From NCBI RefSeq assembly GCF_021917145.1, contig NC_061082.1:21364596-21428595 (forward strand): 64,000 nucleotides of DNA, given 5' to 3'. The position numbers were made by a program, and so were the translations under genes. Source of the DNA: Hypomesus transpacificus. Lineage: Eukaryota; Chordata; Actinopteri; Osmeriformes; Osmeridae. The notes below the pieces were generated by a model, which ran no database searches, was not told the DNA's origin, and was given only the letters and a program-made list of their open reading frames with translations. Positions 1-64,000 of the stretch are shown here, one piece after another. The number at the start of each line of letters is the position of its first letter. The stretch's first letter is position 1.

Positions 1-1697
1 TTAACGTGCTGGATGCCAACGATAACGCCCCTGTGTTTTCCACTGTTCTATACAAAACTAAAGTCTCAGAGACTGCGCCGGTTGGCACTACGATATTGAG
101 GATTAACGCTACAGATCTAGATGACGGTCTAAACGCTGAAGTAATTTATTTGTTCAGCCAACAGGGCCAACGGGGAGCCTATGACATGTTTGCAATAAAT
201 CAGAGTACGGGAGAAATAACGGTGGCAAGACCGTTGGATTTTGAAACGACCAGTGCCTACGAGATCCGCGTAGAGGCCCTGGATCGAGGCAGCACGCCTT
301 TAGCCTCCCATGCCAAGGTGCTGGTAGAGGTAATAGATGTAAATGACAACGCTCCTGAAATCAAACTGTCCTCTCTTTCAGAGAGCGTGAGAGAGGACGC
401 CAAAAAGGGCACCGCGATTGCACTGATCACTGTTCTTGACAAGGACGGAGGTAGAAACGGTCACGTGCGTTGCACCATATCCGAAGGGACGCCGTTTTTG
501 CTGGAGTCATCTCAGGGCAAATATTACTCCCTCGTCCTTGAAAATATGCTCGACAGGGAAATCCACTCCGAATATAATGTCACTATCATAGCTACTGACG
601 ATGGTAGTCCTCCCCTCTCCAGCACGAGCGTTTTTACTATTTCCGTTTCTGACGTTAATGACAACGCGCCTCAGTTTCCGGAACCTATAGTCAACTTGTA
701 CCTAAAAGAAAACAGCCCCACGGGTTCCTTGATATGTTCTCTGACCGCTTTAGATCCGGACCAGGAGGCAAACGCTCAAATATCATATTCTTTAGGGCCT
801 ATAACGACGGCTACACAGTCATCTGTTGCTGTCAGTGTAAATTCTTTAACTGGAGAAATTTACAGTCTGCAGTCTTTTGACTACGAGGAAATGAAACGAT
901 TCCAGTTCCAAGTGCAGGCCACAGACGGTGGTGTTCCTCCTCTGAGCAGCAACGTGACTGTGAACGTTTTTATCCTGGATGAGAATGACAACGCTCCTGT
1001 TATTCTCCCACCCTATTCTGACCAAGGCTCTGTCAACTCTGAGAACATTCCCTATGCTGCTGAAGCGGGCTACTTTGTGGCCAAGATCAGGGCTGTAGAC
1101 GCAGACTCTGGTTACAATGCGCTGCTCTCTTATCACATCTCTGAACCAAAGGGGCCGAATCTGTTCAGAATTGGAAGCAGCAATGGAGAGATCAGGACTA
1201 AGAGACGCATGAGTGACAATGACTTAAAAACTCACCCGCTGGTCATAGTGATTTCTGACAATGGAGACCCTTCCCTGTCTGCCACTGTGTCTATTGATGT
1301 TGTGGTGGTTGAAAGTACAGGTGACATTCAGACAACTTTCAGACAGCTACCAGTAAAAGAGGAGAGTTTCTCAGATCTAAACCTGTATCTGCTCATCTCC
1401 ATAGCCTCAGTATCAGTGATATTTCTACTGAGCCTCATCAGTTTAATAGCGGTAAAGTGCCATAAGACAGACGGCAGTTTCAGCAGGTACAGCGCCCCAA
1501 TGATAACCACCCACCCTGACGGGAGCTGGTCTTACTCCAAATCTACTCAGCAGTATGACGTGTGTTTTAGTTCAGACACAATGAAGAGTGACGTGGTGGT
1601 TTTCCCCACGGCGTTTCCACCTGGTGACGGGGAGCTGATCAGTATCAATGGAGGAGACACTTTCAGTAGGACTCAAACTCTGCCCACCTGCGAAAAG
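1..1697 (+). CDS. pcdha: Protocadherin alpha variable exon V1 (5' part outside window)
   Basis: Neuronal cell-adhesion receptor exon, entered near the end of cadherin repeat 2 (DANDNAP at the left edge). Seen: repeats EC3 to EC6 with calcium-linker motifs DVNDNAP (twice) and DENDNAP, one membrane segment, and the shared alpha cytoplasmic segment ending LPTCEK. Coding stops at the donor AAG|gtaagg (1697/1698); the frame stays open to 1775 only as intron read-through. EC3 and EC4 differ clearly from the V2-V8 group (TETAP-like EC3 start, VREDAKKG), whereas everything from [13 protein letters not shown] onward is almost identical to the other exons. This fits homogenisation of the 3' part. Spliced to constant exons at 51786, 54006 and 58410 by inference. 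Confidence in family is very high; orthology to a numbered gene cannot be told. Confidence 0.95.
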
Positions 1698-1827
1698 GTA
1701 AGGAGATTTCATACTACTAATTGCGCAATGCAACGTAGATGCCATTTGACATTGTTTCTTGTCTTTTTTATGTAACGTTTATTCATTATGGTAGATTACA
1801 CTGCATTGTATTATTATCAAGTTTGCG

Positions 1828-1854
1828 TTCAGCACCGCTGAACTGGACAGCGAA
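1828..1854 (+). promoter_or_regulatory. RE1/NRSE-like REST site, expanded spacing, after V1
   Basis: Left half TTCAGCACC and right half GGACAGCGA, separated by 8 nt rather than the 2 nt of the classical RE1. It lies about 130 bp after the V1 donor in the 565-bp V1-V2 spacer. REST silences neuronal genes outside neurons, and REST elements are known from protocadherin clusters. Binding here is inferred. Confidence 0.7.
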
Positions 1855-2024
1855 ACGGTACTCCCCTTTATCAATTCACAATTATGTCTGGAATTATAGT
1901 TTGATAAAATACATGTATTTTTCTGGCACTTTTAGGATACCCTTTATGAATCTTAGTGACAGATGTCAGGGACCTAACTTCAAGTTCTAGAACCTGGATT
2001 TAAGAGTGCGCTCTCACTTCTGTA

Positions 2025-2051
2025 GACACAAGGCGTCGCTATAGACCGTGA
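2025..2051 (+). promoter_or_regulatory. CSE-type promoter element of V2 (class A)
   Basis: ACACAAGGCGTCGCTATAGA followed by CCGTG, about 215 bp before the V2 ATG. The GTCGCT core matches the conserved sequence element of clustered protocadherin promoters, a CTCF-bound element in mammals. A CTCCTCCTT box follows at 2090-2098. No obvious TATA box. The rest of the spacer holds the RE1 and no gene. Confidence 0.75.
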
Positions 2052-2262
2052 TTTAAAACGTAGTCTGATCACTAATCTATTATTACAAACTCCTCCTTTC
2101 TCTCCTGGCCACCATTGCGCGTATTGCTTTGTCAGTGTCGCACGATACCATACGTCTGAGGAACACGTATTTTAGAAGATTATGTTTGCATTTGAAACAA
2201 CTGTGCTTTTTTTAAAGTAACTGATCACAAACTCACAGATATTTAATAATCCTTGGATAACG

Positions 2263-4611
2263 ATGGATGTTTCCCCGTGGATTCTTTTCCCTCTGCTTTG
2301 TTTATGGGAGGTATCATCCGGTCAGATTTCTTACTCCGTCTCAGAGGAGGTGAACAAGGGAGCCGCTGTTGGAAATATTGCTAAAGATCTCAATCTCAAT
2401 GTTCAGGAACTGGAGTCTCGTATGTTTCAGGTTGTATCTGAATCGAGCAAGAAGTATTTTGATGTGAATCTGAAATCCGGTGTTTTGTTCGTAAATGAGA
2501 GAATCGACCGAGAGGAGATTTGTGGGACCAGTGAGAAATGCTCCCTGAGTTTACAGGCAATTGTGCAAAATCCCATGAGCATATTTCGCGTTGAAATTAA
2601 TATACTCGATATAAACGACAACGCACCTTCTTTCTCTGTTAATTCACTAACGTTAAATATAACTGAAAACACAGTTGCTGGAGAACGATTGTTTTTGCCG
2701 GTAGCTGAGGACGCGGATGTGGGCAGTAACTCAGTCAAGACCTACAAACTGAGTCCAAATGAACACTTCTCTTTGGATGTGCAGAGCGGAGGAGAGCAGA
2801 GTGTGTCTGCTGAGTTGGTGCTACAGAAACCTTTAGACCGAGAGAAACAGGCTGTGATTCAGCTCTTACTGACTGCTGTAGACGGAGGAAAACCTCCTAG
2901 ATCAGGGACGTTAGAAATTATGATAAATGTATTGGATAACAACGATAACAAACCAATTTTTAGCAAACCCCTATACAAAGTAAAAGTTGCAGAGAATGTT
3001 AAATTGGGCAGCAGAATAATATGCCTTACTGCAACAGATTTAGACGAAGGTATGAATAGTAAAATTATCTACTCATTTGTTGGACATGGCAATTCTAAAG
3101 GATACGGTTTGTTCTCTATCGATCCTCATTCTGGGGAAATATCATTAATAGGGGATCTGGACTATGAAAAAAATGTTGCGGTTGAGCTGCGCGTACAGGC
3201 TTCCGATCAAGGCCAGTCTCCTAAGATAACACAGTGCAAAGTTTTGGTAGAAGTAATTGACATGAATGACAATGCCCCACAAATATCAACGACTTCACTC
3301 ATGAGCACAGTGAGAGAGGATTCAGAATTAGGTACTGCAGTCGCTTTAGTAATATTCTCTGATAAAGACGGTGGTAAAAATGGAGTTGTGAACGGCCACA
3401 TCAGTAGAACTGTTCCGTTTAAACTGCAGTCGGCTTATAAAAACCAGTACTCTCTGGTAGTGGACGGACCTTTAGATAGAGAGCGTCAACCCCAGTACAA
3501 CATCATCATCACAGCCGTAGATGAGGGAACCCCCCCTCTCTCTAGCACCAGTGTCGTTACTGTGCACATTTCTGATGTGAACGACAACCCACCCCGCTTC
3601 CCAGAGCCCATTGTCAACGTGTATTTAAAAGAAAATAGTCCAGTTGGAAACCTGGTGGTTAGCGTAAATGCTGATGATGCGGATGAAAACGACAACGCGC
3701 GTGTCTCATATTCTCTGAAAGGTAGTGCTATGGCTTCATCGTTAATCAGCATTAATGATTTGACAGGCGAAATACACAGTCTGCAGTCGTTTAACTACGA
3801 AGAAACTAAACGATTCCAGTTCGAAGTTCAGGCCACAGACGGTGGTGTTCCTCCTCTGAGCAGCAACGTGAATGTGAACGTTTTTATCCTGGATGAAAAT
3901 GACAACACTCCTGTAATTCTCCCGCCCTATTCCGACCAAGGCACTCTCAACTCTGAGAACATTCCCTACTCTGCTGAAGCGGGTTACTTTGTGGCCAAGA
4001 TCAGGGCTGTAGACGCAGACTCTGGTTACAATGCGCTGCTCTCTTATCACATCTCTGAACCAAAGGGGCCGAATCTGTTCAGAATTGGAAGCAGCAATGG
4101 AGAGATAAGGACTAAGAGACGCATGAGTGACAATGACTTAAAAACTCACCCGCTGGTCATAATGGTGTCTGACAATGGAGACCCTTCCCTGTCTGCCACC
4201 GTGTCTATTGATGTTGCGGTGGTTGAAAGTACAGGTGACATGCAGACAACTTTCAGACAGCTACCAGTAAAAGAGGAGAGTTTCTCAGATCTAAACCTGT
4301 ACCTGCTCATCTCCATAGCCTCAGTATCAGTGATATTTCTACTGAGCCTCATCAGTTTAATAGCGGTGAAGTGCCACAAGACAGACGGCAGTTTCAGCAG
4401 GTACAGCGCCCCAATGATAACCACCCACCCTGACGGGAGCTGGTCTTACTCCAAATCTACTCAGCAGTATGACGTGTGTTTTAGCTCAGACACAATGAAG
4501 AGTGACGTAGTAGTTTTCCCCACGGCGTTTCCACCTGGTGACGGAGAGCTGATCAGTATCAATGGAGGAGACACTTTCAGTAGGACTCAAACTCTGCCCA
4601 CCTGCGAAAAG
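2263..4611 (+). CDS. pcdha: Protocadherin alpha variable exon V2
   Basis: Archetype of the row: 783 codons. Signal peptide about 1-20 ([20 protein letters not shown]); EC1 with the Cx5C motif CGTSEKC and RIDRE; calcium linkers at about 116 (DINDNAP), 225 (DNNDNKP), 333 (DMNDNAP), 438 (DVNDNPP) and 544 (DENDNTP); EC6; membrane helix about 678-702; then an 81-residue variable cytoplasmic segment ending LPTCEK. Start chosen because ATG sits in the cluster-wide leader GGATAACGATGGATG and opens a signal peptide. Donor AAG|gtaagc at 4611/4612; three more codons then a stop in the intron. No RGD is seen in EC1, unlike many mammalian alphas. Homophilic neuronal adhesion is the family role. Confidence 0.96.
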
Positions 4612-4878
4612 GTAAGCCAATAGTGAACACATTTTGACATGGAATGGTGTGGGATTTTAAGGATCTTTTGCAATACGTAGCTAGGACAGTTTTCTGGATT
4701 TGATCTACTTCACAGCCCTATTGGATTTGGTCATTGTCATTACCATTGTATTATAAACAATATAGTAGTAATAGTTATTCGAATGTAAGCGAGAATAAGC
4801 CACTATTTCATCTTTGTTTAAGTGTCAGCCCTCCACATTGTAGACACAATCCTGTTGAGGAGTTTCAGTGACATCAAA

Positions 4879-4905
4879 TTCAGCACCACTGAGTTGGACA
4901 GCAAC
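4879..4905 (+). promoter_or_regulatory. RE1/NRSE-like site, expanded spacing, after V2
   Basis: TTCAGCACC, 8-nt spacer, GGACAGCAAC. About 270 bp after the V2 donor. The right half deviates (GCAAC for GCGAC). Almost the same context recurs after V10 (28175). Confidence 0.6.
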
Positions 4906-5105
4906 TTGTGCCTCGAGTTTCTGGCATGTTTGAGTTTGGTTTCTTTCAGTATATTTAAAGATATTTGTATTTAGTCAGAACGGCTATTTTATTCTTTTCA
5001 CTGGCGTTCCAAATATCTCAAACTCAACTATTTAAAGCGGTAGCTTATTTCATTTACCATTCTAGTCAACAAAGTATTGTTGAATACACGAGTCAAGGGT
5101 ATATG

Positions 5106-5132
5106 AACACGTGGTGTCGCTGTAGACCGTGG
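5106..5132 (+). promoter_or_regulatory. CSE-type promoter element of V3 (class B)
   Basis: ACACGTGGTGTCGCTGTAGA then CCGTGG, about 205 bp before the V3 ATG; CTCCTCCTT box at 5163-5171. This version carries an E-box-like CACGTG absent from class A. The V2-V3 spacer (4612-5334) holds only this element and the RE1. Confidence 0.75.
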
Positions 5133-5334
5133 ATATTTTAATCTGATTTATCTATTTAGTAACTCCTCCTTCTTACGCGTCTATTGCTATTTAATGTTTT
5201 TGTCAAAAGGGTTGTGGTGAAGCACGGGACGCAGACGCGAGTTCGATGACCTAGGCGATTATGCTTGCGTTTAAAACAAATATATATAACTAATCACAAT
5301 AGCCTCACGGATATTAAGTAATCCTTGGATAACG

Positions 5335-7683
5335 ATGGATGTTTCCGTGTGGATTCTGTTCCCTCTGCTTTGTTTATGGGAGGTATCATCCGGTCAGATT
5401 TCCTACTCGGTTTCAGAGGAGGTGAACAAGGGAACCGCTGTCGGAAATATCGCTAAAGATCTCAATATCAATGTTCAGGAACTGGAGTCTCGTATGTTTC
5501 AAGTTGTATCTGAATCGAGCAAGAGCTATTTTGATGTGAACCTGAAGTCCGGTATTTTGTTCGTGAATGAGAGAATCGATCGAGAGGATCTTTGTGGGGC
5601 CAGCGAGAAATGCTCTCTAAATGTGCAGGCTGTGGCGCACAATCCCATGAGTATCTTTCGAATTGAAATAACAATTTTGGATATAAATGACAATGGTCCA
5701 ATTTTTACTGTTGAATCCCTCACTTTGAATGTTTATGAAAACGCAGCGGCGGGTGAACGTTTTCTTCTACCTTTGGCTGAGGACGCGGATGTGGGCAGTA
5801 ACTCAGTTAAAGCGTACAAGCTGAGTCCAAATGAACATTTCTCTCTGGATGTGCAGAGTGGAGGAGAGCAGAGTGTGTCTGCTGAGTTGGTGCTACAGAA
5901 ACCTTTAGACCGAGAGAAACAGACTGTGATTCAGCTGGTACTGATTGCTGTAGACGGAGGAAAACCTCCCAGATCAGGGACGGTACAGATTATGGTGAAC
6001 ATTTTGGATATCAACGATAATAACCCCGTTTTCAGCAAACCTCTTTATAAAGTGAAAGTGACAGAGAATGTTAAGAGAGGTACCAACATAATATCTCTAA
6101 CTGCAACAGATTTAGATGAAGGTATGAATGGTAAAATTATCTATTCTTTTGTGGGACACGGTAATGCCAAACAATATGACTTATTCTCTATCGACCCTAA
6201 TTCCGGGGAAATATCATTGAAAGGTGATCTGGACTATGAAGACAATGTAGGTGTAGAACTGCGAGTTCAGGCTGCCGATCAGGGCCATCCTCCAAAAACC
6301 ACACACTGCAAAGTTTTGGTGGAAATTACTGACTTGAATGACAACGCGCCACAGATATCAGTGACGTCACTCATGAGCACAGTTAGGGAAGATGCAGAGT
6401 CCGGGGCTGCGGTAGCGTTAGTAATGCTGTCTGATAAAGATGGCGGTAAAAATGGAGTTGTGAACGTTCACATCAGCGGAACTGTTCCGTTTAAACTGCA
6501 GTCGTCTTATAAAAACCAGTATTCTCTGGTAGTGGACGGACCTTTAGATAGAGAGCGTCACCCCCGGTACAATATCACCATCACAGCTGTAGATGAGGGA
6601 ACCCCCCCTCTCTCTAGCACCAGTGTTGTTATTGTGCAAATTTCTGATGTGAACGACAACCCACCTCGCTTCCTAGAGCCCAATGTCAACGTGTATTTAA
6701 AAGAAAATAGTCCAGTTGGAGACCTGGTCGTTAGCGTTAATGCTCATGATACTGATGAAAACGACAACGCGCGTGTCTCATATTCTTTGAAAGGTAGTGC
6801 TATGACTTCAACACTCATCAATATTAATGATTTGACGGGCGAAATACACAGTCTGCAGTCGTTTAACTACGAGGAGATGAAACGATTCCTGTTCCAAGTT
6901 CAGGCCACAGACGGTGGTGTTCCTCCTCTGAGCAGCAACGTGACTGTGAACGTTTTTATCTTGGATGAGAATGACAACACTCCTGTTATTCTCCCACCCT
7001 ATTCTGACCAAGGCTCTGTCAACTCTGAGAACATTCCTTACTCTGCTGAAGCGGGCTACTTTGTGGCCAAGATCAGGGCTGTAGATGCAGACTCTGGTTA
7101 CAATGCGCTGCTCTCTTATCACATCTCTGAACCAAAGGGGCCAAATCTGTTCAGAATTGGAAGCAGCAATGGAGAGATCAGGACTAAGAGACGCATGAGT
7201 GACAATGACTTAAAATCTCACCCGCTGGTCATAGTGGTGTCTGACAATGGAGACCCTTCCCTGTCTGCCACTGTGTCTATTGATGTTGTTGTGGTTGAAA
7301 GTACAGGTGACATTCAGACAACTTTCAGACAACTACCAGTAAAGGAGGAGAGTTTCTCAGATCTAAACCTGTATCTGCTCATCTCCATAGCCTCAGTATC
7401 AGTGATATTTCTACTGAGCCTCATCAGTTTAATCGCGGTAAAATGCCACAAGACAGACGGCAGTTTCAGCAGGTACAGTGCCCCAATGATAACCACCCAC
7501 CCTGACGGGAGCTGGTCTTACTCCAAATCTACTCAGCAGTATGACGTGTGTTTTAGCTCAGACACAATGAAGAGTGACGTGGTAGTTTTCCCCACGTCGT
7601 TTCCACCTGGTGACGGAGAGCTGATCAGTATCAATGGAGGAGACACTTTCAGTAGGACTCAAACTCTTCCCACCTGCGAGAAG
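5335..7683 (+). CDS. pcdha: Protocadherin alpha variable exon V3
   Basis: 783 codons with the same order as V2: signal peptide, six cadherin repeats, membrane helix, LPTCEK end. EC1 carries CGASEKC (Cx5C). EC1 ends DINDNGPIF, a variant shared with V6 and V11, where glycine replaces alanine in the linker. Class B promoter. Donor GAG-AAG|gtaagg at 7683/7684. The EC3 linker is DLNDNAP and the EC4 start [21 protein letters not shown]-type (V8 and V12 share it). ATG chosen by the conserved leader CCTTGGATAACGATGG. Nothing broken seen. Confidence 0.96.
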
Positions 7684-7825
7684 GTAAGGATATAGCATAC
7701 TTCTTAAAGAAAATTGCATAATGCAACGTCAATGTTATAATTTATTTTTGACTTGTGGTTTTTAAATTATCAACAATTGTTTATAATGGTTGATTATGCT
7801 GCAATGCAATGGTATAAAGTTAATG

Positions 7826-7852
7826 GTCAGCACAACTGTGCTGGACAGCGAC
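7826..7852 (+). promoter_or_regulatory. RE1/NRSE-like site in V3 3' flank
   Basis: GTCAGCACA, 8-nt spacer, GGACAGCGAC. Left half has two changes from consensus. The site sits only about 50 bp before the breakpoint where V3's flank joins the truncated V4 coding sequence. Confidence 0.55.
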
Positions 7853-7900
7853 ATTGCAAAGTTGGTACTTTGGAATTCACAAATATGTTTGGAATTGTAG

Positions 7901-9354
7901 TGGACTATGAAGAAAATGTCGGAGTAGAATTGCGCGTGAAGGCTGCTGATCAAGGACATCCTCCGAAAACTACAAACTGCAAAGTTTTGGTAGAAATAAT
8001 CGATATAAATGATAATGCGCCACAAATATCAATTATGTCACTTATGAGCACAGTGAGAGAAGATTCTGAATCAGGTGCAGCGGTTGCATTGATAGGACTC
8101 TCTGATAAAGACGGTGGTAAAAATGGAGTTGTGAACGGCCACATCAGTGGAACTGTTCCGTTTAAACTGCAGTCGTCTTATAAAAACCAGTACTCTCTAG
8201 TAGTGGACGGACCTTTAGATAGAGAGCGTCACCCCCAGTACAACATCACCATCACAGCCGTAGATGAGGGAACCCCCCCTCTCTCTAGCACCAGTGTTGT
8301 TACCGTGCGCATTTCTGATGTGAACGACAACCCACCCCTCTTCCCAGAGCCCATTGTCAACGTGTATTTAAAAGAAAATAGTCCAGTTGGAGACCTGGTA
8401 GTTAGCGTGCATGCACATGATACTGATGAAAACGACAATGCACATATATCATATTCTCTTAAAGGTAGTGCTATGGCTTCATCGCTAATCAACATTAATG
8501 ATTTGACGGGTGAAATATACACTTTGCAGTCGTTTAACTACGAAGAAACTAAACGATTCCAGTTCCAAGTTCAGGCCACAGACGGTGGTGTTCCTCCTCT
8601 GAGCAGCAACGTGACTGTGAACGTTTTTATCCTGGATGAGAATGACAACACTCCTGTTATTCTCCCGCCCTATTCTGACCAAGGCTCTGTCAACTCTGAG
8701 AACATTCCCTACTCTGCTGAAGCGGGCTACTTTGTGGCCAAGATCAGGGCTGTAGACGCAGACTCTGGTTACAATGCGCTGCTCTCTTATCACATCTCTG
8801 AACCAAAGGGACCGAATCTGTTCAGAATTGGAAGCAGCAATGGAGAGATCAGGACTAAGAGACGCATGAGTGACAATGACTTGAAATCTCACCCGCTGGT
8901 CATAGTGGTGTCTGACAATGGAGACCCTTCCCTGTCTGCCACTGTGTCTATTGATGTTGTGGTGGTTGAAAGTACAGGTGACATGCAGACAACTTTCAGA
9001 CAGCTACCAGTAAAGGAGGAGAGTTTCTCAGATCTAAACCTGTACCTGCTCATCTCCATAGCCTCAGTATCAGTGATATTTCTACTGAGCCTCATCAGTT
9101 TAATAGCGGTAAAGTGCCACAAGACAGACGGCAGTTTCAGCAGGTACAGCGCCCCAATGATAACCACCCACCCTGACGGGAGCTGGTCTTACTCCAAATC
9201 TACTCAGCAGTATGACGTGTGTTTTAGCTCAGACACAATGAAGAGTGACGTGGTAGTTTTCCCCACGTCGTTTCCACCTGGTGACGGGGAGCTGATCAGT
9301 ATCAATGGAGGAGACACTTTCAGTAGGACTCAAACTCTGCCCACCTGCGAAAAG
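7901..9354 (+). pseudogene. 5'-truncated protocadherin alpha variable exon V4
   Basis: Coding homology begins abruptly at about 7901 inside EC3 ([12 protein letters not shown]) and runs intact through EC4, EC5, EC6, the membrane helix and LPTCEK to the donor at 9354/9355 (AAG|gtaagg). Signal peptide, EC1, EC2 and the first part of EC3 are missing, about 300 codons. Upstream, 7684-7900 aligns with the 3' flank of V8, so it is spacer DNA and not exon. No CSE or leader lies between V3 and this exon. The frame stays open back to about 7753 by chance, but that stretch has no signal peptide. EC3-EC4 ([19 protein letters not shown] in part) is closest to V6. Best read as a deletion relic; its still-good donor could only be used in read-through transcripts. 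Confidence 0.85.
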
Positions 9355-9503
9355 GTAAGGGGATTTCACACTACTAAAAGGAAATTGCACAATGCAAAGT
9401 TGATGCCATTGGCTATTGTTTCTTTTCTACTTCATTTTTTACATTTGTTAAGGTGTATTCGTTTTGGTTGTTTACACTGCATTGTATTATCATCAAGTTA
9501 GCG

Positions 9504-9530
9504 TTCAGCACCGCTGAACTGGACAGCGAA
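9504..9530 (+). promoter_or_regulatory. RE1/NRSE-like site, expanded spacing, after V4
   Basis: TTCAGCACC, 8-nt spacer, GGACAGCGAA. Retained behind the truncated V4, about 150 bp after its donor. Confidence 0.68.
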
Positions 9531-9724
9531 ACCGTAAAATTGGTAATCCTCTCTTTGTATTTACAATTATGTCTGGAATTGTAGTTTAATGAAATCAAAC
9601 CCTTTTCCTGGCACTTGTAGATCTTTAGGATTCCTCTATGAATATTAGGTATAGTAGTGAGAGCTATCAGGGACCATACTTTAAGTTCTAGAAACTGGAT
9701 TGAAGAGTGCGCTCTCAATTCTGT

Positions 9725-9751
9725 AGACACAAGGCGTCGCTATAGACCATG
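9725..9751 (+). promoter_or_regulatory. CSE-type promoter element of V5 (class A)
   Basis: ACACAAGGCGTCGCTATAGA then CCATG, about 220 bp before the V5 ATG; CTCCTCCTT box at 9791-9799. The V4-V5 spacer is nearly the same as the V7-V8 spacer. Confidence 0.75.
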
Positions 9752-9969
9752 ATTTAAAACGCAATCTGATCACTAATCTATTATTACAAACTCCTCCTTT
9801 CTCTCCTGGCCTCCATTGCGCGTATTGCTTTGTCAGTGTTGCACGATACTATACCTCTGAGGAACACGTATTCAGAAGAGTATGCTTGCATTTGAAACAA
9901 CTGTGCTTATTTTTTTTGAAGTAACTGATCTCCACAACCTCACGGATATTTAATAATCCTTGGATAACG

Positions 9970-12309
9970 ATGGATGTTTCCGTGTGGATTCTTTTCCCTC
10001 TGCTTTGTTTATGGGAGGTATCATCCGGTCAGATTTCTTACTCCGTCTCAGAGGAGGTGAACAAGGGAACCGCTGTTGGAAATATCGCTAAAGACCTCAA
10101 TCTCAATGTTCAGGAACTGGAGTCTCGTATGTTTCAGGTTGTATCTGAATCGAGCAAGAAGTATTTTGATGTGAATCTTAAGTCCGGTGTTCTGTTTGTT
10201 AATGAGAGAATCGACCGAGAGGAGATTTGTGGGACCAGTGAGAAATGCTCTCTGAGTATAGAGGCAATTGCGCACAATCCCATGAGCATCTTTCGCGTTG
10301 AAATAACTATAATCGATATAAATGACAACGCGCCTTCTTTCTCTGTTAACGCTTTAACTTTAAATTTAACAGAAAACATAGTTACAGGAGAGCGATTTCT
10401 TCTGCCTGTGGCTAAGGACACGGATGCGGGCAGTAACTCAGTGAAAGCCTACAAGCTGAGTCCAAATGAACACTTCTCTCTGGATGTGCAGAGCGGAGGA
10501 GAGCAGAGTGTGTCTGCTGAGTTGGTGCTACAGAAACATTTAGACCGAGAGAAACAGGCTGTGATTCAGCTCGTACTGACTGCTGTAGACGGAGGGAAAC
10601 CTCCACGATCCGGTACATTACAGATTGTCATCCATGTCATGGATATCAATGACAACAGTCCAATTTTCAGCAAATCCTTGTACAAAGTAAAAGTTGCAGA
10701 GAATGTTAAAATTGGATATAAATTAATACGTGTCGAAGCAACCGATATAGATGAAGGTATGAATGGTGAAATTGTTTACTCTTTCGTTGGCCATGGTAAT
10801 GCTAAAGAATATAATATATTTTTTATTGATCCTCATTCAGGGGAAATATCAGTGATAGGTGATCTTGATTATGAGGCAAATGTTGGCATTGAGTTGCGCG
10901 TGCAGGCGGCTGATCAAGGACAATATCCCAAAACTACCCATTGCAAAGTTTTAGTAGAAGTTATCGACATGAATGACAATGCACCACAGATATCCGTGAC
11001 GTCACTTATAAGCACAGTTAGAGAGAATTCAGAGTCGGGTACTGCAGTTGCATTGATAAGACTTTCTGATAAAGATGGCGGTAAAAATGGAGTTGTGAAT
11101 GTTCACGTCAGCGGAAATGTGCCGTTTAATCTGCAGTCGTCTTATAAAAACCAGTATTCTCTGGTAGTGGACGGACCTTTAGATAGAGAGCGGCACCCCC
11201 AGTACAACATCACCATCACAGCCGTAGATGAGGGAACCCCCCCTCTCTCTAGCACCAGTGTCGTTACTGTGCAAATTTCTGATGTGAACGACAACCCACC
11301 CCGCTTCCCAGAGCCCATTGTCAACGTGTATCTGAAAGAAAATAGTCCAGTTGGAGACGTGGTAGTTAGCGTGCATGCGCATGATACTGATGAAAACAAT
11401 AACGCGCGTGTCTCATATTCTCTGAAAAGCACTTCATCGCTTATCAACATTAATGATTTGACGGGTGAAATATCTACTCTGCAGTCGTTTAACTACGAAG
11501 AAACTAAACGATTCCAGTTCCAAGTTCAGGCCACAGACGGTGGTGTTCCTCCTCTGAGCAGCAACGTGACTGTGAACGTTTTTATCCTGGATGAGAATGA
11601 CAACACTCCTGTTATTCTCCCACCCTATTCTGACCAAGGCTCTGTCAACTCTGAGAACATTCCCTACTCTGCTGAAGCGGGCTACTTTGTGGCCAAGATC
11701 AGGGCTGTAGACGCAGACTCTGGTTACAATGCGCTGCTCTCTTATCACATCTCTGAACCAAAGGGGCCGAATCTGTTCAGAATTGGAAGCAGCAATGGAG
11801 AGATCAGGACTAAGAGACGCATGAGTGACAATGACTTAAAAACTCACCCGCTGGTCATAGTGGTGTCTGACAATGGAGACCCTTCCCTGTCTGCCACCGT
11901 GTCTATTGATGTTGTGGTGGTTGAAAGTACAGGTGACATGCAGACAACTTTCAGACAGCTACCAGTAAAGGAGGAGAGTTTCTCAGATCTAAACCTGTAT
12001 CTGCTCATCTCCATAGCCTCAGTATCAGTGATATTTCTACTGAGCCTCATCGGTTTAATAGCGGTTAAGTGCCACAAGACAGACGGCAGTTTCAGCAGGT
12101 ACAGCGCCCCAATGATAACCACCCACCCAGACGGGAGCTGGTCTTACTCCAAATCTACACAGCAGTATGACGTGTGTTTTAGCTCAGACACAATGAAGAG
12201 TGACGTGGTAGTTTTCCCCACGTCGTTTCCACCTGGTGACGGGGAGCTGATCAGTATCAATGGAGGAGACACTTTCAGTAGGACTCAAACTCTGCCCACT
12301 TGTGAAAAG
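9970..12309 (+). CDS. pcdha: Protocadherin alpha variable exon V5
   Basis: 780 codons, three fewer than V2: the EC5 loop reads [10 protein letters not shown] where others have [14 protein letters not shown]6 shares this deletion. Signal peptide [20 protein letters not shown]; Cx5C CGTSEKC; linkers DINDNAP, DINDNSP, DMNDNAP, DVNDNPP, DENDNTP. The EC2 segment reads QKHLDREKQ (His for the usual Pro). EC4 has VRENSESG instead of VREDSESG, so the usual acidic residue after the glutamate is Asn. Donor TGT-GAA-AAG|gtaagg at 12309/12310. Start by conserved leader. Intact. Confidence 0.96.
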
Positions 12310-12518
12310 GTAAGGAGATCGCATACTTCTAAAAGATAATAGCAGAATGCAACGTCAATGATATTGGGTAAAGTTTATCTTTGACTTGTGGTGTCTAACG
12401 TTTGGTAGGGTGTGTTGGTGTCGTGATGAACGTATTTGGGACTGTTTGTTCAAAAAGTGGTTGTTTATTCTTTGCTGCATTGTGATCAACACTCTGTTGA
12501 ATATATTAGAAAAAATAT

Positions 12519-12545
12519 GAACACGTGGTGTCGCTGCAGACCGTG
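12519..12545 (+). promoter_or_regulatory. CSE-type promoter element of V6 (class B)
   Basis: ACACGTGGTGTCGCTGCAGA then CCGTGG, about 220 bp before the V6 ATG; CTCCTCCTT box at 12577-12585. The short V5-V6 spacer (12310-12766) is the one conventional spacer in which I found no RE1-like site. Confidence 0.75.
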
Positions 12546-12766
12546 GATATTTTCATCTGATTTCTCTTTATTGTAACTCCTCCTTCTTAAGCGTCTAATA
12601 TTGTTTGACGGTATTGTCAGAAGGGCTGTGGTGAAGCAAGGAACGCAGACGATATAGGCCTCAGTAGAAACATTTATTTTGATATTATCTTTGGATAAAT
12701 GTGCACATTTTTGGGAAGTAACCGATCTCCACAACTTCACGGATATTAAGTGATCCTTGGATAACG

Positions 12767-15106
12767 ATGGATGTTTCCGTGAGGATTCTGTTCCCTCTGC
12801 TTTGTTTATGGGAGGTATCATCCGGGCAGATTTCTTACTCCGTCTCAGAGGAGGTGAACAAGGGAACCGTAGTTGGAAATATCGCTAAAGATCTCAATCT
12901 TAACGTTCAGCAACTGGAGTCTCGTATGTTTCAGGTTGTATCTGAATCGAGCAAGAAGTATTTTGATGTCAATCTGAAGTCCGGTGTTTTGTTCGTGAAT
13001 GAGAGAATTGACCGAGAAGAGATTTGTGGGACCAGTGAGAAATGCTCCCTGAGTGTACAGGCTGTGGCGCACAATCCCATGAATATCTTTCGTGTTGAAA
13101 TAACTGTAATGGATATAAATGACAATGGTCCTGTTTTTACAGCTAAATCCCTCACATTAAATGTTTATGAAAACGCGGCCGTGGGAGAACGTTTTCTTCT
13201 GCCGGTGGCTAAGGACGCGGATGTGGGCAGTAACTCAGTAAAAGCCTACAAGCTGAGTCCAAACGAACTGTTCTCTCTGGATGTGCAGAGCGGAGGAGAG
13301 CAGAGTGAGTCCGCTGAGTTGGTGATACAGAAACCTTTAGACCGAGAGAAACAGGCTGTGATTCAGCTCGTACTGACTGCTGTAGATGGAGGGAAACCTC
13401 CCAGATCAGGGACGTTACAGATAATTATACAAGTTATGGATATTAATGACAATAACCCCGTTTTCAGCAAGCCTCTTTACAAAGTGAAAGTTGCGGAGAA
13501 TGTTAAGATAGGTACCAAAATAATATCTCTAACGGCAACAGATATAGATGAAGGGGTGAACAGTAAAATTCTGTACTCGTTTGTTGGACATGATCATGCC
13601 AAAGAATTAGAGCTCTTCTCTATTGATCCTGAAATAGGTGAAATATCAATCATAAGTGACCTGGACTATGAAGAAAATGTCGGAGTTGAGTTGCGCGTGC
13701 AGGCAGCCGAGCAAGGCCATCCTCCAAAAACCACACACTGCAAAGTTTTGGTAGAAATAATTGATATAAATGATAATGCGCCACAAATATCAATTATGTC
13801 ACTTATGAGCACAGTTAGAGAAGATTCTAAATCAGGTGCTGCAGTTGCATTGATAACATTTTCAGATAAAGATGGCGGTAAAAATGGAGTTGTAAACGGT
13901 CACATCAGCGGAACTGTCCCGTTTAAACTTCAGTCTTCTTATAAAAACCAGTACTCTCTGGTAGTGGACGGACCTTTAGATAGAGAGCGTCACCCCGAGT
14001 ACAACATCACCATCACAGCCGTAGATGAGGGATCCCCCCCTCTCTCTAGCACCAGTGTTGTTACTGTGCATATTTCTGATGTGAACGACAACCCACCTCG
14101 CTTCCCAGAGCCCATTGTCAACGTGTATTTAAAAGAAAACAGTCCAGTTGGAGACCTGGTAGTTAGCGTGCATGCTCAAGATACTGATGAAAACGACAAC
14201 GCGCGTGTCTCATATTCTCTGAAAAGCACTTCATCGCTTATCAACATGAATGATTTGACGGGCGAAATACACAGTCTACAGTCGTTTGACTACGAGGAAA
14301 CTAAACGATTCCAGTTCCAAGTTCAGGCCACAGACGTTGGTGTTCCTCCTCTGAGCAGCAACGTGACTGTGAACGTTTTTATCCTGGATGAGAATGACAA
14401 CACTCCTGTTATTCTCCCGCCCTATTCTGACCAAGGCTCTGTCAACTCTGAGAACATTCCCTACTCTGCTGAAGCGGGCTACTTTGTGGCCAAGATCAGG
14501 GCTGTAGACGCAGACTCTGGTTACAATGCGCTGCTCTCTTATCACATCTCTGAACCAAAGGGGCCGAATCTGTTCAGAATTGGAAGCAGCAATGGAGAGA
14601 TCAGGACTAAGAGACGCATGAGTGACAATGACTTAAAAACTCACCCGCTGGTCATAGTGGTGTCTGACAATGGAGACCCTTCCCTGTCTGCCACTGTGTC
14701 TATTGATGTTGTGGTGGTAGAAAGTACAGGTGACATGCACACAACTTTCAGACAGCTACCAGTAAAGGAGGAGAGTTTCTCAGATCTAAACCTGTATCTG
14801 CTCATCTCCATAGCCTCAGTATCTGTGATATTTCTACTGAGCCTCATCAGTTTAATAGCGGTAAAGTGCCACAAGACAGACGGCAGTTTCAGTAGGTACA
14901 GCGCCCCAATGATAACCACCCACCCTGACGGGAGCTGGTCTTACTCCAAATCTACTCAGCAGTATGACGTGTGTTTTAGCTCAGACACAATGAAGAGTGA
15001 CGTGGTGGTTTTCCCCACGTCGTTTCCACCTGGTGACGGGGAGCTGATCAGTATCAATGGAGGAGACACTTTCAGTAGGACTCAAACTCTGCCCACCTGC
15101 GAGAAG
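12767..15106 (+). CDS. pcdha: Protocadherin alpha variable exon V6
   Basis: 780 codons, with the same three-codon EC5 deletion as V5. Signal peptide [20 protein letters not shown], with Arg for the usual Trp. EC1 contains LNVQQLESR (others LNVQELESR) and ends [11 protein letters not shown]2 has NELFSLD and [11 protein letters not shown], departures from the otherwise very constant EC2 tract. EC5 reads [11 protein letters not shown] where most have ATDGG; V8 shares this. Donor GAG-AAG|gtaaga at 15106/15107. Closest intact relative of truncated V4 in EC3-EC4. Confidence 0.96.
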
Positions 15107-15231
15107 GTAAGAAGATTGCTCACTTCTCAAAGAAAATTGCAGAATGCAACACCAGTGCTGTAATTTATTTTTGACTTGTGGATTTTTTATAATGTTTGAT
15201 TACACTGCATTGCAATGGTATGAAGTTCGTG

Positions 15232-15258
15232 TTCAGCACCGCTGTGCTGGACAGCGAC
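15232..15258 (+). promoter_or_regulatory. RE1/NRSE-like site, expanded spacing, after V6
   Basis: TTCAGCACC, 8-nt spacer, GGACAGCGAC: perfect half-sites. A transposon insertion begins about 13 bp downstream without disrupting it. Confidence 0.7.
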
Positions 15259-15270
15259 ATCACAGAGTTA

Positions 15271-15772
15271 GCGCAAGGGGTCCCATTATCGTCCACCTAG
15301 TTCTCGACGCTCGTTAGCAATGTTACCAAAATTTCGTTATAACACAAATTTAAATCGTTATGTCACAGCATTATATTTTAATATATAGATACACACCTAT
15401 TTCATAACAGTCCGGTTTTGAAATCCAATCCGGATATGCCTAGAAATGTTACTTTCCTGATTTTAGCAGTTAGCCAGGGGGTCCCATTATCGTCCACCCA
15501 ACCACTTTCAATGGAGAATTGTCAGTTTGACGCTGCGGAAGGCAGATGGTACACATATTCAATGTACACGATATGTACACATACTCAAATCTCGAAGTAA
15601 GAAGCTGTAATTTGGTGTGCAGCAATATAAGATCTCTACATGTCGATGAGTTACTTTCTTTCGTTGCTGCTGCATATCTTCTTTAAGAAATTAACGGAAG
15701 AAACGGTTGTGGACGATAATGGGGCCCCGAACGTTGGAGATTTAGAGTGGACGATAATAGGGCCCTTTACAC
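15271..15772. mobile_element. MITE-like DNA transposon with doubled inverted ends
   Basis: The left end (15277-15296) reads GGGGTCCCATTATCGTCCAC, and an inverted match closes the element at about 15747-15766. Additional copies lie inside: same orientation at about 15478-15497, inverted at about 15709-15728. The interval interrupts spacer sequence that is continuous in the V3, V7 and V8 flanks, so it is an insertion of about 0.5 kb. Two outer and two inner repeats suggest one element nested in another, or a doubled terminal repeat. No transposase frame. No clear target-site duplication was found, so superfamily is left open. Confidence 0.7.
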
Positions 15773-15941
15773 CGGTACTCCCATTTTTGAGTTCACAATT
15801 ATGTCTGGAATTTTAGTTTAATACATGAAATGCCGGCAATTGCAGATCTTTAGGTTTCATATATCAATATTAGTGAGAGCTGTCAGGGACCATACTTTAA
15901 GTTCTAGAAACTGGATTGAAGAGTGCGCTCTAAATTCTGTA

Positions 15942-15968
15942 GACACAAGGCGTCGCTATAGACCGTGA
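15942..15968 (+). promoter_or_regulatory. CSE-type promoter element of V7 (class A)
   Basis: ACACAAGGCGTCGCTATAGA then CCGTG, about 220 bp before the V7 ATG; CTCCTCCTT box at 16007-16015. It lies about 170 bp beyond the transposon insertion, so the promoter is intact. Confidence 0.75.
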
Positions 15969-16186
15969 TTTAAAACGCAGTTTGATCACTAATCTATTAT
16001 TACAATCTCCTCCTTTCTCTCCTGGCCTCCATTGCGCGTATTGCTTTGTCAGTGTCGCACGATACCATACGTCTGAGGAACACGTATTTTAGAAGATTAT
16101 GTTAGCATTTGAAACAACTGTGCTTATTTTGTTTGAAGTAACTGATCTCCACAACCTCACGGATATTTAATAATCCTTGGATAACG

Positions 16187-18535
16187 ATGGATGTTTCCGT
16201 GTGGATTCTTTTCCCTCTGATTTGTTTATGGGAGGTATCATCCGGTCAGATTTCTTACTCCGTCTCAGAGGAGGTGAACAAGGGAACCGCTGTTGGAAAT
16301 ATCGCTAAAGACCTCAATCTCAATGTTCAGGAACTGGAGTCTCGTATGTTACAGGTTGTATCTGAATCGAGCAAAAAGTATTTTGATGTGAATCTTAAGT
16401 CCGGTGTTCTGTTCGTGAATGAGAGAATCGACCGAGAGGAGCTTTGTGGGACCAATGAGAAATGCTCTTTGAGTGTAGAAGCTTTGGCGCACAATCCCAT
16501 GAGCATCTTTCGTGTTGAAATAACTATTATCGATATAAATGACAATAGTCCCATTTTTTCTGTCAAGTCACTTACATTGAATATTTCTGAAAATGCGGCG
16601 ACTGGAGAACACTTTTTTCTACCAGTGGCCTCCGACTCGGATGTGGGTAGTAACTCAGTGAAATCCTACAAGCTGAGTCCAAATGAACATTTCTCTCTGG
16701 ATGTGCAGAGCGGAGGAGAGCAGAGTGTGTCTGCTGAGTTGGTGCTACAGAAACCTTTAGACCGAGAGAAACAGACTGTGATTCAGCTTGTACTGACTGC
16801 TGTGGACGGAGGGAAACCTCCTAGATCAGGGACTTTGCCAATCGTGGTAAATGTATTGGACATCAATGATAATAACCCTGTTTTCAGCAAACCTCTTTAC
16901 AAAGTCAAAGTAGCAGAAAATATCAAGATGGGTAGTAAGATAATATCTCTCACTGCAACGGATTTAGATGAAGGTATGAATAGTAACATTCTGTATTCTT
17001 TCGTGCGACATGGTAATTCTAAAGGATACGGTATGTTCTCTATCGATCCTCAGTCTGGTGAAATATCAGTTATAGGTCACCTGGATTATGAAGAAAATGT
17101 TGGAGTTGAGTTGCGCGTTCAAGCTGCTGATCAAGGCCATCCTCCAAAAACCACCCAGTGCAAAGTTTTAGTGGAAGTCATCGACATGAATGACAACGCG
17201 CCACAGATTTCAATTACCTCGCTTATAAGCACAGTTAGAGAGGATTCTGAATCAGGTGCTGCGGTTGCATTGATAAGACTCTCTGATAAAGATGGCGGTA
17301 AAAATGGAGTTGTGAACGGCGAGATCAGTGGAACTGTTCCGTTTAAACTTCAGTCGTCTTATAAAAACCAGTACTCTCTGGTAGTGGACGGACCTTTAGA
17401 TAGAGAGCGTCACCCCGAGTACAATATCACCATCACAGCCGTAGATGAGGGAACGCCCCCTCTCTCTAGCACCAGTGTTGTTACTGTGCACATTTCTGAT
17501 GTGAACGACAACCCACCCCGCTTCCCAGAGCCCATTGTCAACGTGTATTTAAAAGAAAATAGTCCAGTTGGAAACCTGGTAGTTATTGCAAATGCGCACG
17601 ATGCGGATGAAAACGACAACGCGCATATATCATATTCTCTGAAAGGTAGTGCTATGGCTTCATCACTAATCAATATTAATGAGTTGACGGGCGAAATATA
17701 CACTCTGCAGTCGTTTAACTATGAAGAAACTAAACGATTCCAGTTCCAAGTTCAGGCCACAGACGGTGGTGTTCCTCCTCTGAGCAGCAACGTGACTGTG
17801 AACGTTTTCATCCTGGATGAGAATGACAACACTCCTGTTATTCTCCCGCCTTATTCTGACCAAGGCTCTGTCAACTCTGAGAACATTCCCTACTCTGCTG
17901 AAGCGGGCTACTTTGTGGCCAAGATCAGGGCTGTAGACGCAGACTCTGGTTACAATGCGCTGCTCTCTTATCACATCTCTGAACCAAAGGGGCCGAATCT
18001 GTTCAGAATTGGAAGCAGCAATGGAGAGATCAGGACTAAGAGACGCATGAGTGACAATGACTTGAAATCTCACCCGCTGGTCATAGTGGTGTCTGACAAT
18101 GGAGACCCTTCCCTGTCTGCCACTGTGTCTATTGATGTTGTGGTGGTTGAAAGTACAGGTGACATGCAGACAACTTTCAGACAGCTACCAGTACAAGAGG
18201 AGAGTTTCTCAGATCTAAACCTGTACCTGCTCATCTCCATAGCCTCAGTATCAGTGATATTTCTACTGAGCCTCATCAGTTTAATAGCGGTAAAGTGCCA
18301 CAAGACAGACGGCAGTTTCAGCAGGTACAGCGCCCCAATGATAACCACCCACCCTGACGGGAGCTGGTCTTACTCCAAATCTACTCAGCAGTATGACGTG
18401 TGTTTTAGCTCAGACACAATGAAGAGTGACGTGGTAGTTTTCCCCACGTCGTTTCCACCTGGTGACGGGGAGCTGATCAGTATCAATGGAGGAGACACTT
18501 TCAGTAGGACTCAAACTCTGCCCACCTGCGAAAAG
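16187..18535 (+). CDS. pcdha: Protocadherin alpha variable exon V7
   Basis: 783 codons. Signal peptide [22 protein letters not shown]1 Cx5C CGTNEKC; linkers DINDNSP, DINDNNP, DMNDNAP, DVNDNPP, DENDNTP; membrane helix and LPTCEK end as in V2. EC2 opens with [15 protein letters not shown], slightly off the common AEDADVG. Juxtamembrane LPVQEESF replaces the LPVKEESF of the other exons. Donor AAG|gtaaga at 18535/18536; intron read-through would add about 31 residues. Start by conserved leader. Intact. Confidence 0.96.
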
Positions 18536-18683
18536 GTAAGAAGAATTCACACAACTAAAAGGAAATTGCACAATGCAACGTTGATGCCATTGGCTAATGT
18601 TTCTTTTCTACGTAATTTTTATAATTTTTAAGGTTTACTCGTTTTGGTTGATTACACTGCATTGTATTATTATCAAGTTAGCG

Positions 18684-18710
18684 TTCAGCACCGCTTCACT
18701 GGACAGCAAA
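18684..18710 (+). promoter_or_regulatory. RE1/NRSE-like site, expanded spacing, after V7
   Basis: TTCAGCACC, 8-nt spacer, GGACAGCAAA; right half weaker than most. About 150 bp after the V7 donor. Confidence 0.55.
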
Positions 18711-18904
18711 ACCGCAAAATTGTTACTCCTCTCTTTGAATTTACAATTATGTCTGGAATTGCAGTTTAGTAAAATCAAACCCTTTTTCTGGCACTTGTAG
18801 ATCTTTAGGATTCCTCTATGAATATTAGGTATAGTAGTGAGAGCTGTCAGGGACCATACTTTAAGTTCTAGAAACTGGATTGAAGAGTGCGCTCTCAATT
18901 CTGT

Positions 18905-18931
18905 AGACACAAGGCGTCGCTATAGACCATG
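18905..18931 (+). promoter_or_regulatory. CSE-type promoter element of V8 (class A)
   Basis: ACACAAGGCGTCGCTATAGA then CCATG, about 220 bp before the V8 ATG; CTCCTCCTT box at 18971-18979. Confidence 0.75.
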
Positions 18932-19151
18932 ATTTAAAACGCAGTCGGATCATTAATCTATTATTACAAACTCCTCCTTTCTCTCCTGGCTTCCATTGCG
19001 CGTATTGCTTTGTCAGTGTTGCACGATACTATACCTCTGAGGAACACGTATTCAGAAGAGTATGCTTGCATTTGAAACAATTGTGCTTATTCATTTTTTC
19101 GAGTAACTGATCTCCACAAACTCACGGATATTTAATAATAATTGGATAACG

Positions 19152-21500
19152 ATGGATGTTTTTGTGTTGAATCTATTTCCCCTGCTTTGTCTATGGGAGG
19201 TATCATACGGTCAGATTTCTTACTCGGTCTCAGAGGAGGTGAACAAGGGAACCGCTATTGGAAATATCGCTAAAGATCTCAATCTCAATGTTCAGGAACT
19301 GGAGTCTCGTATGTTTCAGGTTGTATCTGAATCGAGCAAGAAGTATTTTGATGTGAATCTGAAGTCCGGTGTTTTGTTCGTGAATGAAAGAATCGACCGA
19401 GAGGAGATTTGTGGGACCAATGAGAAATGTTCTCTGAGTGTACAGGCTGTGGCGCACAATCCTTTGAATATTTTTACCATTGAAATTTATATTCTTGACA
19501 TTAATGACAATGAGCCTTTGTTCTCGGTTAGTTCACTGACATTGAACATAACGGAAAACGCAGCAGCAGGAGATCGATTTCTTCTGCCAGTTGCTGAGGA
19601 CACAGATGTGGGCATTAACTCTGTCAAGATCTACAAGCTGAGTCCAAATGAACACTTCTCGTTGGATGTGCAGAGTGGAGGAGAGCAGAGTGTGTCTGCT
19701 GAGTTGGTGCTACAGAAACCTTTAGACCGAGAGAAACAGGCAGTGATTCAGCTCGTACTGACTGCTGTAGACGGCGGAAAACCTCCCAGATCCGGTACTT
19801 TAGAGATAATGATACATGTTATGGATATCAATGACAATAATCCAGTGTTTAGCAAATCACTGTATAAAGTGAAAGTTGCAGAAAATATTGATATTGGATC
19901 AAAAATACTACGTGTCTCAGCCACAGATAAAGACGAAGGTATAAACGGTGATATAATGTACTCTTTCGTTGGACACGGGAATGCTAAAGGTTATGAAATG
20001 TTTTCTATAGATCCTTATTCTGGAGAAATATCAGTGAGAGGTGACCTTGATTATGAGGTAAACGTTGGTATTGAGCTGCGCGTGCAGGCGGCTGATCAAG
20101 GACAACATCCTAAAACTACCCATTGCAAAGTTTTAGTAGAAGTCATCGACATGAATGATAACGCGCCACAGATATCAGTGACGTCACTCATGAGCACAGT
20201 TAGGGAAGATGCTGAATCAGGTGCAGCGGTAGCGTTAGTAATGCTGTCTGATAAAGATGGCGGTAAAAATGGAGTTGTAAACGGCCACATCAGCGGAACT
20301 GTTCCGTTTAAACTGCAGTCTTCTTATAAAAACAAGTACTCTCTGGTAGTGGACGGACCTTTAGATAGAGAGCGTCACCCCGAGTACAACATCACCATCA
20401 CAGCCGTAGATGAGGGAACGCCCCCTCTCTCTAGCACCAGTGTTGTTACTGTGCACATTTCTGATGTGAACGACAACCCACCCCGCTTCCCAGAGCCCAT
20501 TGTCAACGTGTATTTAAAAGAAAATAGTCCAGTTGGAGACATGGTGGTTAGTGTGAATGCATATGATGCTGATGAAAAAGAAAACGCGCATTTATCATAC
20601 TCTATAAAAAGTAGTGGCATGTCCTCCTCGCTATTCAACATTAATGATTTAACAGGCGAAATATACAGTCTGCAGTCGTTTAACTACGAAGAAATGAAAC
20701 GATTCCAGTTCCAAGTTCAGGCCACAGACGTTGGTGTTCCTCCTCTGAGCAGCAACGTGACCTTGAACGTTTTTATCCTGGATGAGAATGACAACACTCC
20801 TGTTATTCTCCCGCCCTATTCTGACCAAGGCTCTGTCAACTCTGAGAACATTCCCTACTCTGCTGAAGCGGGCTACTTTGTGGCCAAGATCAGGGCTGTA
20901 GACGCAGACTCTGGTTACAATGCGCTGCTCTCTTATCACATCTCTGAACCAAAGGGGCCGAATCTATTCAGAATTGGAAGCAGCAATGGAGAGATCAGGA
21001 CTAAGAGACGCATGAGTGACAATGACTTAAAAACTCACCCGCTGGTCATAGTGGTGTCTGACAATGGAGACCCTTCCCTGTCTGCCACTGTGTCTATTGA
21101 TGTTGTGGTGGTTGAAAGTACAGGTGACATGCAGACAACTTTCAGACAGCTACCAGTAAAAGAGGAGAGTTTCTCAGATCTAAACCTGTACCTGCTCATC
21201 TCCATAGCCTCAGTATCCGTGATATTTCTACTGAGCCTCATCTGTTTAATAGCGGTAAAGTGCCACAAGACAGACGGCAGTTTCAGTAGGTACAGCGCCC
21301 CAATGATAACCACCCACCCTGACGGGAGCTGGTCTTACTCCAAATCTACTCAGCAGTATGACGTGTGTTTTAGCTCAGACACAATGAAGAGTGACGTGGT
21401 AGTTTTCCCCACATCGTTTCCACCTGGTGACGGGGAGCTGATCAGTATCAATGGAGGAGACACTTTCAGTAGGACTCAAACTCTGCCCACCTGCGAGAAG
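19152..21500 (+). CDS. pcdha: Protocadherin alpha variable exon V8
   Basis: 783 codons. Signal peptide [20 protein letters not shown] is the most altered of the MDVS group. EC1 Cx5C CGTNEKC; linkers DINDNEP, DINDNNP, DMNDNAP, DVNDNPP, DENDNTP. The EC5 loop [13 protein letters not shown] differs from the common [13 protein letters not shown], and the exon shares ATDVGVPP with V6. The membrane region has SLICLIAV, adding a cysteine. Donor GAG-AAG|gtaagg at 21500/21501. Start by leader GGATAACGATGG. Intact. Confidence 0.96.
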
Positions 21501-21642
21501 GTAAGGATATTGCATACTTCTAAAAGAAAATTGCAGAATGCAACGTCAATGTTATAATTTATTTTTGACTTGTAGTTTTTAAATTATGAACGATTGTTTA
21601 TAATGGTTGATTATACTGCATTGCAATGGTATAAAGTTCATG

Positions 21643-21669
21643 GTCAGCACCACTGTGCTGGACAGCGAC
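21643..21669 (+). promoter_or_regulatory. RE1/NRSE-like site, expanded spacing, after V8
   Basis: GTCAGCACC, 8-nt spacer, GGACAGCGAC. This flank is the intact counterpart of the V3 flank that was fused to V4. Confidence 0.65.
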
Positions 21670-21848
21670 ATTGGAAAGTTGGTACTTTTGAATCCACAAT
21701 TGTGTCTGCAATTATAGTTTAATAAAATTAAATAAAATGCTGGCAATTGTAGATCTTTAGGATTCCTCTATGGATATCAGTGCGAGCTGTCAGGGACGAT
21801 ACTTTTAAGTTCTAGTAACTGGATTTAAGAGTGTGCTCTCACTTCTTT

Positions 21849-21875
21849 AGACACAAGGCGTCGCTATAGACCGTG
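21849..21875 (+). promoter_or_regulatory. CSE-type promoter element of V9 (class A)
   Basis: ACACAAGGCGTCGCTATAGA then CCGTG, about 200 bp before the V9 ATG; CTCCTCCTT box at 21913-21921. Downstream of the box the leader is unrelated to the other class A exons. Confidence 0.75.
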
Positions 21876-22073
21876 ATTTCAAACGATTTGATTACTAATG
21901 TATTATTACAAACTCCTCCTTTCTCTCCTGGCCTCCATTGCGCGTCTAGTGCTTTGTCAGTGTCGCACGATATCAAATGTGTTGGGAAAGTCTTTGAGAA
22001 AAAGAGGTGGCGTATATTTTTCTATGCCGTCTTTCATTGACGCCATCAAGGTTTTTACTATCTGTGGATAGCG

Positions 22074-24446
22074 ATGGGTCTCTCCATCCTCGGATGCTTC
22101 TGCTGTGCTACTCTGCTGTTGCTTAGTTTGGTGGATTTATCTTCCTGTCAGATCGTCTATTCCGTCTCAGAGGAAGTGAACAAGGGAACCGTAGTTGGAA
22201 ATATCGCCAAGGATCTAAATCTCAATGTTCAGGAACTGGAGTCCCGTATGTTTCAGATTGTGTCTGGATCTAAGACGAAATATTTCGAGGTAAATCGTAA
22301 AACGGGCGCCCTTTTTGTAAGTGAAAGAATCGACAGAGAGGAGATTTGTGGGACTAGCAAGAAATGTTCTATAAATGTAGAGGCCATGGCCCAAATTCCA
22401 CATAGTCTTTATCGGATTGAAATAGACATACTAGACGTAAACGATAACGCGCCGTTTTTCTCAGTGAATAAACTGACGTTAAATATAACAGAAAATGCAA
22501 TTACAGGAGACACGTTTCTCTTGCCTATCGCAAAAGATCCGGACGTGGGCAGTAACTCGGTGAAAGCCTACAAGCTGAGTACAAATGAACACTTCTCTCT
22601 GGATGTGCAGAGCGGAGTAGAGCAAAGTAAGTCTGCTGAGTTGGTATTACAGAAACCTTTAGACCGAGAGAAACAGGCTGTGATTCAGCTCTTACTGACT
22701 GCTGTAGACGGAGGAAAACCTCCCAGATCCAGTACTCTACAGATCTCAGTGAATGTTATGGATATTAATGACAATTATCCTGTTTTCAGTCAGACATTAT
22801 ACAAAGTAAAAGTTAAAGAGAATACGGCAAAAGACACTAAGATCGTTTCAGTTTTAGCAACGGATTTAGATGAAGGAGTGAACGGTGAAATAACATATTC
22901 TTTGGTGCGAGATGGCACTGAAGATAGGCCAGACTTATTCACCATTAATCCCCAGACAGGAGTCATTGAGATAACGGGACTTATTGACCATGAAAAAAAT
23001 CCTGCAATTGAGTTAAGAGTCCAAGCTAAAGACAGAGGCATTCCTCCTAGAAGCACCCATTGTAAAGTTTTAATTGAAGTTGTCGATGAAAATGACAACG
23101 CACCTGCCATCTCGATAACTTCCCTTATAGACACAGTACAGGAGGACGTTAAAGCGGGCACCGCTGTAGCTTTGGTCACCGTGACCGATGGCGACGGAGG
23201 TAAAAATGGAGCGGTGCAGTGTAGCATTGCTACACCTGTTCCTTTCAAGCTGCAACCCTCATATAAAAACTATTACTCGCTTGTGGTCGACGGGCCGTTG
23301 GACAGGGAGCTAGCATCCCAGTATAATGTGACAATTGTAGCCGTGGATGAAGGGACACCACCTCTCTCTAGCTCCAGTGTCGTTACGGTTCTAATATCTG
23401 ATGTGAACGACAATTCACCTCGTTTTTCAGACCGCGTCTCAAACGTTTATTTGAAAGAGAATAGTCCCGTGGGTTTTCTTATTGCCACGGTGACTGCGCA
23501 TGATTCTGATATTAATGAAAACGCACAGATTTCTTATTCATTGATTGAAGAAGGGAATACCACACCGGCATCCACAATGGTAAATATGAACTCTTTAACT
23601 GGAGAAATATACACCTTGCAGTCGTTTGACTATGAAGAAACTAAACGATTTCAGTTCCAAGTTCAGGCCACAGACGGTGGTGTTCCTCCTCTGAGCAGCA
23701 ACGTGACTGTGAACGTTTTCATCCTGGATGAGAATGACAACACTCCTGTTATTCTCCCACCCTATTCTGACCAAGGCTCTGTCAACTCTGAGAACATTCC
23801 CTACTCTGCTGAAGCGGGCTACTTTGTGGCCAAGATCAGGGCTGTAGATGCAGACTCTGGTTACAATGCGCTGCTCTCTTATCACATCTCTGAACCAAAG
23901 GGGCCGAATCTGTTCAGAATTGGAAGCAGCAATGGAGAGATCAGGACTAAGAGACGCATGAGTGACAATGACTTAAAAACTCACCCGCTGGTCATAGTGG
24001 TGTCTGACAATGGAGACCCTTCTCTGTCTGCCACTGTGTCTATTGATGTTGTGGTGGTTGAAAGTACAGGTGACATGCAGACAACTTTCAGACAGCTACC
24101 AGTAAAGGAGGAGAGTTTCTCAGATCTAAACCTGTATCTGCTCATCTCCATAGCCTCAGTATCAGTGATATTTCTACTGAGCCTCATCAGTTTAATAGCG
24201 GTCAAATGCCACAAGACAGATGGCAGTTTCAGCAGGTACAGCGCCCCAATGATAACCACCCACCCTGACGGGAGCTGGTCTTACTCCAAATCTACTCAGC
24301 AGTATGACGTGTGTTTTAGCTCAGACACAATGAAGAGTGACGTGGTAGTTTTCCCCACGTCGTTTCCACCTGGTGACGGGGAGCTGATCAGTATCAATGG
24401 AGGAGACACTTTCAGTAGGACTCAAACTCTGCCCACCTGCGAAAAG
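22074..24446 (+). CDS. pcdha: Protocadherin alpha variable exon V9 (divergent ectodomain)
   Basis: 791 codons. A different signal peptide ([20 protein letters not shown]) precedes EC1, which first matches the common group ([19 protein letters not shown]) and then diverges ([15 protein letters not shown]). Cx5C is CGTSKKC. EC3-EC5 are clearly separate: linkers DENDNAP after EC3 and DVNDNSP after EC4, and an EC5 loop of [16 protein letters not shown]. From [13 protein letters not shown] to LPTCEK it rejoins the common sequence. Donor AAG|gtaaat at 24446/24447, weaker than its neighbours. Looks like a mosaic of an old paralogue with converted 5' and 3' parts. Start chosen by signal peptide; the leader is GTGGATAGCGATGGG. 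Confidence 0.96.
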
Positions 24447-24729
24447 GTAAATACATGCTACCTGTTGTCCGATACCGATTCCCTTTTTCAGGAGTTAGCT
24501 ATTTTCATGTCTAGAGTAATCTGTTTGATTTCTTAAAGCTGCAAAATGCGACTTTTTTATTTATTGTCTCATGATGTATTTCAGTTCCACCCCCTTACAA
24601 TCTTACTGCAGTGGTAAAAAGTGTATATTGTGCATCATTACATAACTGTCTATACAAGGTAGTTCCACTCTAATTGGTCCTGTCAGTAGCTTAAACAAAA
24701 ATGGCTTTATAAACTGCTCATTGTTCAGA

Positions 24730-24756
24730 TTCAGCACCGCTGTCTCGGACAGCGAC
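24730..24756 (+). promoter_or_regulatory. RE1/NRSE-like site, expanded spacing, after V9
   Basis: TTCAGCACC, 8-nt spacer, GGACAGCGAC: perfect half-sites, about 285 bp after the V9 donor, in a flank otherwise unlike the common spacers. Confidence 0.7.
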
Positions 24757-25299
24757 ACGTGACTCCCCATGCTCTGGCTTGATATATAAGGATTCTCTTT
24801 GCTTTTTTTTTTTTTTTTACATTTCTGTAACCACATACTCATTTTAATTCAACGGTCTTGGTACAATTTTTCATTCTAGTAGTATAAAGGTATTCACCTG
24901 CCACTTGTTATAGGTTGCAATGTCACCTTGCGTTTGAGTTTTTCCTGGAGTTGGGCAATAGACCTATCGTGGCTCATTGTTTTCACATACTACCAGCGCA
25001 GGTGTCGTAGCTTTCAATATTCTTATTTCTTACGTATTTCAGCCACATGCCATCACAACTGTATTGTAGTAGTAAAAGGTTACTTTTGTTTACCCTTGCG
25101 TAATTACGCATATCCAATATTGATTTGCAAGAGCGTCCAACATATACAAGCTGCAATTAATTAGTAGTATTTATTATTATTTTTCTACATGGACTACAGT
25201 AGTCTCCCGAATTATATGTATCCGTTTCATAAACGCGAATATTGATATGATTCCAGATGAATCAACGCTCTCGGTTTATTGCTCACCCATTTCTGAAGA

Positions 25300-25326
25300 A
25301 ACACAGGATGTCGCTGTTGACCGTGA
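25300..25326 (+). promoter_or_regulatory. CSE-type promoter element of V10
   Basis: ACACAGGATGTCGCTGTTGA then CCGTG, about 215 bp before the V10 ATG; CTCCTCCTT box at 25355-25363. Core and box are kept though flanks are neither class A nor B. The long V9-V10 spacer (24447-25533) otherwise shows only an AT-rich stretch and a poly-T run near 24802. Confidence 0.75.
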
Positions 25327-25533
25327 AAGTTATTATTGCTGACAAACTGCTGGGCTCCTCCTTCTTTTATGGTGTAATATGATTCGATTCGTCTTTCCGA
25401 GAAGAGAAACGAGAAGTGTTCAGATACCGAATGAGGAAGTACAGAGATAGATTTCGTCAAATGGGACTATTCCCCTATCTGTTTTCAGTTGAAGTCCATT
25501 GTATTATTTTGATTTGCGTGTGCCTGTGAAGCG

Positions 25534-27903
25534 ATGGCTCTCGAGCGAAGGAGTCCGGTGTTGTTTTGGATATGGTGTCTGATGCTTTGTTCATGTGGAT
25601 TTTCCGATGGACAGCTGTTGTATTCTGTTTCCGAGGAGGTGGATAGAGGAACATTTGTTGGAAACATCGCCAAGGATCTACATGTAAATATACAGGAACT
25701 GGAATCAAGGGAAGTTCAAATTGTCACCGGTTCCCAAAAAAAGTATTTTGACATCGACACAAAGACGGGTGCTATTTTTGTAAATGAAAGAATTGACAGA
25801 GAGACACTGTGCCAGAATTCGGTAAAATGTTCTGTCGATGTAGAGGTGGTGTTTAATAATCCTGTGCAAATCCATCGTTTAGAAATCAACATCATAGACG
25901 TAAATGACAACGCGCCCTTGTTTGGAGAAAGCGTTCATAAAGTCAACATGTATGAATCTGCTTCCGCTGGCGATAGATTTCCCTTGCCGTCTGCCAGTGA
26001 TCCTGACGTCGGTAGCAACGCTGTAAAAACCTATACGTTGAGTCCTAATGAATACTTCTCTCTGGATGTACAGAGAGGAGGAGAGCAGAGTGTGTCCGCT
26101 GAGTTGGTGCTACAGAAACTTTTAGACCGAGAGAAACAGGCTGAAATTGGTCTTATTCTCACGGCTGTAGACGGAGGAAAACCTCCCAGATCAGGGACGT
26201 TACAGATTGTAATTAATTTGATTGATGTGAACGACAATACTCCAACTTTCAGTAAGCCACTTTATAAGGCTGTTGTGGAAGAAAATTCTGCTATTGGGAT
26301 GTCAGTTCTCACATTGAATGCAACGGATGCAGACGCAGAGGGAAATAGCGAGATAGAATATTCATTCACCGGTCAAGGCGGTTTGAATGACGTGTTTGAG
26401 ATTAACAAACACACAGGTGAAATAACGGTTAAAATGGATCTAGACCACGAGGAGAACTCAGCATTTGAAATCCGCGTAGAAGCAAAAGATAAGGGTGTTC
26501 CACCTAGAAGTGCCCACGCAAAAGTATTAATTGAAATACTTGACGTGAACGACAACGCACCAGAGATAATACTGACATCTCTCCCAGGCGCTGTGAAGGA
26601 AGACGCTAAGAAAGGAACAGTTGTAGCTTCAATAAATGTGCGTGACAAAGATGGTGGTAAAAATGGGCAAGTTGCGGCAAAGATTATGGGATCTACTCCA
26701 TTTAAATTACAGTCGTCTTATAAGAATTATTATTCTCTGGTTGTAGATGGGCCTCTTGACAGAGAAAATATCTCGTTGTATAATATAACAATAAGAGCCA
26801 CAGACGAAGGTTTGCCTCCTCTCTCCACCAGCAGTGTAATCACTGTTCACGTCTCTGACGTGAATGACAACGCGCCTCGCTTTACAGAGCAGGTAGTTAA
26901 CGTGTATTTGAAGGAGAACACTCCAGTAGGTGAACGCGTTGGAAATGTGACTGCGAATGATCCTGATGACAGTGCAAATTCTCAACTGACGTATGCTTTA
27001 TTAGGTAACACAGGTGATGCTCGTTTGTCCACCTTTTTTAATCTGAACTCTTTAACTGGTGAACTATACAGCCTGCAGTCGTTTAACTATGAAGAAACTA
27101 AACGATTCCAGTTCCAAGTTCAGGCCACAGACGGTGGCGTTCCTCCTCTGAGCAGCAACGTGACTGTGAACGTTTTTATCCTGGATGAGAATGACAACAC
27201 TCCTGTTATTCTCCCACCCTATTCTGACCAAGGCTCTGTCAACTCTGAGAACATTCCCTACTCTGCTGAAGCGGGCTACCTTGTGGCCAAGATCAGGGCT
27301 GTAGACGCAGACTCTGGTTACAATGCGCTGCTCTCTTATCACATCTCTGAACCAAAGGGACCGAATCTGTTCAGAATTGGAAGCAGCAATGGAGAGATCA
27401 GGACTAATAGACGCATGAGTGACAATGACTTAAAAACTCACCCGCTGGTCATAATGGTGTCTGACAATGGAGACCCTTCCCTGTCTGCCACTGTGTCTAT
27501 TGATGTTGTGGTGGTTGAAAGTACAGGTGACATGCAGAGAACTTTCAGACAACTACCAGTAAAGGAGGAGAGTTTCTCAGATCTAAACCTGTATCTGCTG
27601 ATCTCCATAGCCTCAGTATCCGTGATACTTCTATTGAGCCTCATCAGTTTAATAGCGGTCAAATGCCACAAGACAGATGGCAGTTTCAGCAGGTACAGCG
27701 CCCCAATGATAACCACCCACCCTGACGGGAGCTGGTCTTACTCCAAATCTACTCAGCAGTATGACGTGTGTTTTAGCTCAGACACAATGAAGAGTGACGT
27801 GGTAGTTTTCCCCACGTCGTTTCCACCTGGTGACGGGGAGCTGATCAGTATCAATGGAGGAGACACTTTCAGTAGGACTCAAACTCTGCCCACCTGCGAG
27901 AAG
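25534..27903 (+). CDS. pcdha: Protocadherin alpha variable exon V10 (divergent ectodomain)
   Basis: 790 codons. Signal peptide around 1-26 ([20 protein letters not shown]...), mature start about [18 protein letters not shown]. Cx5C is CQNSVKC. Linkers DVNDNAP (EC1), DVNDNTP (EC2), DVNDNAP (EC3), DVNDNAP (EC4), DENDNTP (EC5). EC1, EC3 and EC4 are diverged from the V2 group. An EC2 island ([20 protein letters not shown]) and the whole EC5-end to LPTCEK tract are nearly identical to the others. Private changes in the common tract: [22 protein letters not shown]. Donor GAG-AAG|gtaagc at 27903/27904. Intact. Confidence 0.96.
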
Positions 27904-28174
27904 GTAAGCCAATAGGGAAAACATTTTACATGGAATGGTGTGGGATTTTAAGGATCCTTTGCAACATGTAGTTAGGTCTGTTTTTGGATTTTATCTATTT
28001 CACAGCCCTATTGGATTTTTTAATTGTCATTATCATTGTTTTATTTAAGTAAACAATGTAGTTGTAATAGATATTTGAATGTAAGCGAGAATAAGCTAAA
28101 ATGTCAGTCTTGTTTAAGTTTCAGCCTTCCACATTATAGACACAATCATGTTGAGGAGTTTCAGTGACTTCAAA

Positions 28175-28201
28175 TTCAGCACCACTGAGTTGGCCAGCAA
28201 C
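28175..28201 (+). promoter_or_regulatory. RE1/NRSE-like site, degraded right half, after V10
   Basis: TTCAGCACC, 8-nt spacer, GGCCAGCAAC. The central GGACAG is changed to GGCCAG, so REST binding may be lost. Homologous to the site at 4879. Confidence 0.45.
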
Positions 28202-28376
28202 TTTTGTTTGTCGAGTTTCTGGCATGTTTGAGGTTGGTATCTTTCAGTAACTTTAGAGTTATTTGTATTCAGTCAGAATACGAATGTCTCAAACTCATCT
28301 GTTTAAAGCGGCAGCTTATTTTATTTACCATTCGGGTCAACAAAATATTGTTGAATACATGATTGAAGGGTATATG

Positions 28377-28402
28377 AACACGTGGTGTCACTGTAGACCG
28401 TG
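28377..28402 (+). promoter_or_regulatory. CSE-type promoter element of V11 with altered core
   Basis: ACACGTGGTGTCACTGTAGA then CCGTGG, about 205 bp before the V11 ATG; CTCCTCCTT box at 28434-28442. Class B, but the core is GTCACT instead of GTCGCT: the CpG is lost by a G-to-A change. Confidence 0.7.
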
Positions 28403-28605
28403 GATATTTTCATCTGATTTCTCTTTATAGTAACTCCTCCTTCTTACGCGTCTATTGCTGTTAAAGGTTTTTGTCAGAAGGGTTGTGGTGAAGCACGGAA
28501 CGCAGACGAGATTTCGGTGATTTAGGCGATTATGCTTGCATTTGAAACAAATATATATAATTGATCACAATAGCCTCACGGATATTAAATGATCCTTGGA
28601 TAACG

Positions 28606-30954
28606 ATGGATGTTTCCGTGTGGAGATTGTTCCATCTGCTCTGTTTATGGGAAGTATCATCCGGTCAGATTTCTTACTCCGTCTCAGAGGAGGTGAACAA
28701 GGGAACCGCTGTTGGAAATATCGCTAAAGATCTCAATCTCAATGTTCAGGAACTGGAGTCTCGTATGTTTCAGGTTGTATCTGAATCGAGCAAGAAGTAT
28801 TTTGATGTTAATCCAAAATCCGGTGTTTTGTTTGTGAATGAAAGAATCGACCGAGAGGATATTTGTGGGACCAGTGAGAAATGCTCTCTGAGTGTACAGG
28901 CTGTGGTGCACAATCCCATGAGCATATTTCGCGTTGAAATAACTGTAATGGATATAAATGACAATGGTCCCGTTTTTACTGTCAATTTTGTCACGTTGAA
29001 TGTTTCTGAAAACGCAGCGGCGGGTGAGCGTTTTCTTCTACCTTTAGCTGAGGACGTGGATGTGGGCAGTAACTCAGTGAAAGCTTACAAACTGAGTGCA
29101 AATGAACACTTCTCTCTGGATATGCAGAGCGGAGGAGAGCAGAGAGTGTCTGCTGAGTTGGTGCTACAGAAACCTTTAGACCGGGAGAAACAGGCTGTGA
29201 TTCCGCTCGTACTGACTGCTGTAGACGGAGGAAAACCTCCCAGATCAGGGACGGTACAGATTATGGTAAATGTACTGGATATCAACGATAATAACCCCGT
29301 TTTTAGCAAGCCTCTTTTCAAAGTGAAAGTTGCAGAGAATGTTAAGATAGGTACCAAAATAATATCTCTAACCGCAACAGATTTAGACGAGGGTATGAAT
29401 AGTAAAATTATCTATTCGTTTGTGGGACACGGTACTGCAAAACACTATGAATTATTCTCTATCGATCCTAATTCCGGGGAAATATCATTGAAAGGTGATC
29501 TGGACTATGAAGAAAATGTAGGTGTAGAACTGCGAGTTCAGGCTGCTGATCAAGGCCATCCTCCAAAAACCACACACTGCAAAGTTTTAGTAGAAGTCAT
29601 CGACAAGAATGACAACGCGCCACTGATATCAGTGACGTCACTGATGAGCTCAGTTAGAGAGGATTCTGAATCAGGTGCAGCGGTAGCGTTAGTAATGCTG
29701 TCTGATAAAGATGGCGGTAAAAATGGAGTTGTGAACGGCCACATCAGTGGAACTGTTCCGTTTAAACTGCAGTCGTCTTATAAAAACCAGTACTCTCTGG
29801 TAGTGGACGGACCTTTAGATAGAGAGCATCACCCCCAGTACAACATCACCATCACAGCCGTAGATGAGGGAACCCCCCCTCTATCTAGCACCAGTGTTGT
29901 TACTGTGCATATTTCTGATGTGAACGACAACCCACCCCGCTTCCCAGAGCCCATTGTCAACGTGTATTTAAAAGAAAATAGTCCAGTTGGAGACCTGGTA
30001 GTTATTGTAAATGCTCATGACGTGGATGAAAACGACAACGCGCATATATCATATTGTCTTAAAGGAAGAGCTATGGCTTCATCGCTTATCAACATTAATG
30101 ATTTGACGGGCGAAATACATAGTCTGCAGTCGTTTAACTATGAGGAAATGAAACGGTTCCAGTTCCAAGTTCAGGCCACAGACGGTGGTGTTCCTCCTCT
30201 GAGCAGCAACGTGACTGTGAACGTTTTTATCCTGGATGAGAATGACAACACTCCTGTTATTCTCCCGCCCTATTCTGACCAAGGCTCTGTCAACTCTGAG
30301 AACATTCCCTACTCCGCTGAAGCGGGCTACTTTGTGGCCAAGATCAGGGCTGTAGACGCAGACTCTGGTTACAATGCGCTGCTCTCTTATCACATCTCTG
30401 AACCAAAGGGGCCGAATCTGTTCAGAATTGGAAGCAGCAATGGAGAGATCAGGACTAAGAGACGCATGAGTGACAATGACTTAAAAACTCACCCGCTGGT
30501 CATAGTGGTGTCTGACAATGGAGACCCTTCCCAGTCTGCCACTGTGTCTATTGATGTTGTGGTGGTTGAAAGTACAGGTGACATGCAGACAACTTTCAGA
30601 CAGCTACCAGTAAAAGAAGAGAGTTTCTCAGATCTAAACCTGTATCTGCTCATCTCCATAGCCTCAGTATCAGTGATATTTCTACTGAGCCTCATCAGTT
30701 TAATAGCGGTAAAGTGCCACAAGACAGACGGCAGTTTCAGCAGGTACAGCGCCCCAATGATAACCACCCACCCTGACGGAAGCTGGTCTTACTCCAAATC
30801 TACTCAGCAGTATGACGTGTGTTTTAGCTCAGACACAATGAAGAGTGACGTGGTAGTTTTCCCCACGTCGTTTCCACCTGGTGACGGGGAGCTGATCAGT
30901 ATCAATGGAGGAGACACTTTCAGTAGGACTCAAACTCTGCCCACCTGCGAAAAG
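28606..30954 (+). CDS. pcdha: Protocadherin alpha variable exon V11
   Basis: 783 codons from ATG 28606, chosen for the leader GGATAACGATGGATG; the open frame extends 45 nt upstream without a Met start. Signal peptide [20 protein letters not shown]; Cx5C CGTSEKC; EC1 ends [11 protein letters not shown]3 linker DKNDNAP, with Lys in place of the usual hydrophobic residue. An extra cysteine appears in EC5 (SYCLKGRAM), and GDPSQSATV in EC6 replaces GDPSLSATV. Donor AAG|gtaagc at 30954/30955. Read-through of the intron would add about 93 residues to 31233. Otherwise intact; EC3-EC4 close to V3. Confidence 0.96.
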
Positions 30955-31460
30955 GTAAGCAGGATCAATCCACAGCATAACTGTGACCTTGTATACTGCA
31001 TACTAGGTAAACTTGCTTTTTTTCATCCCTATTTTTACATAACTCATAAATTCAATGACCTGACGTCTTCAGTTTTGTTTTTTTTGTGTTCAAAATTGCC
31101 ACCTTTCGAGTGTGAAGCAACACATGCCTCCTCACTCTGTGTGTCACGAGAACGTTGTAGCTACTCATTTAGGCTAGTTTTATATTCTCACGGTTTGCTC
31201 AGTAGACATCCGTTTTTGCTTCGGGTTGTATGATCCGAATTCGTTTTAGATGTAAGTTCGTCATTGAAACGTCAGGAATTAATTTAGGAATTTCTCACGT
31301 GACAATTTTGTTGTTGTCCTGGTTCCACTACTTTGATTTCGTTCACAACAGTTTCAATGCTATTCAATCTTAAATAAGCTTTATTCTGGTATGTTATTGG
31401 GTTTGAACAGTCTGTAGATTTGCTCCAAACATGGGCCATGACAGTTCAAAATCACATTAT

Positions 31461-31470
31461 AGACAGCGAC
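31461..31470 (+). promoter_or_regulatory. RE1 right half-site only, after V11
   Basis: AGACAGCGAC without a recognisable left half in place. Position in the spacer matches the other RE1-like sites, so this may be a decayed copy. Low confidence. Confidence 0.3.
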
Positions 31471-31502
31471 TCGCAACGTTCTTTCGCTAATAAACAAGAA
31501 CT

Positions 31503-31529
31503 AACACGTGGTGTCGCTGGAGACCGCGG
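31503..31529 (+). promoter_or_regulatory. CSE-type promoter element of V12 (class B)
   Basis: ACACGTGGTGTCGCTGGAGA then CCGCGG, about 220 bp before the V12 ATG; CTCCTCCTT box at 31558-31566. Only about 30 bp from the half-RE1 upstream. The rest of the V11-V12 spacer (30955-31738) shows nothing else. Confidence 0.75.
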
Positions 31530-31738
31530 TAATATTTTAATAATCTCTTAACGGGAACTCCTCCTTCTTCTCTAGATTTTGTTGTTGAGGCTATTGTCAG
31601 ACGGGCTGTATTGAAACGAAGATCGAGTAAGGCCTCTGTAACACGCATGGAGGCTCTTTGGGATATTATATGATAAAACCAGTGTTTCCTAGTCTTGTAT
31701 ATTCTACATAAGATTTACCTGATTTTCCTTGGATAACG

Positions 31739-34087
31739 ATGGATGTTTCCGTTTGGATTCTGTTCCCTCTGCTTTGTTTATGGGAGGTATCATCCGGTCA
31801 GATTTCCTACTCGGTTTCAGAGGAGGTGAACAAGGGAACCGCTGTTGGAAATATCGCTAAAGATCTCAATCTCAATGTTCAGGAACTGGAGTCTCGTATG
31901 TTTCAGGTTGTATCTGAATCCAACAAGAAGTATTTCGATGTGAATCTGAAGTCCGGTGTTTTGTTCGTGAATGAACGAATCAACCGAGAGGAGCTTTGTG
32001 GGAAAAACGAGAAATGCTCTCTGAGTGTACAGGCTGTGGCACACAATCCAATGAGCATCTTTCGTGTTGATATTAACATCCTCGATATGAATGACAACGC
32101 ACCTTTGTTCTCAGCTAGATCACTAACACTAAATATAACGGAAAATGCTATCTCCGGGGAACGTTTTTTTCTTCCGGTGGCTAAAGACGCGGATGTTGGC
32201 AGTAACTCAATCAAGACCTACAAGCTGAGTCCAAATGAACACTTCTCTCTGGATGTGCAGAGCGGAGGAGAGCAGAGTGTGTCTGCTGAGTTGGTGCTAC
32301 AGAAACCTTTAGACCGAGAGAAACAGGCAGTGATTCAGCTCGTACTGACTGCTGTAGACGGAGGAAAACCTCCCAGAACTGGTACTTTACAGATCGCAGT
32401 GAATGTATTGGATAATAATGACAATAAACCAGTTTTTAGCAAATCGTTGTACAAAGTCAAAGTAGCAGAGAATGCAAAAATTGGATCAACGATTATCTCT
32501 CTCTCTGCAACAGATTTAGATGAAGGAATTAATAGTTACATTCTTTACTCGTTTGTTGGGCACGGTAATGCAAAAGATTATGAACTCTTCTCTATTGATC
32601 GTTATTCTGGGGAAATATCAGTAACAGGTAATCTGGACTATGAAGAAAATGTTGGGGTGGAATTGCGTGTTCAGGCTGCAGATCAGGGCCAACCTCCCAA
32701 AACCACTCAGTGCAAAGTTTTAGTAGAAGTCATCGACATGAATGACAACGCGCCACAGATATCAGTGACGTCACTCATGAGCACAGTTAGGGAAGATGCT
32801 GAATCAGGTGCAGCGGTAGCGTTAGTAATGCTGTCTGATAAAGATGGCGGTAAAAATGGAGTTGTGAACGGCCACATCAGCGGAACTGTTCCGTTTAAAC
32901 TGCAGTCGTCTTATAAAAACCAGTACTCTCTGGTAGTGGACGGACCTTTAGATAGAGAGCGTCACCCACAGTACAACATCACCATCACAGCCGTAGATGA
33001 GGGATCCCCCCCTCTCTCTAGCACCAGTGTTGTTACTCTGCATATTTCTGATGTGAACGACAACCCACCCCGCTTCCCAGAGCCCATTGTCAACGTGTAT
33101 TTAAAAGAAAATAGTCCAGTTGGAAACCTGGTAGTTATTGTAAATGCGCACGATGCGGATGAAAACGACAACGCGCATATATCATATTCTCTGAAAGGTA
33201 GTGCTATGGCTTCATCACTAATCAATATTAATGATTTGACTGGCGAAATATACAGTCTGCAGTCGTTTAACTACGAGGAAACTAAACGATTCCAGTTCCA
33301 AGTTCAGGCCACAGACGGTGGTGTTCCTCCTCTGAGCAGTAACGTGACTGTGAACGTTTTTATCCTGGATGAGAATGACAACACTCCTGTTATTCTCCCA
33401 CCCTATTCTGACCAAGGCTCTGTCAACTCTGAGAACATTCCCTACTCTGCTGAAGCGGGCTACTTTGTGGCCAAGATCAGGGCTGTAGACGCAGACTCTG
33501 GTTACAATGCGCTGCTCTCTTATCACATCTCTGAACCAAAGGGGCCGAATCTGTTCAGAATTGGAAGCAGCAATGGAGAGATCAGGACTAAGAGACGCAT
33601 GAGTGACAATGACTTAAAAACTCACCCGCTGGTCATAGTGGTGTCTGACAATGGAGACCCTTCCCTGTCTGCCACTGTGTCTATTGATGTTGTGGTGGTT
33701 GAAAGTACAGGTGACATGCAGACAACTTTCAGACAGCTACCAGTAAAGGAGGAGAGTTTCTCAGATCTAAACCTGTATCTACTCATCTCCATAGCCTCAG
33801 TATCCGTGATATTTCTATTGAGCCTCATCAGTTTAATAGCGGTAAAGTGCCACAAGACAGACGGCAGTTTCAGCAGGTACAGCGCCCCAATGATAACCAC
33901 CCACCCTGACGGGAGCTGGTCTTACTCCAAATCTACTCAGCAGTATGACGTGTGTTTTAGCTCAGACACAATGAAGAGTGACGTGGTGGTTTTCCCCACG
34001 TCGTTTCCACCTGGTGACGGAGAGCTGATCAGTATCAATGGAGGAGATACTTTCAGTAGGACTCAAACTCTGCCCACCTGCGAGAAG
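31739..34087 (+). CDS. pcdha: Protocadherin alpha variable exon V12
   Basis: 783 codons, archetypal order. Signal peptide [20 protein letters not shown]; Cx5C CGKNEKC. The EC1 motif usually read RIDRE is RINRE here (codon AAC at about residue 82), replacing an acidic residue at a position that in cadherins helps bind calcium between EC1 and EC2. Linkers DMNDNAP, DNNDNKP (as in V2), DMNDNAP, DVNDNPP, DENDNTP. Donor GAG-AAG|gtgaga at 34087/34088. Its 3' flank differs from the usual spacers and holds a canonical RE1. Intact. Confidence 0.96.
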
Positions 34088-34331
34088 GTGAGATACTTTT
34101 CTAAAACTCTCTCATAAATCGCCAATATGGTGCGTGGTAGTTTCAAGCGGAGATGAATCATCATACTTTATTCTTATTTGTAGGGACATATAATATGGTT
34201 TAAATTACTCCATGATTGACTCTTTGAAGATTGAGTAGGCTATTGGTTTGTACTTGAAAACGCAACCATTGGATGTGGGCTGGCGAATGCTTTTGCTGTG
34301 TGTAGCATGAGCTCACGAAAACGAAATCTCT

Positions 34332-34352
34332 TCCAGCACCTCGGACAGCGCC
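34332..34352 (+). promoter_or_regulatory. Canonical 21-bp RE1/NRSE (REST site) after V12
   Basis: TCCAGCACC, 2-nt spacer TC, GGACAGCGCC: classical RE1 spacing with one change from consensus in the left half. About 245 bp after the V12 donor. The strongest REST site in the window by eye. The rest of 34088-34900 is AT-rich and featureless. Confidence 0.85.
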
Positions 34353-34902
34353 ACACTTTTAAGGCAATTCGCCATACGAAGCTCATTCTTGGCTGAGTTG
34401 CCGTTTATCTTCCAGTGGTGTTAGTTTGATTATTTTCCAACTAGTACCACACGTAGGGACACTTTACAAAACTAAACTTTCATTTATTTATTTGTTTGTT
34501 TTTAAGTTTGAGAATTTGCTGGAAATGTACCTTCTGGCAGCCTAAAATCGGTAGAACAGAACGCAACCCAATATTTCTAAAGCCTCATGAAGGTTAATCG
34601 TCAAAATGGTTCTAATACTGCCGTTACTTAGTCAGTTGGATCCTCCTAGAATTGTCTACTGTTTAATTTGAATAACCCACAAACAATGTAGATATCTTGC
34701 AGACTTCAATGAATAATTTAACCTTTAGAAAAAACATTGTTTGAAAACTAGTCCTATAGTAATATTCCTTTGAATTTACTTTGTGTTCACGTTTTTAACT
34801 TCTTTTTTTCTTCCATATGCCATCTACAATTTTTTATTTTGATTGACATCCAGATAATATACTAGCTACTGCGTTATGCTTTCTTTCATGGCCAGACCAA
34901 CC

Positions 34903-34928
34903 CACACGGTGTCACTGCAGACCATGCA
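34903..34928 (+). promoter_or_regulatory. CSE-type promoter element of V13, altered core
   Basis: CACACGGTGTCACTGCAGAC then CATGCA, about 205 bp before the V13 ATG. Core is GTCACT, as in V11, and there is no CTCCTCCTT box. The flanks differ from classes A and B. Confidence 0.6.
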
Positions 34929-35126
34929 TTTGCTTTCAAACAATAGTACGTAAATGTAGTCCGCTTTTTACAGGATATCATCTTGCAAGCTCAGATGCCT
35001 CTTGAAAGGACTAGAAGCCGGAGAGTTCCAAGAGAACTGTGTGCAGATGCAGCTAGATTGTAACGTCGGTTCCTCTTTGATCATATTTTCTATTTTTTAT
35101 TTTGCTTGATAGCAAAGAGCACGACG

Positions 35127-37508
35127 ATGGCTACCGTGACGTCTTTTGATTTCGCTTGGATTTATTTTAACCTGGTTCTGTTATGTTTCAACGGGCGTGC
35201 TGCCTGCGAACAAATAACGTACTCCATTTCCGAAGAGGTGAACACGGGAACGGTGGTTGGTAATTTGGCAAAGGATTTGAGTTTAAGTGTACAGGACATG
35301 GAGTCACGAATGTTTCAACTCGTTCATGTTTCGAAGAACAGTTTCTTCGACGTGGATTTGAAAACAGGGATGTTGTATGTGAGCGAGAGAATTGATCGGG
35401 AAGAGCTTTGCCCCAACACGCCCGTGTGCTCTTTACAACTACAGGCCATTGTCAACCATCCCTTAAGTCTTCATCGAGTGGACATAACAGTTCTTGATAT
35501 TAACGACAACCCACCCGCCTTCCCCGTTAAAGAACAGCTATTTGACATATCTGAGTCCGTTGTTACTGGAGCTAGGTTCTCGTTGATGAACGCAGTGGAT
35601 CCGGATGTTGGAATAAACGGTGTGAAAACCTACAAGCTGAGTCCAAATGAACACTTCTCTCTGGATGTGCAGAGCGGAGGAGAGCAGAGTGTGTCCGCTG
35701 AGTTGGTGCTACAGAAACCTTTAGACCAAGAGAAACAGGCTGTTATTCAGCTCTTACTGACTGCTGTAGACGGGGGTAAACCCACCCAAACAGGAACTTC
35801 TGAAATTGTTATTAATGTCCTTGATATAAATGACAACAGTCCAGTTTTTAGCAGTCCTCTTTATAAAGTGAGTGTTCATGAAAATGCCGTTCAAGGAACT
35901 ACAATTCTAAAACTTAACGCGACCGATGTAGATGCGGGTCCCAATGGTGAGGTTTTGTATTTATTTAGCAGACATGGACAAGAAAAGAATTTAGACACAT
36001 TTGATATTCACCCAGAATCTGGAGACATCACAATAAAGGGTGTCTTAGATTTTGAGGAAACATCGTTTTATGAGATCAGGGTCGAGGCACGTGATAAAGG
36101 CCAGTCTCCTATGGGCTCACATTGTAAGGTGCTCGTGGAGGTTGTTGACGTTAATGATAACGTGCCAGAAATTAGTGTTACCTCACTGTTACCTACGGTG
36201 AAGGAAGACGTTCGAACCGGCACTGCCATCGCACTCGTGACCGTCTCAGATAAAGATGGAGGCAACAATGGCAAGGTTAGCTGTATACTGATTGGCGAAT
36301 CACCCTTCAAGCTTCAAACTTCTTATAAGAATCACTATTCTATTGTTGTCAATGGAGCTTTGGACAGAGAATATGCGTCCCAGTATAATGTTACTATCGT
36401 GGCAACAGATGAAGGGAGCCCACCTCTATCTTCCACTGCCGTCACAAATATTCTTATTGCAGATGTAAATGATAACGCTCCGCAATTTAAAGATAAAGTT
36501 CTTAACGTTTATGTCAAAGAAAATTCCCCTCACGGAGCGCTGATGTACACGGCTTCCGCTAATGATCCTGATTCTTTAGAAAACGCTCAAGTCTCGTATT
36601 CAATTTTGGACAACACGAAGGGTGATAGTACTGTCCATTTAATAAACGTCAACTCTATAACGGGCGAGATACACAGTCTGCAGTCGTATAACTACGAGGA
36701 GATGAAACGATTCCAATTCCAAGTTCAGGCCACAGACGGTGGTGTTCCTCCTCTGAGCAGCAACGTGACTGTGAACGTTTTCATCCTGGATGAGAATGAC
36801 AACACTCCTGTTATTCTCCCGCCCTATTCTGACCAAGGCTCTGTCAACTCTGAGAACATTCCCTACTCTGCTGAAGCGGGCTACTTTGTGGCCAAGATCA
36901 GGGCTGTAGATGCAGACTCTGGTTACAATGCGCTGCTCTCTTATCACATCTCTGAACCAAAGGGGCCAAATCTGTTCAGAATTGGAAGCAGCAATGGAGA
37001 GATCAGGACTAAGAGACGCATGAGTGACAATGACTTAAAAACTCACCCGCTGGTCATAGTGGTGTCTGACAATGGAGACCCTTCCCTGTCTGCCACTGTG
37101 TCTATTGATGTTGTGGTGGTTGAAAGTACAGGTGACATGCAGACAACTTTCAGACAGCTACCAGTAAAGGAGGAGAGTTTCTCAGATCTAAACCTGTATC
37201 TGCTCATCTCCATAGCCTCAGTATCAGTGATATTTCTACTGAGCCTCATCAGTTTAATAGCGGTCAAATGCCACAAGACAGACGGCAGTTTCAGCAGGTA
37301 CAGCGCCCCAATGATAACCACCCACCCTGACGGGAGCTGGTCTTACTCCAAATCTACTCAGCAGTATGACGTGTGTTTTAGCTCAGACACAATGAAGAGT
37401 GACGTGGTAGTTTTCCCCACGTCGTTTCCACCTGGTGACGGGGAGCTGATCAGTATCAATGGAGGAGACACTTTCAGTAGGACTCAAACTCTGCCCACTT
37501 GTGAAAAG
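35127..37508 (+). CDS. pcdha: Protocadherin alpha variable exon V13 (divergent ectodomain)
   Basis: 794 codons from ATG 35127 (context ACGACGATGG); the frame is open 21 nt further upstream without Met. Signal peptide about 1-30 ([20 protein letters not shown]...), mature start about [15 protein letters not shown]. Cx5C CPNTPVC; linkers DINDNPP, DINDNSP, DVNDNVP, DVNDNAP, DENDNTP. EC2 reads LDQEKQ where others have LDREKQ. EC1 and EC3-EC5 are diverged; the EC2 island and the tract from [13 protein letters not shown] to LPTCEK are common. That common tail argues it is an ordinary variable exon and not a C1-type one. Donor TGT-GAA-AAG|gtaagc at 37508/37509. The frame runs on to 38042, through intron and SINE. 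Confidence 0.96.
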
Positions 37509-37581
37509 GTAAGCACAATCAATCCCCAGCATAACTGTAACCTTGCATTGATACTGCATACTAGTTCATCGTGCTTTTTTT

Positions 37582-37603
37582 CTGCCCACCTGCGAAAAGG
37601 TGA
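37582..37603 (+). other. Duplicated variable-exon end with second splice donor
   Basis: CTGCCCACCTGCGAAAAG|GTGA repeats the last 18 nt of a typical variable exon (LPTCEK) plus a donor, 91 nt after the real V13 donor and after a poly-T run. It matches the common exon end better than V13's own end (CACTTGTGAAAAG), so it came from another copy. Use of this donor would shift the frame by one against the constant exons, so it is probably vestigial. Confidence 0.7.
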
Positions 37604-37878
37604 GAATATTTCAGCTCCTTTCAGATTTAAAGAGGCTATCGAGTGTCCGTTTTCCATGCCAGTTCAATACGTGTTAAATCAACCCTCTGAAATGAGCTCA
37701 GCTGTTAGCTGTGAGCCGATGCGTGTTCCAGGGTCACTCCACGGGGAGGGTGAACAGGAAGTGAGGCGGTGTGTTAGGGTCACTGGAGCTTGTGATGCTG
37801 CTGATGATCTTTATTCAGCTCGTCACACACCAGCAGCTCTGCCTGCATCTGCTCTGAGGACACGGCCTCGGGCTCTGT

Positions 37879-38080
37879 GGGGAGTCAGGTGGCTGAGCGG
37901 TGAGGGAATCGGGCTGGTAATCAGAAGGTTGCCGGTTCGATTCCCGGCTGTGCCAAATGACGGTGTGTCCTTGGGCAAGGAACTTCACCCTACCTGCCTC
38001 GTGGGGAATGTCCCTGTACTTACTGTAAGTTGCTCTGGATAAGAGCGTCTGCTAAATGACTCAATGTAAATGTAAATGTG
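37879..38080 (+). mobile_element. tRNA-derived fish SINE (HpaI-like tail)
   Basis: The head has A-box-like GTGGCTGAGCGG and a B box GGTTCGATTCC (37934-37944). The tail holds the widespread fish motif CTCTGGATAAGAGCGTCTGC and ends in ATGTAAATGTAAATG repeats. About 200 bp, full-length in appearance, just inside the V13 3' flank. Confidence 0.85.
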
Positions 38081-38099
38081 TCATTGTATCTTGGTCCTG

Positions 38100-38200
38100 C
38101 TGACATATATTATCTATGCCAGGCTGGGGTTGCAAGTACGATTTCATTGAAGACTTGCCTTGTCAAATAGAGGTGAAAAATAAATTTAAAAAATAAAGGG
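38100..38200 (+). mobile_element. Retroposon 3'-tail fragment
   Basis: TTGTCAAATAGAGGTGAAAA with following AAATAAA runs resembles 3' ends of fish non-LTR retroposons. A related tail is at 62397-62487. Family not assigned. Confidence 0.45.
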
Positions 38201-39054
38201 ACTATGATTTGTTTTTGTGGTAATGTTTGCGACGTACAGGATGTATGTTAGATTGTGGTGATGCTGGGGTGGAGGGTTAGGGAGTCAGACCACACAAACC
38301 TCTTTGATCTAGTGATGCAGGGAGCGTCTCCTAGCAACAGCGTGAGGCTGAGTGTTCTGGCGTGTCTGTGTCTCTGCAACATGGCACTTGAAATCTGCGT
38401 GCGTGGTGACATCATCAGGAAGGATCGCTGTTTGTGCTCGAATGACTGCATGTGCTTGGTCTGTTCGTATCAGTGAGCAGAGATAGCCTCCTGCAGCTGA
38501 CTGTTTAATATTGAAAATGTCACAGGCCACAAGAACATTTCCGAATCTCTTTTTTAACAAGACACGCATAACAGACCTATAAACATACCGCATCGAGTGT
38601 TTAAAGGGGATTGCGAAACAGCGGTAATCTCTCAGCATGACCTGACTCTGCCTCATCGGCTGTTAAAGCAGGCCGGTGTCGCATGCCTAGCCAGTGGAGT
38701 TAGTGCGTCACACTTTCGGCCTTTCTGTGGCTGACTCTGAGGCCTCGGTGGTGATAGCATGACAGAGTAAAGCCCCCTCCCTGGGTCAGCTGTGCTCCCT
38801 CTCTGGTGGAGGACAGGGATCAGTCCAGCTGTAAGTGGGTCAGGACTGTGGTTCTGCCGGGCCCCATCTGCCCTGCGGAGATACATGGATTAGGGCCGTG
38901 TGGGTTTGCAGGGTCTTAGTGCCGGAGCAATCCCACCTGCTTTATGTGTGGATGGATTGGGATGCTGTACGGTTGTGCTGGGAGGACAGCCTCACTCTCC
39001 TGAGATGGGCCTGGGCGAGAGACCCTCTCTTGACTTCTCTCTCTCTTCTCGTCC

Positions 39055-39130
39055 CTCCTCTCCCTCTCCCTCTCCCTCTCCCTCTCCCTCTCCCTCTCCC
39101 TCTCCCTCTCCCTCTCCCTCTCCCTCTCTC
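39055..39130 (+). repeat. (CTCCCT)n microsatellite
   Basis: About twelve hexamer copies, continuing into impure CT-rich sequence to about 39255. Confidence 0.9.
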
Positions 39131-39709
39131 ACTTTCTGTCGATTTTTCTCGCTCGCTCGCCCTCTCTCTCTCTCGCTCTCTCACTCACTCTCTGTGTCTT
39201 TCTCATTATTTTTCTCTCTCTTCTCCCCTCCCTCTCCTTCTCTCCCTCTCTCCTGCACACATTCTCTTCTATGTTCTTTTTGTCTGGGCTCTCTGAGGTT
39301 TTCAGATTTCACAGTGTACTGTATCTCTGCATTACAGCAGGCTGGCATTTAACATTGTATTAAACCGGCGTTCTTATGCTTAATAGGATTTCAAGATTTC
39401 CTCTGTAACTTGTGTGTCCTCTGTGTCACTTTGTAAAACCTAAAGAGAATCACACTTACTTTGCTGTCAGTTCAGAAACCTCTTCCCCAGACAGAAAACT
39501 GAATATCCTCTGATGTCAGATTGTGTTTATTTGGCTGATAAGTTAATTCGTTTTTACTGGTTGGACAGAATAGACCGGTTTGTGTTTGGGAAGTTAGGAA
39601 GCCCCACGATGAACCGGATTATCCTCCAGCCTGTGCTTCTCCTTCTGGGCTTCTTGCCTTTGCATCCCCTGCCCTAGATCTTCTGTTCTCCTTGAGCCGT
39701 TCTCTAGAA

Positions 39710-39900
39710 CAATGGTTCTCAATCCTGGTCCTCGGGATCCCCTGCCCTGCATGTTTTAGACATTTCCCTGCTCCAACACACCTGATTCAAATGAATTCGT
39801 CGGTATAAGGCCTATTTATTTGAATCAGGTGTGTTGGAGCAGGGAAATATCCAAAACATGCAGGGCAGGGGGTCCCGAGGAACAGGATTGAGAACCACTG
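39710..39900. mobile_element. Fold-back hAT-like MITE with 8-bp target duplication
   Basis: A 191-bp near-palindrome: the ends read CAATGGTTCTCAATCCTGG and, inverted, CAGTGGTTCTCAATCCTG, and the arms continue through GATTCAAATGAATTC-like sequence near the centre. It is flanked by CTCTAGAA (39702-39709) and TTCTAGAA (39901-39908), an 8-bp target duplication with one mismatch, as expected for hAT elements. No coding capacity. Confidence 0.85.
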
Positions 39901-40569
39901 TTCTAGAACACCCTAGTCTGGCCTGCTGGTTCTTGTCTTCTGTACCGTTTGCTCTGTCTGTAGTCTACAGTGCTGGATCCCAGTGGAAATCATTTAACCA
40001 CAGGCAAACACACACTCACGCACATGCTGTACGAACACGCACACATGCTGTACACGCACAGGCAAGCATTCACGTATGCACTTTCACAAAAACACACACA
40101 CATGCCTACATGCAGCCATCTTTAGCTTTATGTCTTCCTGTTTCTCTCGCTCTCTCACGTACTCTTTCCCATCCCTCCCTCTCTCATCCAGTCTTACCCA
40201 ATCAGACTCCTGTTCAGAACTTAGTTTCTCTAGTGCTCCGGCGGCAGTGAATCGAAACTTTAACTATCTTTAGTTTGTCAGCTCCAGGGGCTTCTCAGGA
40301 AGAGGCCTGATCAGTTCCCTGCAGTGCAGCAAACCCAAAGGAGAGAAGGGACGGATGGAGCGAGGGGAGAGGAGAGACAGGATGTCCTTTCATGTCCTCC
40401 TCTCGTCTGTTCATACCTACAGCACGCCTGCTCTCTATGCCAGAGGGAATTCAGGAAGAGACGTTCCATTCTTAATAATAGATTAATTTATTTGGGATTA
40501 TCTTTAGCTTTTATGCAGGCATCTGTTGATGAGGAGGAAGGGAAATCTGCAGAGTCACACATACACACA

Positions 40570-40570
<1 letters not shown>

Positions 40571-40647
<77 letters not shown>

Positions 40648-40690
40648 ATCTCTCTCTCTCACTCTCTCACTTCCACTCTCTCTCTCTCTT
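40571..40690 (+). repeat. (TC)n microsatellite
   Basis: About 120 bp of TC dinucleotides with a few interruptions, preceded by a short CA run. Confidence 0.92.
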
Positions 40691-41426
40691 TCACCCACCA
40701 CGCACACACTTTCACACACACAGCTTCTAGGGAGGGCTGGATGTCTGCCAGTAAAATTCCACTCTGTATTTCTCTGCTGCAGAAGAGCTGGGGCTCTGAC
40801 TGTGAAAGGGTGTGGTCCCTCACACAACCCTCCACCACGCTGCCCCAACACCCTCTCTCATTCCTTATCCTGTCCTCCATCTTTCTCCCCATCACTGTTT
40901 TTACTCCCCAGGCATCCATTTTCTCTCATTCTTATTGTCTCTGTTCTCTCAGTCACACCACACCCTCTTGTCACCGATTGGCCGGCCGCATCACGGACGT
41001 GCCACTGTGTGATGGCCATGTTTTTCATCTTCTCATTCATTATTCAGGAAGGTTAGCAGGGTTGCAGCTCTGAGTAACCAGGTCAGGAATCCTGATGTCA
41101 CAGTCTCACGGTCACAAGCAATTGTTCCTACAGTAGCCTGTACCGCACGTTCTAGTTGGGAATGTGTCAGGTTAAAGACTGGCTGTATGTTATATATTTT
41201 ATTCTATGCATTGCATGTATAGTATCTGTGTTTTCTCCCAATCTGCACTGTCTAGCTGCTGTGGAGTCAGCCAGTCTGGCTGTCTCTCAATGATTGCCTG
41301 TGAGCTTAAGTGGCTCCTGCCAGTACAAGCCTTTTTAGTCATCCATCTGCCCAATGTTACATTACACCAACACACACAGGCTATCAGTCAGGACTCACTC
41401 ACTCTACAGTCTACTACGTACATGGT

Positions 41427-41582
41427 GGAGAGAGAAGGACAGATAAATAGAGAGAGATGGAGAGAGATGTTGAGAGCGAAAGAGAGAGGTGGAGAAATAG
41501 AGAGAGAGAGAAATATATAGAGAAAAAGATACAGTGAGAAATAGAGAGAGAGAAATAGAGAGAAAGATAGAGAGAGAGGTTT
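41427..41582 (+). repeat. GA-rich low-complexity tract
   Basis: Impure AGAGA/AAATAGAGA repeats. Frames through it are not coding. Confidence 0.85.
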
Positions 41583-42601
41583 AGTAAGAATAGAGCCACA
41601 CCTGACTGCAGTGCTAGTAGACCACAAGCTACGTGTGATTGTCATCTTCTGATATTGTAGCTAATGAGGGTACGGCATATGGAAATAGTTGCGGTACCCA
41701 GTGTGGTACCAGAAGATGTTTGTTTGGAGGGCAGGGTTGGCAGAGTACGCTGAAGCTGAGTGGGGTCTGTATAAAACAAGCCTGTTCTCTGCTGCCCTCT
41801 GCCTGTGCAGCAGTGCCCATGGACGCTGGCAGGCTGCACTGTAGCTGTCGTATTCAGTACAAGCTCATCTGAAGATTTTACCTGGAATAGTTTTCAGGGT
41901 GTGTGTTTTTTTTTTGTTGGCGTGGCCTCAATGTGTCATATTATCATATGAATCCAGTGCTTATCTATCCACAAAGTGGACAGATGTGCACTTGCAGACA
42001 CACACACACACACCTTATGTCTGAGTGTACTGTACCTTACATCTTCTCTTCTCGTATTAATCCTGACACCTATTCTTCTCAAACACACATCTATTTTTAT
42101 AGGCAGCAAATGAGACGCTTTCATGGGACCCAAATCCCAACAACGACAGACACCACCGGGTCACAAGGGCCCCCACAGCTGCCTGTCTAGTCTGGTGTAG
42201 AAACAGTGTTCCTCAAGGAACTGTTACTGTTCTCTCACTGATCCTGTCAGCCACTATGTCAGTGTGTGAGACAGTGGGCACAGAACACTGACCCAGTTGG
42301 ATGAGTCACAGACTGGAGCCAGGATACACTGCATGGACCTGATGAACAATGAGGTCATCACTCGTCGCCTGCAGCCCTCTGATTCCACTCTTACCATGCT
42401 AGGGAGGGGTGGTGAGGTCATCAGCCCGCGCCCAGAGCTCTGGTAGTGGGAGGGAGTGTACAAGGTGGAGTGGTCAGGGTTTGTAGATGGCGGCCCTGGG
42501 TCTCTGAGGAAGCGTACAGATGTGTAGAGGCCTGGCAAAGCAGCACTGCAACATACACACATGCACACACACAGTCACTGACTCTCTGACTCAATGTGGC
42601 A

Positions 42602-42630
42602 CCACACACACACACACACACACACACACA
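42602..42630 (+). repeat. (CA)n microsatellite
   Basis: Short CA array; smaller CA runs lie nearby at about 41999-42013. Confidence 0.85.
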
Positions 42631-42950
42631 TGAACAATCCCTGGCTTCCTGGCCTACAGTTACACTGGTACTCAAACAGTTGCCATTGAAGTCAATGTCA
42701 TTCTGGAAAAATCTGTCCCTGTTTGAAATACCCGATCTCTGTACAGCATGTATTCTCTGCATGCTCGGAGCTCTGTTTCTTTTACTGTTGAACCAGTCGC
42801 TTCTGAACCTCAATCTTTGGCTTATTTGTACATCGCTGTGGATACATTTTCCGTTAAATGAATAAGACGTCTGGTAAAATGTAATGAACACTAGAGGGCA
42901 GCCACTGTCAGCTGTAGCAGGATTGCTACGGCATCAGGCTTCAGCTAGAC

Positions 42951-43171
42951 TGACTCTCAACTGAACTACACAGGAGGAGCTGGGACATAGGTGGAATGCC
43001 TTCCTGATCAGAGTAGTCCATGATGGAGAGAGATGTGGCTGAGGAGAGAGAGAGATAGACAGGGGAAAGGATACGAGAGAAAAAGACTCCCAACTGAACC
43101 ACACAGAAGGAGCTGGGACATAGGTGGAATGCCTTCCTGATCAGAGTAGTCTATGATGGAGAAAGACGTGG
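42951..43171 (+). repeat. 134-bp-spaced direct duplication
   Basis: The segment starting GACTCTCAACTGAACTACAC (42951) recurs with few changes from 43085. Both copies run through GGAGCTGGGACATAGGTGGA to GTGGCTGAGGAGAGAG, the second leading into the long AG array. No coding content. Confidence 0.75.
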
Positions 43172-43173
43172 CT

Positions 43174-43348
<175 letters not shown>

Positions 43349-43484
43349 CAGTGATGTTTGTGTCTTTGGATGTCCTTGCTAAGTGCACTGTTACACTGTG
43401 TTCTGCCCCACTGTGTTGGGGCTGTGTAAGACGCTGTGTTAGAGGATGTGTTTGGGGTTTGTATTTGGGGGTGTATACGAGGCT

Positions 43485-43790
43485 ATGTTGGGGCTATTGC
43501 AGGGGTTGTGTTGGGGCTATGGCAGGGGTTGTGTTGGGGTTATTGCAGGGGTTGTGTTGGGGCTATTGCAGGGGTTGTGTTGGAGCTATGGCAGGGGTTG
43601 TGTTGGGGCTATTGCAGGGGTTGTGTTGGGGCTGTTGCAGGGGTTGTGTTGGGGTTATTGCAGGGGTTGTGTTGGGGCTATTGCAGGGGTTGTGTTGGGG
43701 CTGTTGCAGGGGTTGTGTTGGGGTTATTGCAGGGGTTGTGTTGGGGCTATTGCAGGGGTTGTGTTGGGGCTATTGCAGGGGTTGTGTTTT
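43485..43790 (+). repeat. 23-bp G-rich minisatellite, about 13 copies
   Basis: Unit of two parts, GGGGCTATTGCA and GGGGTTGTGTT, repeated with minor variants (TTATT, TATGG, TGTTG). Because 23 is not a multiple of three and the unit lacks stops, all three + frames stay open and read the same 23-residue peptide. Not considered a gene. Confidence 0.93.
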
Positions 43791-44976
43791 GGCTGCTCTC
43801 TCAGATGACTGCATCTTAACTGGAATGCGGAGATTTACATAAGCAAGGTCAGGGCCAGGACAGATGGTGTTGTATTTAATTTGGACTTTTACTGGATGAT
43901 TTTAGAAAATATTTTTTGACTCAATGTAGCTGACAAATTTCTGATATAAACGATAAAAATAGACCAAATTCCCTAAAGCACCAAATGTTTCTCTCTCTTT
44001 TCGCTCCCACATACACACACACGCATACAAAGACACTTAAACACACATTTCTATTTTAGGCTTCACTTTGTACAAGATACAGTGTACTGTATATTTTGGC
44101 GATCTCTGGAGAGATGTTCCCCTGCTGATTGTAAGTTAACTTGGCACACATTTGAAGTTGCTCAAGACCAAAAACACAACAGAACAATTATACTTGTTTT
44201 CTTTGTCTTAGATACACACTCTCTCACTTTCTCTCACTCTCTTTCACTTTCTCCATTTTTCTGTCCCCCCCTTTCTTTTTTATACCTTTTGCATTCTCAG
44301 ACGGTTTGCTTCAAGGTCCAAGATTCAAAAATACTTTATGATGATAGAAAAGTCCGCTTCAGTAATGGACTTACAAGCACTGATTTAGAGCAGCGGTTCC
44401 ACCTCAGTGGGAACGTGTGTGTTTACAGAGACGGCTTTATCAGGACCCGCCAGGGGACCGCAGAACCTAGACAACAGATGGGACAGCATCATGATGTATT
44501 CATTAGAACCTCTAAGTGACTAGTGTTTTTAACAGAACCAGCAAGGACACTCAATGTGCTTGCTCGAAGCTGGTTTACCCAGGTGAGAGAAGATGGGCTT
44601 CTTAGTCAAGTAGATTAGGATCGATGTGCTTTGTGATGCAGGTCAGATTAATGACTAGCACAACACAGAAAATGAACAGTTATTTGTTCCAGCAGATATT
44701 TAAGATTCCATCCCGGGATGGTTTATGAACTTTACTGACAGGAAAAATGACAGGTGAATGTGTAACTATCATTTCAATAAATTTATTAGGATAGATGTGC
44801 AGTTTATTTGCGATCTTTATTATTTTTTTAATGTGCATGCTAAATGTAGTGTAAGCATGCCAGTGGGTTCCTGCAGGGAATAGTGCGATGCGGATGTGGA
44901 TGTTGGCTGCTCAGTGAATCACTAGTCTGCAGTCTCCTGCTTCCTGCTCTGGCTCTGGCTCTGTCTCTCTCTGTCT

Positions 44977-44978
<2 letters not shown>

Positions 44979-45039
<61 letters not shown>

Positions 45040-45054
45040 TGTGTGTGTGTGTGT
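44979..45054 (+). repeat. (GT)n microsatellite
   Basis: About 37 GT copies with one interruption. Confidence 0.95.
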
Positions 45055-46239
45055 AAAGCCATTATCAGGCAAAATTTATTCTGATTGATCTCACTGCTGG
45101 CCACTCAAATTACAAAGGGGGGCTGACATCATTCTGCTGATGTAGCAGAAGCTACATCACATGACCTTTGTAACCTGATCTCTCCTGGTGTGTAATGACC
45201 TTGGGTACCAAAAGACCCAAAATGTGGCTCCTGCCCATTCCTTCTCTTCGCCTTGAATCAGAGGGAGGATCCGGCAACAGGTAGGTTACCCGTGGTAAAT
45301 ATCAGTTTTAATTGTCATCAGTGTGAACTCATTCTGAATACACTATGACATCCATTTCAGCGTGACAGACAAAGTTGGTCCAATTTTGTTGACGGATGCA
45401 CAGAGCGCACGCCACAGGCATGCACGGCCTAGTGACCAAGCACTGGCTGTCTCAATCTTACATGTTGACCGACGATGATGACGAGGGTGATGATGATCGG
45501 GGTCATGTGGGACACTGAGGTGAACCGAATGGGTAATTGGGTTGTTACGGTAATGTAAGGAAGCACGTCTGCTCTTGCGCTTATCAGTGGCACGCAGAGC
45601 GGATGAGACGTCTGGTTTCACGGGGCCACCACGGGCGTCTTTAGATGTGGTTATTTGAGCTGACACATGGGGGTCTCGCGCTGACACGGTCCCTGTGTCA
45701 GAGCAGGCTTTGAATGTCGGGGCAACGCGCGCCATCGGCCTGCGTTCGTGCCCTGGCCACATGTGGAGGCGCAGTGAGTGTATAGGCTATGCTCGATTTG
45801 CGGAGTTGCTAGGGGAAGGAAGCCGAAACAAAAGGATATTAAAATTAAATCGCCAGAAGAAAGCAGACGTGCCTTGTTTGCAAAATCAATAGTACATTTC
45901 TCTGCGGGGGTTTCGCAGTTTTGTAGTTGTAAAATAGAAGAACCTTTCATTAAAAAACTGAATATCTGATAAGGAAAGAGGAGTATCAACATGACATTAT
46001 TATTAGGTGTCCTATCAATTTCATTCAAATTATTGGTTGAATAAACCAAAGATTGTTTCGCATCCTTCTGGCCGTTTTCCAACGCACAGCACTATGTATG
46101 TGTGAGTGAGAGAGAGAGATATCCATAGGTTGCAACCGCTCGAAAAAGGTGTCGGTTTTGTGAGGTTGTTCATTCACTCTGTGCTGAAATACGGCCAGCC
46201 TTCTTAAACACCCCTTCCGCCGCTCGGCACCGACACCAT

Positions 46240-46612
46240 TACACAGAGAGAGACAGAGAAATGAAGGGAAGGAGAGAAGGGAGGGATGTGGAGGGGGCGG
46301 TGGCGCCAGTGGGGACTGAGACGAGGAGAGCGAGCGTGTGCGCGCACGAGTGAGATGCGCAGCACCAGTGGTAGGGAAACACACCCGCCAGCCGCGCGCG
46401 GAGGAGAGAAAAAAAGGCTGCACGGACAAAGGAAACATGGATGCAATAGAAGGGTATACCTTCAAACAAATAACGGAATGGATCTGCCGCTCCTCGTGCA
46501 TCTCAAAACCAACCAATTAGCCTATTTTAATGCGGTGGTGGGAGGCAAGATTCTGCAAGCTAAAAAGGCGGAAAGCTTTGTTTAATCCGTCTGCGGATCA
46601 TATGAGCTTGCG
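46240..46612 (+). promoter_or_regulatory. Probable promoter region of C2 exon
   Basis: CpG-richer than the alpha spacers (CGCGCGGAGG, GTGTGCGCGCACGAG). It lacks the ACACGTGGTGTCGCT-type CSE. A CTCF-like match CGGTGGCGCC is at 46298-46307. Absence of a CSE before C2 is also described for mammals. Confidence 0.5.
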
Positions 46613-49147
46613 ATGGCTGTTACAAGGATATGTCAGAGTTTAGGGAACAACGTGCCTCTATTTTGTGTTGTATTTTTCTTATTTTGTGGCCTTTCATTTG
46701 GACAATTACGTTACACCATTTCTGAGGAATTAGAAAATGGAGCGCTGGTTGGTGATCTCGTGCAGGACCTGGGGTTGGATATCCGAACGCTCTTCACCCG
46801 AAAGATAAAGGTAACATCCAACAGCGGTAAGCGATATGTGGATGTCAACCCCAAAAACGGAAAATTACTTGTTAATGACAGGATCGACAGAGAGACTCTG
46901 TGTGATTTGAGCAACACCTGTTTTTTAAATTTTGAGGTGCTTGTTGAAAACCCCTCGGAGGTGCACAATGTCGAGGTGGAGATTGTGGATGCCAATGACA
47001 ATGCGCCGCAGTTCCCTAGAGACGAATACCAACTGGAAATTAAAGAATCGGTGTTACCAGGGTCTCGTTTTCCCATTGAAACTGCACAGGATCCGGACAT
47101 GGGATCGAATTCTATTCGTCAGTATCGACTCAGCCCAAACGAACATTTTATACTGGATTCCAACAAACCCTTGCCGAACAGCAAACACATCGAGCTCGTG
47201 CTTAAAAAGCCCCTTGATCGTGAACAGACACCTTACCACCAATTCATTTTGACTGCTGTGGACGGTGGAACACCAGCAAAAACCGGTACGTCTAAAATCA
47301 ACGTGCGAGTCGAGGATGCAAACGATAACGTCCCCTCGTTCGACAGCTCTGTTTACAAGGTGAAATTATATGAAAACTCCCCGAAAGACACGCTGGTCAT
47401 CAAGTTGAACGCCACGGACCTGGACGAGGGCACCAACGGAGAGGTGTACTACTCTTTCGGTAGCTACACCAACGAGAGAGTCAGGCAGATGTTCTCCATG
47501 GACACCAACACAGGCGAAATCAGAGTGAAGCGCAACGTGGACTACGAAGAGACGAACACGTACGAGATGTACATTCAGGCCATGGATAAGGGCCCCGGGG
47601 CAGTGGCCGCCCACTGTAAGGTGGTGGTGGAAGTGGTGGACGTGAACGACAACGTCCCAGAGATCGTGTTGTCGTCTCTGTCCAGCCCGGTGAGGGAAGA
47701 CGCCCGGGCTGACACGGTTGTAGCCCTGATCAGCGTGACCGACAAGGACTCCGGGCCTAACAAACAGGTGAGCCTGGAAATCCCCCCCGGCCTGCCTTTC
47801 AAGATCAAGTCCTTCAGGAACTACTACATGCTCGTCACCTCCGCCTTCCTGGACCGCGAGACCGTCGCCGCCTACAACGTCACGCTCAGCGCCACGGACG
47901 CCGGCACCCCGCCCCTCTCCTCCCAGAAGACGATCCAGGTGGATGTGGCCGACGTGAACGACAACCCGCCGCGCTTCGAGCAGACGTCCTACACGGTGTA
48001 CGTGACGGAGAACAACGCTCCCGGCGCCTCGCTGTGCACGGTCAAGGCACAGGACTCAGACGTCAACGAGAACGCTCGCATCACCTACACGGTCCTCAAC
48101 GACAACAATCACGGCATCCCCGTCACGTCGTACGTGTCCGTGAAGGCCGACACGGGCGAGGCGTACGCCCTGCGCGCCTTCGACTACGAGTCTCTCAGGG
48201 AGTTTCACTTCCAGGTCAAAGCTCAGGACGGGGGAATCCCGCCTCTCAGTCGCGTGGCCACTGTTTATATCTACATCATGGACCAGAACGACCACGTCCC
48301 TGAGATCGTCAATCCCCGGGGCAACGGCACGCGCGCCATCGAGACGGTGCTGAAGAACGCAGAGCCGGGCGCCCTGGTGACCAAGGTGGTGGCGTACGAC
48401 GCGGACGCGGGACCCAACGCCTGGCTGGTGTACGTGCTTGATCAGGCGTCAGACCTGGACCTGTTCAAGGTGCACGAGCACACCGGGGAGATCCGAACCA
48501 CGCGCCGCGTCCTGGAGGAAAACTCCACCTCCTTCAGCCTGACCGTGCTGGTCCGCGACCACGGCCAGCCGGTGCTCTCCTCCACCGCTACCATCAACGT
48601 AGCCGTCATGGAGGTCCTCCCCAAGATGACCCCTGACCCCAAGAGGGTGATCCGACCCCACAGCACGCTGCTTTTCTCCAACGTGACACTCTACCTGATC
48701 GTGGCACTTAGCGCCACCACCTTCGTGTTCCTGGTCACGGTGGTCGTCCTGGCGATCGTGCGTTGCCACGCCTACTGCACTCAGCCGGGCTCCTGCTCCC
48801 CGTGCTGCGTATCGCAGAAGCCCCCTCCTGACGGTGGCGCCAGCTGCATCGCGGCCAGCGGGGGAGGGGGTGGCGGGGGCGGGCCGCAACCCAACAACAA
48901 CGTGGTCCTGCGGAGAGACCTCAAAGTGGAGCCGCACTACATTGAGGTGCGAGGCAACGGCTCGCTGACCAAAACGTACTGCTACAAGACTTGTCTGACC
49001 GCCACGTCGGGCAGCGACACCTTCATGTTCTACAACACGGGCCGGCCGATGAGCGGGACCTGGGGCTCCGAGCGTTTCTTCACCGGCGGCAGCGGCTTCG
49101 TACGGAGGCTGAGCATGCCCGACGCCTCCCTGCAAGTCTGTCCAGAG
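46613..49147 (+). CDS. pcdhac2: Protocadherin alpha C2-type exon
   Basis: 845 codons. Signal peptide about 1-31 (MAVTRICQSLGNNVPLFCVV...), mature start near GQLRYTISEELENGALVGDL. Cx5C CDLSNTC; linkers at about 126 DANDNAP, 235 DANDNVP, 343 DVNDNVP, 447 DVNDNPP, 557 DQNDHVP (the last N of DxNDN is His). Membrane helix about 692-717, then RCHAYCTQPGSCSPCC, a glycine run, and a tail ending SLQVCPE. The tail shares nothing with the V1-V13 cytoplasmic segment. Coding ends at GAG|gtgtgt (49147/49148), phase 0, so it joins constant exon 1 in frame. GC-rich third positions set it apart from the V exons. Known C2 genes are expressed constitutively in neurons. Confidence 0.93.
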
Positions 49148-50487
49148 GTGTGTCGCTTTTCTCTCCTAACCCCCTTACTTCTGCAAACACTACCGCAGAC
49201 CAACACCATCTCACGCCATCTCGTCATGAAAACATGTGCACTGTGTTTGTTGCAGCGGGTGTTCGGCGTTAGTTTCTACCCAGTTCTGTAACATCCCGTT
49301 ATTTTAGGCTACAGCATACGCTTTGAGTAGCAGTGTATCTTCAAGGGAAAATTAATCTTTCTCTCTCGTCGTACTGTGCCTTCGTTTTGTCGGCGGTACA
49401 ATCGGAAAGCGTGTCGGCTTTGACAAGTTCCTTTGATGACCCTGTCCGAGGAGTGTTTAGGAGCCTGCTCCCCTTTCTGTTCTTGTCCCAGTGGAATCCG
49501 CGCGTCTCTTCCATCCTGCTCAGCAGTCACACTGCATTACCGTCAGACCCCGGAACTTTCTGGAGTCCTGGCGTATTTCTGATGATTCAGGAATTTGTCC
49601 AAGAGTTTGATGTTGTCATCACACAGTCACATCGGAGCAGGGCTGGTCGCTTGTGCGCTCTCTGTCCGAGCGGGTTTGTCTTCGTTGTCACATCTCAACG
49701 TCTCAGGGAGAGGACCCGCTTTTTCCGCGCTGGTCCGCAGTAGATGTATCCCATTGTATTATTTTGCACTGGTGTGTATGTGTGTGCTTGACTGTGTGGT
49801 GTGTGTGTATGTTTTGACTTTTTTTTCATGTCTGCCCTTGAATAGCTACTGTGTCTTTCAGCTGTATTTCCCTGGTGTCTCCTTAGCAGAGTCCCTCCAG
49901 TACAGCAGTGTTTTGCCCTGGGAAAGCGCTGGCATTCATGTTAGATCAGGACTTGGCAAGTCAAGGCTGAGTGCTACAGGAAACGATTAACAAAAAAACC
50001 CAGTGTAGTAAAATGTGAGGAATGGAAATGTAGTCCTAAATGATGTTGGTGCAGAGATGGAACTTGTCCTCCACGGAGTGTTTTACCACTTTAGCTGGTC
50101 TGTTGTTCACCTTAGTGTCTCATTATCATCTCAATGGGAGACAGGAGCTCACCGATTTATCACCTGCTAACTGAGATGTGTTTACTTAACGATCCGGCTA
50201 GTAAATACAGACCTGTTCTTTGACTCTGACCACCCAATACCAGAGAAATTCACACTTTTGATCCTTGATCTTTTACTGCAAATCCTAACGCTAAATCGAC
50301 CAGTTGTGCACTGCTCTGGATAAAAGCGCCTGCTACATGAATGAAATGTTAATGTGGTTTAATGTTCCTGGAGAGAATTTCACTGCTCCGTAGGGGCCTC
50401 TTTCATACCCATATGTGTCCCATATTTCGACTGCGTTTTAATGCCTGTTTACTATTTGTTGTATTTTCTGCGCTTGTTTAATTCCCG

Positions 50488-51007
50488 TGAACTCATGCTT
50501 ACTCCAACGAGTGGAGATCTGGGTCGGACTCTCTGATAGGCTCACCTTCAAAAGGATGACTTCCTGATGCATCACTGTAGGGGCCTGATTGGTCGACGGC
50601 CAGGGAGGTGTTGTCACAACGTCGTTTACAGGTCACAGGGGTCTCCTAGAAGGAGGGGGATGGTGTCTGGGCGTGGGTGATGGTGGCCATGGTAACAGTC
50701 CATCCCAGCAGCCAGTGAGTGGTCCAGGAGTAATAAACAGAGCCTGGAGAAGATAACAGTAACAGTGGAAATCAGATTAACCTCCAGACCCTGTTTCTCT
50801 GCCCCACAAATTAGATTTACTCAGACAGGCTGTGTCTCAGGGCAGAAGATCTCCCCCCTGGATAGAGCTGATTAAAGAACACATTTCCGTGAACTCATGC
50901 TTACTCCAATGAGTGGAGATCTGGGTTGGACGGTCTGATAGGCTCGCCTTCAAAAGGATGACTTCCTGATCCATCACTGTAGGGGGCTGATTGGTTGACG
51001 GTCAGGG
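50488..51007 (+). repeat. Direct repeat pair in the C2-constant intron
   Basis: The copies at about 50488-50606 and 50885-51007 share GTGAACTCATGCTTACTCCA, GAGTGGAGATCTGGGT, CCTTCAAAAGGATGACTTCC and CATCACTGTAGGGG with scattered changes. About 280 bp of unrelated sequence separates them. Confidence 0.85.
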
Positions 51008-51661
51008 CGTACCATCAGTAATTGGAGCGTTTACTTCAGTTGAAGCTCTGGTGCGCAGATCAAGGGCTCGGACCACCTTTCCTCCCATGGAACTGGTCAC
51101 AGATCTTACCCATGTTACCTACAACTCCTATCAATACCAACACCAGAGCTCTCTGAGGTTGCGCCACTTGCTGTGATGTGAAAATTGACTGCAGTGCAGG
51201 TGTAGACGACTGCGGACCCACTCTCCATCCCAGTCCTAACGTGAACAGGGGTGCAAAGGATGTGGTTGCCGTGGTTACGTAGGCTCTGTCTGATTGGATT
51301 ACCCTTAAAGCCCAGCTGCAGTGTGACTGATGAGGCAGTGATTTAGCTGAGCGTTACAGTACAGGGAGCAACAGCCCTCTAGAGTCTACCACACTTCACA
51401 GTTTCATCAAAACCAACACCCCTACACTCCTACACACACACACATACTCCTACACAAGCATTCACAATATCACAGAAGGCATCAATCAGTGTGTTGTTCA
51501 ATGTCATTGTTGTGATAAAGGGTGTGTGTGTGTGACACTGTCTCAAGGAACTGCAGTGCTCCTATCAGGATGCATAGCTGGGATGTGCCCCATGATTAAT
51601 TTATGGGGCCATATCTGGCATGAGCTCAATGCATGAGATCAAACTAACCTCTCTGTCTCTT

Positions 51662-51675
51662 TCTACCATTCTCTT

Positions 51676-51745
<70 letters not shown>

Positions 51746-51785
51746 CCTCCATCCCTCTCTCTCTCCCTCTCTTTTCTCTTCACAG
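51662..51785 (+). repeat. (CT)n pyrimidine tract abutting constant exon 1 acceptor
   Basis: Nearly unbroken pyrimidines for about 120 nt, including a pure CT run of about 65 nt, ending TTTTCTCTTCACAG. It serves as an unusually long polypyrimidine tract for the acceptor. Confidence 0.9.
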
Positions 51786-51844
51786 CCAAAAGCCCCAAAT
51801 GCTGACTGGCGATACTCTGCATCTTTGAGGGCAGGCATGCAGAG
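51786..51844 (+). CDS. pcdha: Protocadherin alpha constant exon 1
   Basis: 59 nt encoding PKAPNADWRYSASLRAGMQ plus two bases of a split Ser codon. It matches the start of the conserved Pcdh-alpha constant tail. Acceptor CACAG| and donor AG|gtaagc. All V exons and C2 end in phase 0, so they join in frame as TCEK|PKAP or VCPE|PKAP. Shared by every alpha isoform. Confidence 0.95.
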
Positions 51845-52902
51845 GTAAGCGCTTCATCCTTTCCACCCTCTCATGACCTCTGACCTTGACACAAGGAGAC
51901 CTGAGACACAGCCCTGGATTGTCCGAGGGATGTGTTAGCTTCAGGCACACACACACACACTGTGTTTCAAACTCACTCTCTGTCAAACACACACACATTC
52001 ACTGTCTCACACAGAGACACTGTCTCACTGTCTCCTGACTGAGCAGATCTGTAGTGCTCGACAGCCCCGATGCTCTGCAGTGCGATAGTGTATGTAGGTC
52101 ATCTATAGTGTATATGGGTCATCTCCTTTACCAGCCTCTCCCTGTCACCACACACACACACACACAGTCCTTCAGCAGTAGCTGTGAAGGACAAACGAGC
52201 TGATGAACTAAGTATGGGCTTGCTCAGTTACAGATCATCACACACACACACACACACACACGCACAGTGCAGGCAGGGCAGCAGACCGTTTCTTCATTTA
52301 GACAGATGTGTTAATCAGCGAGCCCTCAGGCCCTGGCCTGGCCTGGGTGGGTGAGGGTGTGAACGTACGCTGCAGAGGACGTGTTAGATGAATAACAGCC
52401 AGGCTGTGAAAACGGATGAAGATTCTCCTGCAGGGCCGGAGGTTTTCTCGCTCATGCTTCCTTGCTTGATGAGGTCTGCGTCGTCGTGTGAAGACGTCCT
52501 CCAGCCCCGTGCTGTTGAGCAGAAGAACATGTTGACAGATTTATGTTTTGCCTTTCACTTTTGGCGAACAGACGCTTTTATCTGAAGCGACATGCAAGTA
52601 GAACATGTAGAAAGTTCACCTGAGAATGAAGGATGGAAAGTGCATGGTCGTAATAATATTGTGGTGGTAAGAGTTAAGGAAAGTAAAACCCTACGTCAAC
52701 CACATTCACATTTATTAATTTATCAGAAGCTTTCATCAAAAGCGACTTCCAAGAAAGAGCATTCGACGTGCAGAGAAAGGACACCGTGTAATGGGTGTAG
52801 AGTGATGGTTTGATGGTCTGTTGTGTAAACACGGTTTATCACAAATCATTTACAACCACCCTATCATTTGTTGCTGCTCTGTTTAAGATGGCAGTACCTG
52901 TA

Positions 52903-52933
<31 letters not shown>

Positions 52934-54005
52934 GGCTCACACACTCAATCACTCACTCGCCACTGACCCACATTCTAAATCCAGACACCAGTTCTGGCCT
53001 CATTCCACCCAATCGCACTGCACCCACTACACATCGCACCATCTGTACACTTTTTCCAACACATTCTCTTAACTTCCCCCTCTCCTGTATAACACACAGA
53101 TCGCACCCCCAACCCATTTACCCAAATAAATATCATTCTGGAGCAGGCATACAGCCAAACACACACACACACACAGGTGTGTGTCTCTTTTTGTCTGAGC
53201 TCTCAACTCTCTTTAAGACTGTTTCATCCGTACAAATACGCAAATACTCAATACAACACATCCTGGGAAGGTCCCTTCTCCTGAATGCTCTCCAGTTTCA
53301 ACGTGTCTGAGTCTGGAACTAATGACAGGGAATTAGAAAGCACAAATAAATGGGCCGATTAATAATTGATTGTCATTCATAGGAGTTTTCTAAGAGTGTA
53401 TAAATAGTGTAGTTTGTTCCACTTCCTTTCCCTGTGGTGTCATTCTAGCTTATTTCTCCCTCTCTGGTTGTGTCCCAAGTCATTACCTCTGTCGCCTCGC
53501 CTCCCGGTGAACACACGTCATAGAGGGTGAAGTTAGGCAACAAACAAACCACTATTACCATCAGCAACTCAACGCCGTCTTACAGTAAATACTGTAGACC
53601 AAGGAATTCCTTCATTCCCTTTGAAACACGCACACACACAAACACACTCAGGAAGTCAGGTTGGACAACTTCATGTTTTCTAATCACTCCCAGCTAACAG
53701 CGGAGTCACATGAGAAACATCCACTAAATTAGCTGCCGCCTGGTTTTCTTAATAAAGACCTGTTAAAAGCTGTCTGACATCCTGGTGGGATTAATCAGAG
53801 CTGTGGATGAGGAGGTGTGTCTGCAGTCCACATCTCAGATACCTGACGTGTGGAAAGTAACAACAACTACATTTGGAAATGTTTAAGGTCGATTGACTTC
53901 AAAACGATCAAAGCTGTCAGCCAAACAGGATGTGTTATTTGACCACAGTGGCTTTTAAACGCATGTTTGTCTGGGTGTCTGATGAGAGCCGCTGTGTGTT
54001 CTCAG
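51845..54005 (+). other. Intron between constant exons 1 and 2
   Basis: No gene seen. Short CA arrays at about 51945, 52150, 52242, 52903 and 53160. Two inverted SINE-tail fragments at about 52541-52605 (AGACGCTTTTATCTGAAGCG) and 52690-52760. Confidence 0.7.
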
Positions 54006-54091
54006 CTCGGTCCACATGGAGGAGTCGTCGGTGATGCAGGGAGCTCAGGGCATGCTGGTCCAGAACTGGCCCACCGTGTCCAGCGCTGCAG
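54006..54091 (+). CDS. pcdha: Protocadherin alpha constant exon 2
   Basis: 86 nt; the first base completes the split Ser, then SVHMEESSVMQGAQGMLVQN and WPTVSSAA follow, with one base carried to exon 3. Acceptor CTCAG|, donor CAG|gtgagg. SVHMEES and WPTVSSA are hallmark residues of the alpha constant tail. Confidence 0.95.
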
Positions 54092-55087
54092 GTGAGGGTG
54101 TGTGGCTGTGTGTGTGTGTGTGGGGTTAGGTCTGTGGTGTGGGGGGGGGTCTATCAGTGTTTGTTCTGAAAGCACTCGCAAAGGACAGCAAATAAACAGG
54201 AATCATTTGGGTTCTACTGTAAACATGCATGTGGCCTTTAACAATCCCCCCTCAGTCCTCTTCACACGGGGTAACACTGCAACAGCCAGGCCTCCAGAGG
54301 CAGGCTTCTGGAGATACTGGACACAGGCCAGTAGCACAGTCTTCCAGGAGAGGAGCCAGCAAGAAACACACAGCCAGATATGGGCCATAGTATCTATATG
54401 GAGCACATTTGAATGAACTTGGTTGGTGAACAGCATGAACTCTCCGTTGAGATGGGTTTGCTCGTGGAGTACAGTTATTTTGAGCAGTGCTGCCTACTGG
54501 AAATAGAGTTAAGATAAAAAGGTTAATCCCTACTGCATGTTCAGTATTCGAGAATTTACCTTTGAAGATTATTAGAAATCAGACTCTGTACAAGGAGAAT
54601 CAGTGAAGAGAGAGAGGGGGGGGGGGGTGATATAGACAGAGAGAGAGCAAGAGGGAGAAGGAGAGAGAGACATGGAGAGAAAAAGAGTGAGAAAGAAAGA
54701 AAAAAGCAAGAGATATAGCCAGAGTGAGAAAGAGATAGTGAGAGAGATATAGACAGAGAGTGAGAAAGAGAGAGACAGTGGGATGTGATGCTAGCTGACT
54801 GCTATGCTCTTGTGGTGTTCCGAGGTTGTGTCAGAATGCCTGGGCGGCGGTTGGCTCTTCCTGTCAGTCGCCGTCCCCCCCCCCCCCCTACCTTTCCCCC
54901 CTGCTGTCAGTGCAGGAGATCACATCGATTTCCTGTCCAAGCAGGGGAGCAGGAGCACAGGTGTGGGCCCACAGGGTGGGGGATTGAGGTAGCGTCACTG
55001 GGACACACTATCAAGTGTTTTTGTGTGTCAGTATGTGTGTGTGTGCAGAGAAGTTGGGTTACCAGGGGTAGACCGACAGAGGCGGAA

Positions 55088-55484
55088 AGGAAAGAGAGAG
55101 AGAGATGGAGATAGAGAGAGAGAGAGATGGAGATAGAGAGAGAGAGAGAGGGAGGGAGAGAGAGAGAGAGAGATGGAGATAGAGAGGGAGAGAGAGGGAG
55201 GGAGAGAGAGAGAGATGGAGATAGAGAGGGAGAGAGAGAGAGAGAGGGAGAGAGAGATGGAGATAGAGAGGGAGAGAGAGAGGGAGAGACAGAGATGGAG
55301 ATAGAGAGAGAGAGACAGAGAGAGAGAGATGGAGATGGAGAGAGGGAGGGAGGGAGAGAGAGAGAGGGAGAGAGAGAGAGACAGAGAGAGAGAGATGGAG
55401 AGAGAGAGAGAGAGACAGAGAGAGAGAGATGGAGATAGGGAGAGGGAGAGAGAGAGAGAGAGGGAGAGAGAGATGGAGATAGAA
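55088..55484 (+). repeat. GAGATGGAGATAGAGA compound repeat
   Basis: About 400 bp of GA repeats with GATGGAGATA phrases recurring every 30-50 bp. Frames on both strands are low complexity. Confidence 0.92.
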
Positions 55485-56890
55485 AGCTAGAAGGCGTGCA
55501 TCATCTCTATTGATTTTTCTACCTGACTGCAGTTTTGTGGAGCGGATGGAAAACTTCCACTCTCTGCTTGAGAGAATCCAATACAGTCTGGAGGCATAGA
55601 ACACACAGAAAGCACTGCAGGGAAGGGTTCCGAGCAGGAGGGCAGTCTCTTGCTGGGTTAGGAGTGGCTCTCTGGCCAATATGGTGCAGGGGAGGCAGTT
55701 ATGAGGCAGGTGTACTATCTCTGTTCAATGTGGTGCAGGGGAGGCAGTTATGAGGCAGGGGTACAGTAACAGATGTGAGACTTAGTGAGTGAACATGCTG
55801 GTTCAGGTGGATCTTTACCAATTCTATTTTGCACGGGTTATCGTGACACAGTTTATTTTCAATTGGTGTTGATATCCTCTTAACCTTGAGAGAGAGAGAG
55901 AGATCTTGTCATATTTAGCTTGATTGAGGAGAGAGAAGGACAGGGAAGGATAGGGATGATGGAGGAGGAGGAGGAGAGATCTGGGGGGGATGGAGGAACT
56001 GAGAGGTTCAGGAATGGCAGTGGCCCTGCGGTAAGTGTTGTTGCTAGGGAACGCCATGTGACTTGTTGCCAAGCAACGCTGTCTAACTGAGAGATTGCTG
56101 CAGCACCGCTGCCCTCCATCAGCAGGGAGTGGGCGAAGGCAGTTTCCACGGCAACCATTTATACCCCGAATAGATGATTAGGGTAAAGGAAAAATGCTGG
56201 GGTGGGGATGGGGATGGGGGTGTGGGGGGGGGGAGGGGAGGGAGGGGGGTAATGTCTACAGAAGGAAAGGTGAACAGAGTGTAGAGGAGGGGAGAAAGAG
56301 CTAAGCAGGGATGTGAAGAGAACAAGTTGGTGATTGGAGAGTGATAAGTACTCAACTAGCCTGCAGATTTTCGCCCACAGAATATATTCTGCATATAAAA
56401 CATAAACATATTCAGCACAAGGATCGTGAATAAGTGTGACTCTTTCTGTAGGTCAGCAGGTAACATATTTACAGCTCAAGAGGGATGTCTTAGTTTGGAT
56501 ATGAAATAATGTACATAGAATGTAGAACGCTGGGTTGTGAAACAAGGTTAGAACCACCCAGACATCTGGCTACCATGGAAACCTTGTGACAGAAATCCAG
56601 GGTAACCTGCTTACAAGCGGCTCCAGAGTGTGGCATTATGGGATGTTAGCAGGCAGAAATGTGTTATAATCAGGGTAGGGGATGGGGGTGGGGGGGTGAG
56701 CAGTAAGTAACTCTGCTTATTTGGAGAGAGCACAAAGGCAGTGGGGTTGCTGCCACTGTCGTAACCCCTCCTCTGGGCACCCTGCTGAGACTTCCACTCT
56801 CAAACACCACCGCAGCGCAGAGGCGTTTAGTCAAACCAAACGGCTCTCTCTCCCCTCGCACACTACAGACGGATAGGCAGATGAGAAGGC

Positions 56891-56996
56891 TGAGAGGGAG
56901 AGGGAGAGGGAGAGGGAGAGGGAGAGGGAGAGGGAGAGGGAGAGGGAGAGGGAGAGGGAGAGGGAGAGGGAGAGGGAGAGGGAGAGGGAGAGGGAG
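56891..56996 (+). repeat. (GGGAGA)n microsatellite, about 17 copies
   Basis: Almost perfect hexamer array. A G-rich run lies upstream at about 56221-56250. Confidence 0.95.
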
Positions 56997-58270
56997 TTAT
57001 TGGTGAACGGAAGGACAACGCACAATATGATTAGAGGAAAGGCACAAAATGATTAAAGAGGTGTGTGTTGATTAATTGTAAACATCACCTTAATCTGTTG
57101 AGGGTGGGGGGTAGAGATGTGAGCTCAAATTAAAAAACTTAATTTACTTAACGTAATTAGCTTGATTAAGAAACTAAATGTAGAAGTTTACAGATGAAAA
57201 GCATTTCCCACACACACTCAGTGCAGGGAACTGCTTCCTCCCCGGACCTGTGAAAGCTGTGCCTTCCTACTGCAGTATAGCTGACCTTCCCAGCCTTCCT
57301 GCACCCATCCTGGTTCAGAGAGCCAACTAAGGCCTTGCCCTCTTTCTGAACCGTATGAAATGTGTTACATGACTGATGGTTTTTCTCCATCAGGACTGGG
57401 TAGAAGCCCGTTGAGGCCTTGTCGGCCATTTCATAATGAAGCTACACATCAAAAACAATCTGGAAAAGCCTTTCCAGGGCTGGAGCTAAATAAAAGGAGG
57501 GGGGGGGAAAGTAGGTCAGACTGGGGAGGTACCGAAGTACCGGGACTGAGAGGGCTGAGAGGGCTGGTCCGGCCCAGCTAGCAGGGCTTCACCTCCCACA
57601 TTTTTGTTTTTCTCTCGCTTTCTCTTTCTCTCTCACTCTCACTCTGTCTCTCTCCCTCTGTCTCTTTCTTGATCTCTCTGTTTTATACTCTCTCTTACTC
57701 TCTCTCTGTCACTCTGTCTGACTTTCTCTCTCACTCCTTTTCTCTCTTTTGTACCCTGCATATACGCATCTCTTCAAATCCCCGGGCCTGTAGCACCTTC
57801 TCTTCCAGTTTGATCTTCCCTATTCTCCATCCCTGTCACCTTCCTTCACTCCCGTGATTTCGAGATTTCTCTGACTCCATCTAGTGCTGTTGGGAGTAGG
57901 TCAGCAATAGGGTTTTACTGTTCCTGTCATCTAAAAAAACTGCACATTCCTGCTGCAGAGAGATGTTAGACCTCCTAGCCCCTCGGTTCTAAGAGGGCAC
58001 CCGTCTCAGACTGGCTGTGTTCCCGGCAGGTCCTGTCTGCAGCCCTGGATCCTTTCCAGCTGCACCGACGTGCCTCTGACTCCAACATTTAGTACCGCTT
58101 TGCCGGCTTCGCAAAGACTCGCAGTGAATTTATTTAGCACCTACTGGGAGGTGACAGAAAGCATGATGAACATTTGGGGGCAATAAATAAAAAAATGACA
58201 CTTTTGTTCTATTTTTCTCCCTCTTTTTCTCTCGGATCCTTTCCCCTGTCTATCCCTCTTCTCATCTCTC

Positions 58271-58273
58271 TCT

Positions 58274-58319
<46 letters not shown>

Positions 58320-58348
58320 CCCTCTCTCTCTCTCTCCCCCCCCCCCCC

Positions 58349-58401
<53 letters not shown>

Positions 58402-58409
58402 CCTTGTAG
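58271..58409 (+). repeat. CT/C pyrimidine tract abutting constant exon 3 acceptor
   Basis: About 130 nt of CT with C runs, broken only at CTGCCCCTTGTAG, directly before constant exon 3. The opposite strand is a long GA tract with G runs. Confidence 0.9.
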
Positions 58410-58717
58410 ATGGGGAGGGGGGTGAGCTGTCCCCCCCGGTGGGTGCAGGCATCGACAGTAACAGCTGGCACTTCCGCTACGGAGCAGGACCGGGCTACGG
58501 ACCCCCCCATGCCCTGAAACCTGGAGAGATCCCCCCTGAAGCCTTCATCATCCCCGGCTCCCCCGCCATCATCTCCATACGCCAAGACCCCGGAGCCGCC
58601 GACGACAAGAGCGACTTCATCACCTTCGGCAAGAAGGAGGAAGCCAAGAAGAAGAAGAAGAAGAAGAAGGAGAAGAAAGACAAGAAGGATAAAGGGAAGG
58701 ATGACGGGGAGGAGTAG
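58410..58717 (+). CDS. pcdha: Protocadherin alpha constant exon 3 and stop
   Basis: Two bases complete a split Asp, then 101 codons and TAG (58715-58717). Sequence includes [49 protein letters not shown] and a lysine block ending KGKDDGEE. This is the conserved end of the alpha tail. FITFGK fits the WAVE-binding (WIRS) pattern reported for alpha protocadherins. Acceptor TTGTAG|. Together the three exons give about 150 residues, close to the roughly 152 of mammals. Confidence 0.97.
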
Positions 58718-61325
58718 AGGAGAGTGGAGTGAAGGGGTGGTGGGTGGGGGGGTTATAAAACGGAGCTACCAACAAAAGTCCAAACGACAGAGCCCCGAAA
58801 AAGCCAAATGTATATTTTAGGAGCAGGGAGGCCTCCCTGTGGTGTTTCTGCATATGTAAGTGTCCCCAGGCCAGCATAGCTACCATTAACCCAGCTCTGT
58901 CCTCTGTACGGCATGTAAACATGCCACACTAGCCTTTTCTGGCAGTGTGGCCTTGTCTGGCTCTGACTACCCCTGAGGCTTGGGGAGCTTGCTAATAGCT
59001 CTCTCTAGTCAGCCATTTGCTGAATGGAAAAGGAAGAAAACGGCGGTTCCAAATGTATCAACGAAAAAAGAGAATATTATTTAACGTCAATATTACTGCC
59101 CTGCTTGTACAGAAAATATAGAAAGTGAGATTTCTGACACACCATCACTTTGAAATGGTGAATCAAATGCACAGCTTAATCTCCCCTGCCTCTAGCTTCC
59201 CCCTTCCTTCCTCTGCCTCTCCCTGCCTCTATCGTCCCCCTACCTCCTTCCTCTGCCTCCCTCTTCTGCCCCAACAGAGGCACTGATCTTGTTCTGGCCA
59301 GCCCATGTTGGCATCCCTGTATTAAATTTGCCCCGGCCTCCTCTGACGTCCTGATTGGAGGGCTGGAGGAGCTTACTCTCACTAAATTACACACAGGCTT
59401 CACAGGGACATGGATGCCTTGATGATTTTTTAAAAATACATATAAAATAATATAAAAAGAAAAAAGTGACAAAACACCTTATATGTTTGTGCGTGTGCAG
59501 AGTACAGCAAGCTGGCTGGAGATCAGGTGTGGTAGACATTAGGCTGTGGACACTCTGTGTGTCTGAAACAGAAGGTAACACCTACTGTCACAGTCGGCAG
59601 GGCAAAGCACAGTGACAGGGCAGAGGAACCGGGCACCACAGACTGAGAAAACACACAAACACACACAAACTCACTCACACACAGTCAACCAGGCCGTACC
59701 AGCACACTCATCTAGATATCTGCTTCAGTTCCAAGACAGAGGCCTACATTGACAGCTTCTGCCCTGGTAGTGTGTAATATATGGCAAGAATGTAGCTTGT
59801 TGCTTCATTTCTGTTCAAGCCCCACCCTCCCCTCTCCCCCCGCTTCTGTCGTTGAATGTTCAAAAGGCCAGCCCTTCCCTGATGCTTCAACTGCTTTGGC
59901 GCTTGTCGTCTTCGCTCGCTCGCACTGCGTGACCTCTGTATCCACCACTGACCAGGGGGGGGGGGTCTTCCCAAAGTAACTCTGGTAACCAGTCCCTATG
60001 TCGACCCTGCAACTGTACTGTTATCCTGGTGTCACCGACACCCACAGAGACACACAGACGAACACGTCTTCAGTTAGCTTTAACTAAGCCTCGGGACTGA
60101 GGTCAATGGCTCCCCAATCTTTTCTCTGAGTGTGTTTTGCGGTAATGTCCTTCGCAAGTTCCCACGTCACATCACCGGGATTCCCGAAATATTGACAGGG
60201 GTACATATGGACGCAGAGAACCTGGATGTGGGTGATTGGTGGATTTCCGGGCAGAGGATCAAGTAACTCTGCAACCCTGACGTTGTTTCATGTTGTCAAG
60301 CACCTTCATCACTTTGTGGTGTTGTACAACACAGCATAAAGTCTGGAGATGAGTTTAGTGAGGTTAGTTTGCATAGATTCATCGTGATGGATACATGCTG
60401 GCTGATATCTGACCAATCAGAAGGGGCATGTGGGTGATATCAGCGCTGCTATTGGACAGTTCCCCTCGTGAACATGACGGCTCCCCTTCAGGTGTAAATC
60501 AATATTGTCAGATCACTAAGTGGCCGTTTGCATGTTGTAAGCAGATGAAACAGATACTATATAGATATATATATAGATAGATATGTTTTTCATTTCTTTC
60601 AGCCATTTATCACTTATCCCAGAGTATTTTCTCTGTTGAAATATATGTAGATTCAACATACTCTTAAATACAAACACATGTTCTCAATCAGACACACACA
60701 GACACAGCAGCACCTACACACCGATACAAACATTCATACTTATAAGTCATGGAATAAACAAGCAGGAGTCACATTTTATATCCTGTTGAAGTTAAATTGA
60801 ACTAACCTTCTAGTTATACGTAAATGCTGTAGTGTTACGCTCTGAAATACCTTTTACTTTATGCTCCTTATGATTTTGTAAGAAATGCAAAATTAATTCT
60901 GTACCTTGTGTTAAACTTTGAAATGATGATCAAGCCAACACTGTAACGTGAATCTGACTCATATATTCACCGTCCATATCTATTCCTTACCCATTTGAAA
61001 AAATAAAAAAAATAAAAAAATAAATATAAAAACGCTCAAAAAAAGAGAGAACATTTCTACAAAAACTTATACTGAAAAAAAGATGAAACGTTGATGTATT
61101 CTGTTTGTGTGTAGTGACTGTCTCCCTGGACAGCGAGTGCCTGGCTGGCACTGATAAGGCTTGGACATCACCTAGGGTCCTACAGATCTGTTGACAAACC
61201 TTTTTGTACACCTGCTCATAAGTGTAACGGTGATAATAGTGATTCTTAATTTTTATCATTTCATGAATCTGGTAATGTGTTTTGTTTATAAATCACAAAA
61301 TAAACTTTTCTTTCTTAAATATCTG
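58718..61325 (+). other. pcdha: 3' UTR of the alpha transcripts
   Basis: About 2.6 kb from the stop to just after an AATAAA at 61299. Ends inferred. Length resembles mammalian alpha 3' UTRs. An earlier AATAAA lies at 60753. A/T-rich near the end, with A-runs at 60999-61030. No other gene seen. Confidence 0.65.
61299..61304 (+). terminator. Polyadenylation signal AATAAA
   Basis: AATAAA followed by a T-rich stretch and GT-containing sequence. The most likely 3' end of the alpha locus. Confidence 0.6.
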
Positions 61326-61479
61326 AACATTGGTTTTATTTTATCTGGATTTACAGTAAAATATGGACGCTCACATGTGAGTTCACACACAGAAGGTTAC
61401 AGTAGGTATAAGGTAACATAAGGTAACTTATGTTACAACATAAGGTAGTTCCTTATGTTGTTTTTGAATGGTGTTGTTA

Positions 61480-61564
61480 ATTTATGGTTGTCTGTGGTTG
61501 TGCATCTTGCTTTGGCCATACGGTAATGACTGTCATGCTAATAAAGCTAAATTGAATTGAAGGA
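61480..61564 (+). mobile_element. LINE-type 3' end fragment
   Basis: GTCATGCTAATAAAGCTAAA then TTGAATTGAA resembles the 3' end of fish L2/RTE-like retroposons, which finish in TTGAA repeats. Family not certain. Confidence 0.5.
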
Positions 61565-61750
<186 letters not shown>

Positions 61751-62277
61751 TACGAATACAACCCAGAGCATACATAACCGAAGTTAACGCTATCCTAGTG
61801 TGAAAGACACACTTGATTTCTGAGTGGTTTAAGACAGAATATATACAATCCTTTCGCTGTCTGTGCCTCGTAAGTAGGCCCTATTTAGCTGCCCGGAGAT
61901 GTGCCTGAATGATTCCTCTCTGCTGCTTTTTTCTGCTAGCCGAGCGAAAGGGTTTTCTAAGGCTCGAGCGAACTGAGCTACTGTTTCTGCTCTCTCCCCG
62001 AGGCAGGCCTGGCTGTACACCCAACCATGGTGTCTGGGGGTCGCATCATTCACAGGATGCTTCACTTGCAAGGACCGAGCTGGGAGAAAAAGAAGCTAAT
62101 GCGTTGCCGAGCATAAGTGGAGAACTCGCGCGTGCTCGTACAAACAAACACACACACACACACACAGGCATTCATACATGTATCTATAGGGTTTGTCAAA
62201 ATGTGCAGTTTATTGGTTAGTCGAAGCGAGTTATATATTGAAAATGTCCTTCGCATTTAGCGGTTAAGCAGGCGACG

Positions 62278-62298
62278 ATTGCTGTCCATGGTGCTGAA
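62278..62298 (-). promoter_or_regulatory. Canonical-spacing RE1/NRSE in the alpha-gamma spacer
   Basis: On the minus strand: TTCAGCACC, 2-nt spacer AT, GGACAGCAAT. The left half is perfect; the last three bases of the right half deviate. It lies between the alpha 3' end and the first exon of the next cluster. Confidence 0.7.
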
Positions 62299-62396
62299 CC
62301 GGTATGCGCTACCAAAGATAGAGCTTTAGTCTAAGCATCCTGTTTGCGTACGGTAAAACTTAGAAAATGTATACAAATGCTCAAAATACGAATTTG

Positions 62397-62487
62397 TCTT
62401 GGCCAGGTCTCCCTCGAAAAATATATTTTTAATCTCAATGGGACTTCCTGGTTAAATAAAGGTTAAATAAAAAATCAAATAAAACAT
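62397..62487 (+). mobile_element. Retroposon 3'-tail fragment
   Basis: TTAATCTCAATGGGACTTCC then GGTTAAATAAAGGTTAAATA: a widespread fish repeat tail, placed between the RE1 and the CSE of the next exon. Confidence 0.6.
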
Positions 62488-62563
62488 ACTCAGCAGCGCG
62501 GCCAATGTGGCTGCTTGGCCACCATATGTGATTTAAAGCATCTGTCATGTTGTCTTCCAAAGC

Positions 62564-62593
62564 CTCACGGTGTCGCTATTCACTAAACGGTGG
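62564..62593 (+). promoter_or_regulatory. CSE-type promoter element of the first gamma-type exon
   Basis: CTCACGGTGTCGCTATTCAC then TAAACGGTGG, about 230 bp before the ATG. The GTGTCGCT core is the same as in class B alpha promoters. No CTCCTCCTT box, only a loose CTCCCATTCTT. Confidence 0.7.
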
Positions 62594-62801
62594 ACTCAGT
62601 TTGAGAACACTCCCATTCTTTCCCATATCATTATGTTATTAGAGCTGCAAAAGAGACATCTACAGTCGTCGCACTGCAAAGACTAGAGCTGAAGAGCTTA
62701 TGAATTGTTCGTTTACATTTTTACAATAGTTGAGCGTTTTCCCTTGCAGGAAAACTGCTTGCTAACAGATTTCGGTTTTTGATTCTATTTTTTAATTTAA
62801 G

Positions 62802-64000
62802 ATGTCGAAGGTGCGCTCATCCTGCGGATTAAAATGGCGAATCGAGTTGTGTTTGTTTTTGCTTAAAATTATGCAGACCGTCGCAACAGACATTCGCTAT
62901 TCTGTCCCTGAAGAGACTAAAACGAAGCATGTTATCGGAAGCTTGAGTAAGGACCTCGATTTGGAATTTCGGCGACTGAAGATTCGCAAGGCCCGTGTGG
63001 ACTTCCACGGCGAAAAACGCTATTGTGGAATAGACTTGGACACTGGGAATTTCATTGTTCTTGAGCGCATCGACCGGGAGGTGCTTTGTGAAGCTACTAC
63101 TCCCTGTCTCTTACACTTTGAGTTTATCCTCGAGAACCCACTGGAGCTTCACAATATTGCGCTGGAGATACAAGACATTAATGACAATGCGCCCGTTTTC
63201 CAGAAGGATATAATCAAGTTAGAAATCAGTGAGACGGCTCCAACCGGCAGTCGATTTCAAATAACGTCTGCTCGCGACTTAGATGTTGGAGTGAATTCAG
63301 TTCAACAATATGTCCTTGGTCAGAATGAACATTTCGTTTTGGAGGCAAAGGGAAAAAACGAAAGATATGTGGAACTTGTTTTGAAAAATAATCTCGACAG
63401 GGAGAAGGAGAGGGATCATTCAATAACACTGACAGCAATTGACGGCGGTAGTCCTGTACGATCAGGGAGTGCCATTATTCAGGTTCTCGTCATAGATTTT
63501 AATGACAATGCCCCTGTATTTTCACAATCTATTTACACGGTTAGAGTCCTCGAAAATGCATCAAAAGGTACTTTTCTTGTAAAGGTTATTGCAACTGATG
63601 AAGATGAAGGTGTAAATGGTATTATAACATACTACATTAATCATGTGTCTGATAGCACGAAACGTTTATTCCAAATTGATCGAAATAGCGGGGAAATTAC
63701 TGTAATAGGAGAACTTGACCATGAAAAGGCTTCTTCTTACGAAGTGGAAATACAGGCAGAGGATGGCGGGGGACAGGCAGGTCACTGCAAAGTGCTGGTA
63801 GAGATTACGGACATCAATGACAATGCCCCTTCTATAACTGTTAAATCAGTTAACAATCCAATCCCGGAGAACGTTCCACCCGGCACTGAAATAGCCATAA
63901 TCAACGTAAAGGATCCGGACTATGGTGAAAACAGTAGAGTGACGTGTGTCGTTTCAGAATCTGTACCGTTTAAACTTCAGTCTTCTATCAAAAACTATTT
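62802..64000 (+). CDS. pcdhg: First variable exon of next protocadherin cluster (gamma-type), 3' cut by window
   Basis: 399 codons open to the window end. Signal peptide about 1-29 (MSKVRSSCGLKWRIELCLFL...), mature start about TDIRYSVPEETKTKHVIG. Cx5C CEATTPC at about 96; linkers DINDNAP at about 125, DFNDNAP at 232, DINDNAP at 337; EC4 begins in the last part. IRYSVPEE and KDLDLEFRRL are closer to gamma/beta protocadherins than to the alpha exons here. Position after the alpha constant exons matches teleost clusters, where gamma directly follows alpha. Membrane and cytoplasmic parts lie outside, so gamma versus beta-like cannot be settled. Confidence 0.88.
   Translation, partial: MSKVRSSCGLKWRIELCLFLLKIMQTVATDIRYSVPEETKTKHVIGSLSKDLDLEFRRLKIRKARVDFHGEKRYCGIDLDTGNFIVLERIDREVLCEATTPCLLHFEFILENPLELHNIALEIQDINDNAPVFQKDIIKLEISETAPTGSRFQITSARDLDVGVNSVQQYVLGQNEHFVLEAKGKNERYVELVLKNNLDREKERDHSITLTAIDGGSPVRSGSAIIQVLVIDFNDNAPVFSQSIYTVRVLENASKGTFLVKVIATDEDEGVNGIITYYINHVSDSTKRLFQIDRNSGEITVIGELDHEKASSYEVEIQAEDGGGQAGHCKVLVEITDINDNAPSITVKSVNNPIPENVPPGTEIAIINVKDPDYGENSRVTCVVSESVPFKLQSSIKNY

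Follow-up and report, generated by a model that had tools for sequence, protein, structure and literature searches.

Serial REST-type sites with an 8-nt gap upstream of the variable exons of a clustered protocadherin array in Hypomesus transpacificus

Introduction

REST (also NRSF), a repressor of neuronal genes, recruits corepressors, and its silencer elements (NRSEs) consist of a left and a right half-site separated by a gap. In fish, such sites have been described in the promoter regions of the clustered protocadherins (Pcdh) of fugu, where a review of this work reports both canonical and non-canonical forms (Tan et al. 2010, via PMC3601302). According to the same review, removing the NRSEs from Xenopus transgenics abolished neural restriction, with transgenes becoming ubiquitous in tadpoles. 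In human, NRSE classes are described as common to the members of a PCDH subcluster, and include canonical 2-nt sites as well as non-canonical sites with gaps of 7–9 nt, among them an 8-nt site at HS5-1 (Tang et al. 2021, PMC8096226). That study gives 2 or 7–9 nt as the gaps of human REST, and in its model of the protein at sites with an 8-nt gap, finger 6 swings out of the groove. Similarly, reporter work on atypically spaced RE1 silencers, which have ordered halves with 8 or 9 nt between them, describes silencing by 8- and 9-nt gaps only among the non-canonical arrangements (Mouri et al. 2022, PMC9903721).

Here we analyze a stretch of 64,000 nucleotides of the H. transpacificus genome (the window; assembly GCF_021917145.1, contig NC_061082.1, positions 21,364,596 to 21,428,595), for which a preliminary description had proposed REST half-site pairs with a fixed gap behind serial variable exons. 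The RE1 silencers of Mouri et al. are reported as single sites across the human genome, whereas those presented here form a serial array. The fugu set, as known from the review description, shares the kind of site and the setting; in the present locus, the gap is 8 nt in one array and 9 nt in the next.

Results

A partial clustered protocadherin array in the window

We find 13 alternate variable exons (V1–V13, last exonic bases 1697 to 37508) in tandem, each with cadherin repeats and a splice donor, followed by shared constant exons. The last of these matches Pfam Cadherin_tail (E 2.1e-34, at 58409), while the first, read by eye, is putatively located near 51.8 kb. Two exons are incomplete, i.e. 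V1, which is cut by the window start, and V4, whose 5' part is missing. The array is taken here as alpha rather than another protocadherin class, an assumption based on the tail sequence. The last variable exon is called C-type, putatively and from its position alone, and no NRSE pair is found within 1,600 nt upstream of it. A second protocadherin locus is present on contig C57 of this 437-Mb genome, the window being part of contig C23, and two loci fit what is described for a teleost (PMC7811963).

A CSE-like promoter element (CACNNGGYGTCGCT) has 12 matches with at most 2 mismatches, against 0.07 expected, and is located 222–245 nt before the exon start in 11 of the 12 exons V2–V13, the exception being the broken V4 (Table 1). 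Based on this position and the CGCT core, CTCF is the putative partner of the CSE; using a rough CTCF matrix, the CSEs are not among the 40 best matches. In translations, the 3' parts of V1–V13, including the transmembrane stretch, are nearly identical between exons, which is expected because regional gene conversion has been described for fugu protocadherins (PMC1852091).

Table 1. Features of the window and of the adjoining array, with positions counted from the first letter of the window.
Feature	Position	Strand	Remark
NRSE before V2	1828..1854	+	8-nt gap, family AB
CSE-like element of V2	2027..2047	+	
Variable exon V2	2263..4611	+	cadherin repeats, transmembrane part, splice donor
NRSE before V3	4879..4905	+	8-nt gap, family C
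CSE-like element of V3	5108		
NRSE before V4	7826..7852	+	8-nt gap, family AB, left half GTCAGCACA; exon 5'-truncated
Variable exon V4	7900..9354	+	5' part and CSE missing, donor kept; start set by hand from tblastn
NRSE before V5	9504..9530	+	8-nt gap, family AB
CSE-like element of V5	9728		
CSE-like element of V6	12522		
NRSE before V7	15232..15258	+	8-nt gap, family AB
CSE-like element of V7	15944		
NRSE before V8	18684..18710	+	8-nt gap, family AB
CSE-like element of V8	18908		
NRSE before V9	21643..21669	+	8-nt gap, family AB
CSE-like element of V9	21852		
NRSE before V10	24730..24756	+	8-nt gap, family D (flanks unrelated)
CSE-like element of V10	25302		
NRSE before V11	28175..28201	+	8-nt gap, family C
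CSE-like element of V11	28379		
CSE-like element of V12	31505		
NRSE before V13	34332..34352	+	2-nt gap
CSE-like element of V13	34903		
Last variable exon	46613..49291	+	ORF to its stop
Last constant exon	58410..58717	+	Pfam Cadherin_tail
NRSE before first exon of next array	62278..62298	-	2-nt gap, 3 mismatches
CSE-like element of first exon of next array	62564..62584	+	2 mismatches
First variable exon of next array (start)	62835..64000	+	
15 NRSEs of next array	+65635 to +112432		9-nt gap; L019-L023

Nine half-site pairs share an 8-nt gap

The preliminary description had listed half-site pairs 8 nt apart in the spacers after V1–V4 and V6–V10. All nine are present on the plus strand, with 0–2 mismatches relative to the consensus it gave (TTCAGCACC-N8-GGACAGCGAC), and their starts fall 126–284 nt past the last exonic base, in agreement with the 130–290 nt or so that had been reported. 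On one strand, the left half (TTCAGCACC) precedes the right half (GGACAGC), and the gap is 8 nt in nine of nine, i.e. within the 7–9 nt of wide-gap NRSEs and not 3–6 nt. Shuffles of the whole window contain a mean of 0.03 such pairs and a maximum of 1, compared with 9 observed.

A shuffled-spacer background, the comparison on which the earlier claim was said to depend, gives a similar outcome. Specifically, we scanned the 12 spacers alone (8,809 bp, with the end of the spacer preceding the broken V4 set by hand) for halves with at most 2 mismatches each to the canonical halves, at gaps of 0–20 and in any arrangement. Seven gap-8 pairs are observed, compared with a mean of 0.001 in 1000 dinucleotide shuffles, and the only other pairs are one at gap 2 and one convergent at gap 2, so no other arrangement recurs. 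Two of the nine sites fall outside this limit, with 3 mismatches to GGACAGCGCC in each right half.

These shuffles overstate the surprise, given that most of the site count reflects tandem duplication. The flanks of the nine sites form three families when compared with shuffled controls, named here by the exon that precedes the spacer: V1, V3, V4, V6, V7, and V8 (AB), V2 and V10 (C), and V9 (D). As such, the nine sites are not nine independent events. Between families, the flanks have no clear similarity (z at most 2.0) and the gap sequences agree at 3–6 of 8 positions, while the half-sites agree at 15–19 of 19. This agreement suggests that a single ancient site persisted as the sequence around it changed, or that sites were gained more than once. 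These families had been overlooked in the preliminary description.

The family structure also bears on the possibility that the sites are relics, i.e. that an ancestral NRSE was copied along with the exons and that most copies have since lost their binding or their role. Common flanks at six of the nine sites, and other common flanks at two more, are what such copying would leave. Likewise, within family AB (11 spacers, upstream copy included and V6 spacer left out) we do not find the alpha site to be conserved above its own flanks: 39% of windows do at least as well in indel number and 25% in identity. V6 and V12 manage without an NRSE, and a copy persists before the broken V4. However, relics would hardly keep 15–19 identical half-site positions across families with unrelated flanks, nor gaps confined to 2, 8, or 9 nt over the 48 pairs found in the wider region (see below), and the second locus has the same kind of sites with another gap and strand. 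We therefore regard the relic reading as unlikely. In the array with 9-nt gaps, the 28-nt site is free of indels in 14 comparisons (mean elsewhere 7.8) and has an identity of 0.89 versus 0.68 elsewhere, a modest signal that 7.5% (indels) and 9.0% (identity) of windows match.

Regarding V4 itself (7826-9354), the first cadherin repeats, the start, and the CSE are gone, while the NRSE and donor are retained, and the NRSE falls within a reading frame that continues open into the exon. In the upstream copy, an identical NRSE precedes an exon of full length, suggesting that V4 is a fusion produced by unequal exchange.

Canonical gaps, spacers without a site, and weak half-sites

The site with a 2-nt gap reported after V12 is real, although it is not the single canonical one it was held to be: the window has two 2-nt sites, and the surrounding 264 kb have 11. 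The second one in the window, on the minus strand at 62278-62298, had been overlooked. Because this 2-nt site and a CSE-like element both lie past the constant exons, we considered a distal enhancer like HS5-1 at 62.3 kb; tblastn reveals a protocadherin exon from ~62.8 kb, and the two elements are most simply the promoter of that exon. We also considered whether the spacers after V9 and V12 are homologous, with 8 and 2 nt differing by one 6-nt indel. Their site-to-CSE distances are nearly equal (571 and 570 nt) and the local score is 58, compared with a shuffled mean of 44 (sd 5.6); the score takes in the NRSE itself and is suggestive only, and this homology was not accepted.

The spacer after V5 has no NRSE, as described; its start resembles one spacer family and its end another, with the NRSE part absent. 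By contrast, the right half reported after V11 (AGACAGCGAC at 31461) is weak. The window holds 61 right halves at 2 mismatches or fewer, and this one begins 44 nt before the CSE, away from the usual place of the NRSE, so we rejected it as an NRSE relic.

Gap length differs among arrays

In the 264 kb of C23 around the window, 48 pairs with at most 4 mismatches are found at gaps of 2 (11), 8 (20), and 9 nt (17), with none at other gaps from 0 to 20, whereas the reversed-motif control yields 3. The next array has a 9-nt gap before 15 of 15 successive exons (166253 to 213082 of the joined sequence), and this gap is constant even where its sequence differs. The alpha sites with 8-nt gaps number 17 in this region, with 8 belonging to an upstream near-copy and thus not independent. 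In this near-copy (L012-L018), joined positions 30-77.7 kb repeat the alpha array at 80-124 kb, up to a 100-N gap, with identities of 97.3% over 16.3 kb, 98.7% over 12.8 kb, and 93.3% over another 6.5 kb; it may have arisen by recent tandem duplication or be a duplicated haplotype of the assembly.

The second locus has other gaps. Among its alpha-like exons, five of nine spacers have a pair. In four of these, the best pair has a 2-nt gap and lies on the minus strand, overlapped in one case by a weaker 8-nt pair. The best pair of the fifth spacer has an odd 14-nt gap and overlaps a weaker 2-nt pair. For the other spacers of this locus, 9 of 16 have a pair, with gaps of 8 (three), 7 (two), 2 (two), 9 (one), and 10 nt (one). 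Overall, both gap and strand seem to reflect the descent of the arrays, and gap length appears to be set by array ancestry within the limits that REST tolerates. The uniform 8 nt that the preliminary description singled out as a specific pattern thus needs no special function, being a known REST gap whose uniformity follows array ancestry. One narrow literature search returned no match for array-specific gaps, which may still be published.

Genome-wide, 112 pairs of exact half-sites are found compared with 0 for the reversed pattern. Among 100 of the 112 listed, gaps are 2 (57), 8 (14), 9 (14), 10 (7), 11 (3), and others (5), with none from 3 to 7 nt, and 11 of the 14 listed gap-8 pairs belong to the two Pcdh loci. 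A scan with a shorter right half (100 of 105 matches listed) includes 72 listed pairs with gaps of 3–20 nt outside the two Pcdh loci, and these peak at 9 nt (24), followed by 10 (16), 8 (15), and 11 (7); 10 fall outside gaps 8–11, i.e. 7 (2), 4–5 (2), and 16–19 (6). Thus, among the matches listed, the gap spectrum of this species has peaks at 2 and 8–10 nt, and resembles that of human REST (2 or 7–9 nt), being perhaps a base or two wider. Gaps of 10 and 11 nt are common outside the Pcdh loci (16 and 7 of the 72 listed), beyond the 7–9 nt reported in the human work (PMC8096226).

The sites are located upstream of variable exons

Given that each site is found between two exons, we asked which of the two it belongs to. 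In the 264 kb, 45 of the 48 pairs precede a variable exon, so that 45 of the 54 exons have one each; the region counted (up to 1,600 nt ahead of a variable exon, but not beyond the exon before it) makes up 20.5% of the sequence. The corresponding binomial figure (9e-28) is too small because copies are treated as independent. This position upstream of variable exons, which three isolated exons share, is the one described for fugu. The human PCDH NRSEs are found inside variable exons and in enhancers (PMC8096226), whereas none of the 48 pairs lies within the 54 exons here, with the V4 start placed manually right behind its site. We accordingly rejected NRSEs within exons, as known in mammals; the 11 gap-20 pairs that appear in the window at a looser cut are weak and are all copies of one conserved coding stretch. 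At the cut used, 9 of the 54 exons have no pair, V6, V12, and V14 among them, and silencing therefore cannot need one NRSE per promoter.

The preliminary description had placed REST on the intronic side, i.e. as a downstream element acting just after the preceding exon. The sites do begin 126–284 nt past a splice donor, and in alpha, over 8 of 9 sites and counting the two long spacers, their distance from the previous exon is less variable (sd 70 nt) than that to the next (sd 204 nt). However, the complete spacers are only 457–1,087 nt long, so every site is near both exons, and two spacers account for the larger alpha spread, one of them long and the other carrying an insertion. Across the other six alpha spacers, the sd is 18 nt to the next exon versus 66 nt from the previous one, and in the next array it is 47 versus 138 nt (15 of 15 sites). 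The linkage of site and following promoter by distance is thus clear in the next array and mixed in alpha.

Distances to the CSE differ between the arrays, which counts against the promoter reading. From the start of the NRSE, they are 198–228 nt in six spacers and 570–571 nt before V10 and V13; by array, the site-to-CSE distance is 173–203 nt in the six alpha spacers and 251–457 nt in the next array. In the V7 spacer the NRSE and CSE are 711 nt apart because of an insertion of ~490 nt. This segment (15277-15765), located between the two elements, has inverted ends (GGGGTCCCATTATCGTCCACC and near-reverse copies) and looks like a small DNA transposon.

Exons without a close upstream neighbor provide further evidence. 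Three isolated exons have an NRSE 427–537 nt upstream, with the nearest variable exon about 2.8–13 kb before the site. V1 of the window's array has a 2-nt NRSE on the minus strand (L018:8819-8839), 486 nt upstream, and no variable exon within 8 kb before the site. The same holds for the first exon of the next array, whose NRSE is on the minus strand 537 nt upstream and ~3.6 kb after the last constant exon. For the third exon (window position -11758), the NRSE is weaker (3 mismatches, 9-nt gap, minus strand) and lies 427 nt upstream, 2.75 kb after the neighboring variable exon. The site is therefore tied to the following exon. Together with the description of the fugu NRSEs as promoter elements (PMC3601302), these exons argue against action from the preceding exon, which we consider improbable.

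A location near splice donors could also suggest an RNA element, i.e. a structure or sequence signal directing splicing to the constant exon. For example, the nine sites share one strand, and TTCAGC can pair with GCTGAA in some copies. We rejected such a hairpin because it is not conserved: base pairs never change on both sides together, and shuffled sequences perform equally well. Moreover, V5 and V11 keep their donor with no element after it, the NRSEs that precede V1 and the next array lie on the opposite strand, and the gaps match those described for a protein that binds DNA. It is very unlikely, more so than either reading above, that the sites act in RNA.

Discussion

Taken together, we find it very probable that the sites are REST/NRSF silencer elements of the following exon's promoter, with a gap inherited by tandem duplication. 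Recognition by REST, as proposed in the preliminary description, is well supported at the level of sequence: half-site words, order, strand, permitted gaps, and the genome-wide gap spectrum all agree with it. As far as sequence can tell, the sites fit the known fugu-type system of promoter NRSEs in sequence, gap, and place.

Under this promoter reading, each putative NRSE would belong to the promoter of the following variable exon, upstream of its CSE. In non-neural cells, REST would place fingers 3–5 on the right half and fingers 7–8 on the left half, with finger 6 bridging the gap of 8 or 9 nt; bound REST would then recruit corepressors, and the following promoter would be kept silent. We infer that the gap was inherited as exon and promoter were duplicated in tandem, with a founder with an 8-nt gap filling the alpha array and one with a 9-nt gap filling the next, while the tolerance of REST would exclude most other gap lengths.

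REST-based neural restriction of protocadherins, a known biology, would mostly explain the serial sites, and the array-by-array gap is the part worth following. One could speculate that the REST gap is array-specific (8 nt in alpha, 9 nt in the next array, and 2 nt on the other strand in the sister alpha-like exons where a site is found) and that it tunes REST affinity, so that arrays would differ in how easily they escape silencing as neurons mature; we consider this conjecture a long shot. In any case, the tandem arrays represent a natural experiment on REST spacing, with many like promoters in one locus. Because gaps of 2, 8, and 9 nt and promoters with no site occur together there, the effect of spacing on silencing would be testable in vivo.
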